A DNA stretch of 64,000 bases. Origin: Fragilaria crotonensis. Taxonomy: Eukaryota > Bacillariophyta > Fragilariophyceae > Fragilariales > Fragilariaceae. Positions 1 through 64,000 of the stretch are shown here, piece by piece. The stretch is taken from NCBI GenBank assembly GCA_022925895.1, contig JAKSYS010000034.1, positions 62,001-126,000 on the forward strand. Direction: 5' to 3'. The notes below the pieces were generated by a model that was not told the DNA's origin, made no database searches, and saw nothing but the letters and a program-made list of their open reading frames with translations. The translations under genes were made by a program, and so were the position numbers. Numbering within the stretch: position 1 is the first letter of the stretch; each line of letters opens with the position of its first letter.

Positions 1-404
1 TTCGACAGAGATGGCAGCGACGACGACTCGTACCAGGCATTTTCAGTCTGAGGAGGTTGTCTCTCGAAACTTTCAATTACAATCCTTGAGGTGAACTCAT
101 GCAATCGCTTGTTCTCTGATTCCAATTGATGGACTGCCTGTCGGAGGAATTCGTTCTCTTCTTGTAACCCCTGAAAATCAACAACATCGGAAGCAGTATT
201 TTGCGGGTTTTCATTAACAGTGTTCCGCGATAGGAGTGACGACACGTGCTTTCCAATAGCTTGGAATGGTTTATTCCGAGCTCCCAGCCTAGTAAGTTGT
301 CTCTGCATGCACCGACGAGGCCAGATTGTAGGAACGTAGGAGACCACATTGTTCGACAGAGATAACAGCAATGTTGAAGAAAGCAGTGGCCTTCTTTTGA
401 CCAT
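1..404 (-). CDS. N-terminal part of an unrecognised coiled-coil protein, cut by the left edge
   Basis: I do not recognise this protein. A reading frame on the minus strand starts at an ATG at 404 and stays open to base 1, so only about 134 residues are visible. The first 20 residues are basic then hydrophobic (MVKRRPLLSSTLLLSLSNN), which looks like a signal or targeting sequence. Residues about 80-115 are rich in Glu, Gln and Leu with heptad-like spacing (LQEENEFLRQAVHQLESENK), which suggests a coiled coil. The rest of the gene lies outside the window. A longer frame on the same strand (77-574) has Cys- and Trp-rich composition without coiled-coil character and is probably a shadow. The start codon is inferred; an upstream exon is possible. 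Confidence 0.55.
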   Translation of the reverse strand, partial: MVKRRPLLSSTLLLSLSNNVVSYVPTIWPRRCMQRQLTRLGARNKPFQAIGKHVSSLLSRNTVNENPQNTASDVVDFQGLQEENEFLRQAVHQLESENKRLHEFTSRIVIESFERQPPQTENAWYESSSLPSLS

Positions 405-1434
405 GATGTCGTTGATTGGTCAATATTCAGAAATGCTCCGATCCAACAACTTGCTGCAGCGCCCCACGGATATGATAACCACAGCGTTAAGGATCTGCAG
501 AGTGAAATGACAAGGTTTCGATCGTCGCACTTGATTGTAGAAATTGTCGGGGAAAGTTCGGTTCTCAGTTTCATGGTTCATCATTTACGCCGAGGATGCA
601 TCTTAGTATGTCATAGATCATAGATCATAGATCATACATCATGCAATCATATATGCATAGTATGTATGTATCATATGCTACACTAATCACTAATATGCTC
701 TTCATCGTTTTTGATTCAACTGGAAAGTCGCAGTTCGTACGCAGCATAACGCCAGAGTAACGGGATTTAGGATTTACGCGCACTGAGTTTTGAGTTTGGA
801 GGGTTGATGAATGCGTGCGTTTCTCCTCTCTGCTCGCATTTGTATGTTAGTATGTATACCAGGTAAAAGTAGTACTATAGCAGGAATACATGCCCTGTTC
901 TGTTTTACAAGTCTATGCATACCAAGTACTACTACTTGTACAATTTATGTGCACGCGATACGCATGGCACAAGTACTGGACTAGGGGATTACTGCATACT
1001 CGGAGACTCTTATTAGCTCGGAGCTCGGAGTACGGACGGACAACAGGAGTACTGGGTACGGAGTACTCCAGTACTGTTCTTTACTCGCATCTTGGTATCC
1101 TTGCAAATTTGGCATTTTGGAGTGTGCTTCTCCAACTTGCAAACGGCGTAGAGTGAGTACGAAGTACGAGTACCTGTGTACCTGGTACCTGTACTGTCCC
1201 AAGTCCCAACGACGTACTAGCATATAATCCTATCCCTAACATGCTTTTTGCTTCGTCCGTCAATTAACCGATCAACGGTCATAGCAACGAGTTTGATGAA
1301 AAAACGAAAAACGACGAGCACATTGGCACTCGTTCACACACACTACAACGTTGCTCGCCGGCATTGGACAAGGATCCTGCTCTCGAGCAACATCATCACG
1401 TTATTCAATAAGCATTTACATCTAAGGCCTGAAT
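405..1434. other. Intergenic region with a GTAC-rich island
   Basis: No gene seen. It lies between the divergent coiled-coil gene and the golgin, so it should hold both promoters. From about 870 to 1225 the sequence is crowded with GTAC: about a dozen copies occur in some 200 bases around 1018-1215, several inside palindromes such as GGAGTACTCC and CAGTACTG. A short 7-bp tandem repeat lies at 612-636. Confidence 0.6.
612..636. repeat. Short tandem repeat (CATAGAT)n
   Basis: About 3.5 copies of the 7-bp unit catagat, followed by related AT-rich catat/tatgtatg sequence to about 670. Confidence 0.7.
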
Positions 1435-4400
1435 ATGTCGAGCGGTGAGGTAAGAATCATGTTTGATAATATCCGAATCGAATCGTGTGCATTGTAGCGT
1501 GCGTCACTCACGATGAAAGGATCTCTCGCATCGCTCGTTCGTCCTTTATAGGATCAGCCAGGCCGATTTTCCGGATTCGGAGGCTTTGGCAGTCTCAAAA
1601 ATATGGGTGAATCGATGCGCAAGCAAGCGGAAGAACTGGCCAAGACGGCAGCCTCCCAGGTTAGTGATATTAACTCCAAGCTGGCGACGCCTGCGTCGAA
1701 ACCGACTGGCAATGGCGACGATCTGTTGACAACCCCAGCGATTGCCGCCACGCCTTTGGCACCCATGAAGTCGCCAGAAAATATTTCGAAGGAGGAATTG
1801 TTGGATGTCTTGCAAAAAATGAACAAGAAGGTCAAAGCCTTGACAGCCCTGCGTACGCAACTAGCGGACAGGGTCAAGGCGGCAGAAGTCGATAAAGAGC
1901 GGTTGATGAAACTTATGACTGACGAGATATTGGGTGGAGAAGTTGCAATCCAAGAGGGGCAGGATCCTGTGGAACAGCTACAGAAGGCTTGGTATCAAGT
2001 AGATGAACGAAACTCGTTGGCGCTGCAAGAATTACAAGCGGAGTACAAAACGGTGACCTTGCAATGTAAGGAGGAAGTAGATCAAGTAAAAAGAGCAGCA
2101 GAAGCAGAGGCTCAAGCGCAGGTGGATAGAATTAGAGCTGATGTGGCCGCGGAAACCCTTGCAAACGGCAATGAAGCCTGGGAAGTTATGCGTGAGCAGT
2201 TGGCGAAGCGCCACCAAGAGGAGGCGCAGCTACTGCGCAAAGAATTACATGAACAGTACGACGTCCAACTGGCGCAAAAAGAGGAAGAATTCAATGTGCG
2301 ACTTGCAGAAACTGTTGAAATGACTCGCACTGAAATGAAGGAGAGACTTGGGGCTCAGCGTTCAGAAAATCCTTTAGAGTCGATTGCAGAGGTTGAAGCC
2401 CTCAAAGCTCAGCACGCAGAGGAGATGGCAAAGTTGAAGCAGGCAGCTGCAGCCCAGTTGCAAGGTCTCAAGAAGAAGATTGCAGCAGCTCGTTCGGCCG
2501 AGATTGAAAAAATTAAGAAGGAGACAATGGATGCAAAGGACGCTGAAACAGCAGCAAAGGTTGGAGAACTCACCAAACGCTACGAAGACCAACTGGAGAC
2601 TCTTCGAAATGAATTGGCAGCAGTATCCAGAACCTCCCACTGAAGAAGAAATGGAGCGGCTAAAGGTCGAGCTGCAATCCACTCATAGGAGGAGCTGGAG
2701 TCTGTGAAGCAACGGATTGCGCAATCTCTCGGGGAGACCCAACAAGAAACGTTGGAAGAACTACGTTTGCAGCGCGAGCTTGAGCTACGAAGTGTGAAAG
2801 CAGAGATGCTGGCACTGTCTGATGCTCAGATCCATGAGGCTCGAATCGATGCTGAGAATGATTTCAATGCCAAGTTAGAGAAACTGCGAGAAAAGCATGC
2901 TGATGAGCTGGATCGAATCTCTTCTGCCTCAGAGGAGCTCCTTACAGGTGTCAGGGATGAAAATTCGTTGTTGATAGATCGTATCAAAGAAATGGAGATC
3001 ACTGTAGACGCTTGCCGAGCAGAAATCGATCGAAACAATGAACTATATGAACAGAACCTCGAGGCAATGCAATCACGCGTTACCTCCCAACTTGACTCGC
3101 ACGCGCACGAGTTACGAATGCGGCTTGAATCCGAGTTTGAAGAAAGGTTACGAGAATACCAGTCTCAGGCCGCCAACGAGGGAAAGGTGCAGCTTGATGA
3201 GGCAACTTGCCGGTACCAAGAAGAAATGGAAGCCCTTCGAAAGAGTGCTGAGCACGAAAAAGATCAGCTTCGCCGCGAGCTAGAAATTGAGTTCGAAGCG
3301 AATGCGGAAAGGCACCGAGCTGATGCTGCGGCGAAGCTTCAATCTGCAGTGGCTCAAGCTGTTCGTGAGGTGACGGAAACAGCGGAACAAGTCAAGGCCG
3401 CATTTGTTCTGGAGAATGAGGTGAAGCTCAACGTGTTGAAAGAAGAAAGTGACGCTGCATTGCACGAAGCCACCCAAAAGCCGAATCAAAGGTTGCTGAG
3501 CAACTTCGCGCCCTTCGTGAGGAGCACGCGGTACAATTGAAAGAGATGCAGAATAAGGAGAACGCGTTACGCGAGGAGCTTCGCGCTGCAGCGGAGGCAG
3601 ATGCGAATGTTGGCCAGGCCGCTGAACTGCATAGGCAGGAAATCGAAGCACTTCAACTGAGTCATGCCCAAGAGATGGAAAACCTTCGCATCAGTTTGGA
3701 AAGTGCTTTTAATGATGCGATGGAAAATCTCAAAGCCGACGCAGCTGCCAATATCGAGAATGTGCTCAGTCAAGCGCGACAAGAGGCCGCGCAAGCCGCG
3801 GAAGCACTGAAGACAGTATTGGAGGAAGAGAAGGATGCAAAAGTAAAGAGTATTACGCTAGAAAGCGAAGTTGCAATTTTAAATGCGGTCAAGCAAGAAA
3901 AAGCTAAAGCTGCTGAGCAGCTTGAGATTCTACGCGCAGCTCTGTCCAAAGATCTGGAAGACATGCAGTCAACCGCGAAGGCTTTGGATGCTGACCTTCG
4001 ATCATCCACGCTTCGCGAGCAGGCACTTCTGAGTGAGCTAAATGACCTGAAGGCTAGGATTGCTGCTGCTGAAGAAGACAGAAAGGCACTTGCGGAAGCC
4101 GCACAGAGCGGTGAATCGTCGAGCAAGATGTTGGAGGAGCGGTTGGCATCGCAGCGTGCTTCTTTCGAGGCGTCGATGTCCGCTCTGAAGGAACAACACA
4201 ACATTGATAAGCAGCAATCGTTGGAGCGAGAACAAGAATTGATACGCGCCAAGGAGGAACTCGAAAATGAAGCTGAGCACTCACGCCAGAAGATTGTACA
4301 GCTTGAAATCGCCATTGATTCTACTCGAAAATCGCTGGCGATTCTCGAGGATGAGTTCGACGCCCAAACTGAGAATCACAAGGGAAAGTTGGCGGCGATT

Positions 4401-7400
4401 GTTGAAAACCATTCCTCCGAAATCCAGACACTCAAAGAGGATCACATCCAGATTCAAACCGCCCACGCTGCAAAACTTGAAGAGACTGTGTCGGCTACAG
4501 AAGAAAGAATAACTCAGCTGCAAACCTTACTCGAAGACGGCGCCAACGCTGTTCAGAATATCAAGGAACAACACGAATCCGAGATGAAGGCATTAAAAGA
4601 AGCTCATGCAAGTGAGCTGAACGATGCTCGAAAGCTTATCGATGAGCGCGAAGAACATCTCCAGCATCTAAGTTCGCAAGCGGCTACTTGGAAAGACACT
4701 CATTCCCAGTTGCAATCCAAGTTAGATGAAGCACAAAATCGGTCAGAGGAACTGGAGCGGGAATTGCTCGATCTTAGAAGGGCTGTCGATGAAGGCAACG
4801 CAACCGTCGATATGCTGAAGGGGCAATATGTGTCCCAGAGAGAAGAATTGACTCAGCAATACGAAGCCGAGCTGAACAAAGCTAAAGTGCTAGCTGATGA
4901 ACGCGAGAACAGTCTCCGACAGCTCATTGCGGAAGCTGCAATCGGAAATGAGAGTTATGCTGTTGTTGCAGCTGAGTTGGAAAGCGCCCGCAACAGGCTG
5001 ACTGAGCTAGAAGATTCGTCACGTGAAGAAAAGCGGTCTCTGACTCTTCAGCTGGAGACACTCAAAGCTGAGAAAAGTGCCGCGACCGAAGCGTTATTAG
5101 AAGCTGCAAGTCGAGAGGAAGTTTTTCTTTCTCAGCATCAAGAGGCTATTGCAGGACTTGAACAACAGCTCGAGAACGCGAGGCAGCAGTTTTCTGAGCG
5201 CGAAATGGCGCTGCGAGAACGTATGGATCGTGCGGTAGAGGAGTCTCAGTCTGCTGTGCAAAAGTTATCTGAAGAAGCTGACAAGCTGAAGGAAACCATT
5301 GCAACAATGAAGGCCGAACATGAAGAGGCGCTTAGCCACCAGGAACGATCGATATCGCGATCACTTGTTGACAACGAGAGCCAACTGGCGGAAGCACTAT
5401 GTACTGTCGAGAAAGAGAAGGAAAGTGCCCTCGAGGCCTTGAAGCACGACTATGAATCGAAGCTCACTGATGCGCGTGACAAGCAAACGAAGGCCGTCGA
5501 GATAGTAAAGAAGCTGAAAGCCGCGACTGCAGCCAAATTGCAAGGAATCGAGAGAGAAAGAATGGCCGAGAAATCCAGTTTTGAAGAGCAGATCTCGAAT
5601 TTAGAAAGCACTTTGAGATCTGATCATGAATCTCATATCGCCATTCTGATGGAAGATCATGCTACTTTGACAAAGGAGTGGGAGGCAAAGCTAGCTGAAA
5701 GAGAAATGGAGGTCGAAGATTCACTTCAGAAGGCGAGGGATGATTGGGAAACGCAACGTCTGCAAATTGAGAGTGAACATGCAGAGAAAATATCAACACT
5801 GGAAGAAGCGCTTGAGGCAGCAAATCTCCGGCTGCAGGATGCGACACTTGTTTCCCCGGAGGAAATGGAGCTAAAGCTTGAAGCAAAGGCCAACGATATT
5901 CGCGCGCAAGTGACGACTCAATTGACCGCAATGGCTGATACTCATGCTCAGGAACTTGAACGCGAGCGTTCGAATGCTCAAGAAATCCTTCGGCAGCTCA
6001 AGATGCAACATGAAGAAGCAGTGCTCAGACTTGAATCCGATAAAGGACGTGTCTTGGAAGAATCGAAGCAAGAACTGGAGTCTCGTCTTCAAGAACTTGC
6101 GTTGAAGCACAATGAGGAAATGCAAGGCCTGCAGGAGAGACTGGCTGCCCATGTCGATGACTTGAAGCGCCATTTCATGGAAAAGGTCCAGGCCGCTGAC
6201 ATCCAACACGCCGACGAAGTAAAATCTTTGTCAGAACAGTTATTTGCGAGAGAGGACCAACTTGCAAAGATTGCGCGCCAAATCAATGAAAAGAACAATG
6301 AATATGCAACATTGGAAAAGCAGCATGAAGCGCTTCAAACGAAATTCAGCTCGGACGTCGTGGTGAAGCAAGCTCTTCAGAAGAAGATCGAAGAGTTACA
6401 GAAGCAACTAACCGAGTCGACCGCAAATGGTGCAGCAGCGGCACAGTCATTGTTGCAGCAACAAGAGCGACTTGAAACAAAGGCTGCACTTGACGAAGAA
6501 TTGAAACGCACAGTCCTCGAGCGTGACACGAACACGAACAAAATCGAAGAGCTCCAGGGCAAGCTCGAAGCACTGGGTGCGAATTTGAACATTACCCTCG
6601 ACGAGAAGAATGAAGTGGAATCAGAACTGCAAAGTGCTTCTAGGAAAGCTGCAAAGTTAGACTTGGCCGAAAGTGAGCTGAATTCCTTAAGAGACCAGCT
6701 CAACAAGTTGAAGCTCGAGCAAACGAAGAGCAATAGCCTCCTCGAGAAGTTGCAGGCGGAAAAGGAAGCGAATACCCGGAACCACGGCCAAAGAACTGCC
6801 CTTGTGGGCATGCTTGAAGAGCAGCTGGCAGATTTGAACGAGAAGAACTCTGAGCTAAACGCTAAACTCGAAGCCGCCAAGTACGACTTAAGCGCACGAG
6901 AGGAAGATATCCAGTCGCTGCAGGACGCGCTCGAAAATGCAAAAAAAGGAATGGCCGACGCTCAAAATGCTCGCAAGCAAGCCAACGAATCACTTTCTTC
7001 AGCCCAGAAAGGAGCAGATGCGAAGAAGGGGAAAATGATTGAAAGTTTGCAAAGAGAAATCCAGTCGCTTCAACAACAAATGGCGAAGAAGAGCTGCTGC
7101 TCAAAAACTGATCCAGCAAAGGAAGCCGAGTGCATCGAGTTAAGAAAGACCACTAAAGCACTGCAGCAAAGAGGTGGACAAGGGTAGTTTAAGTGACCGT
7201 CGCATCTTCGAATTGGCGGCCCAGCAAAGTAATCGAGAATCTGTTGCTGTCTCAGAGATCGAGGTGCGCGACCAGATGGTTGACAAATTAACCGAAAAAC
7301 TGGAGATCCAAGATGTCGACCTCGCTGAAGCCGAGTACAACGTCAAGCATTACGAAAACCAAGTGGAAGAACTCTGTCGCATTCGAAGGCGCGAGGATGT

Positions 7401-7719
7401 CAACTTGGACTATCTCAAAAGCATTGTGGTGCAATATCTCTCCAAGCCGCCGGGATCAAGTGAGCGAGAAGCTCTCCTCCCGGTTCTCGCCACGCTTCTT
7501 CAATTTGATGCGAATGATTATAGAACTATCGAGGACGGCAAGAATAAGCTCAGTTGGTGGGGAAGTGTGGCCCCAATTCTTATTACGCCCCCGACACAGA
7601 ATACGCCAGCACAGGAGCAGGCGCCCCTGCTCTCGGCCGAGATTTCGGTTTCCAGGACGACGAGTGCGGACGCTTCTCTAAATCAAGAACGATCTCGGAC
7701 AACATCCCTAGAATTCTAA
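1435..7719 (+). CDS. GRIP-domain golgin, very long coiled coil
   Basis: A large golgin of about 2,070 residues, expected to tether vesicles at the trans-Golgi. Nearly the whole length is Glu/Gln/Lys/Leu heptad-rich coiled coil. The C-terminus (about 7390-7530) is a clear GRIP domain: VNLDYLKSIVVQYL followed by SEREALLPVLATLLQF, including the Tyr that in known GRIP domains contacts ARL1-GTP. The start is a small first exon at 1435-1449 (MSSGE), a GTAAGA donor at 1450 and an acceptor AG at 1550-1551; exon 2 continues in frame as DQPGRFSGFGGFGSL. A second phase-0 intron of 66 bp at 2623-2688 (gtatcc to catag) explains an apparent break there. Two further breaks, at the A-run 3476-3479 and near 7160, are not introns; the first is cured by one extra A (giving EATQKAESKVAEQL). 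ARL1, the usual recruiter of GRIP golgins, is encoded at 44.6-45.4 kb. Confidence 0.85.
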
Positions 7720-7764
7720 CAATAATGACATTACAATTTCCTTACATTACATTTACAACAACTG

Positions 7765-10700
7765 CTAAACAAAGGCTGAGAGGTCAACAACGCTGGCAGT
7801 GATGTCATCATGTTTGGAGCGCCGCGCTCGGCCTTTCGGCAGGGACAAGAGGGCATGGAGACTTGTCATGTTGCGCGCCCGTTTCACTTTGTTCAAGACT
7901 CTGCGAACGATGACGTCCGCAACAGTCGAAACAGAACCTGGCCCACCAGGAGTTGATCCGTTGTCGACTAATAACGACCTTTCGTTTCTTCGGACTAACT
8001 GACCCAGGACATGGCAATCCACGCTTCTGCCCAGAATTCGAGCCATCCTCCTCATCCTCAGCGGCCGGAGAAACGGATTCTGGTTGTAGGTTCTCGACAT
8101 TCTGGGGCATTCTTTCAGCTTGACTTCCCAATCTCCGGTTGACTTTCCTCTCCGCTCGGGCAATTCGTTCCGAAGAGTGGTTTCTAATCCAGCGAAGGAC
8201 ATCCTCCCCGGAACATCGCTCCCACACCCCGTCGGTGGCGAGGATTAGAACTCTATCTCCGTCTTTGGAAAGGCGTCGAAAGTTCACTTCTGGTTGTGCT
8301 GTGATGTAAGGACACCCTTTGGCGTACGGCTGGAAACTAAGTTTTGGGGTTTTCAGGTACGCATCCCCAAGGGCACGCGTCACCGCTAAACTCCCAGCTA
8401 CTCTCTTGATACCACCGCCAACACTAGCTGAGATGGCGCGGGGGGCGTTGTTGCATCTCCTCAAAACTGCGCTTACTTCACTTGGATTGTAGGCAGAGTG
8501 GTCCGTGGTGAGGTCGATGGGCCGCGTGATCGGAGCGAGCAGCAGTGGAGGTGACATGTCTCGTCCACAAATCAAGGATGATTCATTGCTGTTATCGTCA
8601 GAGTCATGCGCAAATTCAGATATGCGAGCAGGGTTGACAGGTGGCGCTATTGTCTCGGTGTCTGATTCGCTGTCCTCGGAGCTTGAATGCGGAGACAAAG
8701 GCAACGGAGGCAATGCCACAAAAGGTGCATGGCTACTCATGTCTCGCCGTGGTCGAAGACTCTGTCGACGAGGGCGTCGCATGTACTTCAGGTATGGCCG
8801 AGTCTTCGTTACACCAGAGCTACTTTCAAAGGTGGAGTCTTCCTCATCGGAGCTCTCGGCGTCGTGGTCCGAGCTACTCAAACATTCAGTTTCGTCACTA
8901 CTGTGATGGCTGGATTCATCGTCAGTTGTGTCGGGATTGTCAACCAAAGCATCACCGACCAGCCCGACCTTAATCGTTCTTGGTGGGGCACTGCCCAAAA
9001 GAACGGCTCGACAGTCGCCAACATGAGCGGTGTAAAGCATTGCGTCTTGAGCCTTATACGCGTGACATGAACACCCCCCCAAAGGTGTTATGACTGCGTC
9101 GGCCTGCAAAGTCAACGAAGGCACCCCTTGCCTCATTTTCCCTTTCTTGCTTGGCTGTGCCAAGTCTGATTCTTCGCCTTCATCCTCTGTTTCTGTGATT
9201 TCAGACTCGAACGCGGAAGGATTGTTCAGATCGGCATCGGTCAAAATAGATGAGTTCGAAGAGAATGAAATTGCGCTCTTTGCCTTTGCAGCGTAGTCAA
9301 GCATGCGGCGGCGGGCAGCATCCTCGTTTTGCGGAGTATCATCTCGTTGAAGTTGATTTCCCAAACCTGTCCTTCCTGTTTTCACGACTGCGCTATTCCA
9401 CTCAAGGCGTTGCACTGTGAATACCACCAACGCGCACGCCCCAGCATTCCAACGGCCGTTGCTCTGACATGATGTCTGATGAGTTGCTACCGGATCAATA
9501 GAGTTTATCCATCCTTCATCGACTGCCAAGAACGAGTCTGTTATGGCTTGTGATATATTCGCGATTTCGCCAGGACTGTGTGTCCCAACTCGTACGTCCA
9601 CTTGACGATCTGAAGTAGCGGTCTTCGCAAATGTTTTCATAGACGAGACAGAGGCGCCTGAATCAATGGTTTGAACAAGAGGCAATCTGCTCAAGGACAT
9701 GGCATTTACTGACGTCGAACTACGGCCACCATCTGGAAAGTGGCCAACTGATTCCTCTTCAGAAATAGCCAGCGGGTCCTCAATCAGATCGGTCTCGGTG
9801 GTGCCGGCGAGGTCGCACTGCGACCGATACTGAATTGAGTTGGCATTCGCTCTATTTCTATCTGAGGTGCGAATAAGCCCGTCGAGATCGAGAGCGTTTG
9901 CGTCGCGTAATTCCCCATTGACGGTGCAGACTCCCCGGTCCACAATTTCACACTTCAATGCTCTTGCTACGTTGGCTGTTATATGAGGGAGAAGGACCTC
10001 CGACGCATACGTAGCCACACAGCCTCCTCCGTGACCATCTATCACTGACCATAACGAAACACGAACAAGCTGACGATTGTCGGGTTTGGTCACACCATTT
10101 GATAAAGGTCTAAGCAGTACATTGACCAAAGAACTGCTTCGATCTTCCGACGGACAGTTTGCTGCGTGAGACGATGTCCACATGCACATTTTCGGGTCTC
10201 GGAATTTGGGCAAAACTCTGGGCGCGTGAAATTCCGCTTCTGAAAGTTCAGAAGTTAACTCCACCCCTATGACAGGTATCGACGTGGCATCTTTTGACGA
10301 TGGCATTGGCGGCACGTCTGCTTCAATGGGATTGGATACTTCACTCAATGCTTCAATCCTTACTGTTGTTGCGTCCTCTGATCTGGATGACACAGTGATT
10401 GTGGTCGATAGAGGAACAGGTGCGCATTTGAATGAAACAGCTTCAGAAGGTTGCCTGTCGAGGGTTAAAACGTGTCTCCGAAGTGTAGTCCCCTCACTAG
10501 ATGAGCATGACTCATCATCGTAGTCATCATCTACTTCAGCCATGCTCTCCTCCTGTTAAACGACAAAGAAACAACATGTTAGCGACGAGACGAATAATTT
10601 CATCTGCCGAAAACTAGGCCGCAAATTGAATTAGCCAATGGCCCATGAAAGGAAAAGTGTTATGAAAACAGCATGCAGGCGTTTCAACAAAAGTGTCCAA

Positions 10701-11072
10701 CGACGTCAGTGTCATCATCCGAAAAAACCACATTGACCATTTTATTTGTATAATTGTCAGTGACTTGAGGAATTTATTCAAAAAATATTCACGACAAAAT
10801 GTGACGCCAACGATGTCCGTGGCTGCGTGGAATTGACAACGATGCTGTCATGGTGCGTTCGATGACCTTACCTCAGACGATGGAAATGAACCTCCATGAG
10901 TTCGCGCATACAGTAGGACATCCTCTTGATGACGGAGAGAAAGAGTTTCATGATCGGAAGTACGATTTGCGTTTCGGCCCTGCCGACCCAACTTTCGCAG
11001 CGCTTTTGAATTCGTGGGTCCCGTGGAAGTCATCGATTTGGTTCGAGCTATCTCTTCAATCAAACGATCCAT
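7765..11072 (-). CDS. PP2C/PPM-type Ser/Thr phosphatase with long acidic inserts
   Basis: A metal-dependent protein phosphatase of the PPM family. In order it shows LWSVIDGHGGG (metal-binding Asp and DGHGG, about residue 165 from the internal Met at 10543), GACALVVFTV, AHVGDCRAVLL, SLAVTRALGDAYLK, LILATDGVWERCSGEDVL, and C-terminal RRSKHDDITASVVDL with the last metal Asp. Long Ser/Asp/Glu-rich inserts make it about three times the usual catalytic domain. A probable first exon at 10872-11072 (MDRLIEEIAR...SFPSSE) ends at a GAG|GTAAGG donor and joins in frame to an acceptor AG just before GAGGAGAGC-ATG, giving a 319-bp intron (10553-10871). The last motif lies in a different frame from the rest: either a single-base error near 7950 or a 73-bp intron with a weak gtcctg donor. 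Targets are unknown. Confidence 0.8.
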
Positions 11073-11886
11073 GATTACTCAGGTATAAACTAGCAAGCCT
11101 TCGAAGGCCTTTGGAACGTGATGCTGGGAGCATTAGTTGACGACAGTGCTACCTTGATCAAGTTCGGTTAGAAATGGGCAGGGAATCTGAAAAACAGCTT
11201 GAACACCATGAAAGCACGACGCAGACCCTCTATTCCGTTTTGACTTTTCGGCATCTGGAATCACCGCTTGACCGGGTTGGACTTACTGTTTGGTCCTAGC
11301 TAGCTCTTCACTCTACGTGATATATAATACTGGATTACAGTCATAATCCTCGTAATCGGAGTACCCAGTTCTAACATCCGATGCGACAAACATAGGTTGA
11401 TATTTTGTTGATATCTTGATATCATGCGCTTGACCTGGAACATTGTACCTGGTATGCATACTTGGTACAGCAGTAACGTAAAGTCCGATGGAACACAAAA
11501 TGACCAAGACAGACACTTCCATAACGTGATCCAGGCGAAATCGCATCACGTTTTTCATATAATATAAATAATAGAAGCGCACGAACGGAACGATAACACG
11601 GATACGTATACGTGATGAACTCGAAAAACGAGGGTACGTAGTACCAGGATTACGTCTTAGTCTACGGGCCACTCGAGGATAGTGCAGAGCTCGTTGTGTC
11701 ACGTGTTATCGCTGTATGCATACTGTGGTCGTGCCTTAAATTCGTAGACCTAAGATGTTACAACTCTGTAGGAGGATACTACGATCGCTGTAGGAAAACC
11801 CTCCATGCTTTCACCGCGCGAAATTTTACAGTGCACAACAGTACAGTAGTAGTATGAAGCTTCGTTTTATGTTACGAGGTTTGGAT
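11073..11886. other. Gene-free region
   Basis: No convincing gene. It holds the promoter side of the PPM phosphatase and scattered GTAC motifs around 11440-11650. Confidence 0.5.
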
Positions 11887-12183
11887 TCATCGTGCCATTT
11901 TTCTACTATCTCGTTTCAATCCGTTGATGATGTTGCTCACACTTGTTTGCCCTCCATACACTGCATAGATTCTATCTATGCCCAAATCAGCTGTGTGACC
12001 TTGTCTGACAAGGCCACTTATCAAGTCCCACACAACCTTCCTGCGGTGATATTTGTGCTTGGAGCGACCGCGCTCAGTGTAGGAAAAAAGATTCGCAGCT
12101 TTCCTCCCACCGACCCCAAACTCATACTCCTGCCAGAGGTCATGAAGACTCCTGGGCGTTGGCATGAGGGTCGCAAGCATCAT
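11887..12183 (-). pseudogene. GCR1_C-like DNA-binding domain of Crypton copy 1
   Basis: This 98-residue stretch reads SLHDLWQEYEFGVGGR, then RGRSKHKYHRRKVVWDLI, then GIDRIYAVYGGQTSVSNIIN. The pattern of LWxEYxxGxGG, a basic KxxxRRKxxW block and a closing helix fits the GCR1_C domain that ends many Crypton proteins. The same domain, clearly homologous, sits at 37.8-38.07 kb in copy 2. Assignment is by remembered family pattern, not by search. Confidence 0.6.
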
Positions 12184-12809
12184 TGCACGGTCGCCCCTGC
12201 ATGCTGGGCTGCCACTCCCCTTGGTTTTGTTGATTTGTCGCCGCCACCGCCAGAACAGTCAAATTTCTCATTGGTCGCATCGCGAGTCGTCGAACATTTC
12301 CATTCACAATCCCAAAGTTTCATTCCATACTCATTTTAGCTATTCTCCTGCCTCAACGCCAATACACATGATTGCATGCCCATTAACTGATTTGGAAGTT
12401 TGCATCCAATCCCTGCATAGTACCAAGAAAAGCTCTCTTACCTCCGCCACCACCTTCTCCACCCTCCTCCAACTCCCCAATTGTATCAATAAATACTGCT
12501 CCAAAATCTCCTGACACCACATTCGCCAGTTTTTGGACAGGAGTTTTATATATTGCACTTTGTTCGGCACCATCCAAATCCAAATCGCCACCGCAAACGT
12601 GAGCCCAATCTGTAAGCACCTTGCTTATCCTTAATTTCCAAAGGGATGTGATCATCAGCAAATGGCGACGTGATCATCCACATCAATGCCTTATCAAGCA
12701 CAAGGCAAGCCGAATCAGGGAGCCTCTTCCTCGCGTTTGGCACAACGTGGCTCAGAACAAACGAATCCATCATCGCCACGTCAACTGCTGGATTTGTTTT
12801 GTAAATACA

Positions 12810-13925
12810 TCATGGTGGACCGCCACTGCAAAGGACAGCACCAACCTTTGCGTCTGGAAATGGCAACTCTGTATCATCATATACATCTGACACGCGACCT
12901 ACCCCTTTCCAGCGACCCCGAACGTCTTTTTCATCTTTGTGGATACCGCAAGATCGAACATACGTACATGCAAACTTACGAATACTGTGCGAGCCCAACA
13001 ATAATTTCTTTGCATTCTCTTCTTCCTCGTGAAATTTGCATCTTTTGAACATCTTTGTCATAAAGGATTGTATCATTGACTTCTCCTTTTGCCCTCCCTC
13101 TGGAATCCAAAAGTCATCGCAAAAACAAAAGAGATGCGGAGATTCCATCGCTGGAGGATACATTTTTGTATTCAATTCGAGCCACAACAATCCAAGCAAC
13201 CACAATACGCAATAGATAGGATTAATTGACCCCAATACAAGCTGAAACGGCGCATCTCGTTCATTGTTCACATTCTTTGACCAGTTGAGTTTTACCTTCA
13301 ATGAATGAGAGAATTTATCGTAGCACACATAGAGTTGTCGATTCGAGCAATCATGTGAAATTGAAAATTGACAAGCGCACTTATACCATACCTTTTCCAT
13401 GATGATGCGTGAGCTGTAGTTCACCTGTCATTTTCATTGCCAGCTTCAAGCAAAAGTTTATGCATACTCTCAAATTCCTTTCCTACCATCGGACGTCGTA
13501 CCTGAGATTTTGCACCCTGCTTCTGCACTTCTTTCTTCTTCACCGCTTTTAAAAGATCAAGCACATCCTTACTCTGCGTTGGGTTCCCTTCTGTTCTTGT
13601 CACACTCCAGCCACTTGTCTCAATTCGGCATCCAAAAAGAAATTGCCTTCTTGTCAAAGGATATTGCTGAGTGTCAACTCTGAATAGGATTCGTATCTGG
13701 AGATGGAAATTCTGCACCGTACGCCTTCAACCTCATATACCTACACACAGCATCCAATGGGATCACTGCTGTCAACTCTGCTTCGGTGAATACATGGTCC
13801 CTTTCATATGAATCGCCTGGCAGACGTTGATGGAGGAATGACATGAACGAAGCGAGGACGCTCTTGTATCGCGTAAGTGTTTGAGGATCAACTAAGCAAC
13901 ATGGTGGTGCTGCTGGAAAGTACAC
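12810..13925 (-). pseudogene. Crypton tyrosine recombinase (copy 1)
   Basis: The core at 12810-13424 contains NWSKNVNNERDAPFQL, CFCDDFWIPEGGQK, then H-S-I-R (the HxxR motif), then RGRWKGVGRVSDVYDDTELP with the candidate nucleophilic Tyr. Upstream pieces at 13421-13717 and 13674-13925 match the N-terminal part of copy 2 but lie in other frames, so the gene is interrupted at least twice. The catalytic core itself is preserved. Confidence 0.7.
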
Positions 13926-14640
13926 AAGAATTTGATATACTTTTCTCGCAGGATTACGGAATGTAGTACCACTTGTGATACCTTCCGAGTGTGAAGACGT
14001 ACAAGTACCTTTCTTAGCAGTTGTAAAGTTGTAAGTCCAACTAAGTTATATCAACATTATCTAAAACGTGTGGTTGTACTAAGGCGGAATCGATGGTACT
14101 CTCCTATTTTTCGGATATATTTCTACGAAAAAGCTACACAAACCGTGTTATCCGCACCCTCTTTTTTGGGAGGGTACGCAGCACGCACTGGATCTCGGAT
14201 GCAAGTACCAGAGGTTGTTGAATCCCACGAAATCCGGAAAGAGAAGTACAACATCGGTTGTAAAACGAAGGTAATGTAGTTGTACTACCTACACCCCGTA
14301 CTATCAGAGCATCACCACCCCTGATGCTATATCTGCGCACGCAAAATTGGTCGAGCACCCTTTAGAAACCTATTTTTGTCCGATGGATAAAAATTAGGTT
14401 TCTATACTAGGGTGCTACTTTGAAGGCAAATCATACCACCCGTGAGCACACACATTTGGTCCATGATTCAAATACTGGCGCGCGCCGCAAATCTTGGTTG
14501 CGCCATAAATTTGCCAAGAACGTCGTCGTCATTGGATCTTCCACAATTCCTAGATCGTCAGCAACTGTCTCTGTTGACAATCGCAGCACATAATCATTTC
14601 TAGTCTTATCCGAACAATCGTTTGGATTCCTGTCACGACC
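13926..14640. other. Gene-free region between Crypton 1 and Harbinger 1
   Basis: No gene seen. It contains a short imperfect hairpin at 14354-14417 (arms agcacccttt-agaaacct and the reverse complement aggtttct-atactagggtgct). Confidence 0.5.
14354..14417. repeat. Short foldback sequence
   Basis: A 64-bp imperfect inverted repeat with arms of about 28 bases. It may be a small MITE remnant or the left end of the neighbouring Harbinger element; no target duplication is evident. Confidence 0.4.
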
Positions 14641-16003
14641 ATGCTGGTTGCAAATGCTGTTGCCCCTGTTCGTCGTGTGAATGCCGGAAACTTCACGATA
14701 GCCGAGGATGCTGGATTTTTGGCGCATGCTTTTGTTATAGTGTCAACGAATGCCGCAGTTGGCACTGACCAAGATGGCAAAATGTTCTGGACAAGGTTTG
14801 TCCGTCGTGGTGGAGGGTCGACTTGATCAAGCAATTCATTGAAGACTCGCTTCAACCGCACCCTTCAGCATGACGTCAACAAGTACATCGGTCATCTTCA
14901 GGGTGCCCTTCGCGAGTATCATAGTGGTTGGGTAATTGTGGACTACACCAACAAGGCTAACGACGACTTCGAACGCGTTGAGGGTACGTACATGGGTTGT
15001 TCCTGTGATGGGTGCTGTGTGAAACTCGTGCTAATGCTGCCAAACAATACAAATACTCGTCAACTCACTTCTTGCTGGTTTTATATGAACAGAAAAACGA
15101 TGGAAGCACGCTCATGTCTACGAGATTCTTCGGCGCGGATTGCCAAAGTTCGAGCTCGTTACCCAAACCATGCATCCCAGAGTTTTGAATGCTTTGTTCC
15201 TTTTGGACTGCGACAGGATGAGTCCGGAAAGTGGCAGCGATGATGACGACGAGGACGATACTGTCGGTGTCGACGTTCGTGGCGGCAATGTTGCAGCACC
15301 ACCAGCAGTGATTGATAATTCTTTGGTTGTTGTTCCTACTCCAGCAGCACAGCACGACGAGGATTTGGTCTTACCCCGACCATCTATTGGCAAGAAAAGG
15401 GCAAAGCTACTTGCTCAGCAAGCAGCGGCAATTAAATTGAAGAAGACGAAGAAGGATGATCCACCAGAGCCGGATAAGGTCTTTTCTTTCAATCAGGTGT
15501 TGAAGCATCGGCAGAATGAGTCGCTCGAACGTTTGGCTTTCGCGGCGGAAGCCAAAGCCAACGTTGCAAAGGAACAGTATATGTTCAACTTTCATACGAA
15601 AAACCCTGCGTCTGCTGCTTCGATTGCTTGGTTTGCGGCGAAGGAGCTCGAGTATGCCCCTGCTGTTCAAACGGCAACGGCAACAACTGGTGGTGACGTT
15701 CCTGATGTTATTAATGTGGATGCCGAGGATCCTGCTGATGATGCCGACGACGACAAGGAAAGTTACATTGATGAGAATGGCCTTTTTGTCCCAGGCGGTT
15801 ATGTCAGGGACGTTGCCCTCGATAATGTTATCGCCAGCATTAGACCACCGAATGCGATCGCCGGACTTGATCAGACTACCGACACTAGTAGTGATGACAG
15901 CCAAGAGGACGGTGAATGGGACACACTCCCACCAACTCAGCACCTTGTCTTGGCTTTCAACAATGCCATTGTCGACAGCCAGGCAACAACATTGACAAAC
16001 TAG
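14641..16003 (+). pseudogene. Harbinger accessory Myb/SANT-like protein (element 1)
   Basis: The N-terminal part carries the conserved block NFTIAEDAGFLAHAFVIVST, then VGTDQDGKMFWTRF, the pattern of the Myb/SANT-like protein that helps PIF/Harbinger nucleases enter the nucleus and bind TIRs. One in-frame TGA (about 14824) separates it from the in-frame continuation KTRFNRTLQHDVNKY. A GTACGT donor near 14990 and an acceptor aacag near 15091 join to KRWKHAHVYEILRRGLPKFE. The C-terminal half is acidic with an RPSIGKKRAKLLAQQ block like the NAM-associated domain of such proteins. Apart from the single stop the gene looks recent. Confidence 0.7.
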
Positions 16004-16079
16004 TGTTTATATTTTAAAGAACAATGGTACAATTAAACAACAAGTATAATTCTAGTAACGAAGCCATCAGGTACTATAA

Positions 16080-17482
16080 TTAGAATTCCATCCCTTCGTC
16101 GTCGTCGTGAACGCTATCGTTGTTAGATCCATCGTCACCATCACCGTCATAACTATCATCGTCATCATGATTAGCTGCAAACCATGTCTGCCACCTGTGA
16201 GCCATCAAATCGTGTTGGAGACGGTGTGTTGATCGCGGTCTTGCATTCCCACAATCATTTCAGCTCTTTGGTTTCCGTTTTGTGCTGGATCCCGTGGAAT
16301 CACAACAAATGGGTGAAGGGGAACATAATCTTGGTCGTCAATGTACGCCCCGTCAATGCCATGGACAGCTTCATAATCTACTATGATCATATTATGAAGT
16401 ATAACACACGTTCGGATGACAGAGTCCATAGCACCACGATCCCAAAGACAACAAGGTGACGTCAAAATGTGGAACCTTGCCTGGAGCATACCGAACGCTC
16501 GCTCAATGTCTTTTCTCTTCCCTTCTTGGGCGGATGCAAACATTTTCTGCATCCGAGTGATTGGTCTGGGAACCGTTTTAACAATGCATGCATACTCAGG
16601 ATAAATCCCATCACCAAGCCAGTATGCGTACTCGTACGGATTCCCATTGACGGTGAAGTTGACCCTAGGAGACTCTCCACGTATGGCATTAATAAACAAA
16701 GGAGAACGATCGAGAACATTAATATCATTCAAACCACCGGGAGAGCCTAAGTTGAAGTGCCAGAAACGACAACTATGATCAGCAATTGCCTCCAACACAA
16801 TGGTAGCAACACCGGACTTGCCTTGGAACATTCCTCTCAAGCCGAGGACAATTTTCCACCTCCAGTGCATACAATCAATCGAACAGATGCACCCGGAAAA
16901 CCGCGGCACATCCTTCATCAAGGAGGCGTCCCATGTCAACAGAATTTGGATGGCGGAGGACTGTTTCGCCATACACTTCGACAATGGCGTCGCAAAAACG
17001 CTTCATGCATTCAATGCCAGTCGTAGCGGCCATGCGATACTTGTCTTCGTGTTCATTAGCCGCCACTCCAGACATCAAGAGTCGGACGGCCCTACAAATC
17101 TTCTGAATAGGAGTAAATCCAAGCTTGCGACAAGCATCCTCTTTCTGTGTGAAGTAGTTGTCGTGTTCTTGAACGTCTTCAACAATCGAATCGAATAATC
17201 CGATCGGCATCTTGAAAAACGCTTGAAGTACATGGCGTTGTACACGGGCGGATCTCCCCAAAAGTCGTTGAAAAGAAGATGGGAATAAAAGACACGGTGG
17301 CGTTCAAGGTTAGGAGCTTTTCCTGGGCGAGATCCAGAACCCCAAGCATGGGGTTTGTCGACAATAACGTCGTCGCCATTGTCGTCGTCATCGCTTGTGT
17401 CAGTATCCTGATGAGCCATGATTGCTGCAATAGCTCTAATGATGTCGTCATCATCATCAGAGTCGAAGATTACGTCCTGCAT
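16080..17482 (-). pseudogene. Harbinger DDE nuclease, ALP1-like (element 1)
   Basis: The conserved core reads SIDCMHWRWK (first Asp), ATIVLEAIADHSCRFWHFN, GSPGGLNDINVLDRSPLF, VNFTVNGNPYEYAYWLGDG (second Asp), then KDIERAFGMLQARF (Glu), so the DDE triad is present. The N-terminal part (17075-17482) is acidic, then VYNAMYFKRF; it continues in another frame as FKMPIGLFDSIVEDVQEHDN. The A-run at 17215-17219 is one base short for the two to join. Another break lies near 16900, and the C-terminus (LQHDLMAHRWQTWFAANHDD) continues in a third frame to a stop at 16080. Three breaks in total; sequence error may account for some. Confidence 0.75.
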
Positions 17483-18395
17483 GATGAGAATTTGAACCGG
17501 AACAAAGGAGCGAGTACAAGTACAAGTACCGCCGGAACGAGATGATTGATTGACGACAAAGTATGCTGATGTACAGTATGATATGGGCTAGTACATTGTA
17601 CTTGTACTTTGAAATATCATTCATGGATACAGTGACTGAAAATGAACTCGTGACATAATCCTATTGGTTTACTCGGGAGCTATTTGACATGGATACATCT
17701 GTAAAGGTGCACAGATTCACCCAATTTTGGATAAGTCTGTGCACCCTGCACAGATGTATCCATGTCAAATAGCTCCTGAGCGGTCATTAGCGGACATTGC
17801 GGACATTGGGCCCTAACCGGTGGTATGCATTTTGCTGCTTTTTGGACAGAAATGGTCCGATTGGACCATTGGTCACAAATAGCTTCAGGGTGTGTGATGC
17901 TCTCATAGTATACCTAGTATGTATGTATTATACTCGAATACACGCCACATTTGCGCATTGGTGGTTGTAAGGTGTACAGGTACATGTACTGGGGTAAAGT
18001 ACAATACCGAATTACGAAAATTGATATCATAATTATTCTGCTTACAACAGTACCATCCCCTACTATCCACTATAAATGTCAAGTAAACATGATACAGGAT
18101 ACAGGATGTTCTATGTTCACACACGCAATCATGCTTCTCATTTTTGGTACACAGTACACAGACTTGCAGACCTCTGGCACGCTGGGGGCTGCGATGACAG
18201 CGTCCTCACGTACAGCACTGTGAACGAGTAATGTAGTACAATACCATTAACTGTTAAGAGCACAACTACCGGTAGATGTCATACCTACCCAGAGATGGCG
18301 TTGTCTGCAGTTCTCACTTCACCCAACCGTCACCATTGAAATACTAACACAAACTCGTAAAAATTCTATCAGCGTCGCTTCTCAATCATCAACGG
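17483..18395. other. Gene-free region with foldback and GTAC motifs
   Basis: Apart from the 109-bp foldback, no gene is seen. GTAC clusters occur at about 17510-17610 and 17915-18010. A small near-palindrome (aatggtccgattggaccatt) lies at 17851-17870. Confidence 0.5.
17672..17780. repeat. 109-bp foldback (near-perfect inverted repeat)
   Basis: Left arm 17672-17716 and right arm 17735-17780 are almost perfectly complementary over about 45 bases (ctcgggagctatttgacatg against its reverse complement), with a short loop. The transcript would form one long hairpin. It is probably a palindromic MITE or the tip of a Harbinger-derived element. Confidence 0.8.
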
Positions 18396-19321
18396 ATGTC
18401 CTCGTTGAGTCAGGCACTGCGGTGCAGGAAGCCAGTCATCCATCGAGGCATCATATGGCAATGCTTCTCGACTGGCCCGGAACTGCAAGAGGTCGTTGAA
18501 GCAGCCGTGCGAGTACGACCGAAGGCATCCAATTATTCGTTCTCTAAACTGTCGTCATCGAGGAGACTTGAGAAGCAACAACACACAAAAAAAGGCTTTC
18601 CCCTAGACCGGTGTATAAAGAAGCTATCCCTCCAAAGCATTTTGGTCGCAAAACATTGGCTCCGCGACCTGTTGCGCCCCACCCCAGCACCGGCCGTTAC
18701 CAGAACGTGTCAAACTACCTACCAGTTCTTGGTTCAACTCAGAGACGTGCCTCCCTAGCAACTCTCGACGATATTTGCAGCAGCGTCGGTCTGGTTTTAG
18801 ACATCGAACATAAAATCGGCATTCGAGATTTGGACTCGGTAGATGGGCGATTTATCGATCCGTCGACGCCATGGGTGAAGTGTGCAAAGACATTGCTATC
18901 GACCCACGGTAGACCGACTCACTGGAGAATAGAGTTGGAGAATAGATCGATTGTCAATGCTTTTCTAGAGCATGCAAAAGAAGCCAAATTTATGTGCGTC
19001 TGGAGGAGGTTGCTGTATCTGAATGGCATTTAGGAGATGAAGCCGTTCAGTTTGAAGTGAATGATAGCATGATTCAGTGGAGAACTGCCCAAGCACAATG
19101 ACGGTGGATATTCTTCGTCATGTCTTTCGGAGGTATGATTTTGCGCGAAGTGGCACCAGCATCTTGCGTTGGGACGAGCCAAACACATCATCAGTTCACA
19201 ACATGTTTGTGGTTCGCTTCGCCGACCCTTCCTACGCCCGCGCAGCAGTGCGAGAAATGCAGGGCCTCAGGATCGGGAAAAGGAGTTGAGGATAGCTCAG
19301 TACCCCAAGCAATTAATGTAG
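18396..19321 (+). CDS. RRM-like putative organellar RNA-binding protein (frames interrupted)
   Basis: No named family is recognised, but the pieces form one coherent protein of about 305 residues. The start (MSSLSQALRCRKPVIHRGII) is basic and could be a mitochondrial presequence. The middle reads RPVYKEAIPPKHFGRKTL, then TLDDICSSVGLVLDIEHKIG. The C-terminus, MTVDILRHVFRRYDF, then VHNMFVVRFADPSYARAAVR and EMQGLRIGK, has the beta-alpha-beta pattern of an RNA recognition motif with an RNP1-like FVVRFAD strand. It ends with LRIAQYPKQLM and a TAG at 19319. The frame changes four times, near 18590, 18990, 19076 and 19283. Each is cured by one extra base in an A, T or G run, so I read this as one gene hit by homopolymer errors. 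A decaying pseudogene remains possible. Confidence 0.5.
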
Positions 19322-19529
19322 AGAGTAGGAAATCGGCACTCATGCAGGGTTCCTCAATTTCACGCACTGATACATGTGATAAGCAGAATACTTGGTGTGG
19401 TCTCGAATCGACTGTTACTACAAACTACAGCATCATAGGATGAGATTAGTGGCATTCTCTTGCAGCGCGTGGATTTTTACGCTTCACTTTTGATATCGAC
19501 CTCATTTCATTCATCCTGCGAACATGGGG

Positions 19530-20341
19530 TCAGAATTTTGCCAGCTGTCCCTTCAGCTCATCTTTCTCCTGCTTCATCCTCTCCATCTCTTGCTTTACAA
19601 TATCGATTTGTTGAAAATGTTCCCGCGCAAGGACCTTCAACTTTGCTTTGACCACTTTTCGTTGCTCTTGGCCGCCACAAGCTCCTTTTCAAGTATCCCC
19701 AACCAAAGCAATTTACGGTTCTCTACCGCGGCCCTCCTTTTGATTCCAGGTCATGCAGACGCCATTGCCCTTTCAAATTTTGCGGTAGCATCAAAGTGTC
19801 AAATCTAAGATCCCAGTTCTCGTCTTCTACGGCTTTGAGTTGTCGTTTGAGAAGCATTTTTCTTCCTTGAGTTTGCAATTCCTGGCTTCCAATTGATCGT
19901 GCCGGGAACTAGACGGCACAAGATTTCACTTTGATCTGCTGATAAGGCTTGTAGTTCAATGATCCGCTTTTCCATTTCTTTAGTCTTTTCCCAAGCTGCT
20001 CTTCCCTAGTAACTTGTTCCTTCGTAGCTTCCATCGATGCCACGGAATGGAACGAAAGGTAAATGTTGTGAAACCTACGAACCTGATGAGCGCGGACAAC
20101 ACCACGCCATGTGAGAAAGCGAAACGAAAACTCTCATTCAAACATCTGCTGAGCGAATGCCTACCTTCTTCTTGCAGAGGCAACATTGTTGTGGCAATGC
20201 TTGCTCCAGCATTTCCGCTCGTTGTTCCGAGTCCTCTTTGAGTCGGGCAAAACAATCACGATGGAAACAATGGCCTGAAGGGACAGCAACCCCGATGTCG
20301 CTGACCAATTCTTCGAGGCATATGGGGCACTTGTCTATCAT
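19530..20341 (-). CDS. RING-finger coiled-coil protein, possible TRAIP-like E3 ligase (frames interrupted)
   Basis: The N-terminal exon starts at 20341 with a C3HC4 RING: CPICLEELVSDIG, VPSGHCFHRDCFARL, then CCLCKKK. It ends at a possible gtaggc donor near 20160. Downstream on the same strand, in shifting frames, come MEATKEQVTREEQLGKRLKK, then KEMEKRIIELQALSADQSEI, LLKRQLKAVEDENWDLRFD and finally KQEMERMKQEKDELKGQLAK before a TGA at 19530. All are coiled-coil-like. A RING followed by coiled coil is the layout of TRAIP-type E3 ligases, but the match is only architectural. At least three frame breaks occur outside the intron. Confidence 0.5.
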
Positions 20342-22080
20342 GGTTTATTCCTGCAATCTAGTACTTTTAGTAGGCAAGTCGTAAAGTGGTTGAATTCACA
20401 ATTGTATGAATAGTATGGTACTTTCGACTGTGGGTGTCACAACGACGAACGAAGCGAAGGCGTTGCCAAAGACGAAGAACTTCAAAATTCAAATCACATA
20501 CGCGGAATCCCGAGTCTACAGTCGATGCGCATGCGGTGACGTAAGGGTCCCGGTGTCCCGGTTCACGCGCCAAACGAAAAACCAAGGATCCTTCATCCTT
20601 CCACGTGTCCTACAAACGGATACTACAGTACTTTCGAACTCCAGTAGTGAAGAAGGTACTACAGTAGACCTCGTACTCTGGGTAGTCGAGCATCACTTAC
20701 GACCAAATACGCCGTCCTTCACCATCATAACACGAAGCTGCTAATGTACATGAAAATGTGCCGCCGGATCATGTAGAGGATGTATGATTGTCATGCATTG
20801 TCTAAAGCAGTGCATGGTGCTGAAGGTTCCATGCATTCACTTGTTGAAAGGCAGCATTCCCTGTTGACGTGTCGTCTGCAAGGACCCTAATCTTGTTGCT
20901 TACCCACAAACAAAGAGGTTTGACTCTAATAGAGTTGAACCATCATGGCCAACAATGGCTTAACTAATGGCTTGCCAATATCCATGACCTTCCTGTTCAT
21001 TCAGCATGCACACTCCTGATATTTGGTACAGAAAGATTTGGAACTTTGTCTAGTAGCTATACTCTGCTCAGGGTCACAATCATGATCATCACAAATTTCA
21101 TGACTATTTTCCAGATGGCCAAGTAGCATTCTCCCTTCCTTATCCATCCCCTTCCAACAACAAACCAGTCCCAATCATGATGCGGAACACAGCAGGTGAG
21201 GATACCTACATCATGGGGTGCGTGCTGGTGTGCAGGTGCCATGAGGAATCCTGATGCCAGCCATCATCCCCTTCAGAATCTATGGAAATGTGCAATAAGT
21301 CACATGAAACACATGCTGTATTGATTCTTCAGCAGGGCATTTCTGAGCTGCTGGAGGCTGTTCTGCTGTACAGCAAGTAGTGCTTTAAGGAACAAGGACA
21401 TCTGGTATTTGGCAATGAGTGCTAATCCATTCCGCCGGTCTTCAGCCACGAAGAATTAAGGTAGAAGCCAATTTTCCTTTGTTGCTGAGGCCCTGCTGCA
21501 GTCACATGGTGGACCTTCAAGCAGCAGGTACATCAGCAGGATATGGTGATGCTTCATTGAATCCACCAATGTGGGTTCTCAATGTGGTAAAGGCCAGACC
21601 AAGCAACTGCAAGTTTGACAATGATGAAGCTCGATATTCCAAATTTTAAGAAAAAATGCTGATGTTTACATGGTGACATAGAAAACCACAGGTGACTGTG
21701 AGTTGAGCTGATCAATGAGTTCAATCCAATCAGTCAAGCTTCTGCCAAAACAAGCCAGAAGTGGTGGCATGGCCGTTATCGGACGTATGAAATATGATTG
21801 TCCGCATCACGTTGAAATTGTGAACAAGAAGAGTGCCACCTTCACTGTGGGAAGTACAGGTTCCGGTACCTGGTATGTGGAACCTGGTACAACAACGGTA
21901 CTACTACACGATTTTATGGTGCAGATGGCACACGGCACACTATTGCGATGTCCTTGAAAGGTGCAAGGTGGATTAGGCGAGAAATTTAGCTACTCCGGAC
22001 TCCGGAGTCCGGAGTATTTCACAAATTCGGTGAACCCTCTCACACATAAGCTCATCGCTCATAAGACATATCATAAGTCA
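20342..22080. other. Gene-free region
   Basis: No convincing gene. The first part is the promoter side of the RING gene and contains GTAC motifs (about 20620-20660) and a GCGCCAAA (reverse TTTGGCGC) near 20566. 20750-21720 is AT-rich with short degenerate words and no long frame. GTAC motifs recur at 21855-21905. Confidence 0.5.
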
Positions 22081-22083
22081 TAA

Positions 22084-23183
22084 CCCCAGACATTTTTGTC
22101 CTACCCGGTAGGACAAAAAAAATTCATTTCCGAATCGCCGAACCCATTTTGTCCTCTGGCGGATTTAGCAATAGGACAAAAAGTAACCTTAAAATCACGG
22201 GTTAATGAAATTTAACACGGCGAGTGCCGTGTTAATGTCGATAACAACCCCGTAATCTGGTTGGCTTACTCGCTGTATGTGAGGATCAGGCTGTATGACT
22301 TACTGTACGTTGCCATTGTTGTTGTCTACAGCTATGTACTCAGATTTAACGTCAGAGCATGAGGTCGAACGTTACCCAATTACATAATCAACATGGTCTC
22401 GGCAGCAAGTTTTGCGATAACAAGACCCAAAAGCAAAACACGACTTGTTTTACGAACACACCGGAGACGATCAAAAACAACCGGATATTGTCAAGATTTG
22501 GCGTCGTTTGGCGTCGACCATGAGGAAAGTGCCTATTGTGCAGTCACTTGATGCTGGACAGCAAGAAGGTGATTGCAAGACCCAAAAGGTGGACAAGACA
22601 GAGCCTTTTGATATGATTGAAAGGGTTCTTGTCGGTGTTTTTGGGGACAGGGGACATGATCATTGTGAAGTAGAAATTTAACACGGCAATTTATCACGTG
22701 AAAATTAAGAAATGGACAAAAGTGCCGATTGTCCAGCCATTTGATGCCAGACCACAAAAAAGTGATTGCCATACCCTTAAGCTGTACAAGACAGAGCTTT
22801 TTGATGTGGTAGAAGGTAGTGTTGTCGGTAAATTCAGAGATAGCCGTCATGATCATGGTGAAGGTGAGATTTAACACGGGGTTTTACCGCGTAAAAATCT
22901 GAAGATCAATTTTTGTACGGAGAATTCTTGCGGAATTTGTCCTTAAATTGACGATTTTTTCTAGGACAAAAATTTCTATGAGCTCGAAAAAAAGCTCTCT
23001 CTTTGTGTCATCATAACTTCACCAATTTCAGGCCGCATTACAAAAGTAGGACAGATTTAGAAAGCTCATGAACTTGCAAACAGTTTGTACGACTACGATT
23101 TTCTTTGTTTTAGAAATTGGGACTTAGCGAGCATCGCAAAAATTTGTCCTTTTTTTTGTCCTAGTAATTTTCATGTCCGGGGA
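22084..23183. mobile_element. 1.1-kb non-autonomous TIR element
   Basis: Short inverted ends CCCCAGACAT (22084) and ATGTCCGGGG (ending 23182) are flanked on both sides by TAA (22081-22083 and 23184-23186), the TWA type of target duplication used by Harbinger elements. Subterminal TTTTGTCC/GGACAAAA motifs are repeated at least eight times in both orientations near the two ends, partly as palindromes (gtcctacccggtaggac). No transposase gene is present. A diverged internal tandem duplication lies at 22526-22882, and a hairpin (taacacggcgagtgccgtgtta) at about 22213. Confidence 0.55.
22526..22882 (+). repeat. Diverged tandem duplication, 193-bp period, inside the TIR element
   Basis: Copy A (22526-22687) and copy B (22719-22882) are roughly 70% alike. 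In the same frame both read KVPIVQ...DA..Q...DC.T.K..KTE.FD..E and end with EI, a TAA stop and then CACGG. The duplication is clear at DNA level; whether the frame ever coded is uncertain. Confidence 0.65.
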
Positions 23184-23186
23184 TAA

Positions 23187-23774
23187 GCTACTACTTGTAC
23201 CGGTAGACGAATATGTCGAGTACAGAACTGGCACAGCATGATGAAACTACTGTACCTTGTATGTTGGTGGTAGTAGTAGGTAGTAGTAGATTTTAGTGCT
23301 GTGGTGCTGTGGTCTTCCGTTTTTGGGGATGGCTGTTATCGGGTTCCTGAATTGTATGTGCATGTTCTACATATAGAGGGAAGAGGGAACCACCAAAGGT
23401 CATTATGCCTCACAGCCCTTCGCAGCAATTATCCCACCGGATTTCGAATATATATTGCTGGGTCACGGACATGGTATTTTAACCAATGTCCGCCCACAAT
23501 GTTAAGCAATCGTCTATCCAAAGAGCCGGCACAATCGGTCCCGCGTAGGCTTGTATCATGTTCAAAACGGGCATAGAAGGCGGACGGAATTTTACAAATC
23601 CTGAGTCTTACTATGTCTTCAACTGTCGTATTCTCAGCTTCTCGGCATGACTGACGAGAGTCTTCACAAAATCTACGAGTAGCCATCGTGACTCCAGCCT
23701 GCCTGATGCAGATTACACTTACCAGATATCTCCTCACACAGCAACGCAACTCCAAACTGTAGCAGCCTCAAAAC
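23187..23774. other. Gene-free region upstream of the cyclophilin-like gene
   Basis: GTAC and tagtagtagg motifs occur at 23195-23300. A minus-strand frame at 23429-23755 could be an exon of a small divergent gene, but nothing supports it beyond length. Confidence 0.4.
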
Positions 23775-24983
23775 ATGGTGGTAAAGAAACGCTCGAATAG
23801 CAACGACCGCTTTGTTCTTCCTCTCACAAACGAATACAAAGAGAAGGAAAAAATGAAAACCATTGTAGTAACTGCGAGCCAGCATCATATGTTTGAGGAA
23901 GACACAGCTTCAGCATTTTGGAGACGATGGAGTTCCACCAGCCAGCTCCTGCAAAGCTCAAAATCCAAAAAATTCGACTCTCTGCCATCTTGGGGCAACC
24001 CTCAAGATGACTTTTGTGAGTTTGTTCAAACAAAAAGTCACGTGGTCATCACAACAAGGCGAAAGAAAGCCGATACATGGTCTCTGTTGACCTTTTGTTT
24101 GGTACTAATCGGAGGAGTTACGTGTCGCCATCTCAAATCAGAACTTCATTGTACCCTCAGCGAGATAAAGACAGTCTTGTCCCATCGCAACCAGCTCAAA
24201 ATAAAGCTTAGATCAAGGGACAAGGACGTTCGCATGCTATCACGGGAAATTGCTGCTACAAAACAGCGGATAGAAGCTGATAAATATGCTCGCAAAGCAG
24301 GCCAATCTGTCAAGCGCATCTCTGACTCTACCGCGCTAAAAGGGATGAAAGGCCAAGTCGATTTCTATAACGAGCGAAAAGCAAGCTTGAAAGAACATGT
24401 TCAGGAGAAGAGCCGAAAGAGTGTCGAAGCCATGTATGGCAGCGGCAAGGCATTCCAAGTACAGTTCACACTCGACTTTCCGGATGGCAAGGAGGGTCCT
24501 AACACCTTCACTGTTGAGATGGCTTCTCTCGAAAGGATGCCAAATTCCGTGTTTACATTCCTTTCGATGGTAGAGCAGGGACTTTGGGACGGTTGCTCGT
24601 TCATGAAGGTGGCAAACGAGGTCATGAAAGCGGTAACCCTTTCATATGACGATACACGAAGCCCCGGGAAGGTTGCCACTTCCTTCCGTGAAGCTAATCT
24701 TAATGGGCCAGTCTTCAAGGAGTACAACGACGAATTCCAACACTCCCCATATACTCTCGGCTTCGCTGGGCGTGGCAGTCCCAGCTTCTTTATCAGTGCT
24801 GAAAACAATGCAGATCTTCACCCGTCAGACACCGCATTCGGAAAGGTCGTTGCTGGCTTTGATGCCCTTTCCCGCTTGAACGCGTATCACATAGAGGCTG
24901 GAGCCCAGCCTCGTGATCGAGTTGGTGTCAAGTCGACAAGAATACTGGTCTCTACGAAGCGTTCGCTACGTCTACCGCGCTAA
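23775..24983 (+). CDS. Membrane-anchored cyclophilin-like protein
   Basis: A 402-residue protein. Residues about 102-117 (SLLTFCLVLIGGVTC) form one hydrophobic segment, preceded by a basic stretch, which suggests a type II membrane anchor. Residues about 120-200 are charged and helical (SREIAATKQRIEADKYARKA). The C-terminal 190 residues follow the cyclophilin fold pattern: VQFTLDFPDG, FTVEMASLERMPNSVFTFLS, GLWDGCSFMKV, YTLGFAGRGSPSFFISAEN, HPSDTAFGKVVAGFDALSRL. Where active cyclophilins have FHRV the sequence reads FMKV, so the catalytic Arg is missing and isomerase activity is doubtful. The intronless frame starts at an ATG in a good context (caaaacATGG). Location in the secretory pathway is inference. 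Confidence 0.7.
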   Translation: MVVKKRSNSNDRFVLPLTNEYKEKEKMKTIVVTASQHHMFEEDTASAFWRRWSSTSQLLQSSKSKKFDSLPSWGNPQDDFCEFVQTKSHVVITTRRKKADTWSLLTFCLVLIGGVTCRHLKSELHCTLSEIKTVLSHRNQLKIKLRSRDKDVRMLSREIAATKQRIEADKYARKAGQSVKRISDSTALKGMKGQVDFYNERKASLKEHVQEKSRKSVEAMYGSGKAFQVQFTLDFPDGKEGPNTFTVEMASLERMPNSVFTFLSMVEQGLWDGCSFMKVANEVMKAVTLSYDDTRSPGKVATSFREANLNGPVFKEYNDEFQHSPYTLGFAGRGSPSFFISAENNADLHPSDTAFGKVVAGFDALSRLNAYHIEAGAQPRDRVGVKSTRILVSTKRSLRLPR

Positions 24984-27008
24984 ATCAGTCCGCTCGATAC
25001 AAAACCCAGTCTACAAGTAGTTTATTCAAAGTTAAGCTCTAAGATTCCCGTAGTGACATCCTACACCTTTCAGATACGGCTTGTTTGTGTCATTCGATCG
25101 ACTGAGCGAGAACTTTCCACTACGAATGCAGGATTTTTGCAACCAGCTGATGTTGACACGGCTGTTGTTCATTTTTTGGTCGGAGTGGTGGTCATGGTTT
25201 TGCGTTTTGGCGTCGAGTGGAAGATATCCATTCGAAAAGAAGTGGTGCTCCGCAAGTCCTGATCCGGGAACCAGACATAATGACCATAGCGATACGTCTA
25301 TACTCCATGCCCATACAACGTCAAAGAGGGGACATCCTGGCATTTGGCTTGTGTAACGTGCGTGCTCTATCTATTCCCATACGTTTATGTGTATCTACAA
25401 ACTGGTTTGTCCCCTTTTCGAGCTAGTAGAGCACGAGGTCCTTGTACACTTCCAGTACTGTCTTCTTGATACTGTAGCTGTACCGTGCTTATGCACTCAA
25501 TCAAGCATTCTGAGTAGAGTAGTGTATAGTGCATGGTTGCATGGAGCATTGTAAAGATGTCATATGATGTACTGTCCTACATTCGGAATCATTGTAGCAT
25601 CAAACCCCTTAAACTTTAAAAGTGGGGAGAATCAAAACCAACAGAATTCGACGAATGAGGGTGAGGATGGAAGTCCCGTGTTGACGCTTAGGTAAGGAGA
25701 GCATCTTAAGCATGAACAACGCTTGTCATGGATGAAAGTGACGCATGGAAGTGTCGTCCCTGTCAGTCTCAGTCGGTGACTAGATGGACGTTGGACACCG
25801 AGGACTTTCTTTATCTGGGAGGGAGGTTGGAGGAAACATTTCGAGAAACCCAAGAAAATATAGTCGCCAAGTCCATTTGTCTTAATGTTTCGGTGATGTA
25901 GCTTTGTCATGCTTTCATACTGGCGTCAACCCCCTAACTCCTAAGCGAGAAACACAGCTAAAAGAATTCGACGAATGAGGGTGAGGATGGAAGTCCCGAG
26001 TTAGTATGTCGGTAAGGAGAGCCATCTGAAGAAGGAACTACTCTTGTCAAGGGTGACAATGAGGAATTGAAGTGCCTTCCCTGCCAACCCTCAGTATGTG
26101 AATTCCCAGACAAGGAGGACTGGGCGGAGCAAACATTTCTAAGAACCCGACAAAATCTTGTCCCCGCGTCCAGCTGCCTTAAAGTATCGCCGCTTCGGGT
26201 ACAACTTCAGATCTTACTCGATTCAAGGGTTCGAAGCCCTCATGGCAAATAAGATGGAGAATATTCAATCCACCAACGGGCAAGGTCGAAAAAATAGAAA
26301 GTAGAAAAATGATACACACCAAATCTGGGTAGCGTTCGATGCTGACGCGGGGTCGATCGTGCCAAGCAGAAATGACGACTGGGGAACAAGTGACTTCGCC
26401 CGTTCTTGCCGATTCTCGTGTGTTACGTTACCATGTGCATAATTCAGGCATGGTAAACAGGAACGTCTTCGCGTGCGATGCTGCTTAGCTTTGTTACAAT
26501 GAGCAGGTAGCTACATTTTGGCAACCCTCCTCACCGAACTTGACCTAATTCAGAATGCATGGTTTTTCAGTCAATCCCAACTTTACTTGTCATTGTATGA
26601 ATAGCATTAGACGAAGTCTGAAACTTGATATCCGCCATAAATGATGCAGCATGAGACAGCAGGACAGAAAACCTGCTCGAAGAATGAGTTTTGGGAAGAA
26701 TCCTTTCAGTCCAGGTTCGCTGGAGATGTTTGCGGCCTATAACCTGAAATTGTACGGAGATTCGTTCGTGGCAAGTTGATGTTGATGTTGCGATCTCGGC
26801 TGCACCACAGGAAAAGGGTCCACCTGAAATGTGCTGGTGAAAGTTGGATCCTAAAACGTAGGAGAATGTACGATGAGTTGCGTAGAATGCAGTCTCATAA
26901 CCTATTCTGAAGAATCAGGAGGGTTTGGTTCAAGTCTATCGTTCTGTGATCTTTCTCCCACTTTCCGACAGTCAACAAAACAAAGATACCACTCCTTCAC
27001 CTCTAACA
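24984..27008. other. 2-kb gene-free region with a tandem duplication
   Basis: No protein-coding gene is supported. It includes a GTAC cluster at 25420-25590 and the 320-bp duplication listed separately. The last 200 bases should hold the promoter of the geranylgeranyl reductase gene. Confidence 0.5.
25643..26282 (+). repeat. 320-bp tandem duplication with a perfectly kept 36-base block
   Basis: Two units start at 25643 and 25963 (period 320). The first 36 bases (25643-25678 and 25963-25998, starting agaattcgacgaatgagg) are identical. The rest is diverged with islands of identity such as ggtaaggagagc. No shared open frame exists, so an RNA or regulatory role is more likely than a protein. Confidence 0.7.
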
Positions 27009-28814
27009 ATGAAGTTCTGTGTTGCTGCCCTTGCCATCACCTCGGCTACTGCCTTCTCACCATCTTCCTTCAATGGACGTAATGTTGCACATTCCGCTGC
27101 CTCGTCCTCTGCTCTGTGCATGAAGTACAAGGTTGCCGTTGTTGGAGGAGGTCCATCTGGTGCCTGTGCCGCTGAGATCTTCGCTCAGGAGAAGAATATC
27201 GACACTGTGCTCTTCGAGCGCAAGCTTGACAACGCCAAGCCATGCGGTGGTGCCATTCCACTCTGCATGGTTGGCGAGTTCGACCTCCCTGAAAGTGTTG
27301 TCGATCGTAAGGTACGTCTCAGATTTTCAATCGCGCACTCACTGACATCGACAAACGACCTTCTGCATCAATACTCTTCGTTTTAGTCTGTTTCTGTACT
27401 GTTTGCATGAAGACGCTATGGAGCGTTGTTGCCATCTTTCTGGAGGATCGATCGATGAATTCGTCATTACACCATTGGATTCTGTGGAAGTTGAAGTCTA
27501 AGGATTTAGCTGGTATGATTCCTACGGTAGACGTCGTACATTTTCTTCGCTACCGTGTTTGTCGGGCAACATCCAGTGGAACCTGGTACTGCTTCACGCT
27601 GCTCCATTGATGTTATCGTTTTCATTCTCTTGTGATTTTGATCATTCTTGAGGGGTTTGGTCACATCGTCTGCAATCGTTTGCCGCCATGTCACTCATTA
27701 ATGCCCCCACCCACCCACCCACCCGTAGGTTCGTCAAATGAATCTGATCTCCCCAACCGGTGTTGAGGTCAACATTGGTGAGACCCTCCAACCTGATGAA
27801 TACATCGGAATGTGCCGTCGTGAGATTCTCGACAAGTACTTCCGCGACCGTGCTGTCACTACTGGTGCTCAGATCGTCAACGGTCTTGTCACCAGCATTG
27901 ACGTGCCTGCTGACCACAAGGTCTCTGAGAACCAGTACACCATTAACTACCAAGAATACCTAGAGGGATCATCTGTTGGTGTTGCGAAATCTATGGACGT
28001 TGATCTGATTGTTGGTGCCGATGGCGCGAACTCTCGCGTTGCCAAGGCCATGGATGCTGGAACCTACAATTTCGCCATTGCATTCCAAGAACGTATCAAG
28101 ATCTCGGACGAGAAGATGAAGTTCTACGAAGAAATGGCAGAGATGTACGTCGGTGACGATGTCTCTCCAGATTTCTACGGATGGGTCTTCCCCAAGTACG
28201 ACCACGTCGGTGTTGGAACCGGAACCGTTGTCAACAGACCTGCCATCAAGCAATACCAGAAGGCCATCCGCGACCGTGCTGGTGACAAGATCGAGGGAGG
28301 AAAGATCATCAAGGTCGAGGCCCACCCTATCCCAGAACACTACCGCCCACGTCGTGTTCAGGGACGTATCGCCCTTGTCGGTGATGCTGCGGGATACGTC
28401 ACCAAGTGCTCCGGAGAGGGCATCTACTTCGCCGCCAAGTCTGGACGCATGGCAGCTCAGGAAATTGTTAAGCTCATGAAGGAGGATCCCGTCTTCCTAC
28501 CCAAGCTGAGATCGAAGACACCTACATCAAGAAGTACGATGGCCTGTATGGACCAACTTACGCCGTGCTCGATGCTCTCCAGAAGGTCTTCTACGTTAAC
28601 AACGGTGCACGAGAGGCTTTCGTTGAACTGTGCAACCCAAGTACGTCCAACAAGTGACTTTCGACTCCTACCTCTACAAGAGAGTCCAAGGTAACAACCC
28701 GATTGATGACCTCAAGCTCCTTGGTGAGACCATTGGTTGCTTGATCCGAGGATACTCAACGCTAAGCCAGATGCCGAGTTCTCCAACCCTATTGAGAGCC
28801 AGAAGCGCATCTAA
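27009..28814 (+). CDS. CHLP: Plastid geranylgeranyl reductase (ChlP)
   Basis: It reduces geranylgeranyl diphosphate or geranylgeranyl-chlorophyll to the phytyl form, supplying chlorophyll and tocopherol tails in the plastid. The start MKFCVAALAITSATAFSPSS is a signal peptide ending in an ASAFAP-like A-F|S-P motif, the plastid entry code of diatoms. An FAD-binding site follows (YKVAVVGGGPSGACAAEIF), with LFERKLDNAKPCGG, the second dinucleotide motif VDLIVGADGANSRVAKAMD, and GRIALVGDAAGYVTKCSGEG. One intron lies at 27312-27728. The last 100 residues (AEIEDTYIKKYDGLYGPTYA, YVQQVTFDSYLYKRVQG, ILNAKPDAEFSNPIESQKRI) are split over three frames. Each break, at the C-runs 28501 and 28636 and the GG at 28750, is cured by one added base, so I read this as one intact gene with consensus errors. 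Confidence 0.92.
27704..27724 (+). repeat. (ACCC)n tract abutting a splice acceptor
   Basis: A run of cccacccaccc repeats ends three bases before the gtag acceptor of the ChlP intron, where the polypyrimidine tract would lie. Confidence 0.7.
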
Positions 28815-29745
28815 ATTAATTTATTGCACGCCAGAACAGCACGAGCCGGAAGTCGCCGCCTTTAACTGTAAAATAGAATTTTCACCTTTTGGATGGCAAG
28901 TGTTTTTGAGTGACACCTTACAGTAATTGTACTTGGCGGATGACAAGGTAAAATGTTATTTGTGCTGTGGTTTATTGACTTTCGTACCACAATGGATTCT
29001 TGTGATGATGATATGAAATCGAGAAAATCTGTACAACAGTACTCCGAGTTTGATATCAGATGGAATCACACTAGAGAGTACTGAAGTAAGCCGTAGTTGC
29101 TCAGCAATAATTCGTAAACATGGTTCTCGTTAAATGTGACCCAAATCAGAGACGGCATATTGCACCAATATCCATCGAGGCCATGTATCGAAATCGACCC
29201 AACAACCCCAGCAAATAGCAGCCTGGCTCCCCTGCAACGCACACCGTTTTAGAGGAACTGGAACTTTTAGTAAGCTCTCAATGGATTGAAGTACTTGATT
29301 ATCCACACTTTATTGGCGCCCTTGCAAGGCCGAAACTGGACGAGGTTTCGTACGGAAAACCAGTCGAGATTTGGCGACCAAATGAGGTTTGCAAGGTTCG
29401 CTGCGGGCGCACCATGTCCTCCCAATCCAAATTATAATACCTTCGCCAAACAACCATTCATAAAATTGGAGCACAATCATGCCGAATAAACTAAGATACC
29501 GGTCAATACTGTTTCTAATCATATTACTACAATTGAGGAGTTCACATATGAGAAGAATGCCGTTGAGAGCCTTCTTTGCGACGTCGACGCTGAGGAGAAA
29601 GGGAGTATCGGAAAAATCCAGCATTGGACCTGTCGAGCCTACGCCTTCACCCATGACTTGGTCGTTCCGCATTAGCGTCCCTGAGAAACAGTTGATGTTC
29701 AGCATCAAGCATTGACGTCTCCTGACTGAAGACGTAAACTACTCA
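28815..29745. other. Gene-free region
   Basis: Downstream of ChlP and downstream of the minus-strand recombinase, so it is a convergent 3' region. Only short unsupported frames are seen. Confidence 0.5.
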
Positions 29746-31671
29746 TCATTGTTTCAAGCCCATGCTGTCATTGACGCTCTGCAACAGTTCTACAGCTGGC
29801 GCCACTTTTCGCTTCAAAGTCCTTCGATCATATGATGTCCTTTGCATTTGAATGGAATGTCCCATGTACAAAGCGAGGGCTTCCAACTGCTTTTCGGACG
29901 CGTCAGAATCTCGCACGTGAGTCACAATCATGTCGCGCAGCAGATGCGGGTTCGTCTTCTTGCCAGCATACGTATAGCAATTCCGAGCAACAATTTGATA
30001 CACCGAATCTTGTGTAAAGGCATTGCCCGTCCGCGGTTGCACAAACAACTTTGACGTCTTGGGAGTCAAGCACGGTCGCCATCTCTCGAGAAAGTCATCA
30101 ATGGATGGCACCAACTCTGCAGATAACATCATCGGCGGCCGGTCGCCATAAGTCTTTCCTGTTTTGTAGTCATCAGGTCCGTGCTTGATCACCCAACGAC
30201 CTTGCTCTTTCACCAACGATTTGCCGACTTCTAGCTCTCGAATCGTCCGTTGTCGGTCTGGAACGCAAGCGAAGAAAGCAAGCACAAGGTAGTATTGGTA
30301 AACGATAGCAATCTTACGCATCTGCGTCGATTTCGAAGCCTCCTCTTGCTCAGGAGCATTGGACTCATAGTCCTCAATCAATCTGGCCAAATCTGATTTT
30401 AGAGATTGAATCGCCGCCAGATATTCGTGCCAGGTCAACCACTTGGCGGATTCATCCGACGATCGAGGTGCCACACCCTGGCGTTGATTGGCGTCACGGT
30501 GCAATTTGCGCAGCTCCCGGATCAGGGGAATGTCATCAAAGCTCTTTTCGCCATAGGTTGGATCGGCCTTGCTTTCGCGGGCGAAGCGAAACTTTAAAAG
30601 TTTTGTAAGGCCGCGAAGGATGTTCGCTTCGTAGGATACCGATATTGATCGATTTTGCCGAAGCCAAAGAATGAATTCTAGGAACGTTTCAGCCGATTCC
30701 TTTTCTTTGTTTGGTACGATATCATAGATCGAGACATGCAATGGATACATATATTGCCCATGATTGTGAAGGAACCAACCTAGGAATTGCTTGGCATGAC
30801 GAACGTACACTTCTGCGGTGGCCTTTCGTATCGGAGATTCTTGAGATTGCGTTGAGGGTTTAGTCATGAACTCCAGAAAACCCTCCATCTCACGAGCCAG
30901 CTGCGGGTAGACACTTGGATAGTCCTTCGGGAGTCCGTAATCGTCCGCAACGTCAGTCTTTCGATGCTTTGCCTTCTCGTTGACAATTACTTGTTTAAAA
31001 ATCGGTTTCTTTGGCTTGTCATCATTCACAACGATATTGCTGGACTCCTCTTCAGGACTTTCCACGTTTGTATCGAAAGGAGTGCCGATGGTAGCAATGA
31101 CTGTCGTTCCACTACCTCCAGCGGCATTTGGTACGTGCACCTGTGGCTCAACAGAATTGATTTGTGGTTGCTCCGACGGCGACGATTCGGACGACTGAAG
31201 AATGACATCCATCACCACAGCCCGGACTCGGTGAGCCATGAGGGCGTCGAAGGCAAAGTCGGATTGCAGCAACTCTGAGAATACTTCTGGACGATCGACA
31301 AAGTCCTTGGCCAGCAAGGTGAGCTCCTGCAAACTCTCAAAGCCTGCCATGGCAAGCCGTTGTTGTATTTTCGATTGAATCCGTTCCGGAAAGCCGCGAG
31401 CCGTCATGACCTGCTCCAACGACGGCGTGGCGGCGACGCGCGACTGTAATCTGGATGAGGTGTACGCTGTGTTGCTGATCATGTGAAACCATGGTAAGGA
31501 AGGAATCAACAAGTATGATAGAAAAGAGGCATAGCCGGCACACAACACCGTCATTGTCAAGAATGTTGAGACTGGAGTGTCAAGTTGAGAAGCGAAATGT
31601 CTTCCAACAGTCAGGCTGTCAAGGCACTGCAGTAGTACTGGCCTAACATCATGATCAGATGTAGATCTCAA
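29746..31671 (-). CDS. Tyrosine recombinase/integrase-like protein, intact
   Basis: An uninterrupted frame of up to 641 residues with a full tyrosine-recombinase C-terminal half. In order it has PDRQRTIREL (first Arg, about 475), GPDDYKTGKTYGDRPP (Lys about 503), NPHLLRDMIVTHVRD (H576-xx-R579), LYMGHSIQMQRTSYDRR (H605 and nucleophile Y614). Residues 280-400 form the helical core-binding region (AEVYVRHAKQFLGWF, YEANILRGLTKLLKFRFARE). Residues 80-160 are helical with no known match. The first 63 residues are odd, with a hydrophobic segment; the Met at 31482 (MISNTAYTSSRLQ) may be the real start. It differs from the two Cryptons: no GCR1_C-like domain, no flanking repeats seen, no breaks. It could be an active element gene or a domesticated recombinase. 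Confidence 0.75.
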   Translation of the reverse strand: MRSTSDHDVRPVLLQCLDSLTVGRHFASQLDTPVSTFLTMTVLCAGYASFLSYLLIPSLPWFHMISNTAYTSSRLQSRVAATPSLEQVMTARGFPERIQSKIQQRLAMAGFESLQELTLLAKDFVDRPEVFSELLQSDFAFDALMAHRVRAVVMDVILQSSESSPSEQPQINSVEPQVHVPNAAGGSGTTVIATIGTPFDTNVESPEEESSNIVVNDDKPKKPIFKQVIVNEKAKHRKTDVADDYGLPKDYPSVYPQLAREMEGFLEFMTKPSTQSQESPIRKATAEVYVRHAKQFLGWFLHNHGQYMYPLHVSIYDIVPNKEKESAETFLEFILWLRQNRSISVSYEANILRGLTKLLKFRFARESKADPTYGEKSFDDIPLIRELRKLHRDANQRQGVAPRSSDESAKWLTWHEYLAAIQSLKSDLARLIEDYESNAPEQEEASKSTQMRKIAIVYQYYLVLAFFACVPDRQRTIRELEVGKSLVKEQGRWVIKHGPDDYKTGKTYGDRPPMMLSAELVPSIDDFLERWRPCLTPKTSKLFVQPRTGNAFTQDSVYQIVARNCYTYAGKKTNPHLLRDMIVTHVRDSDASEKQLEALALYMGHSIQMQRTSYDRRTLKRKVAPAVELLQSVNDSMGLKQ

Positions 31672-32383
31672 AAAAGGTTATGGCATGCGGCAATTTGAGA
31701 AATGAAGACCTTTTTTGAGGACCACGAACAGAATAGAAAGTACGGGTACTCCAGTATCCAGTACACCCGGTATCAGTATGCATAGCCACCTGGTGCCGGC
31801 ACCGTTGTCTGGTACTCCAGTACAGTAGTTCTACTGATTAGTTGTCCACCGGACGTTCCGGCAAATGGCGATTTCAGAAAGGAGGGAAGATAGCTAAATT
31901 TTTGAAGTAACATGTTTTCTTGGGATGTCTACCTTTTATGGGACAAGTATGCAACTACGTTTTCTACACATGGGTGTGGCAAATACACTATGAATAAAAA
32001 AAGTATATACATAATAATGGTACTGTACCTGGTACTACTAGTTCTCTACTAGAGGTGTACGGATCTAAAAGCCATATGTAAATTGTGCCCCGAGTAGACT
32101 TGAAGGTAGGAGGAGTAAAATTCTATTGAACACGTCAAATAATACTCGTATCGAATAAACATGTGTATCCGGTGCATACGAATACGTCGTTGGATAGTTC
32201 ATGCGCTCTCGAAGTCATTAAGGCACTCACGGGTCTCTCAGCATTGTACTAGTACCAGGTTGCGAATATATAGTCATGATACCACGTTTAGTGTCAATAT
32301 GTATGACGTAGCAAAGCGCCATCCAGGTTCGCAACACACGGGGGTCGTTACCGACCAGAGTGTTATAGACGAGATTCGTCTGC
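31672..32383. other. Gene-free region with GTAC islands
   Basis: No gene seen. GTAC-rich stretches at 31739-31835 and 32015-32060 include ggtactccagtacag and cctggtactactag. Confidence 0.6.
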
Positions 32384-33424
32384 TTACCACAAAAGGTATT
32401 GGATGAGTCTTCCTTTGTTGTCACGGATCTCGAAGCAGAGAGGGAGGAAATAATCTGGAGTTCCTTCAGGAGTGTTGATTTGCACTCCTCCGAGGAGCGC
32501 AATCTTTCCATCTCCAGCAACCTCGCCACATCCGGCAGCAACGATTTGTTGCATGAGAGCATTCTGGGCATCGAACATAGCAAGCGGAAGCTCGGCCATT
32601 GTGTCCGGAGCTTCTTCCAATCGCTTTCCGTGTGGTAACAACATGTTGCCAACGAAGGTCTGTTGTGCGTCAAGAGCATTGGTGGCAGGAGCGGCAGCAT
32701 CTCTCTTGCCTTTGCGCACAGCGTCGACGTATCCGGCTGCAGCAACACCTGATCCACAGCAAGTGCCGCTTGATTTGCGTCCTCGGCGGTTGACCTTTCC
32801 AACGTTTCCTTCGGCGTCAACTCCGACGTGAGGTCCGTATACAATGAGGCAGTCACCTCCCGTAGGAATATGGTGAGCCATGGCGCCAAAACTGGTGACA
32901 CCACCAAAGGCGAATCCCGCAAGACCGCCCATTGAAAAGTGTTCACCATACACCTTGTTGAAGTCTCTTTCAAGCTGACGGTTAACCTCGTCGCAGCACA
33001 ATGAGGTTGCCATGAGCGTTGTTGACCCGTATCCATATTTCTCAAGAGCAGAAGTCACGCGACTGACAATGTCGGCGTTGGTGATGGCTTTTGGATACGC
33101 AGACATGATTTTCCCAACAGTTACAGGATTAGGTAGAACAGCAGGTCCAGACTTAGCGGTAACAGTTGTTCCTGTGATCCATCCGGCACCGGCATCTTCG
33201 GAAGCAGGCGTTTCCGATGCAAGGTCGCTGAAGCTGAAACCTCCAACAATCTTTCGTCGAATGACATCAAGTTCAAACAGGATGACCATTCCCCAGGCAC
33301 AGAAAACAAAGAAGAAGAGATGAACAAGTTCGGGAGAAATTTCAAGGACGACATCGTGAGGATTCACTGGAGGAAGCGCGGGCGCTGGGGCTCCAAACAT
33401 CTTCGTAATTAGAGGCAGTGGCAT
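32384..33424 (-). CDS. LCIB/C-type (theta) carbonic anhydrase-like protein with N-terminal TM
   Basis: A 346-residue protein. Residues about 100-330 match the limiting-CO2-inducible B/C family, zinc carbonic anhydrases of the CO2-concentrating mechanism. Visible family features are SLCCDEVNR (zinc Cys with the Asp/Arg dyad, about 142-149), GGLAGFAFGGVTSFGAMAHH (His 184/185), YGPHVGVDAEGNVGKVNRRG and GTCCGSGVAAAG (second Cys, about 222). Before the enzyme domain, residues 33-52 (LVHLFFFVFCAWGMVILFEL) form a probable membrane helix, so the enzyme may be membrane-anchored. No obvious plastid ASAFAP motif is seen at the N-terminus. The start follows a clean untranslated stretch (aaaccATGCC). The CO2 role is inferred from family; related diatom paralogues vary in activity. 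Confidence 0.8.
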   Translation of the reverse strand: MPLPLITKMFGAPAPALPPVNPHDVVLEISPELVHLFFFVFCAWGMVILFELDVIRRKIVGGFSFSDLASETPASEDAGAGWITGTTVTAKSGPAVLPNPVTVGKIMSAYPKAITNADIVSRVTSALEKYGYGSTTLMATSLCCDEVNRQLERDFNKVYGEHFSMGGLAGFAFGGVTSFGAMAHHIPTGGDCLIVYGPHVGVDAEGNVGKVNRRGRKSSGTCCGSGVAAAGYVDAVRKGKRDAAAPATNALDAQQTFVGNMLLPHGKRLEEAPDTMAELPLAMFDAQNALMQQIVAAGCGEVAGDGKIALLGGVQINTPEGTPDYFLPLCFEIRDNKGRLIQYLLW

Positions 33425-35303
33425 GGTTTATCACTGAGAACTCACAAGGATTAGAAAACGACATCGTATGCTCGATTGGAGAAACGTACGCAACCGTTTG
33501 ATGTGAACTTACAAAGGTTGAATGAACGGTGATCACAGCGATGCGGATGTTAAGAAAAATGATGTAAATGTAGTGTTCGCTTGTGGAAGTTCAGGAACTA
33601 ATTCTTGTGCCCTGTTATCGTTTTGATTCCTTCCGCCTCCCAGGGGTGACCTCTGACGTATGCGTTTGCTGCAACGTACATGTGACATCGTGCATGCTCA
33701 GCCCTAAGTGTTTTCGCTCCCAAATGTGCTCTCTTGTTGACGTCACTCACAAATTGCCCTACCTTTTGGATGTAGAACATCTTTGACTGGGACTAGATTC
33801 CGTAGTGACGTTGCCAAATCTCGTTATTGTTGTCAGCTTGACGTCGATCCTTCCGGAACGACGCGTTGCTTGCGTAAGATGTGCATAATACTTAGTCGGA
33901 GTACGCACTAGCTTCCGACTGGTTTTGCATACTCGCGTAGCTCGTAGAACTCATTTGTACATTTTGTATGCATATGCTACTACAAGTACCGGTAGCAGAA
34001 GCTACAAGGTACCGGTAGACGACAGTCCGCTGTGGTTCAATCGTGGTGGTACAGTACGAGTACTACCGGTAGCTAGTAGAGTCACCTGAGGGTTTGGAGA
34101 TTTGATTGTTCATAATTCATAATTCATAATTCATATAATACATGAATGTATGCTCGAAGGATAACATAGAGTGACAATTACAATGAACAATGAAATCCGA
34201 ACTCCGAGCTCTGAACTCCGAGTACCGAGTACTGGTACTAAGTATGGTACTCGAGTACTGGAGTACTCCAGTACTGGCTTACCAACAATCTCTGCATACC
34301 AGCAAGTAGTACTAGTACCACATTCACTCATTTTTCTTTTGACTGTTCTGTGCACTAGTGATGTGGTGGTTGTCAATGTGCCATGACAAGGGACCTCACA
34401 CTTGACTCAAGGTTGTTGTGTCCATTCAAAATCTAGTGTATTGCACTCCTGATGTGGAAGATTTTACTTGGTTCTTGTCTTCCCAATCAGTCCCTTTACA
34501 ATTCTTTCTCCTTCCATTGGTTTGAAAGTAGCTTCAGAACATGCTTTGTCATATTTTTGCATGGCAAGAAATCACATGTATTTCAATACCTCTGGTGATA
34601 CAATTCAAGGCATTCTTTCTTGCAATTGTAAATGCTCTCACAAGATATGCTGTCACATTCTCTTGGCAACCAATCCCCATGCACAATACCTCAATCCTCT
34701 GTTAAGGTTTGATAAGGATGCCTTCAGGAGAAACTTGTGGTGTGGTGGGCGAATAGCTCAAGAATAGTCCTCTCATCTGCTCTGAATTGCTCATTGATCA
34801 ACTCAGCGTACAAGTAAAGAAGGAGATTGAACACCTTTGTTCCTCTCGCATGATGTCCTCTGTTAATTGCATTCTAAGTGCTGGCAGCAATAAAGCCTTG
34901 AACAACATATCTTCCACATTTTGTAAGAGACAGGCCTCATGGATTTCTTGTCTGCAGCTGCCCGCAGCTCTGGTTTAATCAGCAGTTGGTGTTGCTTCAA
35001 TCAACAGTGGGTTAAACTTGTCTGCGGTGGTGATGACAGCAGGCAGGTGCACAGGCTGATTTGATTGATATATTTTTATCTATACAAGCAATCAAATCAC
35101 TTCCCAATTCTATTCGGATCAGATATGATCAAAAAGAAGTCCAGCGCAGGTGCTCTTCTTAGGACCAATGAGATTGTAATTTTGATGAGCGAGTCAGCCT
35201 GCAATGCCTTTTTCTGGTGCCCGCTTGTCAAATCTTTGATAGCCCCTTTACAAGGATTTTTGTCAGAGTACGCGCACCACCTTCATTCCATTAACAGTAT
35301 AGC
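33425..35303. other. 1.9-kb gene-free region with GTAC islands
   Basis: No gene seen. GTAC-rich stretches occur at 33895-34075 and 34200-34320 (for example ggagtactccagtactgg). A (CATAATT)n repeat lies at 34111-34135. 34390-35060 is AT-rich with short unsupported frames. Confidence 0.55.
34111..34135. repeat. Short tandem repeat (CATAATT)n
   Basis: Three and a half copies of the 7-bp unit cataatt. Confidence 0.7.
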
Positions 35304-35613
35304 TACACCGAGTACAGTATTTAGTCTGGTCCAGACTATTGTGCAACATGCCATTTTTTGACCCCAAACAAATATTAGTCTGGATAGGCCAATTTGCAAA
35401 TATTGGCGCACGGATACCAGAGGCATCAGGAAACACATCTACGATTTGTCTTATCAGCGATGCAGAAGCCACATGAAAGAATCCGAATTTTCCTGATGCA
35501 CTTTCGGCAAAAATAAGTTTCAAGCATATATCATAGTAGTCTGGACCACATTATTTTGGAATTCAGACTATTTGCCCATCCAGACTATATGTTCATATAC
35601 TGTACTCGGTGTA
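35304..35613. mobile_element. 306-bp MITE with TA target duplication
   Basis: Perfect 15-bp inverted ends CACCGAGTACAGTAT at 35306-35320 and 35597-35611 are each flanked by TA (35304-35305 and 35612-35613), as in Tc1/mariner-type elements. Inside the ends are TAGTCTGG/CCAGACTA motifs in both orientations (35321-35338, 35533-35542, 35565-35588), including the palindrome tagtctggtccagacta. No coding capacity. Confidence 0.65.
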
Positions 35614-35961
35614 CCGTTGTAGAGTCTGGGAAATACAACCAATGTTGTATTGCTATTGTACAAATCTGTAGACCTAGTATCTATACCCAGCTCTCAAAAT
35701 GGGGTATGGCCATTGTAGATTATGTATTAACATACAGAATTGTTCTCAAGCGGGGCATGGTATGTAAATTCAACCCTTATCGCATGTGGAGTCGATTTTT
35801 TACTGACACGAATACAACGAAATTCAACTGTTCGGAGGCAATATTTCAGGATACACCTTGAAGGAGATCAGATTCGATCGCTACAAATTTCTGGCCTTGT
35901 TGCCGTGATGCATTTTCTCCACCATCCATTTAATTTGACACACAGTTGAGCAGGTGTCAAC
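35614..35961. other. Gene-free spacer before Crypton 2
   Basis: No supported gene. It may contain the left end and promoter of the Crypton. Confidence 0.45.
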
Positions 35962-37142
35962 ATGGATATTGCTCAAAACGAAGCTCAAAATGAAGCACAA
36001 CGTGCCCAGCGTTTTCTTGGTGGCACTGGCAAACAGTACAAACCCTCACTAGACAGCCTGATGTCATTTATTGCGGGTCAACCATTTGCTCGTGACTACA
36101 TTTACACTGATGCTGAGCTTTGTGCGATTCAGCCTAAACACGTGCTTCGTTGGATGAATTTCAGGACTTTCGGCACAATTATTCCTCCTGTTGATGCTAA
36201 CCCAATTGGCGCCAGATCCAGTTCGCTGCAGTACTGGAAAAAAGCTATCTCATTCTTTCATCCCGACAGACTTATGGTGTGGAGTGCTGGTCGAAGTGAA
36301 GGGAACCCAACAAGAAGTATCGAGATCAACAATCTTATAAAACGCGTAAAGAAAAAGGAGGTAAGAAAACAGGGTGTGATGTCTCAGACTCGTAGGGCTA
36401 TTACGGAAGTGGAGTTTCGATCGTTGCACACAGTATTACGTGACGTGAGTAACAGTATGTTGTGGCGATACGGTATGAGTGCCTTGATCAATTTCCAGTT
36501 TCATGTAATTGGAAGGATCGATGACACCACGCAGGTTTTGATAGATCACCTTCGCGTTCATGATTCGTTTTCGAATTGCTTGAAGACGAAGTTGAATTGG
36601 TCAAAGAACGTTGGAGACGAGCGCGATGCTCCCTGGCAAATTATCTTGAGATCAATGGACACAATGTACTGTGTCCTGGTAAGTTTGGCGATTTGGATGG
36701 AGATGAATATGCGTGCTAATGCAAGTGCTGGGGCTTCGCCGTATGTGTTCTCGTTTAGCGACGATGTTGATGTTCCTAGCGGTGGACAGAAGGCAAAAAT
36801 ATTGCGCAGACTATTTTCGGGCAGAAAGTATTTAAGATGGAGGAGTTTACTCGTAATGCTGATGACAGTGGGTGCTTGCTTGGTAGTCACAGCATTCGTA
36901 AGTATGCAGCTACGCACGCTCGGAAATGTGGATGCAACAAAGACGAGAAAGATATCCGGGGCAGGTGGAAATCCAAAGGGCGAGTTTCTGATGTGTATGA
37001 CGATGTAGAGCTGCCTTACCCGGATGCTAAAGTTGCAGAGAAGCTATGCATCGGAGGGGCTTGTTTCTATTTGTTTCGAATGAAGACTCGAGTGTCAATG
37101 GCGGTGTTGTCGATGATGCTGCTGGAGCCAACATTGAAATGA
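35962..37142 (+). pseudogene. Crypton tyrosine recombinase (copy 2)
   Basis: The N-terminal part reads MDIAQNEAQNEAQRAQRFLG, with KKKEVRKQGVMSQTRRAITE and NWSKNVGDERDAPWQIIL. The frame then shifts near 36830 into EEFTRNADDSGCLLGSHSIR, giving the HxxR motif, then KDEKDIRGRWKSKGRVSDVY with the candidate nucleophilic Tyr. Strong similarity to copy 1 in all blocks identifies conserved parts of the family. One added base at the shift would join the two, so this may be recent damage or consensus error. Confidence 0.7.
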
Positions 37143-38070
37143 TGAAGACGTTTGTTCTTACTCAAGTTGTTCCGAACATCCGTCGACGATTACCGGACTC
37201 GTGTGCACTGGTTCTTGGTAAAGCTTTTCTTTGGTTCATTTATTGCAATGATGCCGTGTCTGATAACTTCATCCCAGAGGAATTCAAGCATCGAATCAAG
37301 ACGGAATTACAAGAAATCCTTACGGCTTCAGGAGTTGACGTTGAGGGCGAGAACTACAATCCAATTCACCGAGTGCCTGTGATAGTAAGTGGAGATCAAG
37401 GAAGTGTTTTCATTGATGCGATTGATAACGTTGAAGATGACGAAGGCGGCGGTGGCGGCGGTGCAGTTGTTGGTGGCATAGCAGGAGGGAGGCCGGGAGC
37501 GGGGATGAATGCACAATTGATGGCTGTTCATTCATTAGCAACGCAGGTGCGTCGCGAGGTCCACGAGATCAAGTTGTCTCAGGTGGCAGATCGAACTTGG
37601 ATGCAGAGGAACTTTGGAATTGTGAATACGAACATGAGGAGGCTGGGAATTACAGCAGCCGTTCGGGTTGTGCAGGGTGCTGGCGCCATTGCTGGCGCTG
37701 GTGTCGGGGCGGCGGCAACAATGATGACAACATGCTAGCTGCGGCGGGGTTGCAAAACCTCGCGAGACAGCAGCAGCCAGTCTGAGCCCATGCCCCGCAA
37801 CTTGTATGATCTGTGGGCAGAGTACATGTTTGGTATTGGAGGAGGAAGCCAGCATCGCAGTTTACACACTTGGAACGTGGAAAATCCAAGCACAAGTATT
37901 TTCGTCGGAATGTGATTTGGAGAATGGTGCTAAGGATGGTGAACAGAGGTTTGACCTCTGATACCGCCATAGACCATATTTATTCTGTGTATGGTGCCGG
38001 AACGTCTGTGACAAAGATAATCAATGCTATCATTGATGATAGGAAGAGGGGAGGCTTAATCCAAACCTAG
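37046..38070 (+). pseudogene. Crypton C-terminal region with GCR1_C-like domain (copy 2)
   Basis: The frame at 37046-37738 covers FVLTQVVPNIRRRLPDSCAL, KAFLWFIYCNDAVSDNFIPE, a Gly-rich stretch and VADRTWMQRNFGIVN. The frame then changes, and 37790-38070 encodes NLYDLWAEYMFGIGGG followed by ERGKSKHKYFRRNVIWRMV and AIDHIYSVYGAGTSVTKIIN. The last part has the LWxEYxxGxGG and basic RR(N/K)VxW pattern of GCR1_C and closely matches 11887-12183. Confidence 0.65.
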
Positions 38071-38774
38071 TTATGTAATTGTTCTTTTGTTGTCTCCACT
38101 TTTTCGTTTCGTACTCGTTGAGTACAAGTATGAAGTATGAATACTTCTGCGTTTATGTACTCAAGTACACATGTACTGAGATACGATACTTGTACGACGC
38201 TCCTACATACATTCAAGCAATACGACGTCGTACCTAGTTGTACTCAAAATTGTATTAAAATCATATACGTTCGTATTAGATCAGAAATGTTACCAAAGTA
38301 ACGTTACAGCAGTAGATTTTCCGCGACCGATACTATGTGCCACGAGACGCTCTACGTAAATCTAAAATACCCCTATGAGGACAGCAGTATTCTCACGCGT
38401 AATTCCTATTGAATTTAATGGTATTTTCAATGATTCAGTAACGCTGTGGGTACTCAAAAATAGTGCAGAAATGTTACCTTCAGCCCTAAGTAGAACGTTA
38501 CTCGAAGACACTCTCGCGGTGGTACTTTTGAGTGCTCGCAAACCAGCGACAGTACCAGCAACTCCATTCAACAATCATGCTGATGGCTGGTTTCCTCCCA
38601 TGCTGGACCAGCCAAAGAACCAGCACCTATCATTTGTACTTGTCTCTCTTATGGAGTTGATTCATGAACAGGAGGCAGGTGGATCCTCGGAAGGGGAGCT
38701 CGTTCCGGAATAGCACAGTACTTGTTGAGTACTGTACTATTTTACAGATCTCACGCCTCGAATGCACTGACGAG
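38071..38774. other. Gene-free region with a GTAC island
   Basis: GTAC-rich at 38105-38240. The following 500 bases have only short unsupported frames. Confidence 0.5.
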
Positions 38775-39625
38775 AATGGAATTTTGAAGCAACGGACTTG
38801 GCAAAATCTGAGTAGACAGAAAGTTTCGAGGTACTTTCGCAACCTTAAATCTGCTTGAAATTTATGAAACGGACGAAAATTGATTGACTTGTGTTTGAAT
38901 ATGTGATCAAGGTGCAGAGTCCGGATGCCAGCGATGTCGTCACGAGTGGATAATGGAATTTTGAAGCAACAGACTTGGCAAAATCTGAGTAAACAGAAAG
39001 TTTCGAGGTACCTTCGTGACTTTGGATCTGCTTGAAATTTTGGAAACGGACGAAAATTGATTGACTTGTGGTTGAATATGTGGTGAAGGTGCATAGTCTG
39101 GATGCCATAGATGTCGTCACGAGTGGATAATGGAATTTCGAAGCAACGGACTTGGGGAAAATCTGAGTAGGCAGGAAGTTTCGAGGTACTGTCGTGACCT
39201 TGGATCTGCCTGAAATTTTGGAAACGGACAAGAATTGGTCGACTTATGGTTGAATATGTGGTGAAGGTGCATAGTCTGGATGCCATAGATGTCGTCACGA
39301 GTGGATAATGGAATTTCGAAGCAACGGACTTGGGGAAAATCTGAGTAGGCAGGAAGTTTCGAGGTACTGTTGTGACCTTGGATCTGCCTGAAATTTTGAA
39401 AACGGACAAGAATTGGTCGACTTATGGTTCAATATGTGGTCAATAAGCTGAGTCCGGATGCCACTGATGTCATCACAAGAGGACAATGGAATTTCGAAGC
39501 AATGGACTAAGGAACAATCTGAGTAGGCAGAAAGTTTCAAGATTCTTTTGCAACCTTGGATCTGTTTCAAATTCTTGAAACAGATAAGAACTAGTTGACT
39601 TGTGGTCCAATATGTGATCATGACA
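38775..39625. repeat. Satellite-like array: five units of 177-178 bp
   Basis: Units begin with aatggaattt(t/c)gaagcaa at 38775, 38952, 39129, 39307 and 39485, so periods are 177, 177, 178 and 178. Units 3 and 4 are the most alike and unit 5 is the most diverged. A minus-strand frame stays open across the 177-bp units only because 177 is a multiple of three; it is not a gene. Confidence 0.9.
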
Positions 39626-40044
39626 TGGTTACTGTGTGAAGGTCGTTCCACGAACATAAACATAAATAAATTCATGTGGTCTACTGGCTACTGGGCACTT
39701 CGCACTTGCCATGAAACTGGACAGTCTTGTGCGATGCCTTGCTGTAGATTTTCGCGTGCGTACTTTCTATACCGGACGCTACGGTAACATCCTGCGTTAT
39801 TATATTTCCTAGTTACTCTCGTAGTATGTTGCTATGTTTGTTCGGAAGAACTCCAGTGCTCAGTCCTTGTAGTACAAGTACTACGGAAGTATTGTACTGA
39901 GTAAAACTGAAATACTGCAGTTCCTTATTACTGGGGTACCTGATACTGTAGCCTCTGTGGAGGTATGGTACAGTAGTGTGTGGACAGTCTCTACACGTGC
40001 TCACCTAGACGATATGCATATCCGACGGACGCCACGACGACTGA
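39626..40044. other. Gene-free region with a GTAC island
   Basis: GTAC-rich at about 39850-39975 (ttgtagtacaagtactacgg). It ends at the TGA target duplication of the Harbinger element (40042-40044). Confidence 0.6.
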
Positions 40045-40103
40045 GGGCCTGTCCAGACAAAAAAAATCAATCCAAGTTTCCAAGTTTCCAAGGGCGCATA
40101 ACC
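40045..40103 (+). repeat. Left TIR of the Harbinger element
   Basis: Begins GGGCCTGTCCAGAC, then an 8-A run, then atcaatccaagtttcc. It matches the reverse complement of 43757-43815. Confidence 0.9.
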
Positions 40104-40257
40104 AAATAATTCTGGCTTCGATTTTTGTCAGTGGGCAGTAGAGTCCAGACAAAAAATAAAACATCGAAGTATAGAACTCCCAAGTTCCCCGTGAAAATCG
40201 ATGTTGGGGAGTACATGCACGTACACATAACAACGTTTTGGTTCACAAGAAATAAAG

Positions 40258-41697
40258 ATGACTGCCAACCGCAATAAGGCAAGGAGAAGAAGAGTGTCAT
40301 ACTCAATTGACTTACAACATTCAGCTACAGTCTCGAACATAGTCGTGAATTCGGCAGCTGTTGTAGTTCAAAATGTCACTAATCTTGAGCAACGATTGCG
40401 AAGAAATATGCCAAATCCTCTTTTATCTAACCCAGTCCGGCGACGATGTCGACCACGCAGACGAAGGTCTGTTAGTGACATTTACAAAGAACTTGGCAGA
40501 ATCTACTTCCGGAGGGCATACCGAATGACATATACATCTTTTAGACGTCTTGCTGCCTTGCTTCGTCCATATATCATTACCGCATGTGGCTCGAAAGGCG
40601 CTCCAAGGTATTGCCCAAATGGTCCCATTTCACCCGATGTCCGACTTGCCTGCGCAATTCGATGGTTTGCGGGCGGTTCTACATATGACATTATGACTAC
40701 TTTTGGCATCAGTCATACGGACACAATCAACAGCTACTGGTACGTTGTTGATGCTATTAACCAGCATCCAAGATTTGAAATTAAATACCCAGATGACCAA
40801 GAGAAACAGCGATCTATTGCTGCAGGTTTTGCAGAAGTGTCATCTGCTGGATTTCGGTGCTGTGCTGGGGCCATAGATGGCATTCTTATTTGGACTCATA
40901 AGCCCTCCGAGACAGATTGCGCCAACATAGGATGTAGTCCAGGGAAATTCATGTGCTCGAGAAAGAAGAAGTTCGGCCTGAATTGTCAGGCTGTGTGCGA
41001 TGTCCGGGGACGATTTCTGGACATATCTATCTTATATCCTGGTAATACATCGGACTGTCTTGCTTTTGAAGGAATGTCCCTTTTCCACCGATTGGAACAG
41101 GGCATATTAGCTCCTGAATTGTGCCTATTTGGTGATAATGCCTACTTGAACACAGCGTACATGGCTACACCATTTCCTGCTGTCTCCGGTGGTTCAAAAG
41201 ATGCGTATAACTTTTATCATTCTCAAGTGAGAATTCGAATAGAATGCGCGTTTGGGATGTTGACGCATCGATGGGCGATCCTCAGAAGTCCCATACCCAT
41301 GAAGGTACCTGTACACAAGACAGTTGCGCTGGTACTTTCACTCGCAAAGCTTCACAATTACTGCATCGATGAAAAGGAAGCGCACTGTGATGTGGCATAC
41401 AGTTCTGCGATTGATGAATGGCGAAACGAGCTAACTGGAGCTGTTCCATTGGTTGAAACAACACACCATCAACATGCCGATGACAGCAGAAATACCGGCA
41501 CTGTTGCTCCACTTCAGTTGCTAGATGGTGGCAACCATTTTGATGACATCGGTCTGAATGGTCGCTACAATAGACAGAGACGGTACAATTACCTGAGTCG
41601 GAGAACGGGAATTCCACTTCCACGCGATCGATTACATTCACACGTCGCGGATACTGGTCTAACGAGGCCCATGCCGATACCACGTCGTCGTAGATAA
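40258..41697 (+). CDS. Harbinger DDE nuclease (element 2), intact
   Basis: A 479-residue transposase with a complete DDE core: GAIDGILIWTHKP (D207), SRKKKFGLNCQAVCDVRGRF, LYPGNTSDCLAFEG, CLFGDNAYLN (D293), RIECAFGMLTHRWAIL (E329) and LAKLHNYCIDE. A helix-turn-helix-like stretch precedes it (CAIRWFAGGSTYDIMTTFG, about 132-150). The N- and C-termini are Arg-rich. No stops or frame changes. It is a different Harbinger lineage from the ALP1-like element at 16-17.5 kb. The enzyme would act on the 58-bp TIRs that bound this element. Confidence 0.9.
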   Translation: MTANRNKARRRRVSYSIDLQHSATVSNIVVNSAAVVVQNVTNLEQRLRRNMPNPLLSNPVRRRCRPRRRRSVSDIYKELGRIYFRRAYRMTYTSFRRLAALLRPYIITACGSKGAPRYCPNGPISPDVRLACAIRWFAGGSTYDIMTTFGISHTDTINSYWYVVDAINQHPRFEIKYPDDQEKQRSIAAGFAEVSSAGFRCCAGAIDGILIWTHKPSETDCANIGCSPGKFMCSRKKKFGLNCQAVCDVRGRFLDISILYPGNTSDCLAFEGMSLFHRLEQGILAPELCLFGDNAYLNTAYMATPFPAVSGGSKDAYNFYHSQVRIRIECAFGMLTHRWAILRSPIPMKVPVHKTVALVLSLAKLHNYCIDEKEAHCDVAYSSAIDEWRNELTGAVPLVETTHHQHADDSRNTGTVAPLQLLDGGNHFDDIGLNGRYNRQRRYNYLSRRTGIPLPRDRLHSHVADTGLTRPMPIPRRRR

Positions 41698-41777
41698 CAC
41701 TTTCAGACTCTCATGTTTAGAACACGACACTCTAAATACTACTAGTGGTAGTAAATTAGCTAGCAGTTACTAATACT

Positions 41778-43494
41778 CTAAGCACTAGACGAGTCTAATT
41801 GACGTATCTCTTCCTCCAGCAGACGGCCTTCTTCAATGTAGAACTCTGAAAGTCTTTGGGTGCTCTCGTCGTTTGGTTTCAACTCCGCATTTAGCTTTCT
41901 ATACTTACGTGCTAAGTCGACAAGCTCTGCTCGTCGACGAAATGCACGTTCGCGACTTCGCTCCGCTCCTTCTGATTGCTGACGTTGCTCCTCCAATTGT
42001 CTTTCGTGATTTCTGTCTTCAACTCGATCAAATACCATCTGCCGCTGACACTCAGCAAGCTCTTTGATGGATTCCACGAGAGGAATCAACGAGGAGCCTG
42101 CATTGAGTTCTTGCTGCTGTTGGCGTCGCAGAGCGCGACTGCGACCAACACTACTGCTGTTGCTTCTTGCTGTGCTGCTGGAAACAGGTGCACGCGAAGC
42201 ATCCGCAGCTCCTGCCTTGTTGTTGAGACGCTGTAGAGAAGATTGGAGAATTTGATGTGCGTCGGCGACCTCCCAAAAGTATAAAAGGTAAGATGGACGA
42301 CCGTTTAGGAACGACGCTCGACTCTGCAAAGCTCGTGGCGGTCGTTGAGTAAGACCACCAATGTTCTGCTGCTCTCTGCTGGTGGCACTGTTCTCGTCGT
42401 CGTCATCTGCTTGTTGAGATGGCGTCAAAGAGGACGATGCGTCATCGGCATTGCTATCCTGGTGCTCTTCTTCTTGTGCATCCCTCCCGCCTTCTCCCTG
42501 GCCACTTTGCTCCCAGCGGGTGATTATACGAAGTAAGTCGGATCGCATGGAAACCAGAAGATCTTCAATTCTCTGAGGTGTTGCTGGCGAGAGTCCTGCT
42601 ACATGTGCATACGAGCAATCGATTGCATTCATGAAATCTACATGGCACTCGGATGCTGGTGCAATTGGATTGAAGTCATTGCTATTCCATAGGTCGCTCA
42701 TCACTTCAAATACAGTAGGAGGTCTATGAATCGGCAAATGACAAGTGTTAGCAACAAGCCGAGTGATGACAAGCCATAACAAGCAAGAAAAGAGTGAAAC
42801 TCTTATCAAGCGATGATAATCCGCCACTCGCATCTTACCTTATTTGAGAATTACGTGCATCTAGTTCCTGACGCGATCTTGTGTTGGCCCTGGCAAGAAA
42901 CAGACGCTTCACGTCATCCTGTGTTAGGCACATTATCACACGAAGATACGGTACACTTCCTCGCCAGTTGCCTCCGCCACCCCCGCCAGCAGTACTGCCA
43001 GTAATGCTATTTGATCCTTGTTGTTGTTGTGCTCTTATTAACAGATCACGAAGCCTAAAGACTTCATTTGTAAGGAATTCAATGTCAGCAACATTGTGAA
43101 TCGGATTTCGCTCAAGCCACTCGATTATTTGAATCCTAGTCCAGTTGCTTGGACGAGGCACTGGAGTAATGTTAAACAAGTTTGCCCGCCGTGTAATCTC
43201 ATGCACAAAATCCGTATTTTTGGGGCGCAGGAAAGAATTCTTGGGAAGGAGTGACCATGGCTCTTGCTCGAACGAAAACAAAGGTTGTTCTTCGTTGCTG
43301 TTGTTGCGATGCACAAGGCCAATACACAGTAAGTACAATACCTTTTTTTCGTTTCCAGACTCCACATATACTTGTTCGCTCACACAGCAATAGTCATCTT
43401 CTCCATCTCCATCAACAGAGGAAACGCCATTTATTGATGCTTGGTTGGGTTCATCGTCATTGCCTTCGTGAATTCCTTCATCTGAAGAACTCAT
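41778..43494 (-). CDS. Harbinger accessory protein (element 2)
   Basis: The second gene of the element, convergent with the nuclease. The start is an ATG at 43494 (MSSSDEGIHEGNDDE), exon 1 is 42839-43494, the intron is 42724-42838 (gtaaga to catag, 115 bp), and exon 2 is 41778-42723. The splice gives NSQIR-PPTVFEVMSDLWNS in frame. The protein is acidic at the N-terminus, with a helical WTRIQIIEWLERNPIHN block, a Gly-run, a Ser/Asp-rich middle and a Glu/Arg-rich coiled-coil C-terminus (RVEDRNHERQLEEQRQQSE). No clear Myb domain is visible, so calling it the Myb-like partner rests on position; it may be a lineage-specific partner. Confidence 0.7.
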
Positions 43495-43756
43495 GTTGGT
43501 AACAGTCCATATTTTTGTGCCACACACTACTATAATAGCAACGACCGAACTCGATTTCGTTCTTGACGCGTATGGAAAGATCTTTTTGTGTACGTCAGCA
43601 CATTTCGAAGTAGTGGTCAGAACGTAACAAGTTAAACAGGTTATGAAACTTCGATTTATAAACTTGGCAAAAAAACTTTCGTTAACTTGGATGTCGAGGT
43701 TAACGAAAGATGAGTCCCGCCAAACGAGAAATCGAAGTTGAATCACGAATGTACAG

Positions 43757-43815
43757 GTTATCCGCCCTTGGAAACTTGGAAACTTGGATTGATTTTTTTT
43801 TGTCTGGACTGGGCC
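43757..43815 (-). repeat. Right TIR of the Harbinger element
   Basis: The reverse complement begins GGCCCAGTCCAGAC, then a 9-A run, then atcaatccaagtttcc. It lies 49 bases before the glutaredoxin start codon. Confidence 0.9.
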
Positions 43816-43863
43816 TGATGCTCGTCGTTTTCACTTAATCTGTTCCAAGTTCCAAGCCTAACC

Positions 43864-44478
43864 ATGACTATGGCTCGATGCACTCTTTCTCTCTTACTTG
43901 CTGCTGGAGCAGCGTTGTCCGCCAACGGCTTCGCTACTCCCACCCCTGCCCAAGCGCTAGGATTGTCCAAAACAATGTCCGTTCCGACACGAGCGACATC
44001 GTCGTCGACTCGACTCTTTTTGTCTGATGATTTTCTCCAGCAATCTCCGCAGGATACGAGGGAGCGCATCGAAGCGTTGGTGGAGGCGCACCCCGTCCTC
44101 TTATTCATGAAAGGAACCCAGCTTTTCCCGCAGTGTGGATTTTCCAACACGGCAGTCCAAATCCTCAACACCTTTAATCTCGAATTTCATTCGGTTGATG
44201 TCTTGGCAGATGATGTCATCCGACAAGGTATCAAGGATTATTCGCAATGGCCTACGATTCCGCAGCTTTACGTCGCAGGCGAGTTCATTGGAGGATGTGA
44301 TATGTAAGTACTACTACGCAAATATCAGCATTACTGTTTTTTCATGTTTGGACGTTGTATAATCTTACTGTAATAAATCTTCGAAACGCTGCACCACAAA
44401 AACGTAAGCATGATTGAGATGTACCAGTCGGAAGAACTTGCAGAATTGATTGAAAAGGCCAAGGCAAACATGATGTAA
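43864..44478 (+). CDS. Plastid monothiol (CGFS) glutaredoxin
   Basis: A 169-residue CGFS glutaredoxin that carries [2Fe-2S] clusters and works in iron-sulfur transfer; plastid relatives are GRXS14-like. The N-terminus MTMARCTLSLLLAAGAALSA-NGFATP is a signal peptide with an A-N-G-F|A motif close to the diatom plastid cleavage signal. The domain has VLLFMKGTQLFPQCGFSNTA (active Cys about 91), SQWPTIPQLYVAGEFIGGCD and, after one intron (44304-44408), IMIEMYQSEELAELIEKAKA. The splice (AT|C) restores the Ile of GGCDI. A Harbinger element ends 49 bases before the start codon and must have displaced the original promoter or 5' leader. Confidence 0.92.
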
Positions 44479-44582
44479 GTGGTAGGATGATTGCGCAGGT
44501 AGTCTTTTAAAAAGCATCGGTACGGGATCTTTCAGCCTAGATTATTAGAGACAAAACAACGGTACTAAAAGTAGTAAGCACC

Positions 44583-45364
44583 TTAGCCTTCTTCCGATCC
44601 CTTAATACTTGTCACCAACCAGTCAAAACCCTCGAAAAGTCCCTTTCCTTGCAACGCTGATGTTTCTTGAATAGACCACTGCCGGTTTCGAACCTCTGGC
44701 AGGCCCAAGGCATCACTAATTTGTTGCGCATTGAGAGCTCCCTTTTGATCCTGCTTATTTGCAAAGACTAGCAGAATGGCATCTCTCAAATCCTCTTCCT
44801 CCAACATGGCTGCCAATTCTCCACGCGCTACTGCCATTCTCTCGGAATCGGCCGAATCGACGACAAATATAATAGCATCCGTGTTGGGGTAATAACATCT
44901 CCAATAGGGTCGAATCGATGTTTGTCCTCCTAAGTCCCACACTTGAAACTATGGAGTTGAGGAGCGCAGAACGGTAAGAACTAATGCAGCAGTACGTATG
45001 CAAACAACATGACGCCGCTCCTGTGATGGTCCGAGTTGTGCCTCCGATGACTGAACGAAATCCTATACTAAATAAATCGCACCAGTCTTTTCAAGGTACA
45101 TTCAAGATCCACGGAAAGCAGCGTCTTCGATCGATCCAACCGATCATCTAAACGAATATCCATCAAACTCACCTTGATGTTCTTGTATTGAAGAGTTTCA
45201 ACATTGAATCCAATGGTAGGAATCGTTTGTACTGCTTCGTCGCTCTCATTTTGCAGCCGATAAAGAATTGTGGTCTTTCCAGCATTGTCCAATCCAAGAA
45301 TGAGGATTCGAACCTCTTTCGATCCAAAGAGACTTTCAAACAGTCGGCTCATTAGAATGCCCAT
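44583..45364 (-). CDS. ARL1: ARL1, ARF-like small GTPase of the trans-Golgi
   Basis: A 185-residue ARF-family GTPase. Exon 1 (45173-45364) starts [20 protein letters not shown], with Gly2 for N-myristoylation, then [14 protein letters not shown] (P-loop) and [20 protein letters not shown] gtgagt donor and a ccatag acceptor bound an intron at 44949-45172. Exon 2 (44583-44948) continues [20 protein letters not shown], the ARL1 signature, then [31 protein letters not shown] and [20 protein letters not shown]-bound ARL1 recruits GRIP golgins, and one is encoded at 1.4-7.7 kb. Its closest rival, ARF1, lacks the [11 protein letters not shown] form. Confidence 0.92.
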
Positions 45365-46129
45365 GATATTGTTGTATTCTGATGTCGTGAGTACTTGTAT
45401 CGGCGGAAGGTGGTGTGTTGGCTGATTTGAACACAGAAGTAGAGTACGACTGAGACAAAGGTAAAACCAAAACTGCCAACATCGCGAAGGCAATCGCACC
45501 TGAGAGCACGAGGAGCGAGGAGGCGGTGCGGCCATACACAGCATACAGCCCACTGGCACAGCAAGTAAATCTACATACTCGTTGGAGCCGCAGGGTTAGA
45601 ACAGCCTTCGACGTCGAACGAGTACAAGTAGAGTCGAAGGAATCGAGCGATGAGAATTTTGAATCTACGGTACCAGTACAGTAGAGGAGCTGCTGCTGCT
45701 CACCTTTGGACTCCAGCATACTGGAGTACGAGGACGAGTTATGTATCTACCAGGTATGTTTGATATAAAAGGGCAACGTACAGTATCGGTAAGCGCCAAT
45801 ACTACAGTATCGTAGTAAGTACATTTTACGAGCATGTTATTGCATGTCCTATGCCCTATACCCTATACCCTATACCTCTATGCCTATGCCTATGCCTATG
45901 CACTATCCCTCTCTGCACAATCCTTTTTGAAGGTTTCATAGGCCGATATCGTATCAAAGTGGTAAAGGAAGCAATCGTCGAATAAAGAGCACTCTATTGA
46001 GTATCAACTTTGTGAATGAATGAAGGTGTCCAGTAGACTCTAGCTTATGCTTTTTTCCATTTTGTCAACAAAATACTTGAAATGCAATCTAGCTAGAAAA
46101 AGTGAATGGACACTTGCCAACAAAATATC
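45365..46129. other. Gene-free region with a GTAC island and short repeats
   Basis: GTAC-rich at about 45615-45825, likely spanning the ARL1 promoter. A (CCCTATA)n/(TGCCTA)n simple repeat follows at 45842-45906. Confidence 0.6.
45842..45906. repeat. Simple repeats (CCCTATA)n and (TGCCTA)n
   Basis: Three copies of ccctata run into four copies of tgccta. Confidence 0.75.
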
Positions 46130-47740
46130 TTAATATCCCAAAGCATCATCAAGAACAGAGAGGGCCTTGTCCTGGCGATCGAAACCGTCCAACAATTCTT
46201 CTTCCGAGATAATGAGAGGAGGAGCAACGTGTAGATGTGGTGGGCGCAACAAACCGATGAGTCCATTGGCAGTGTAGGCCTTCTTGTATTCCACGAATGC
46301 CTTGTCAATGGCAGTGTGCTGTAGCTGAGGATTGGCTCCATCCGGAAGCTGAACGTCAAAGCAACCGAACATGCCGACATGGCGCCATTGCTTGACGCAG
46401 GGGTGGTTATCGGCAATGGTCTTCATGGCATTGTTGAAGACAGGTTCCAACCTTTGAACGTGTCCAATCACATCCGCCTTGATGAGGTGCTTGACATTTT
46501 CATAGGCGCATGCCATGGCAACGGGATGTGCCGTGTAGGTTGATCCCCAACCGAGAGCCTTGTCCTCAAACCCTTCCATAATGTGCTTGCGAGTGACGCA
46601 CATGGAGATTGGCAAGAGAGCGGATGTGAGTCCCTTGGCAGCGGTGACAATATCGGGAATAACTCCTTCATAATTCTGGAATCCAAACAACTTTCCGGTA
46701 CGTCCAAATCCGACCATGACTTCATCGCAGTGCATGAGGATATCATACTTGTCACAAATGGCGCGGACTCCCTGCATGTATCCCTTTGGCGGAACGAGCA
46801 CTCCACCTCCACCGACGACAGACTCAAATTGCACCATGGCAATGGTATTTGGACCTTCGTTCAAGATTTGTTCCTCCAACATGTTGAGTGCCATCTGAGT
46901 GCGTTCTTCCTCCGTTTCACCTGCAAAATCAAAAAAGAGCGGGTATGGGTTGAATGCCTTGATGAATCCGGGAACAGTATCTCCACCATACCATCTTCTG
47001 AAATCTCCAGTAGCCTGTTGGGAACTGGTGGTTCCACCGTGGTAACTGCGGTACCAGTTGATGACCTTGAACTTTCCGGTGTAACGGCGAGCCATCATAA
47101 TGGCAGCTTCGTTTGCCTCACTTCCCGACGATGGAAACACCATTCCCTGAAGATCACCAGGAAGCAATTCCGCGATGAGTTTGCTCAAGCGAGCGCGAAC
47201 TTCGACAATTCCCAAACCGCCGTAGATGTAAGGCAATTCTGTCATTTGTTGCATTGTTGCGTCAAGGACGGTTTGTGGGACAGAATATCCCATATTGGAG
47301 CAGACCGCCTGTGAGGTCCAATCGAGGAACTGATTTCCCTTGTCGTCGTAAAGGTAAACGCCTTCGCCTCGTTTGATAATGGGCGTGGAGTGGCGGGCCT
47401 TTCCAGGAGCCCATGTCAGCATGCAATTGTTCGTTACAGCATCCCGGATCTGATCTGATGACCAAGATCCCATAGGAAGATCGTGGTCTTCCGAAATGAC
47501 AAGTTTGGAGGAGTTGTCAACGGCATGCTGCACAGCGAGTTAGAACGAGTCAGATTGAGGAGAAGAAAGCGTGCGTGGTTGTCTAGCTGAGCGACGACAG
47601 AACCATTCGTAATACAGCGAAAAAACGAGAAGAACACTGGAACTTACAGCAAGGGCAGGAGTCTTGTGGGGCCATTGTTTGGCACCTTGGGCGATAGCAC
47701 CACGAGCAACAGACTTGGAGATCGTAGCGGCAGCTGACAT
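46130..47740 (-). CDS. Class III PLP-dependent aminotransferase, probably mitochondrial
   Basis: An omega-aminotransferase of about 496 residues that would transfer an amino group from an omega-amino acid, GABA, taurine or a similar donor to a keto acid. Exon 1 (47648-47740) encodes MSAAATISKSVARGAIAQGA, a likely mitochondrial presequence. The intron is 47528-47647. Exon 2 shows GVYLYDDKGNQFLDWTSQAV, VFPSSGSEANEAAIMMARR, SYHGGTTSSQQATGD, FESVVGGGG, LMHCDEVMVGFGRTGKLFGF and the PLP lysine in PDIVTAAKGLTSALLPIS. It ends LHVAPPLIISEEELLDGFD. The class is certain. The substrate is not; the Gly-Gly-Gly-Gly variant after ESVV and the overall pattern are closer to taurine/beta-alanine-type enzymes than to ornithine aminotransferase. 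Confidence 0.88.
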
Positions 47741-49321
47741 TTGAAGTTGGTGGAGCGTGAAACAACACAATTGCTCTGCTTTCTGCTTGCCTAATGCTGA
47801 TCACAACAATATGCTGGTGAATCGAGTGCAGATGTCAGAAGAACGTATGCAAAAGATTTTCTATCATTTACGAAAGTAGTACTAGCTAGTAGTAGTGCTA
47901 CAGTATGCGAATAGAGACTGAATAGAGTACCAGCAGGTCCAGCATACATATTCATGTACGACAGCATGGTACTGGAGTATCATATATGATTTCGTACTAG
48001 TACCAGGTACAACAGTAGAGGACACGTACGAGGTCCTGTCGTGAGAAAAAGGTTACACCAAATGTACAAGTAGTGAGTAGCCAGGTACTCGTAGTAGTCA
48101 GTACCGTTGCTTCTCAAAATCAAAAATCACACAAGGAAAAGAAGGTGATGTCACTCACAACGTCAGCAGAAATCCATCGTGACCAGCGACGAGAGGCAGC
48201 GAATCCTAAATTTCGGAGGCCTCATGACGTCAGTAAAGGTTCGAATATGGATTCTGTAATATTGCCTATCTCTGAGGTCTACTGTAGTACCGTCTAGTAG
48301 TACTGTAGATTCTGTACTATTGTCTATTTATTGCAACCGCCTTTCTTGTTTCTTTTCATTGAAATACGAATTTCTCTTTAATAATTGAAGACACTTTTTT
48401 TAACGTTGTTAAGTCGGCCATTTGTTCAACTATTACTACGGGCAACACGAAACTTGACATTGACAATGGCCAACCACCGGCATCAAGTACTCAACATATG
48501 AACACCAATCCTTAAAATGTATGCATAGAATCCTATTCTCTATTCACCATCATGACACAAATTGATGTGGGTGGCAAAACATACTTGGCCAGTTTTTGAG
48601 TACCCAAGCAAATCCATGTGTTGAAGGCCCTCCAATTTTGGTCCACACAGAGTGAACAAGTGTAGGTGGTGGTTTGCTACTTGCACACTTTGCATCGCCC
48701 TTTGCAGTGAATGAGGAAGTTGTTCAGTTCCATCGCGAGACTCTTCTTCCTCCTGGTAGGTGTTAGGTTTGTGCCGAAGTACCTGCCCTGGGATTCCGCA
48801 GCCCCCCGTAGTTCTTGTAGCTATTGAACAATTCTGGTGAGCGACTGATTCATGCATCCTGTTCATTCAACCTCCTGCGGCATCAAATATGCACATGATC
48901 AAAGGTGTTAATGATGAGCTCCTCACTGAGTGAGGTGTAGAAGTCCTTTTGGTTCTCCTGTGCGCCGGAGCAGCACTGAATATCATGAGCAAGCCAGCAT
49001 GTATCTACCACTAGTACAATAATTCCAAAGATTGTTAAGTTCACTTGCATCCTAAAGAAATTTTTTGCAGGTGTTGTCAGCACTAGTTTCGATCCAGCTT
49101 TGTGCCGCCAGCCAGACATCGATCTGAACTCTGAACCGGTGGTGTCCCTCTGGGCGGGGGGCGCGTTTTTTTCCTTTATTCACGACTCAGCACGTATCGC
49201 CGGACCTTCCTGCGTCCGGAGTCCGGCGTCCGTCATCGCCCAGCTATCGTTTAAGATTACAACATTCAATGACGCTCATGAAGCCATTCGACAAAACTGC
49301 CGTTGTTAGTGTTAGTGTATC
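47741..49321. other. 1.6-kb gene-free region with a GTAC island
   Basis: GTAC-rich at 47875-48105 and 48280-48320. 48350-49100 has only short unsupported frames. Confidence 0.55.
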
Positions 49322-50215
49322 ATGTCGCAGCCTTCAAACAAAAGCAAGAACGAGAATGACAACAACAAAAATGTGGATGACACAATCGAATCCATAACGA
49401 GCAATACCCGCGACCATCGTACAGAGGCCAAAACCATGGAGGTATTACAGATGGAACGTGAACGCTTGAACGAAAAGAAGTATCGCAACCTCTATCGGGA
49501 CTTGTTCTCCCAACATGTGGGCCTTTTTCAGCAAAAACATGATAGTGATGACGAGGATCCCTCTCGTTTAAGCGCCTATCAAGAAGAAACTGTCCTTCTC
49601 CGCAAGGCCCTCATTTCCGAACGCAATGCCTATATCATGGGATTGACTGTCGGATTGGCCTCTTGGGTCACCATCCGCTTCGCGCCACGTTTGTACATTG
49701 CTCGATTCGGAGGTGCGGAGAAATTGCAAAAATTGAAGGAAGCGGAAGAGATGGCGAGGAAAAACAATACCAAGTGGGTGCAGACCACGGTTGGTGTCTT
49801 GGTCGAAGGGACCTTTTCCTTTTGGCTTGGATATCGTGCCTACCAATTGGCAGCTCAAACGAACGACAGCACCTTTGAACTAATTAGTCAAATCCCATTG
49901 GTGCGGGGACGGAGTTTGGTTGCCGACAATTTGTGTGCGGATTGGGTACGCATTACGAAACGAGACATTCCTCCGGCCTTCTGGGAAAATCTTGATCACG
50001 AGGACTCCAAGCTTCAGGAGGAACGAACGTGGCATGCGATACGAACATTTTCGCAAAACTGCATTCGACGCAAGTTATACGAAAGAGTTGTTGCAAAGGA
50101 ACAGAATGGGGATGTGACATTACCTAGCAGAGTTCCAGAATTGCCATTGTCATCGGACCAACAACTCACGACCGAGCAGGCAATTCAACTAGTGTCGGAT
50201 CGAGTCAGTAAATAG
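49322..50215 (+). CDS. Unknown protein with two predicted membrane helices
   Basis: I do not recognise this 297-residue protein. The N-terminal 100 residues are charged and Asn/Glu-rich with a helical block (MERERLNEKKYRNLYRDLF). Two hydrophobic segments follow: IMGLTVGLASWVTIRF (about 105-120) and QTTVGVLVEGTFSFWLGYRA (about 153-172). The C-terminal part is soluble, with WVRITKRDIPPAFWENLDHE and a Glu/Arg-rich helix. The topology suggests a hairpin membrane protein with both tails on the same side. The frame is clean and intronless, and the codon pattern fits a real gene. Confidence 0.7.
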   Translation: MSQPSNKSKNENDNNKNVDDTIESITSNTRDHRTEAKTMEVLQMERERLNEKKYRNLYRDLFSQHVGLFQQKHDSDDEDPSRLSAYQEETVLLRKALISERNAYIMGLTVGLASWVTIRFAPRLYIARFGGAEKLQKLKEAEEMARKNNTKWVQTTVGVLVEGTFSFWLGYRAYQLAAQTNDSTFELISQIPLVRGRSLVADNLCADWVRITKRDIPPAFWENLDHEDSKLQEERTWHAIRTFSQNCIRRKLYERVVAKEQNGDVTLPSRVPELPLSSDQQLTTEQAIQLVSDRVSK

Positions 50216-50527
50216 TCAAATGATACTGTTTACAAAAGTGCATACTATCCATCATCCATTCTGTGTCCTGCCGTCCCACTCTGATTTTCATCGTTGCGGC
50301 GGGCCGAGCCTAGGACGGAACACGTTCGTGCGTTGTTGAACCACCGCAAGCGTATCTTACCGTATGCGGCAGCGACAGATTCCAGTCACCGATCGACAGA
50401 TCGATGGCACCAAATCACTAGGTAGCATCAGAGAGGATACGCACGAGTCACTATTGTGAATGTGCGTCAAAGCACCAATAGTCATTTTCCTCATTGCCAG
50501 AAGACGCATTCATGGTTGTCAGAGAAA
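50216..50527. other. Convergent 3' intergenic region
   Basis: Nothing recognisable in about 310 bases between two convergent genes. Confidence 0.5.
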
Positions 50528-51592
50528 TTACATGACACAACAATCTGGCATTCCATTCAATTGTGGCACTCCATTGTCATCCAAGGAAAGATCGGGTGCA
50601 ATGTCAGCGACGATATCGGGCGGCGGCAAACCATATTCTTGTACGTCCTTCATGGACGCAAAGATTTTATCCGAATTGTCGGGTTCTGTTTCGTAGACTG
50701 CTACTAGATCCTGTAGACTCTTGTATTGCAGACATCGACTACACATCCAAGTGGGACAGGTGAGCTACATCAAAACGATTCGATATGTAAGTTGTTGCAA
50801 CGATAAGGAAACGGATACTTACTTGTGGTATTCGTCGTCAGTTAGCGTCTCCTTGTTGTCTTCCAACCATTTGGGGAACTTGGCGGTCACCTCCTTGATG
50901 GGTTCGTACATGAGGTCCTTCGCCAGTAGCTGCTGCATCATTCCGTCGATCATTTCATCCCCTCCTAGACTTTGAAACTGTTTCATCATTTCGTCTATAT
51001 CATCATCGTCATTCTCAACTGCATCGTCTACTTTTGTTACGGCAGCCGCTGCCATGCCATTCAACAAATTTGAAATGGTTCGATCGACGTCAGTTGACCG
51101 AGGTGGAGGTGGTTCCGGACCAAAGACAGGCCTGGGTGGTGAAGGAGGTTCTGGACCTGTGACTGGCTTCTTCGCATCGGTTGCTTCGTTCTCCTCCAAT
51201 GGCGGTGTCTTTGGCATCCCATTCATTTGCGATTGCTCCATTTCCATTGCCATTTGTTGTTGGAGTTTCGTCATGACTTGACCAAGGGCGTCGTCATCAG
51301 CCGCGCCGCCACTGATGGTTGCTCTCATAATTTCATTCATCATATGCTTAAGCTGCTCCATCTCGTCTTCATCCAAGTCAGGAGACGCCCCGGCAGTGTT
51401 GGAGGTGGAAGTTTTCGGCTCGGAAGGATGCACCTTTCCACTATCCCCTACCGGTCGTCCCTTTGCCTCGACGTGAACTTTGATGTCCTTATCATCTGGA
51501 TCGTCGCAATCATCGTCATCGTCATCGTCATCGTCTAGTTCATCCAACGCTGCATCTAGAATGGCATCCATACTCATCTGCGCGTCGCTCAT
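50528..51592 (-). CDS. PEX19: PEX19, peroxisomal membrane-protein receptor with CaaX box
   Basis: PEX19 binds newly made peroxisomal membrane proteins and docks on PEX3. The start at 51592 (MSDAQMSMDAILDAALDELD) gives the usual acidic PEX3-binding N-terminus. The middle is Pro/Glu-rich. The conserved C-terminal domain has MMQQLLAKDLMYEPIKEV, KFPKWLEDNKETLTDDEYH, then after an intron (50739-50822; splice AA|T) RCLQYKSLQDLVAVYETEPD and VQEYGLPPPDIVADIAPDL. The last four residues CCVM form a farnesylation CaaX box, typical of PEX19. The total of 326 residues fits the family. The TAA just after EYHK belongs to the intron and does not end the protein. Confidence 0.9.
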
Positions 51593-52309
51593 CGTGTAAT
51601 AATCTGACAATTGACGCGACAACACGCTCTTCCTGATTTCTTTCTGTAATGATGGATGTATTAACATTCGACACCGAAGTGTTCAGGTCGACTCCCTCTG
51701 TCAAGAGTCAAGAGTCCGACTTGCATACTGTGTGACAGTAGATGAATTGTACAATGGGAGGAGAAGTACTGTATTACTACCAGGTACGCCGAGTACTGAA
51801 ACTTGTACTCCTGTAGGTTTCTGGACCTGGTTGACATTGGGCACCACTCTAGTACTGTACTACTGCGAGAGTGCTTGGCTACTGAGGCGTCTGGTATGTC
51901 TCGTACGAAATCTGGTTCTTCATGGTCGTACTCCATACATTAGTGCAGTCGACGTATATTTGTACCGCTACTCTAGTACTGGTACTATGGTACTGGAGTA
52001 CTCGAAGTGCTGTGTACATGTATCATAGCACGATATCGCGATATCTCTGTCAAGTATGCAAGGACAGACGCCCGACCCGTGAAACACGTCATCTGATGAT
52101 GATGATGAAAACACATCGAATCTTTCCGATGCTCGTTACGATACCCTCATCCCTCGATCTACATCTACCTCCTACCAGCAGCCTCACCACCTCATCACGT
52201 GGCGGTAATCATAACTTATACTTCATACCTCAGATAAGCTTGCATAAAAGCACAATTGACAGAGTGTAACGCAGAGCATTATTCAAAGGCCAGCAAAGCA
52301 AGTTTTTGA
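51593..52309. other. Bidirectional promoter region with a GTAC island
   Basis: Lies between the divergent PEX19 and SDR genes. GTAC-rich at 51765-52020 (for example agtactggtactatggtact). No gene seen. Confidence 0.6.
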
Positions 52310-52324
52310 TTGTTTAACCAAAGA

Positions 52325-53521
52325 ATGGCGGTAGAATCCTTCACCATGAGACAACCACAGCAATCATGCATCGTTCTTCTCTTATTCTTTCTGGTCCGCA
52401 CGGCGGCATTTGCGGCCACAACAACTACTGTGGATATCGCTGTCGCTCCTGCCGTCGTTCCCACTAGGGAGATCGTGTCGCGAGTGGCAGTGACAGGAGC
52501 AACGGGTCGTACCGGTCGTTTGGTAGTACAAGAGTTGTTGGACAGGGGTGTGCAAGTTGTGGCCATGGTGCGAGATTTGGAAAAGGCAAAGGAAGTCTTG
52601 GAATTCACTGAGGATGATACAACACCAGAACAACAGCCGCGATTGATCGTTACAAAGTGTGATCTTACGTCCGAGACCCAAATAGCCGCCTCGTTGCAAA
52701 ATTGCGATGCTGCCATATGGTGCTCCACTGGCTTTTCTGAATCTCAACCAGTGGTGATCGACAATGATCCACCGTTCGTCCAAACGATCAAACGTTGGAT
52801 GGGGATTGAACCACCCAAAAGTACGGAACCACCAACTCGGACCAGCATTGATGCCGTTGGCATCCCCGCATTGGCAAAATGCTTCATGGACAAAGATGGC
52901 GCTGATTGCGATTATCCCAAGGTAGTCATGCTCAGTTCGGCTGGTGTCACGCGTCCGTCGTGGGACGACGCCAAGAAAGCGCGCTTTCCGGGAAGTGCGG
53001 ACATTCCCATTGTTCGATTGAACCCATTTGGGATTTTGGAAATCAAGGCCGAATCGGAAAACAAGTTGCGACAGAGTGGAGCACCCTACTGCATTGTTCG
53101 ACCAGCGGGCCTTAACGACAAGGATTGGCCGGCCGGATCGCGGCCTGTCTTCTCTCAAGGCGATGTGGCTGTCGGTCGCATCAATCGGAAGGATGTTGCG
53201 CGAATCCTGGCCGACGTCCTCTCGACCAAAGAAGCTACAGGGAAAACATTTGAAGCGATTACGTTGGCTGGATATCCACCGGCAGATTCGATCGCTCCTG
53301 CATTGAAGCGGCTCAAGGCGGATGCAGATGGGCTTCCTGACGATGACGCCTTAGCTGCGACCTATGTGACAATGCAGCAATTACTACCGGGAGAAAAGCA
53401 GGATTCTGCAAACATTGCGTTGGGACAAACCTACGAACAGATGGACAAGAACGAGGAAGGTCGTTTCGGCCCTCGAGGAGCTGAGAAGGTGGAGCAAGTG
53501 CTCTTGAAGCCTACGTCTTAA
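52325..53521 (+). CDS. Atypical SDR/NAD(P)-binding protein, probably plastid-targeted
   Basis: A Rossmann-fold protein of about 398 residues. The start MAVESFTMRQPQQSC plus IVLLLFFLVRTAAFAATTT is a signal peptide ending in A-A-F|A, close to the diatom plastid motif; an ATG at 52310 five codons upstream is an alternative. The nucleotide-binding motif is VAVTGATGRTGRLVVQELLD (TGxxGxxG), followed by VVAMVRDLEKAKEVLEF, KVVMLSSAGVTRPSW, PYCIVRPAGLNDKDWPAGSR and DVAVGRINRKDVARILADVL. The TGATGxTG motif and the lack of a YxxxK triad place it with atypical NmrA/TIC62-like SDRs, which in plants bind pigment- or redox-linked partners. Its substrate cannot be told from sequence. Confidence 0.75.
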   Translation: MAVESFTMRQPQQSCIVLLLFFLVRTAAFAATTTTVDIAVAPAVVPTREIVSRVAVTGATGRTGRLVVQELLDRGVQVVAMVRDLEKAKEVLEFTEDDTTPEQQPRLIVTKCDLTSETQIAASLQNCDAAIWCSTGFSESQPVVIDNDPPFVQTIKRWMGIEPPKSTEPPTRTSIDAVGIPALAKCFMDKDGADCDYPKVVMLSSAGVTRPSWDDAKKARFPGSADIPIVRLNPFGILEIKAESENKLRQSGAPYCIVRPAGLNDKDWPAGSRPVFSQGDVAVGRINRKDVARILADVLSTKEATGKTFEAITLAGYPPADSIAPALKRLKADADGLPDDDALAATYVTMQQLLPGEKQDSANIALGQTYEQMDKNEEGRFGPRGAEKVEQVLLKPTS

Positions 53522-53892
53522 GAAACGATTTTTTCGGTAATGGTAGGACACTTTGTGGTAGATCACAATAGGAAGCCAGAACAACACCAGTAGCGTACAC
53601 TGCATCCGGAGTCCAGATGGGAGCACCTGGTGCAGCATTACTGGCTACCAGGTCCTGTACTCTCCACAAGAGAATACAGTAAAGGAAATGCATAGTGATG
53701 ATCGAACGTAGTGTAATAACGTGTAATGCATGATGCGATCATCTGGAATGTCGATTTAGTTGTTTTTTTTTTGGTTTTTTTGGATTGTCGGTATGTCAGA
53801 TTTTCTGTTTCTGAGTCCCGTCCCGCATACACCAGTGCCAGTGCAACAGTACAGTCAACACTCGTGAGTTCGATTGTGTTCGATGCGATCAG
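53522..53892. other. Gene-free region
   Basis: It holds an A/T run (tttttttttggttttttt, about 53763-53780) and the promoter of the phytochelatin synthase gene. Confidence 0.5.
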
Positions 53893-55341
53893 ATGCCGAC
53901 ATCGACAACTCTGACCTCCAAGAGCAACTTGGTTTCAGTAGGTGCGTATAACTTAACTTCGGTCGTTTCTATGCTTGTTTCACCATCATTTCCATTCTTC
54001 TCCATCGGCATCCTTCTCCTTCTCTTGCAAGACGTTACAAGCATGAGCACCACAACAAAGTCTGTACTTCCCCGACGCACCTTCTATCGCCGACCGCTGC
54101 CACCGTCGTGCACAGCACTTAGTTCTCCACAAGGTCGTCAACAATTTGAATCGTCCATGCGGCACAAGGGTTGCAAAAGTTACTTTGTTCTGGCGGAACA
54201 ATTCACCACCCAGTCAGAACCCGCCTATTGTGGCATTACATCGCTCGTCATGGTCCTCAATGCCCTTGCCGTGGATCCAAGACGACTTTGGAAAGGAAAT
54301 TGGAGATGGTACCACGAAGAGTTGTTAAACTGTTGCATTGACCTCGAGGAAATCAAGGTCTCGGGGATCACATTGAATGTATTTGCGTGTCTAGCCAGAT
54401 GCCAAGGACTCAATGTGGAAAAGTACTTTGCGCAGGAGAGCAATGTAGATGACTTTCGTCGAACCGTCGAGTTGGCGTGTGTCGAGAATGACGCAGAGGA
54501 CGATCACACGGACTACGCAGACCCCTTGTTGGTGGTATCCTACGATCGAGGAGTGTTAAAACAGACTGGTACCGGCCATTTTTCACCGATTGCAGCCTAC
54601 GATCCACCTTCGGATCAAGTTCTCATTCTAGATACCGCCAGGTTCAAATACGGTGCTCATTGGGTGCCACTTCCACTCATTTTTGAAGCAATGCTACCTG
54701 TGGACCAAGACACTGGAAAGTCGAGAGGGTATGCGTTGCTGTCCTATGTCAATGACGACGTGGCGTCAATCATGCCGATATCAATCCTCCTGCGATCGTC
54801 CCAGGCTCAAAATCCTCTCCGCCAGCGTTACAAGCAATTCCTGGTAGACCATGACTATGATGTTACCTGGGACCAAGTACTTGACTACTGGACCAGGGGT
54901 GGAAAAGATCCCATGTACATTTGGGAAATGATGGAAGCGCAGTTTGCTCCCACAGAGAAGGACGCTGCGGATGCCGTGATTGCCGTTCAAACGTTGCTCA
55001 AGGCGCTGGTGCCACAACCACACAAACCGTCACATACGACGTGTTTACCCACCGATCACGAAGCCCATCCATGCCGTCCCAATTGCAATCGCGTTGTTCG
55101 TCTGACAGCAGAAGAAGCTATCTATATCGTCTACCTAGCGTCACTTTCCAAAGACCGCCGCGAAGAAATAGTCTACTCTACAGACGCAGCCGTGAACGAG
55201 GTGGCGACTGACGAATCCCGACAACAATTGTTAGTGGAAGCTAATTTGGTCCGGTATGCAATTGACAACAGCGATGAGATGGTGGAGGAGGCAGACCGCA
55301 TGGGGTCCCATCACGGCGTTTCGGAAGATGACATAAACTAA
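53893..55341 (+). CDS. PCS: Phytochelatin synthase
   Basis: A papain-like transpeptidase that builds phytochelatins from glutathione for binding Cd and other metals. The catalytic triad is visible: Cys113 in EPAYCGITSLVMVLNALAVD, His229 in TGTGHFSPIAAYD and Asp247 in VLILDTARFKYGAHWVPL. WYHEELLNCCIDLEEIKVSG and ITLNVFACLARCQGL are also family blocks. The N-terminus before MSTTTKSVLP (54043) is hydrophobic (FSIGILLLLLQDVTS), so either a signal-anchor form from 53893 or a soluble form from 54043 is made. The C-terminus has a small Cys cluster (TTCLPTD, HPCRPNCNR), as expected for the metal-sensing region of eukaryotic enzymes. Intronless. Confidence 0.92.
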   Translation: MPTSTTLTSKSNLVSVGAYNLTSVVSMLVSPSFPFFSIGILLLLLQDVTSMSTTTKSVLPRRTFYRRPLPPSCTALSSPQGRQQFESSMRHKGCKSYFVLAEQFTTQSEPAYCGITSLVMVLNALAVDPRRLWKGNWRWYHEELLNCCIDLEEIKVSGITLNVFACLARCQGLNVEKYFAQESNVDDFRRTVELACVENDAEDDHTDYADPLLVVSYDRGVLKQTGTGHFSPIAAYDPPSDQVLILDTARFKYGAHWVPLPLIFEAMLPVDQDTGKSRGYALLSYVNDDVASIMPISILLRSSQAQNPLRQRYKQFLVDHDYDVTWDQVLDYWTRGGKDPMYIWEMMEAQFAPTEKDAADAVIAVQTLLKALVPQPHKPSHTTCLPTDHEAHPCRPNCNRVVRLTAEEAIYIVYLASLSKDRREEIVYSTDAAVNEVATDESRQQLLVEANLVRYAIDNSDEMVEEADRMGSHHGVSEDDIN

Positions 55342-55437
55342 GTGCATGGATGAACATTCTAATTATCAGCAAACCACGAGTGTTCGTGCTAAGACATGTA
55401 TCATTAGGAATCAGTGCGCTGCATCACGTTCAAAGGA

Positions 55438-57312
55438 TTAAACCAGAAGATTTTGCTTCTTGATGGCCCCCAGGACCTTCATAGCTTCTTCACGAGATAT
55501 GGTACCTGTACCGTCCATGTCGAGGGCATTCAGCAATTCTTGCACCACTCGCTTGAGGTCCTCATGACTCGCTCGGTTGCCCAGAACCTCAGACGCCACT
55601 AGAGACATGGTTTGAAGCTCCTCGTGAGTTGCCACGTGATCTAACATATCGGTGGCAACGAATCGTGCAACCATCATTTCAATTGGAGTAATGGTACCGT
55701 CACGACTCAGATCTGCCACGCCCATTACCGATTCCACCACCAACTCGGCAATATCGTCACCAAACACTTGAGCCGCTCGGACTTTGACTTCCTCTTGGGT
55801 CAGGACTCCATCTCCATCCGTGTCGATATCAGCGAACGATCCCATATCCAACCACATGAGCGCCGCAAACATCTCAATCATGGCAACCTTGGCTGGCTTT
55901 CCACACTCATCGTCCACGTGCACATGATTCTGCTCGGCCCATTCCAAGAGTGGTACATGATTATCGATACCTTCGAAGAACTGTGCGGGCAACGTGGTTA
56001 AATACGATTTATTGGGATCAAAGGCCACTCCATTGATTGTGAGTATCTTGCACGATTCATTGTCGTAATTGACTTTATCACAATGGTGCAAGTATCCGCC
56101 TCGTGCCTCGGGAGGATCACATCGAATACCGGCTCTCGATTCGGTGATCATGTCCTCAATCACTTTGCCAGGAAGCGCCAAAGCCACCATGTTGGTGCTA
56201 AAGGCCAGCTCGGCCTTTAAATCACTCCATGTGAACCATTCCTGCTCCGGGGGATATGTTTTGTTACCACGAATGGAGCCAGCATTGGTAATTGCCAAAG
56301 ATGACCGCATGGCCATTCGCAACAGAGTGCACAAAATGGTGCTGCCAGTTGTATTCCCAAGTCGATTGTTTTCTGTCGAAAACGGAACTGGGTCTGAAGT
56401 TTTGTCCAGAATCCAGTCCTGAAATCGGAATATCTTGGCTCGTTCCAACTCGTGAAGGACTCGTTCGTGACCTTCTACAATGGCAGCGATCTTTGGGCAC
56501 TTTTGATACGTGTTTGTGGGGATCATCTGAACATCGACCACAGGTTGTTCAGCGACCGTTTGGTCCTCTCGAATATCCCACTTGAAATCAATGATAGCGG
56601 TATGCATGGCATCATGTCCCGTCTTAATGATGCGACTACCATTGTGCACTTCATCGTATATTTCGTGATCGTGGCCACCGATGACAATTGGAAAAACATG
56701 TCCACCATATCTGTTTGCGAAATCGCGATCTTCTGCGATTCGTTGATGAGTGAGTGGGATCACAAGGTCCAGATCCTGCGGTACTTCACCCTGCAGAAAC
56801 ACGTCCGTTGCTTCCAAGATCGGTTGAATTGATGCGCCACCAAAGGCATCGGGTCGATACAAGCCCGGGTCATCTGTCAACAATCCCAACAATCCCACCC
56901 GTTTCGTGAAATTCTCTCCAGAATCACTGTCATTCGACACCACAACGACATTGTACGGACTCGTGACGGCACCTAATTTCTCATCCAAATCACGCATATT
57001 CGTGTTGATCCAACAAAAATTGGATTGCGCAATACGCTGCGCAATCGCATCGGATGGAACATCTGCTTCATGGTTACCAATGCTCGCATGAGTAAAGCCA
57101 CAATGGTTCATGACATCCACCATGCCGCGACCCTTGTCCAAACTCGAAAGGAGGGAGGGACCCAAAAAGTCTCCCGCCATGACCACAAGAGTCACATGCG
57201 CTTGGTTCGTGTGCTCATCGACCAAGGTTTTGAACGAAGGGAAGTTATCTAATTCATACACATCGTTCACTTGAATGATGCGGAGCCACAGGAATCTTTC
57301 TTTTTCCGTCAT
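55438..57312 (-). CDS. 5'-nucleotidase-like metallophosphatase with C-terminal EF hands
   Basis: A protein of about 624 residues. The N-terminal two-metal phosphoesterase domain has IIQVNDVYELDNFPSF, VMAGDFLGPSLL, HASIGNHEADVP, PLTHQRIAEDRDF and IVIGGHDHEIYDE. The middle is the 5'-nucleotidase C-terminal domain (NAGSIRGNKTYPPEQEWF). The end carries three EF-hand loops: DIDTDGDGVLTQEE, DLSRDGTITPIEM and DMDGTGTISREEA. In well-studied 5'-nucleotidases the first motif is DxH; here it is NDVYEL, with Tyr in place of the metal His. Calcium control of a nucleotide or sugar-nucleotide hydrolase is the simplest reading. The start at 57312 (MTEKERF) is chosen because the upstream frame is low-complexity. 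No signal peptide is seen. Confidence 0.82.
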   Translation of the reverse strand: MTEKERFLWLRIIQVNDVYELDNFPSFKTLVDEHTNQAHVTLVVMAGDFLGPSLLSSLDKGRGMVDVMNHCGFTHASIGNHEADVPSDAIAQRIAQSNFCWINTNMRDLDEKLGAVTSPYNVVVVSNDSDSGENFTKRVGLLGLLTDDPGLYRPDAFGGASIQPILEATDVFLQGEVPQDLDLVIPLTHQRIAEDRDFANRYGGHVFPIVIGGHDHEIYDEVHNGSRIIKTGHDAMHTAIIDFKWDIREDQTVAEQPVVDVQMIPTNTYQKCPKIAAIVEGHERVLHELERAKIFRFQDWILDKTSDPVPFSTENNRLGNTTGSTILCTLLRMAMRSSLAITNAGSIRGNKTYPPEQEWFTWSDLKAELAFSTNMVALALPGKVIEDMITESRAGIRCDPPEARGGYLHHCDKVNYDNESCKILTINGVAFDPNKSYLTTLPAQFFEGIDNHVPLLEWAEQNHVHVDDECGKPAKVAMIEMFAALMWLDMGSFADIDTDGDGVLTQEEVKVRAAQVFGDDIAELVVESVMGVADLSRDGTITPIEMMVARFVATDMLDHVATHEELQTMSLVASEVLGNRASHEDLKRVVQELLNALDMDGTGTISREEAMKVLGAIKKQNLLV

Positions 57313-57818
57313 GATACTCCGTGTTTTGTTATTGTTGTTGTAAGTGGTGTGTGTGTAGTATTGTGGAGTTGTCTTTGAATACAACGTGATGTTGTGATCG
57401 ACAAGCTGAGATTATTACGGAAAGGCTCGTCTCGGCGTGGCGTGAAAAAGCGTAAAACTTTCGGCGATGGAATCCATGTTTCGTTCTTGTCTGGTGTGAA
57501 TCTTGTCTTGTACTAGTACTCGAGTACTCGGGTGCGATACAGGAGCCACGATTACCTACACTGTACTACACGTCGTACGTCGCACAAGGATCTGTCGCAA
57601 CAGCAGGAATGATCCGATTCGAATTTCGAATCCATACTTACGGTAGAAGGACTACACTATCATACATATGCATATGACAATTGTCATAACTAGAAGAGTT
57701 CCATATCGTGCGAACGAACGCCTTTATCGAAGGATAGAATAGAGACATACACGTCGCATCTATCTCATATTAGTTGAGAACAACTGGGAACTGGAAGGGG
57801 ATCATTGGATGGCATTCC
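57313..57818. other. Gene-free region with a GTAC cluster
   Basis: GTAC motifs at about 57509-57580 (gtactagtactcgagtactc). No gene seen. Confidence 0.55.
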
Positions 57819-58713
57819 TTATTCCACGGTCGCCGCCGCAAGACGTTTCTCCACAGTGTCCCAGTTGATAATGTCCCAAATTTTATTGACATAGGTTGGT
57901 CGAACGTTCCTGTAGTCCACATAATACGCATGTTCCCATACATCAATGCCCAAGAGAGGAACGAGACCCGTAGTAGCCTGCAATGGATCCTGATTGGCAC
58001 AGGTGGCAAACTCAATCCCCTTACGGAAATGTGAGAACGCACGTTTGAAAAAGCAAAGGGCTACCCTTGTTCGAAACAAATGTTCGTGTACGTACCGGTA
58101 AGCGGATTGTATCCAAGCCATCCCCATCCAGATCCCTGAATGGCAATCGTCTGAGCACTCGCAGTGTTCTGCAATGTGGCCAAATCTCCATAACATTCGA
58201 CAATCAAGTCCTTCAGCAGACCATCCTTCAACTCTGAGGTAGGAGCCAGATTTTCCCAGAAGAGAGTGTGGTTCAAGTGTCCTCCGCCATTGAACTTGAG
58301 AGCACCTTGGAGGCCAATAATGCCAGAGACGTCGCCGGCAGATACAGCCGTGTCCAGCTTTTCAAGGGCCACATTCAAGTTGGTGACATAGGTGTTGTGG
58401 TGTTTGGAGTGGTGAATCTCCATGGTTTCTGCGGAAATGACAGCTACGAGGGAAAATTGAAATGAGGGTGAGTGGAGTCGTCCACTTATAGAAAACAACA
58501 AAACACACAACAAGGAAGATTGCTTGTCAAAATGCACGCACATTGGAGAGCATCGTAATCATAAGGAAGATCTGGCAAGGTGTGCTTTCCACCCGATGGA
58601 GCGGACGATAGAAAAGCAGCACTAGACTTGATCAACTCCTTGGGAAGTTTAGAGGAGCTGACATGTGCAGCAGCACGGAGGGCTGAGTTGAGGCCAAGTT
58701 TGATGCTCGACAT
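57819..58713 (-). CDS. Mn superoxide dismutase, probably mitochondrial
   Basis: Converts superoxide to peroxide and oxygen. Exon 1 (58542-58713) starts [20 protein letters not shown], an Arg/Ser-rich mitochondrial-type presequence, and ends [14 protein letters not shown]. Exon 2 (58096-58443) joins in phase to [20 protein letters not shown], then [17 protein letters not shown] and [14 protein letters not shown]. Exon 3 (57819-58020) has [31 protein letters not shown] and [10 protein letters not shown]. All four metal ligands (two His, then Asp and His in DVWEH) are present. The GGGHLNH form indicates the manganese type. At the exon 2/3 junction the frame is off by one; an extra G in the GGGG run at 58017-58020 would restore TG-GIEFATC. 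Confidence 0.9.
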
Positions 58714-59121
58714 GGGAGATGAACTTGTTGTGAAGAAGGTTTTGCGTGTGGCCTTCTGTATTCGCAAACGTCGTCACCAGCAAGGAAGATTTTCGTTTCC
58801 GCTGGATTCTGACACTGAAGATCTTTCCGATGAATACACAATTTTCTTTCGGGAACCGAAATCGTTTTAGTCAGACAAGTTGACATACAAAACACGAGTT
58901 TGGGGGTCGTATGAATATGTCGTATCTGATGCACGTATGATACAAATCGGTCGCAGAGATGGAAACACAAACCTCTAGTAGAAGTGAATTAGTAGCTCCC
59001 TGTTGATGTTATTCTCGTCAATGATGGTGGAAACTGAGCATACAGTCTCGTCATCGCCAAGTCGCGAGGTGAAACGCAAACCTAATATTGTAAACTGGCT
59101 AAAACCTAGTACAATGGCCCG
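58714..59121. other. Intergenic region upstream of MnSOD
   Basis: About 400 bases between the MnSOD start and the BMS1 stop. Nothing recognisable. Confidence 0.5.
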
Positions 59122-62100
59122 CTAATCGCCAGCCTTCAGTCGCTTTCGTTCACGAATAGCATCCTGCTTTCCCTCGTTTCGGAACTGGCGTTTCTTCTTA
59201 ATCTTACGCGCCTCGGCAATGATCGCGTCAGTCTTGGCATTCTTCTTCGACCGTTCAGCGTTCTTCTCCTCTTTCTTCTTCTTGCGAATGGCGACCTTGT
59301 CATTACGAATCGTGTTCAGTGCCTGAAGGAAAGTCAATTTCTGCTTTTCTTCCTTCTCCATCACAACTGCTCGTTTCGTCACGTAGCTCTTTCGCGATCG
59401 CTTTGTCTCATTCTTTGGCTTACTGGCGAAAGGTAGAGCCTCCTCAAGCTTCTTTGGCACAAACAGCTTCTTAAATGGACGCTCTTGTCGATCGATCGGC
59501 ATGTAGATAGAATCTGGGTTAACTTCGATCGGAGTTTGAGTCTCGATCATGAGCTGAGCCTTGCTCTTCATTCCTCGCCACTCCATCGTCGAACTCAAAT
59601 GGTTCGTCACTGGGTTGTAATACTTCTTGATCTCCACAGGCATCCAAGTCCTACAAAAGACAATGTCACTCATCAAAATCTTGTCTTCGAACGTGGCACG
59701 GAAAGAACCAGGCTGTCCTTCGCGGAGTGCCTTTTTCACCTGACCACGAATGCCACTGACGGTCTTGATGCTCGCACCTTCGAAGCGATTCACTTCCAGG
59801 TCACTGTTGAACATGCCAGTGAGGAACGCCGTATTGCGGTAGATTTTGGTCGGGGTGCCAACTAGCTTGAGCTTCTTCACCACGGTGAAGGATGCATCCA
59901 GCTCAAGTGCCACGCCAGTGGCTGCAATTCGGAAACCAGCGACGTTGCCCGACATTCGCTGAATCGCGAGAACACCCGTGTTGGGAGGGATCTGTGGGCC
60001 GTAGAAGGTCACGAAGCAATGCATGTGCTCTGGAGTGTACTTGAGGTACCTATGCCTTCCATTTTGGTCTTCTGTTGAGAAAACTGGAATGCTTTGAAAT
60101 CGTCTCCAACCAACGCTGAAAACAAGCGGATCGTTGCACTTGAGGATTTTTCTGTGCCATCTGTGCTTCTTGAAACGGCATCGAACCAGACCAAGATTTG
60201 TTTCCTGTGGGGTTAGGCCACCAATCACCAGGGGAAGATTGGGATCGAACGATGTAAGAAAGCTGGCGGGGATTCCATCTATTCGGACTCGGCAATAAAT
60301 TCCCTGGCGGAAACCTTCGTGGCGGATTCGAGATCGCTCCCCTTCATCACCGAATTCCTCTTGGTTTCGCTTCTGCCGCGCTTCCTTCTCTCGCTTCAAA
60401 CCTTCCATGAAGTCGTTCTCTACTGTGTCATCATTTTCATTGAGAGCTCCCTTCGACTTAACCTTAATCTCGTCATCATAGCCTTCGTCAAAGGCAGATT
60501 TTTGTTTTGCTTTTTTCGCGGCGTTGAACGCTCGCATTTCCTCGTCTGTCATACCCGAGGGAGCTTCGTCGCCGTCGCTTTCTTCCTCATCAGCATCTGA
60601 CGTATTACCGAATCGTTCGCCAGTCTCCAGATCCTCAAATCCACCAAATTCTGGCTGTGTGTCCGCCTCCTCCTTCGTTGCCCAAGTTCCGGTTACGAAC
60701 TTATTTCGCAGTGATTCAACTAGGCAGTCGTCGCCTTCTTGGAGCCAAACACTCAGATCGAAATCATCCCCATCCTTCGAAAACACACGAGACGAATCTT
60801 CTTCGCCTAACGATGTTGCTTCCCCAACGGTTTTTACCTTGCCTCGGGAATTCTCCTTGGCTGCACCACTCTTTCTTACTCTAAAGAAATCGTCATCATC
60901 GTCATTTTCTTCGTCTTCCTGTAATTCATTTTCATCGACCGATACAACGGATGACATTGAAGTTCCGTAAATCAATTCCTGGAGGTTAACCTGCGAGCCA
61001 CTACGCTCGAGGAATGACATAGCGGCCTTTTCAGCGAGATTCTCCTTCCAATTGGACTGTGTGTCAGGCATTTCAGCGTCATCAGCGTCATCAGCTTCAT
61101 CAGCTTCATCATCGCTATCGTCGTCAATATCCTCGCCGTCTGAATCACTATCGCTATCATTGTCATCATCGTCTTCATCATCATCATTGCTGTCGTCACT
61201 ATCTGACTCGTTGTCATCCTTGCCATCTTCGTCAACTTCTAGCAATACCGCAGCTCTTCGTTGCCGGGTCAATGGCTGACTAGATTTGTCGTCGCTGGCG
61301 CTTCCATCTTCACTGTCTTGGTCATAGTTGTCGTCACCATCACCCTCACCATCGTCGTCGTTGGCATCGTCAACGCTTTCATCTTCATCTGATCCGGCTT
61401 CGACAGCTTTGCTCCCCTTGAATAGACGTAGGGACGACTTTTTCATCTTCTCATCGAAACCAGCATTTATGTCCTGCAGACTTTTTAGCAATCCTGCCGG
61501 CGCGTCCGGTTCGAACGTCGCCGCTTCGTTCTCGTCGTCACCGTCGTCATCCTCTTCATCATCGTCGTCGTTCACCTCGGTAATACGTGTCGAGAGTTCC
61601 AAATTCTCCTTCTTGGTATAGTTGACACGCCCAATATCGATGTAGACAGCGTCCTTATCGAATGACACAGCGCCAACATTTGATAATGGGGCAAACAGCA
61701 GCGAATCCTTCTTGTTGAGCGTCTGGCGTTGCCTCTCCTTGTCAGGAATAGGGCATGGATCGGGCAAGGCGCTAACTTCCTCCATTGCGTAGTCACCAAC
61801 TCCAAGGATGTGCACCTTCTGACCAGGTTTCAAATTCGTCCCACGCACGTATCCGTAAAACGTGATGCTTCGAGTACAGTCGGGATCTGCCTCGAGTTTG
61901 TTTGGATGTGTAATGTCCTCGTGACGATCGACCACGATGTAGGGATGCGTGTTACGCCAAATGAGGGGACGGAACTTCACCCTGGAAATGAATAGCTTTA
62001 GTTGATTGACTTCGTTCTTGAGATATTTGCCATTCACAACACCGGAAAAGTAGAACATTTTGGCTCCCTCGTAGATCTCCGTCCAGAATCTGTGTTTCAT

Positions 62101-62712
62101 TAGCTTCTTTGTTTTTCGCAGGTTTTTTGCGGTTTTAAACTGATCAAGATGGGTGAAAATACCCATTACCTTTGGAAATCCATGGGTTTGTAGAATGTTC
62201 AGGAATTCAAAGGTTTCCATTTCAAAACCAAATTTTGCATCGACGCAAAGCAAGACAAGATCTGCAACCTTGGCACAGTCCAACATTGCGGCCGTATCAT
62301 TCGGACATTCAATGAATGTGATTCGCTTTTTCTTCCCAGTGACCACTGTTATTGGACCTGTGACTGTCTTGAGATTGTGATTCGTATACATCTTCACCAG
62401 GGATCGAATCAACGTCGACTTTCCAACTTTAGGTGGTCCCATTACGACTACGACACTTGGAGGAGAATCGAGTATGTCAGCGGCTCGTCGATCATTGTGA
62501 GGAACATATTCCTTCTTTTGAGCACGGTCCAAGTTACGTTGCATTGTCCGTTGGGTTCGAACAATGTTGGCCACGGAGAACGCCCTAGGGTTGTGTCGAT
62601 CCACTCGTTTGTTGTCCTTCTTGTCCTTGGCGTCTTTCTTCTTCTCCTTCGCACCGCGCCCAGCCTTTTTGGCCTTGTGGCCATGGTTGTCTTGCTTGTC
62701 TACCCCCTCCAT
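59122..62712 (-). CDS. BMS1: BMS1, ribosome-biogenesis GTPase
   Basis: A 1,196-residue nucleolar GTPase of the U3 processome needed for 40S subunit maturation. The N-terminus is Lys-rich, with [20 protein letters not shown] and then the P-loop [19 protein letters not shown] (about 92-100). It continues [20 protein letters not shown] and [20 protein letters not shown] (switch and NKxD-equivalent regions), followed by the AARP2CN block (RDxTHPNK-like, [15 protein letters not shown]). A long acidic Asp/Glu/Ser stretch covers about 400-680. The conserved C-terminal domain includes [60 protein letters not shown] and [20 protein letters not shown]. It ends in a basic tail. One intronless frame with no damage. 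Confidence 0.95.
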
Positions 62713-63225
62713 GGTACCAGGTTAGTGTGACTGCTCTATATCACCAAGGGTCAAAATGTTGGAAATTGTTCTTGAGAAAACAACAAAATGGACCCCAACA
62801 CTGAGTGATGAGAGGAGCGAAAATTGTGCCATTCTCGGTTGGCCTCGACTGATCACTGGATGCCAAGGCATTATTGCGCCCATAACCTTTTAGATGTTCT
62901 TGAAGATCAACTACAGTAGCATATAGCGGTATAGTACTACAGTAAGCAGTGAATCCCGCAACCCACCCCTCTATGGATTTCTGATTTCTGTAACCCCTAT
63001 ATTGGTAGCCTATATCGCTAGGCTATAGCTAATACATCGCTCGAGCACGAGTTCCATTGTGCACGTAATTCGTGCTACATCCTCGGCCCACTTGAACAAT
63101 GACAATGGACCGCGATTCGAGGGAAGAACCTCAAGACACACGTGATGCTCTACCAGTAGTCGACAGGACACAAATAAATGGATCCTCTGAGCGACAGAGG
63201 ATAACAATATACGTGGGTTCGTCGT
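62713..63225. other. Gene-free region
   Basis: Promoter side of BMS1 and 3' side of the membrane-protein gene. Nothing recognisable. Confidence 0.5.
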
Positions 63226-64000
63226 CTAGTTAGTACCAAACTTGTATGACTCCATTTCGACACCGACGTCAAACGTCCGCGAGTCGAGTCGCTCCCTTGC
63301 GAACGACATGTTCGCATCATCCAGTAACGCAGTGATGTCACAAATAGGTACGGTAACTGCGTCTCCAAACACAGCACACATTTGTTTTCGCCGAACAGTG
63401 CCATTGGAAGCAGGTCCTGGTTCGACGAATTCACCAACCACGTTCAGCTGAAGGGAGAACGATAGGATGTAAAGGAATAATGACACCAGAGAAACTCCGA
63501 AGAAACAAAAGGATGCATCGAACGGAGTCGGTCGTTCTCGAAGTGTTGACCAGAAATACATTGGAGCTACAATCAAGATGCCAATCAGATCGGCCACAGA
63601 TTGCAGGGTAGATGTTAGCTTTCCCGTCCGGCAGTGAGAGGTTAGGCGTTGGTGGCCATACATCCTTACAATACTTCCAGCCTTCGGGTTTGCGACATAG
63701 TTTTCGCACGCAATTTGTTGTAGGATCGAGATTGCCACCATACCCATCATACTTGCAAGCGCCAAGCCGGCGACTAGGAGAATTGTTGATACCATGTTCA
63801 TCACAGAATCCACCCGCGCCACGGATACAATAGAGTTTGGTACGAGCGGCAGTATGATTAGTATCAACATTTCCGCTCCAACCCCGGTTCGAAGTGCTCT
63901 CATGGGGGCCTTGCTCGGAATCTGAGACAAAAGCTGCGCAAACTTTGTCCTCATGATCCATTGGACCAAAATTGACGCGCAGAATAGCGAGAAACCCCCG
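63226..64000 (-). CDS. C-terminal part of a multi-pass membrane transporter, MFS-like, cut by the right edge
   Basis: The frame is open to the last base (GGFSLFCASILVQWIMRTKF at the edge) and stops at 63226, so the N-terminal half is missing. About 258 residues are visible with five hydrophobic helices: FSLFCASILVQWI, EMLILIILPLVPNSIVSVA, VSTILLVAGLALASMMGM, VADLIGILIVAPMYFW and ASFCFFGVSLVSLFLYILSF. A short soluble C-tail follows. The spacing, six-helix half and PMYFWS element fit the second half of a major facilitator transporter, but no substrate signature is visible. Confidence 0.55.
   Translation of the reverse strand, partial: GGFSLFCASILVQWIMRTKFAQLLSQIPSKAPMRALRTGVGAEMLILIILPLVPNSIVSVARVDSVMNMVSTILLVAGLALASMMGMVAISILQQIACENYVANPKAGSIVRMYGHQRLTSHCRTGKLTSTLQSVADLIGILIVAPMYFWSTLRERPTPFDASFCFFGVSLVSLFLYILSFSLQLNVVGEFVEPGPASNGTVRRKQMCAVFGDAVTVPICDITALLDDANMSFARERLDSRTFDVGVEMESYKFGTN

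Follow-up and report, generated by a model that had tools for sequence, protein, structure and literature searches.

Transposons that insert at TA dinucleotides are already known to leave short footprints when they excise. Footprints of 0 to 4 and of 2 to 4 nt are described for Tc1/mariner and pogo-type elements in the available text of three reports (PMC9976928, PMC7913693, and PMC1925063). The Tc1/mariner element Sleeping Beauty leaves TAC(A/T)GTA (PMC3432063, available text), and Stowaway MITEs in a Triticeae beta-amylase intron left TACTCC...AGTA and TACT...AGTA, that is, 2 to 4 plus 1 to 2 nt, reaching 6 nt (PMC1925063, available text). Literature searches on GTAC in diatom promoters found no paper on the subject. 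Here we analyze a window of 64,000 nt (the whole stretch of DNA under study) from the diatom Fragilaria crotonensis that contains intergenic islands dense in GTAC, and we argue that such islands are very probably palimpsests of excision footprints left by TA-target transposons. A sequence-only reading of the window had drawn attention to the islands; its observation was confirmed in part, and its interpretation was supported in part.

GTAC islands in noncoding DNA

Relative to dinucleotide content, GTAC is the most over-represented tetramer of the window (304 occurrences against 140.7 expected). Eleven ranges had been named as carrying GTAC at many times the chance rate, and this was corroborated: all are noncoding in our purpose-built hidden-Markov map, and each contains 5 to 14 GTAC where the window dinucleotides predict 0.16 to 0.56. 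The figure of about 12 copies at 1018-1215, with fewer than one expected, proved accurate (12 against 0.44). From that island's own dinucleotides 2.34 would be expected, and judged in this way the excess over the 11 ranges is smaller, at 1.7- to 6-fold. A caller requiring at least 5 GTAC with neighbors no more than 45 bp apart returned 12 clusters in the window. The named ranges and two candidate elements are as follows (unstranded; strands are those of the genes; units are of the TA-x-TA kind described below).

1018..1215, GTAC island upstream of gene 1552-7716(+); 12 GTAC; 3 units; contains TACTCCAGTA at 1064, TACGAGTA at 1165, and TACCTGGTA at 1179
17510..17610, GTAC island upstream of Harbinger-type transposase ORF 16205-16972(-); 5 footprint-like units
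17681..17771, candidate foldback element, TA-flanked; 14/14 inverted termini TTTGACATGGATAC
31739..31835, GTAC island upstream of ORF 29746-31554(-); TACTCCAGTA twice, TATGCATA, and TACAGTA
33895..34075, GTAC island upstream of LCIB-type carbonic anhydrase ORF 32384-33424(-); 7 units, TACCGGTA three times
34200..34320, GTAC island upstream of the same LCIB-type ORF 32384-33424(-); 6 units, with the run TACTCGAGTA-TACTGGAGTA-TACTCCAGTA
35304..35613, candidate for a resident MITE-like element with TA on both sides; termini inverted over 14/14 bases (CACCGAGTACAGTA); a single similar terminus, at C12:50224
38105..38240, GTAC island downstream of 37727; 2 units; adjoins 38237-38272, which matches (36 bases, compared by eye) the sequence at the right end of an allelic insertion, 2.67 kb long, in L038
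39850..39975, GTAC island upstream of DDE_Tnp_4 transposase ORF 40258-41697(+); 5 units
45615..45825, GTAC island upstream of ARF gene 45068-45544(-); 8 units, TACCAGGTA among them
47875..48105, GTAC island upstream of class-III aminotransferase ORF 46130-47473(-); 8 units, among them TACTGGAGTA and TACCAGGTA
51765..52020, GTAC island between the divergent Pex19 (50819-51667, -) and NAD(P)-binding protein (52325-53521, +) genes; 14 GTAC, 7 units
57509..57580, GTAC island upstream of 5'-nucleotidase/EF-hand gene 55438-57312(-); TACTAGTA and TACTCGAGTA

Ten of the 11 ranges lie upstream of a gene start, counting the ARF gene at 45068-45544, of which the map missed at least the first exon; the exception is 38105-38240. 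Plastid-type presequences, read by eye, and 77 HSF matches in the genome point to a diatom; HSF is expanded in diatoms according to the available text of PMC4827209.

The dinucleotide-based count that had been proposed was performed on 264 kb (the window plus C12:1-100k and C23:1-100k, picked irrespective of GTAC). Noncoding DNA contained 970 GTAC against 473 expected (7.15/kb; rank 1 among 256 tetramers), and coding DNA contained 324 against 200 (2.52/kb). The claim that GTAC is absent from coding DNA therefore failed, and the coding copies match the 320.8 predicted by amino acids and codon usage. The pattern GTACN2GTAC occurs 12,699 times genome-wide and its reversed counterpart 3,004 times; islands are found throughout the genome in noncoding DNA, with peak density 300 to 800 bp upstream of genes. 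As the sequence-only reading had suggested, the islands do not derive from a single dispersed repeat: BLAST returned 2 inter-island matches among 32 called islands, and the query 960-1230 matched itself alone across the genome.

A general bias toward GTAC, whether in mutation or in gene conversion, was one of the options first put forward; it would account for the top two places held by GTA and TAC when the noncoding trinucleotides of the 264 kb are ranked by over-representation. We nevertheless regard it as barely credible and rejected it on three grounds. There is no excess at the codon level, where the coding count matches its prediction and GTA is the rarest valine codon. Intron-like gaps have only 3.52 GTAC/kb (10 sites in 21 gaps). 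Finally, the upstream excess is specific to GTAC (9.62 versus 4.89/kb), with other GTA nearly level (13.73 versus 12.32/kb).

A vocabulary of TA-x-TA units

TA-x-TA is enriched in noncoding DNA for x of 3 to 6 nt, and the fillers x form a small vocabulary: CWG, TSA, CAAG, CCGG, TGCA, CCWGG, and CTCCAG. Against a second-order Markov expectation, noncoding counts were 125 versus 33.6 for CAG, 58 versus 17.6 for TCA, 46 versus 10.9 for CAAG, 35 versus 1.7 for CCGG, 28 versus 3.2 for TGCA, 27 versus 1.4 for CCAGG, and 19 versus 0.5 for CTCCAG. Enrichment thus reached about 38-fold, and the same fillers were flat in coding DNA. Genome-wide, TACCWGGTA occurs 6,789 times and its reversed control 597 times. 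Units number 7.24/kb at 300 to 600 bp upstream of genes, 2.47/kb downstream, and 0.42/kb in coding DNA.

With TA as the anchor, 15 fillers had at least 8 copies and a 4-fold excess; 11 other anchors gave 1 to 9. The anchors scoring 9 were AC and GT, both of which overlap GTAC. Filler ends were mutually complementary (at least 2 positions) in noncoding DNA 4.0-, 2.78-, and 3.12-fold more often than expected for lengths of 4, 5, and 6 nt, compared with 1.1-, 1.18-, and 0.97-fold in coding DNA. Complementary ends are expected if fillers are remnants of inverted termini.

As most fillers start with C and end with G, G-TA-C is what results when a TA has a scar on both sides, or a scar on one side and a suitable base on the other. 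A vocabulary of 16 fillers, hand-picked from the same 264 kb on which it was counted, accounts for 351 of the 970 noncoding GTAC; under the footprint reading, the others would have to be scars that are rarer or have decayed, or else background. Independent tests of the vocabulary are provided by the alleles described below and by a hold-out, in which fillers learned on C12 and C23 were found 138 times in window noncoding DNA against 38.6 expected, and 10 times against 7.5 in window coding DNA.

Variation between haplotypes

The contig pairs C58/C416 and C256/C560 were treated as haplotypes on the basis of collinear 94 to 98% identity, although they may be recent duplicates; between them the polymorphic share of GTAC was 0.11, compared with a median of 0.0755 over words (GTAC ranked 19th of 136). 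GTAC varies at least as much as other words do, and the islands lack the appearance of conserved binding sites.

The 14 aligned pieces contained 98 allelic indels, 35 of them of 5 to 14 bp, and 16 of these 35 had an end repeat of 2 to 4 nt. TA was present in 14 of the 16, against 1.86 expected (0 of 200,000 simulations). These 14 are TA-(3 to 5 bases)-TA units, single or paired. Five pieces that overlap others by 3 to 22 bases are included in the 14/16 count and were absent from the polymorphic-share, microhomology, and following analyses; without them, TA was present in 11 of 13 indels against 1.41 expected. In 11 of the 13, against an expectation of 2.11, the filler was one already listed in a vocabulary built from different DNA, and the four added with the restored pieces (CTG, CTAG, CAAG, and CAG) also belong to it, as judged by eye.

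The indels were first read as slippage at GTAC microhomology. That reading was dropped and replaced because neighboring fillers differ, and it is TA, not GTAC, that the indels have in common. A related proposal is that TA-specific break-and-repair or microhomology adds or removes short fillers beside TA without transposons. It draws on the TA end repeats and on the use of GTAC by 3 of the 11 indels with at least 4 bases of homology, GTAC being 2.8% of opportunities. Since the fillers form a small, nonrandom list with complementary ends, and one of them reads like the ends of the element that occupies its position in the other haplotype (see below), we consider this proposal very unlikely.

GTAC as a regulator's binding site

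Homotypic clusters of binding sites for an unknown GTAC regulator (SBP-like, AP2-like, or other), present as many weak and redundant promoter copies, would fit the upstream bias: GTAC density is 12.7/kb at 300 to 400 bp upstream of starts and 3 to 6 near gene ends, and 50 of 77 upstream regions have at least 4 GTAC within 200 bp (11.07 expected). There is a precedent in PfAP2-G, which binds a GTAC core; its own promoter contains eight such cores within 1.3 kb (PMC7083873, available text). In one LTR retrotransposon family, moreover, GTAC is slightly better kept than its surroundings, at 13/13 non-seed sites in two comparisons and 12/13 in one (P of 0.016 to 0.048, nonindependent; loci chosen for a common GTAC pattern, with three biased sites per copy left out), a weak hint of some constraint there.

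This explanation nevertheless appears unlikely. Besides the high polymorphic share, repeats not chosen by GTAC keep 26 of 57 GTAC against 26.1 expected (hand sum), and binding sites leave unexplained the TA-plus-filler units, the fixed list of 3- to 6-nt fillers, and the element/scar pair. No AP2 domain was matched at E 0.001 in a search, with one control positive, that proceeded exon by exon and can miss split domains. The SBP option put forward in the sequence-only reading is disfavored by the lack of conservation of GTAC between haplotypes and by an SBP count listed as 0 in Phaeodactylum in the available text of PMC4827209; the SBP model gave 0 matches in the genome, and all 14 control genomes were silent as well.

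An element and its apparent scar at one site

Further support for the footprint reading came from four TA-flanked elements that differ between haplotypes. E3, at a site of the C58/C416 pair, is present in L038 as CAGATTA-CCAGGAGGTTCCGG...CCGGAACCTCCAGG-TA-CGAGTACTC, an element of 993 bp with TA duplicated. Its termini are CCAGG/CCTGG, with an inverted repeat over 19 of 20 terminal bases. At this site L037 reads CAGATTA-CCAGG-TA-TGAGTACTC, which looks like an element on one chromosome copy and only its scar on the other. The E3 locus is the only one at which both states, element and scar, were seen, and CCWGG is the filler found as the terminal bases of a genome element. Followed along one strand, E3 has CCAGG at either end, so that a deletion from one of these 5-base repeats to the other could yield the same product.

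The other three elements with inverted repeats (E1, E2, and E4) have clean TA at their empty sites, which counts against the footprint reading. E4, in L037 with a clean TA in L038, carries pieces of a DDE_1 (pogo-type) transposase (2.2e-5 and 4.3e-5, both above the cut-off), for which the genome has 28 matches above the cut-off. Also at odds with that reading, DDE_3 (Tc1 type) gave 0 genome matches with 3 controls positive, and the sequence examined yielded no resident family to go with CAG/CTG, the commonest filler. A scan for TA-flanked inverted termini yielded 84 pairs (29.8 per million versus 3.5 to 15.2 for seven other dinucleotides), a list inflated by GTAC palindromes and tandem repeats and so used solely for choosing candidates.

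Proposed origin and significance of the islands

We propose that TA-target DNA transposons and their nonautonomous derivatives, at least one with a pogo/DDE_1-type transposase, would insert at TA, duplicating it, and mostly into open DNA upstream of genes. Repair after excision would leave a few terminal element bases between the TAs, converting TA to TA-x-TA with x being, e.g., CAG/CTG, TCA/TGA, CAAG/CTTG, CCGG, TGCA, CC(A/T)GG, or CTCCAG, and islands would be built by repeated events at neighboring TAs. The proposal is directly supported by the vocabulary, the TA specificity, the noncoding and upstream bias, haplotype presence/absence, one element/scar locus, and four allelic elements. At loci other than that of E3, the direction of change would presumably be gain of a scar by excision; the majority of fillers would each derive from an element family, and promoter openness would be the cause of the upstream bias. 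Among the options of the sequence-only reading, a hypervariable promoter spacer with a mutational origin comes closest; excision footprints lay outside those options.

By rough extrapolation, scars may number perhaps 10^5. Promoters shaped on this scale would be the novel part, and a striking one. A bolder version, to which we give somewhat less than an even chance, makes excision one of the principal sources of promoter sequence in this alga: scars on the order of 10^5, still accruing, would make GTAC the signature of upstream DNA and provide an archive of which families jumped, when, and where. The CCWGG and CTCCAG scars, of 5 to 6 nt and with self-complementary ends, would then point to a TA-target group that cuts deeper into its ends than the Tc1/mariner and pogo elements known so far and whose overhangs self-anneal upon excision. 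The notion that scars are still being added is based on their polymorphism between haplotypes.

Footprints usually are met singly; if they dominate upstream DNA, a tally of them would serve as a fossil record. Sequence by itself then could reveal excision activity, promoter preference, and repair rules, and the rate at which element loss supplies promoter variants would become measurable. There is also a warning for motif finders, as the strongest "promoter motif" here (GTAC, AGTACT, TACCWGGTA) would pass for a regulator's site. The allelic element/scar pair makes the footprint claim directly testable.

Comparison with known systems

In the available text of PMC7083873, Plasmodium promoters resemble the islands in repeating the GTAC cores of PfAP2-G upstream of genes; unlike in that system, the AP2 domain was not found here in the exon-by-exon search and the sites vary freely between haplotypes. 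The pogo/Passer-type (DDE_1) elements share a TA target and inverted termini with those described here, where DDE_1 is represented by E4 and the genome matches. Passer footprints measure 0 to 4 bp (PMC9976928, available text), a range that fits the 3- to 4-nt units, whereas CCAGG (5 nt) and CTCCAG (6 nt) are longer. The Sleeping Beauty footprint is TA-CAG-TA/TA-CTG-TA, the commonest unit here (125 versus 33.6), but Sleeping Beauty is an engineered transposon, and here the sequence examined yielded no resident family with such termini, nor the genome any DDE_3. The Stowaway footprint TACTCC...AGTA, as given in the available text and joined by us, equals TA-CTCCAG-TA (19 versus 0.5 here); there, a few footprints lie in one intron, whereas here they pile up in promoters genome-wide.

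GTAC excess in noncoding DNA

The genome comprises 62.1 Mb in 881 contigs, of which the window represents 64 kb; plastid-type proteins are encoded among the window genes. GTAC occurs 304 times in the window, against 140.7 expected under a dinucleotide model. The comparison with a dinucleotide null by compartment, as proposed by the sequence-only reading, was carried out on a 264-kb sample chosen without regard to GTAC (the window and the first 100 kb of contigs C12 and C23). GTAC was found 970 times in noncoding DNA (473 expected; rank 1 among 256 tetramers) and 324 times in coding DNA (200 expected). Genome-wide counts concur: 12,699 GTACN2GTAC, 4,808 GTACN20GTAC and 35,777 AGTACT were observed, versus 3,004, 2,608 and 27,806 for the respective backwards patterns. 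The GTAC-rich intergenic islands noted earlier are thus corroborated. The accompanying claim that GTAC is absent from coding DNA did not hold, and the 324 coding copies are accounted for by amino-acid sequence and codon usage (320.8 expected). Under a second-order model the noncoding excess was just 1.09-fold, because the excess resides in GTA and TAC.

The densest GTAC block encountered is a minisatellite-like stretch of diverged tandem units (L031:380-2001 and L032, C21:50600-54200), with 57 GTAC in 2 kb of L031. Other features of the window include the following.

32384-33424 (-): LCIB-type carbonic anhydrase
38775-39620: tandem repeat, 4.8 copies of a 178-bp unit
53893-55341 (+): phytochelatin synthase gene

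Islands lie upstream of genes

The suggested mapping against (predicted) starts placed the highest GTAC density 300 to 800 bp upstream, with a peak of 12.7/kb at 300 to 400 bp and about 10/kb out to 800 bp; by gene ends it was 3 to 7 per kb. Divergent, tandem and convergent intergenic gaps held 8.96, 6.9 and 4.59 GTAC per kb. The upstream bias was seen in each of the three stretches on its own (upstream 10.53, 9.59 and 8.42 per kb; other noncoding 4.87, 6.1 and 5.42; coding 2.03, 2.42 and 3.04). At least 4 GTAC per 200 bp were present in 50 of 77 upstream regions (11.07 expected). None of the 32 called islands was coding, and 23 were found upstream of a start at a distance of 1 kb or less, compared with 44.7% of random noncoding places (P 0.0017).

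Such upstream clusters of a palindrome suggested a binding site at first, and a Plasmodium GTAC-binding factor with clustered sites is described in the available portion of PMC7083873. No AP2 domain match was found in the genome (one control gave signal), nor any SBP domain match, but there the controls were equally silent. HSF-domain matches numbered 77, which fits the diatom HSF expansion described in part of PMC4827209, and led to contig pairs aligning at 94 to 98%. The check on turnover between haplotypes, run on 11.5 kb of aligned noncoding positions, gave a GTAC polymorphic share of 0.11 (word median, 0.0755; 19th of 136). In repeats selected without GTAC, 26 of 57 GTAC were retained versus 26.1 expected (hand-summed), no better than background. 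One LTR family retains GTAC slightly better than its surroundings, which points the other way from the turnover data. The binding-site reading was dropped, chiefly because sites turn over between haplotypes.

A small list of fillers separates noncoding TAs

Comparison with a second-order model revealed that the fillers (x) between noncoding TAs form a small list. The same fillers were flat in coding DNA.

Fillers in noncoding TA-x-TA units, observed and expected (second-order model)
CAG/CTG: 125, 33.6
TCA/TGA: 58, 17.6
CAAG: 46, 10.9
CCGG: 35, 1.7
CCAG: 30, 7.1
TGCA: 28, 3.2
CCAGG: 27, 1.4
CTCCAG: 19, 0.5
CTAG: 17, 2.7

When the list was drawn from C12 and C23, the held-out window gave 138 versus 38.6 in noncoding and 10 versus 7.5 in coding DNA, with off-list fillers at 1.3. 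Anchors other than TA showed filler enrichment of lesser degree. The enriched fillers are those with complementary ends (4.0-, 2.78- and 3.12-fold for 4, 5 and 6 nt; about 1 in coding DNA). Units numbered 7.24 per kb at 300 to 600 bp upstream, 2.47 downstream and 0.42 in coding DNA, and the 11 islands named by coordinates in the window held 57 in total. GTAC touched a unit in 351 of 970 noncoding and 19 of 328 coding cases, the former a descriptive share, since it was counted in the data from which the list had been chosen. At TAs touching no unit, the GTAC count (623) agreed with that predicted from its two halves (613.8).

CCCTAA-type words, perhaps telomere-like repeats, were strongly enriched in noncoding DNA of the first 100 kb of C12 and of C23 and were masked in later counts.

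Units are gained or lost between haplotypes

Three haplotype comparisons (14 aligned pieces) yielded 98 indels, of which 35 were 5 to 14 bp long, 16 of these with a 2- to 4-nt end repeat. The repeat included TA in 14 of the 16 (1.86 expected; 0 of 200,000 simulations reached 14); an earlier run on fewer pieces gave 11 of 13 (1.41 expected). The long allele reads TA-x-TA where the short allele reads TA, indicating that the unit gained or lost is TA plus filler. Fillers occurred singly (CTG, CAG, TGA, TCA, TTG, CTCG, CAAG, CTAG and GGTC) or paired (CTTG+TCA, CCTGG+CCAGG and CAAG+CAG). Two larger allelic insertions lack the TA and inverted-repeat form: 3.8 kb at L040 about 1500-5305 and 2.5 kb at L042 (reverse) 3823-6361.

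TA-flanked elements as a probable source of fillers

In contig C416 (L038), a 993-bp element lies between two TAs, with termini CCAGGAGGTTCCGG and CCTGGAGGTTCCGG. At this site the other haplotype (L037) carries TA-CCAGG-TA, with flanks identical except for single bases; this is the excision footprint expected of the element. The same letters would also result from a deletion joining the two CCAGG ends, but that is a less likely origin than excision for thousands of copies whose filler has A or T at its centre; TACCWGGTA occurs 6,789 times genome-wide, versus 597 backwards.

Three further TA-flanked elements with inverted repeats occupy sites at which the second haplotype has a clean TA.

E1: 2,087 bp
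E2: 1,489 bp
E4: 2,986 bp, holding pieces of a DDE_1 (pogo-type) transposase

DDE_1 had 28 matches in the genome, and the best of the first eight had open reading frames 402 to 725 aa long; DDE_3 had no match in the genome. Other mobile-element features were also observed. A retrotransposon in C23, C37 and C42 (L025-L030; 387-bp LTRs, at least 40 genome matches) carries about 7 GTAC at fixed places per LTR and about 9 in the leader that follows. The window contains these open reading frames.

16205-16972 (-) and 40258-41697 (+): two transposases of Harbinger type (Plant_tran / DDE_Tnp_4)
29746-31554 (-): 602 aa, no Pfam match; by eye, the C-terminal part (HLLRDMIVTHV...GHS...YDRR) resembles a tyrosine recombinase, perhaps Crypton-like

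Scale and relation to known footprints

Over the 264-kb sample, noncoding TA-x-TA (x of 3 to 6) numbers 899 more than the model predicts, about 3.4/kb. Scaled to 62 Mb, this is roughly 2 x 10^5 excess units, with some fillers counted twice because they contain a TA and the three stretches taken to represent the whole genome. The GTAC islands are real, yet they are no motif in the usual sense; most likely they consist of layered excision scars that continue to accumulate upstream of genes. Footprint formation by excision is a known type of event, and its scale here and its imprint on promoter base composition are unusual, as far as the literature searches indicate.

The Sleeping Beauty footprint, given as TAC(A/T)GTA in the portion of PMC3432063 consulted, is the commonest unit in our sample of this genome. 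Triticeae Stowaway elements left TACTCC...AGTA (PMC1925063, in extract), which when joined is TA-CTCCAG-TA, also a unit here. Unlike the footprints of Passer (0 to 4 nt; PMC9976928) and Tc1/mariner (2 to 4 nt; PMC7913693), as stated in extracts of those papers, CCWGG is longer, at 5 nt. The units therefore behave like footprints of TA-target transposons; for one family (CCWGG) the footprint has been shown, and the other fillers would stem from further parent families.
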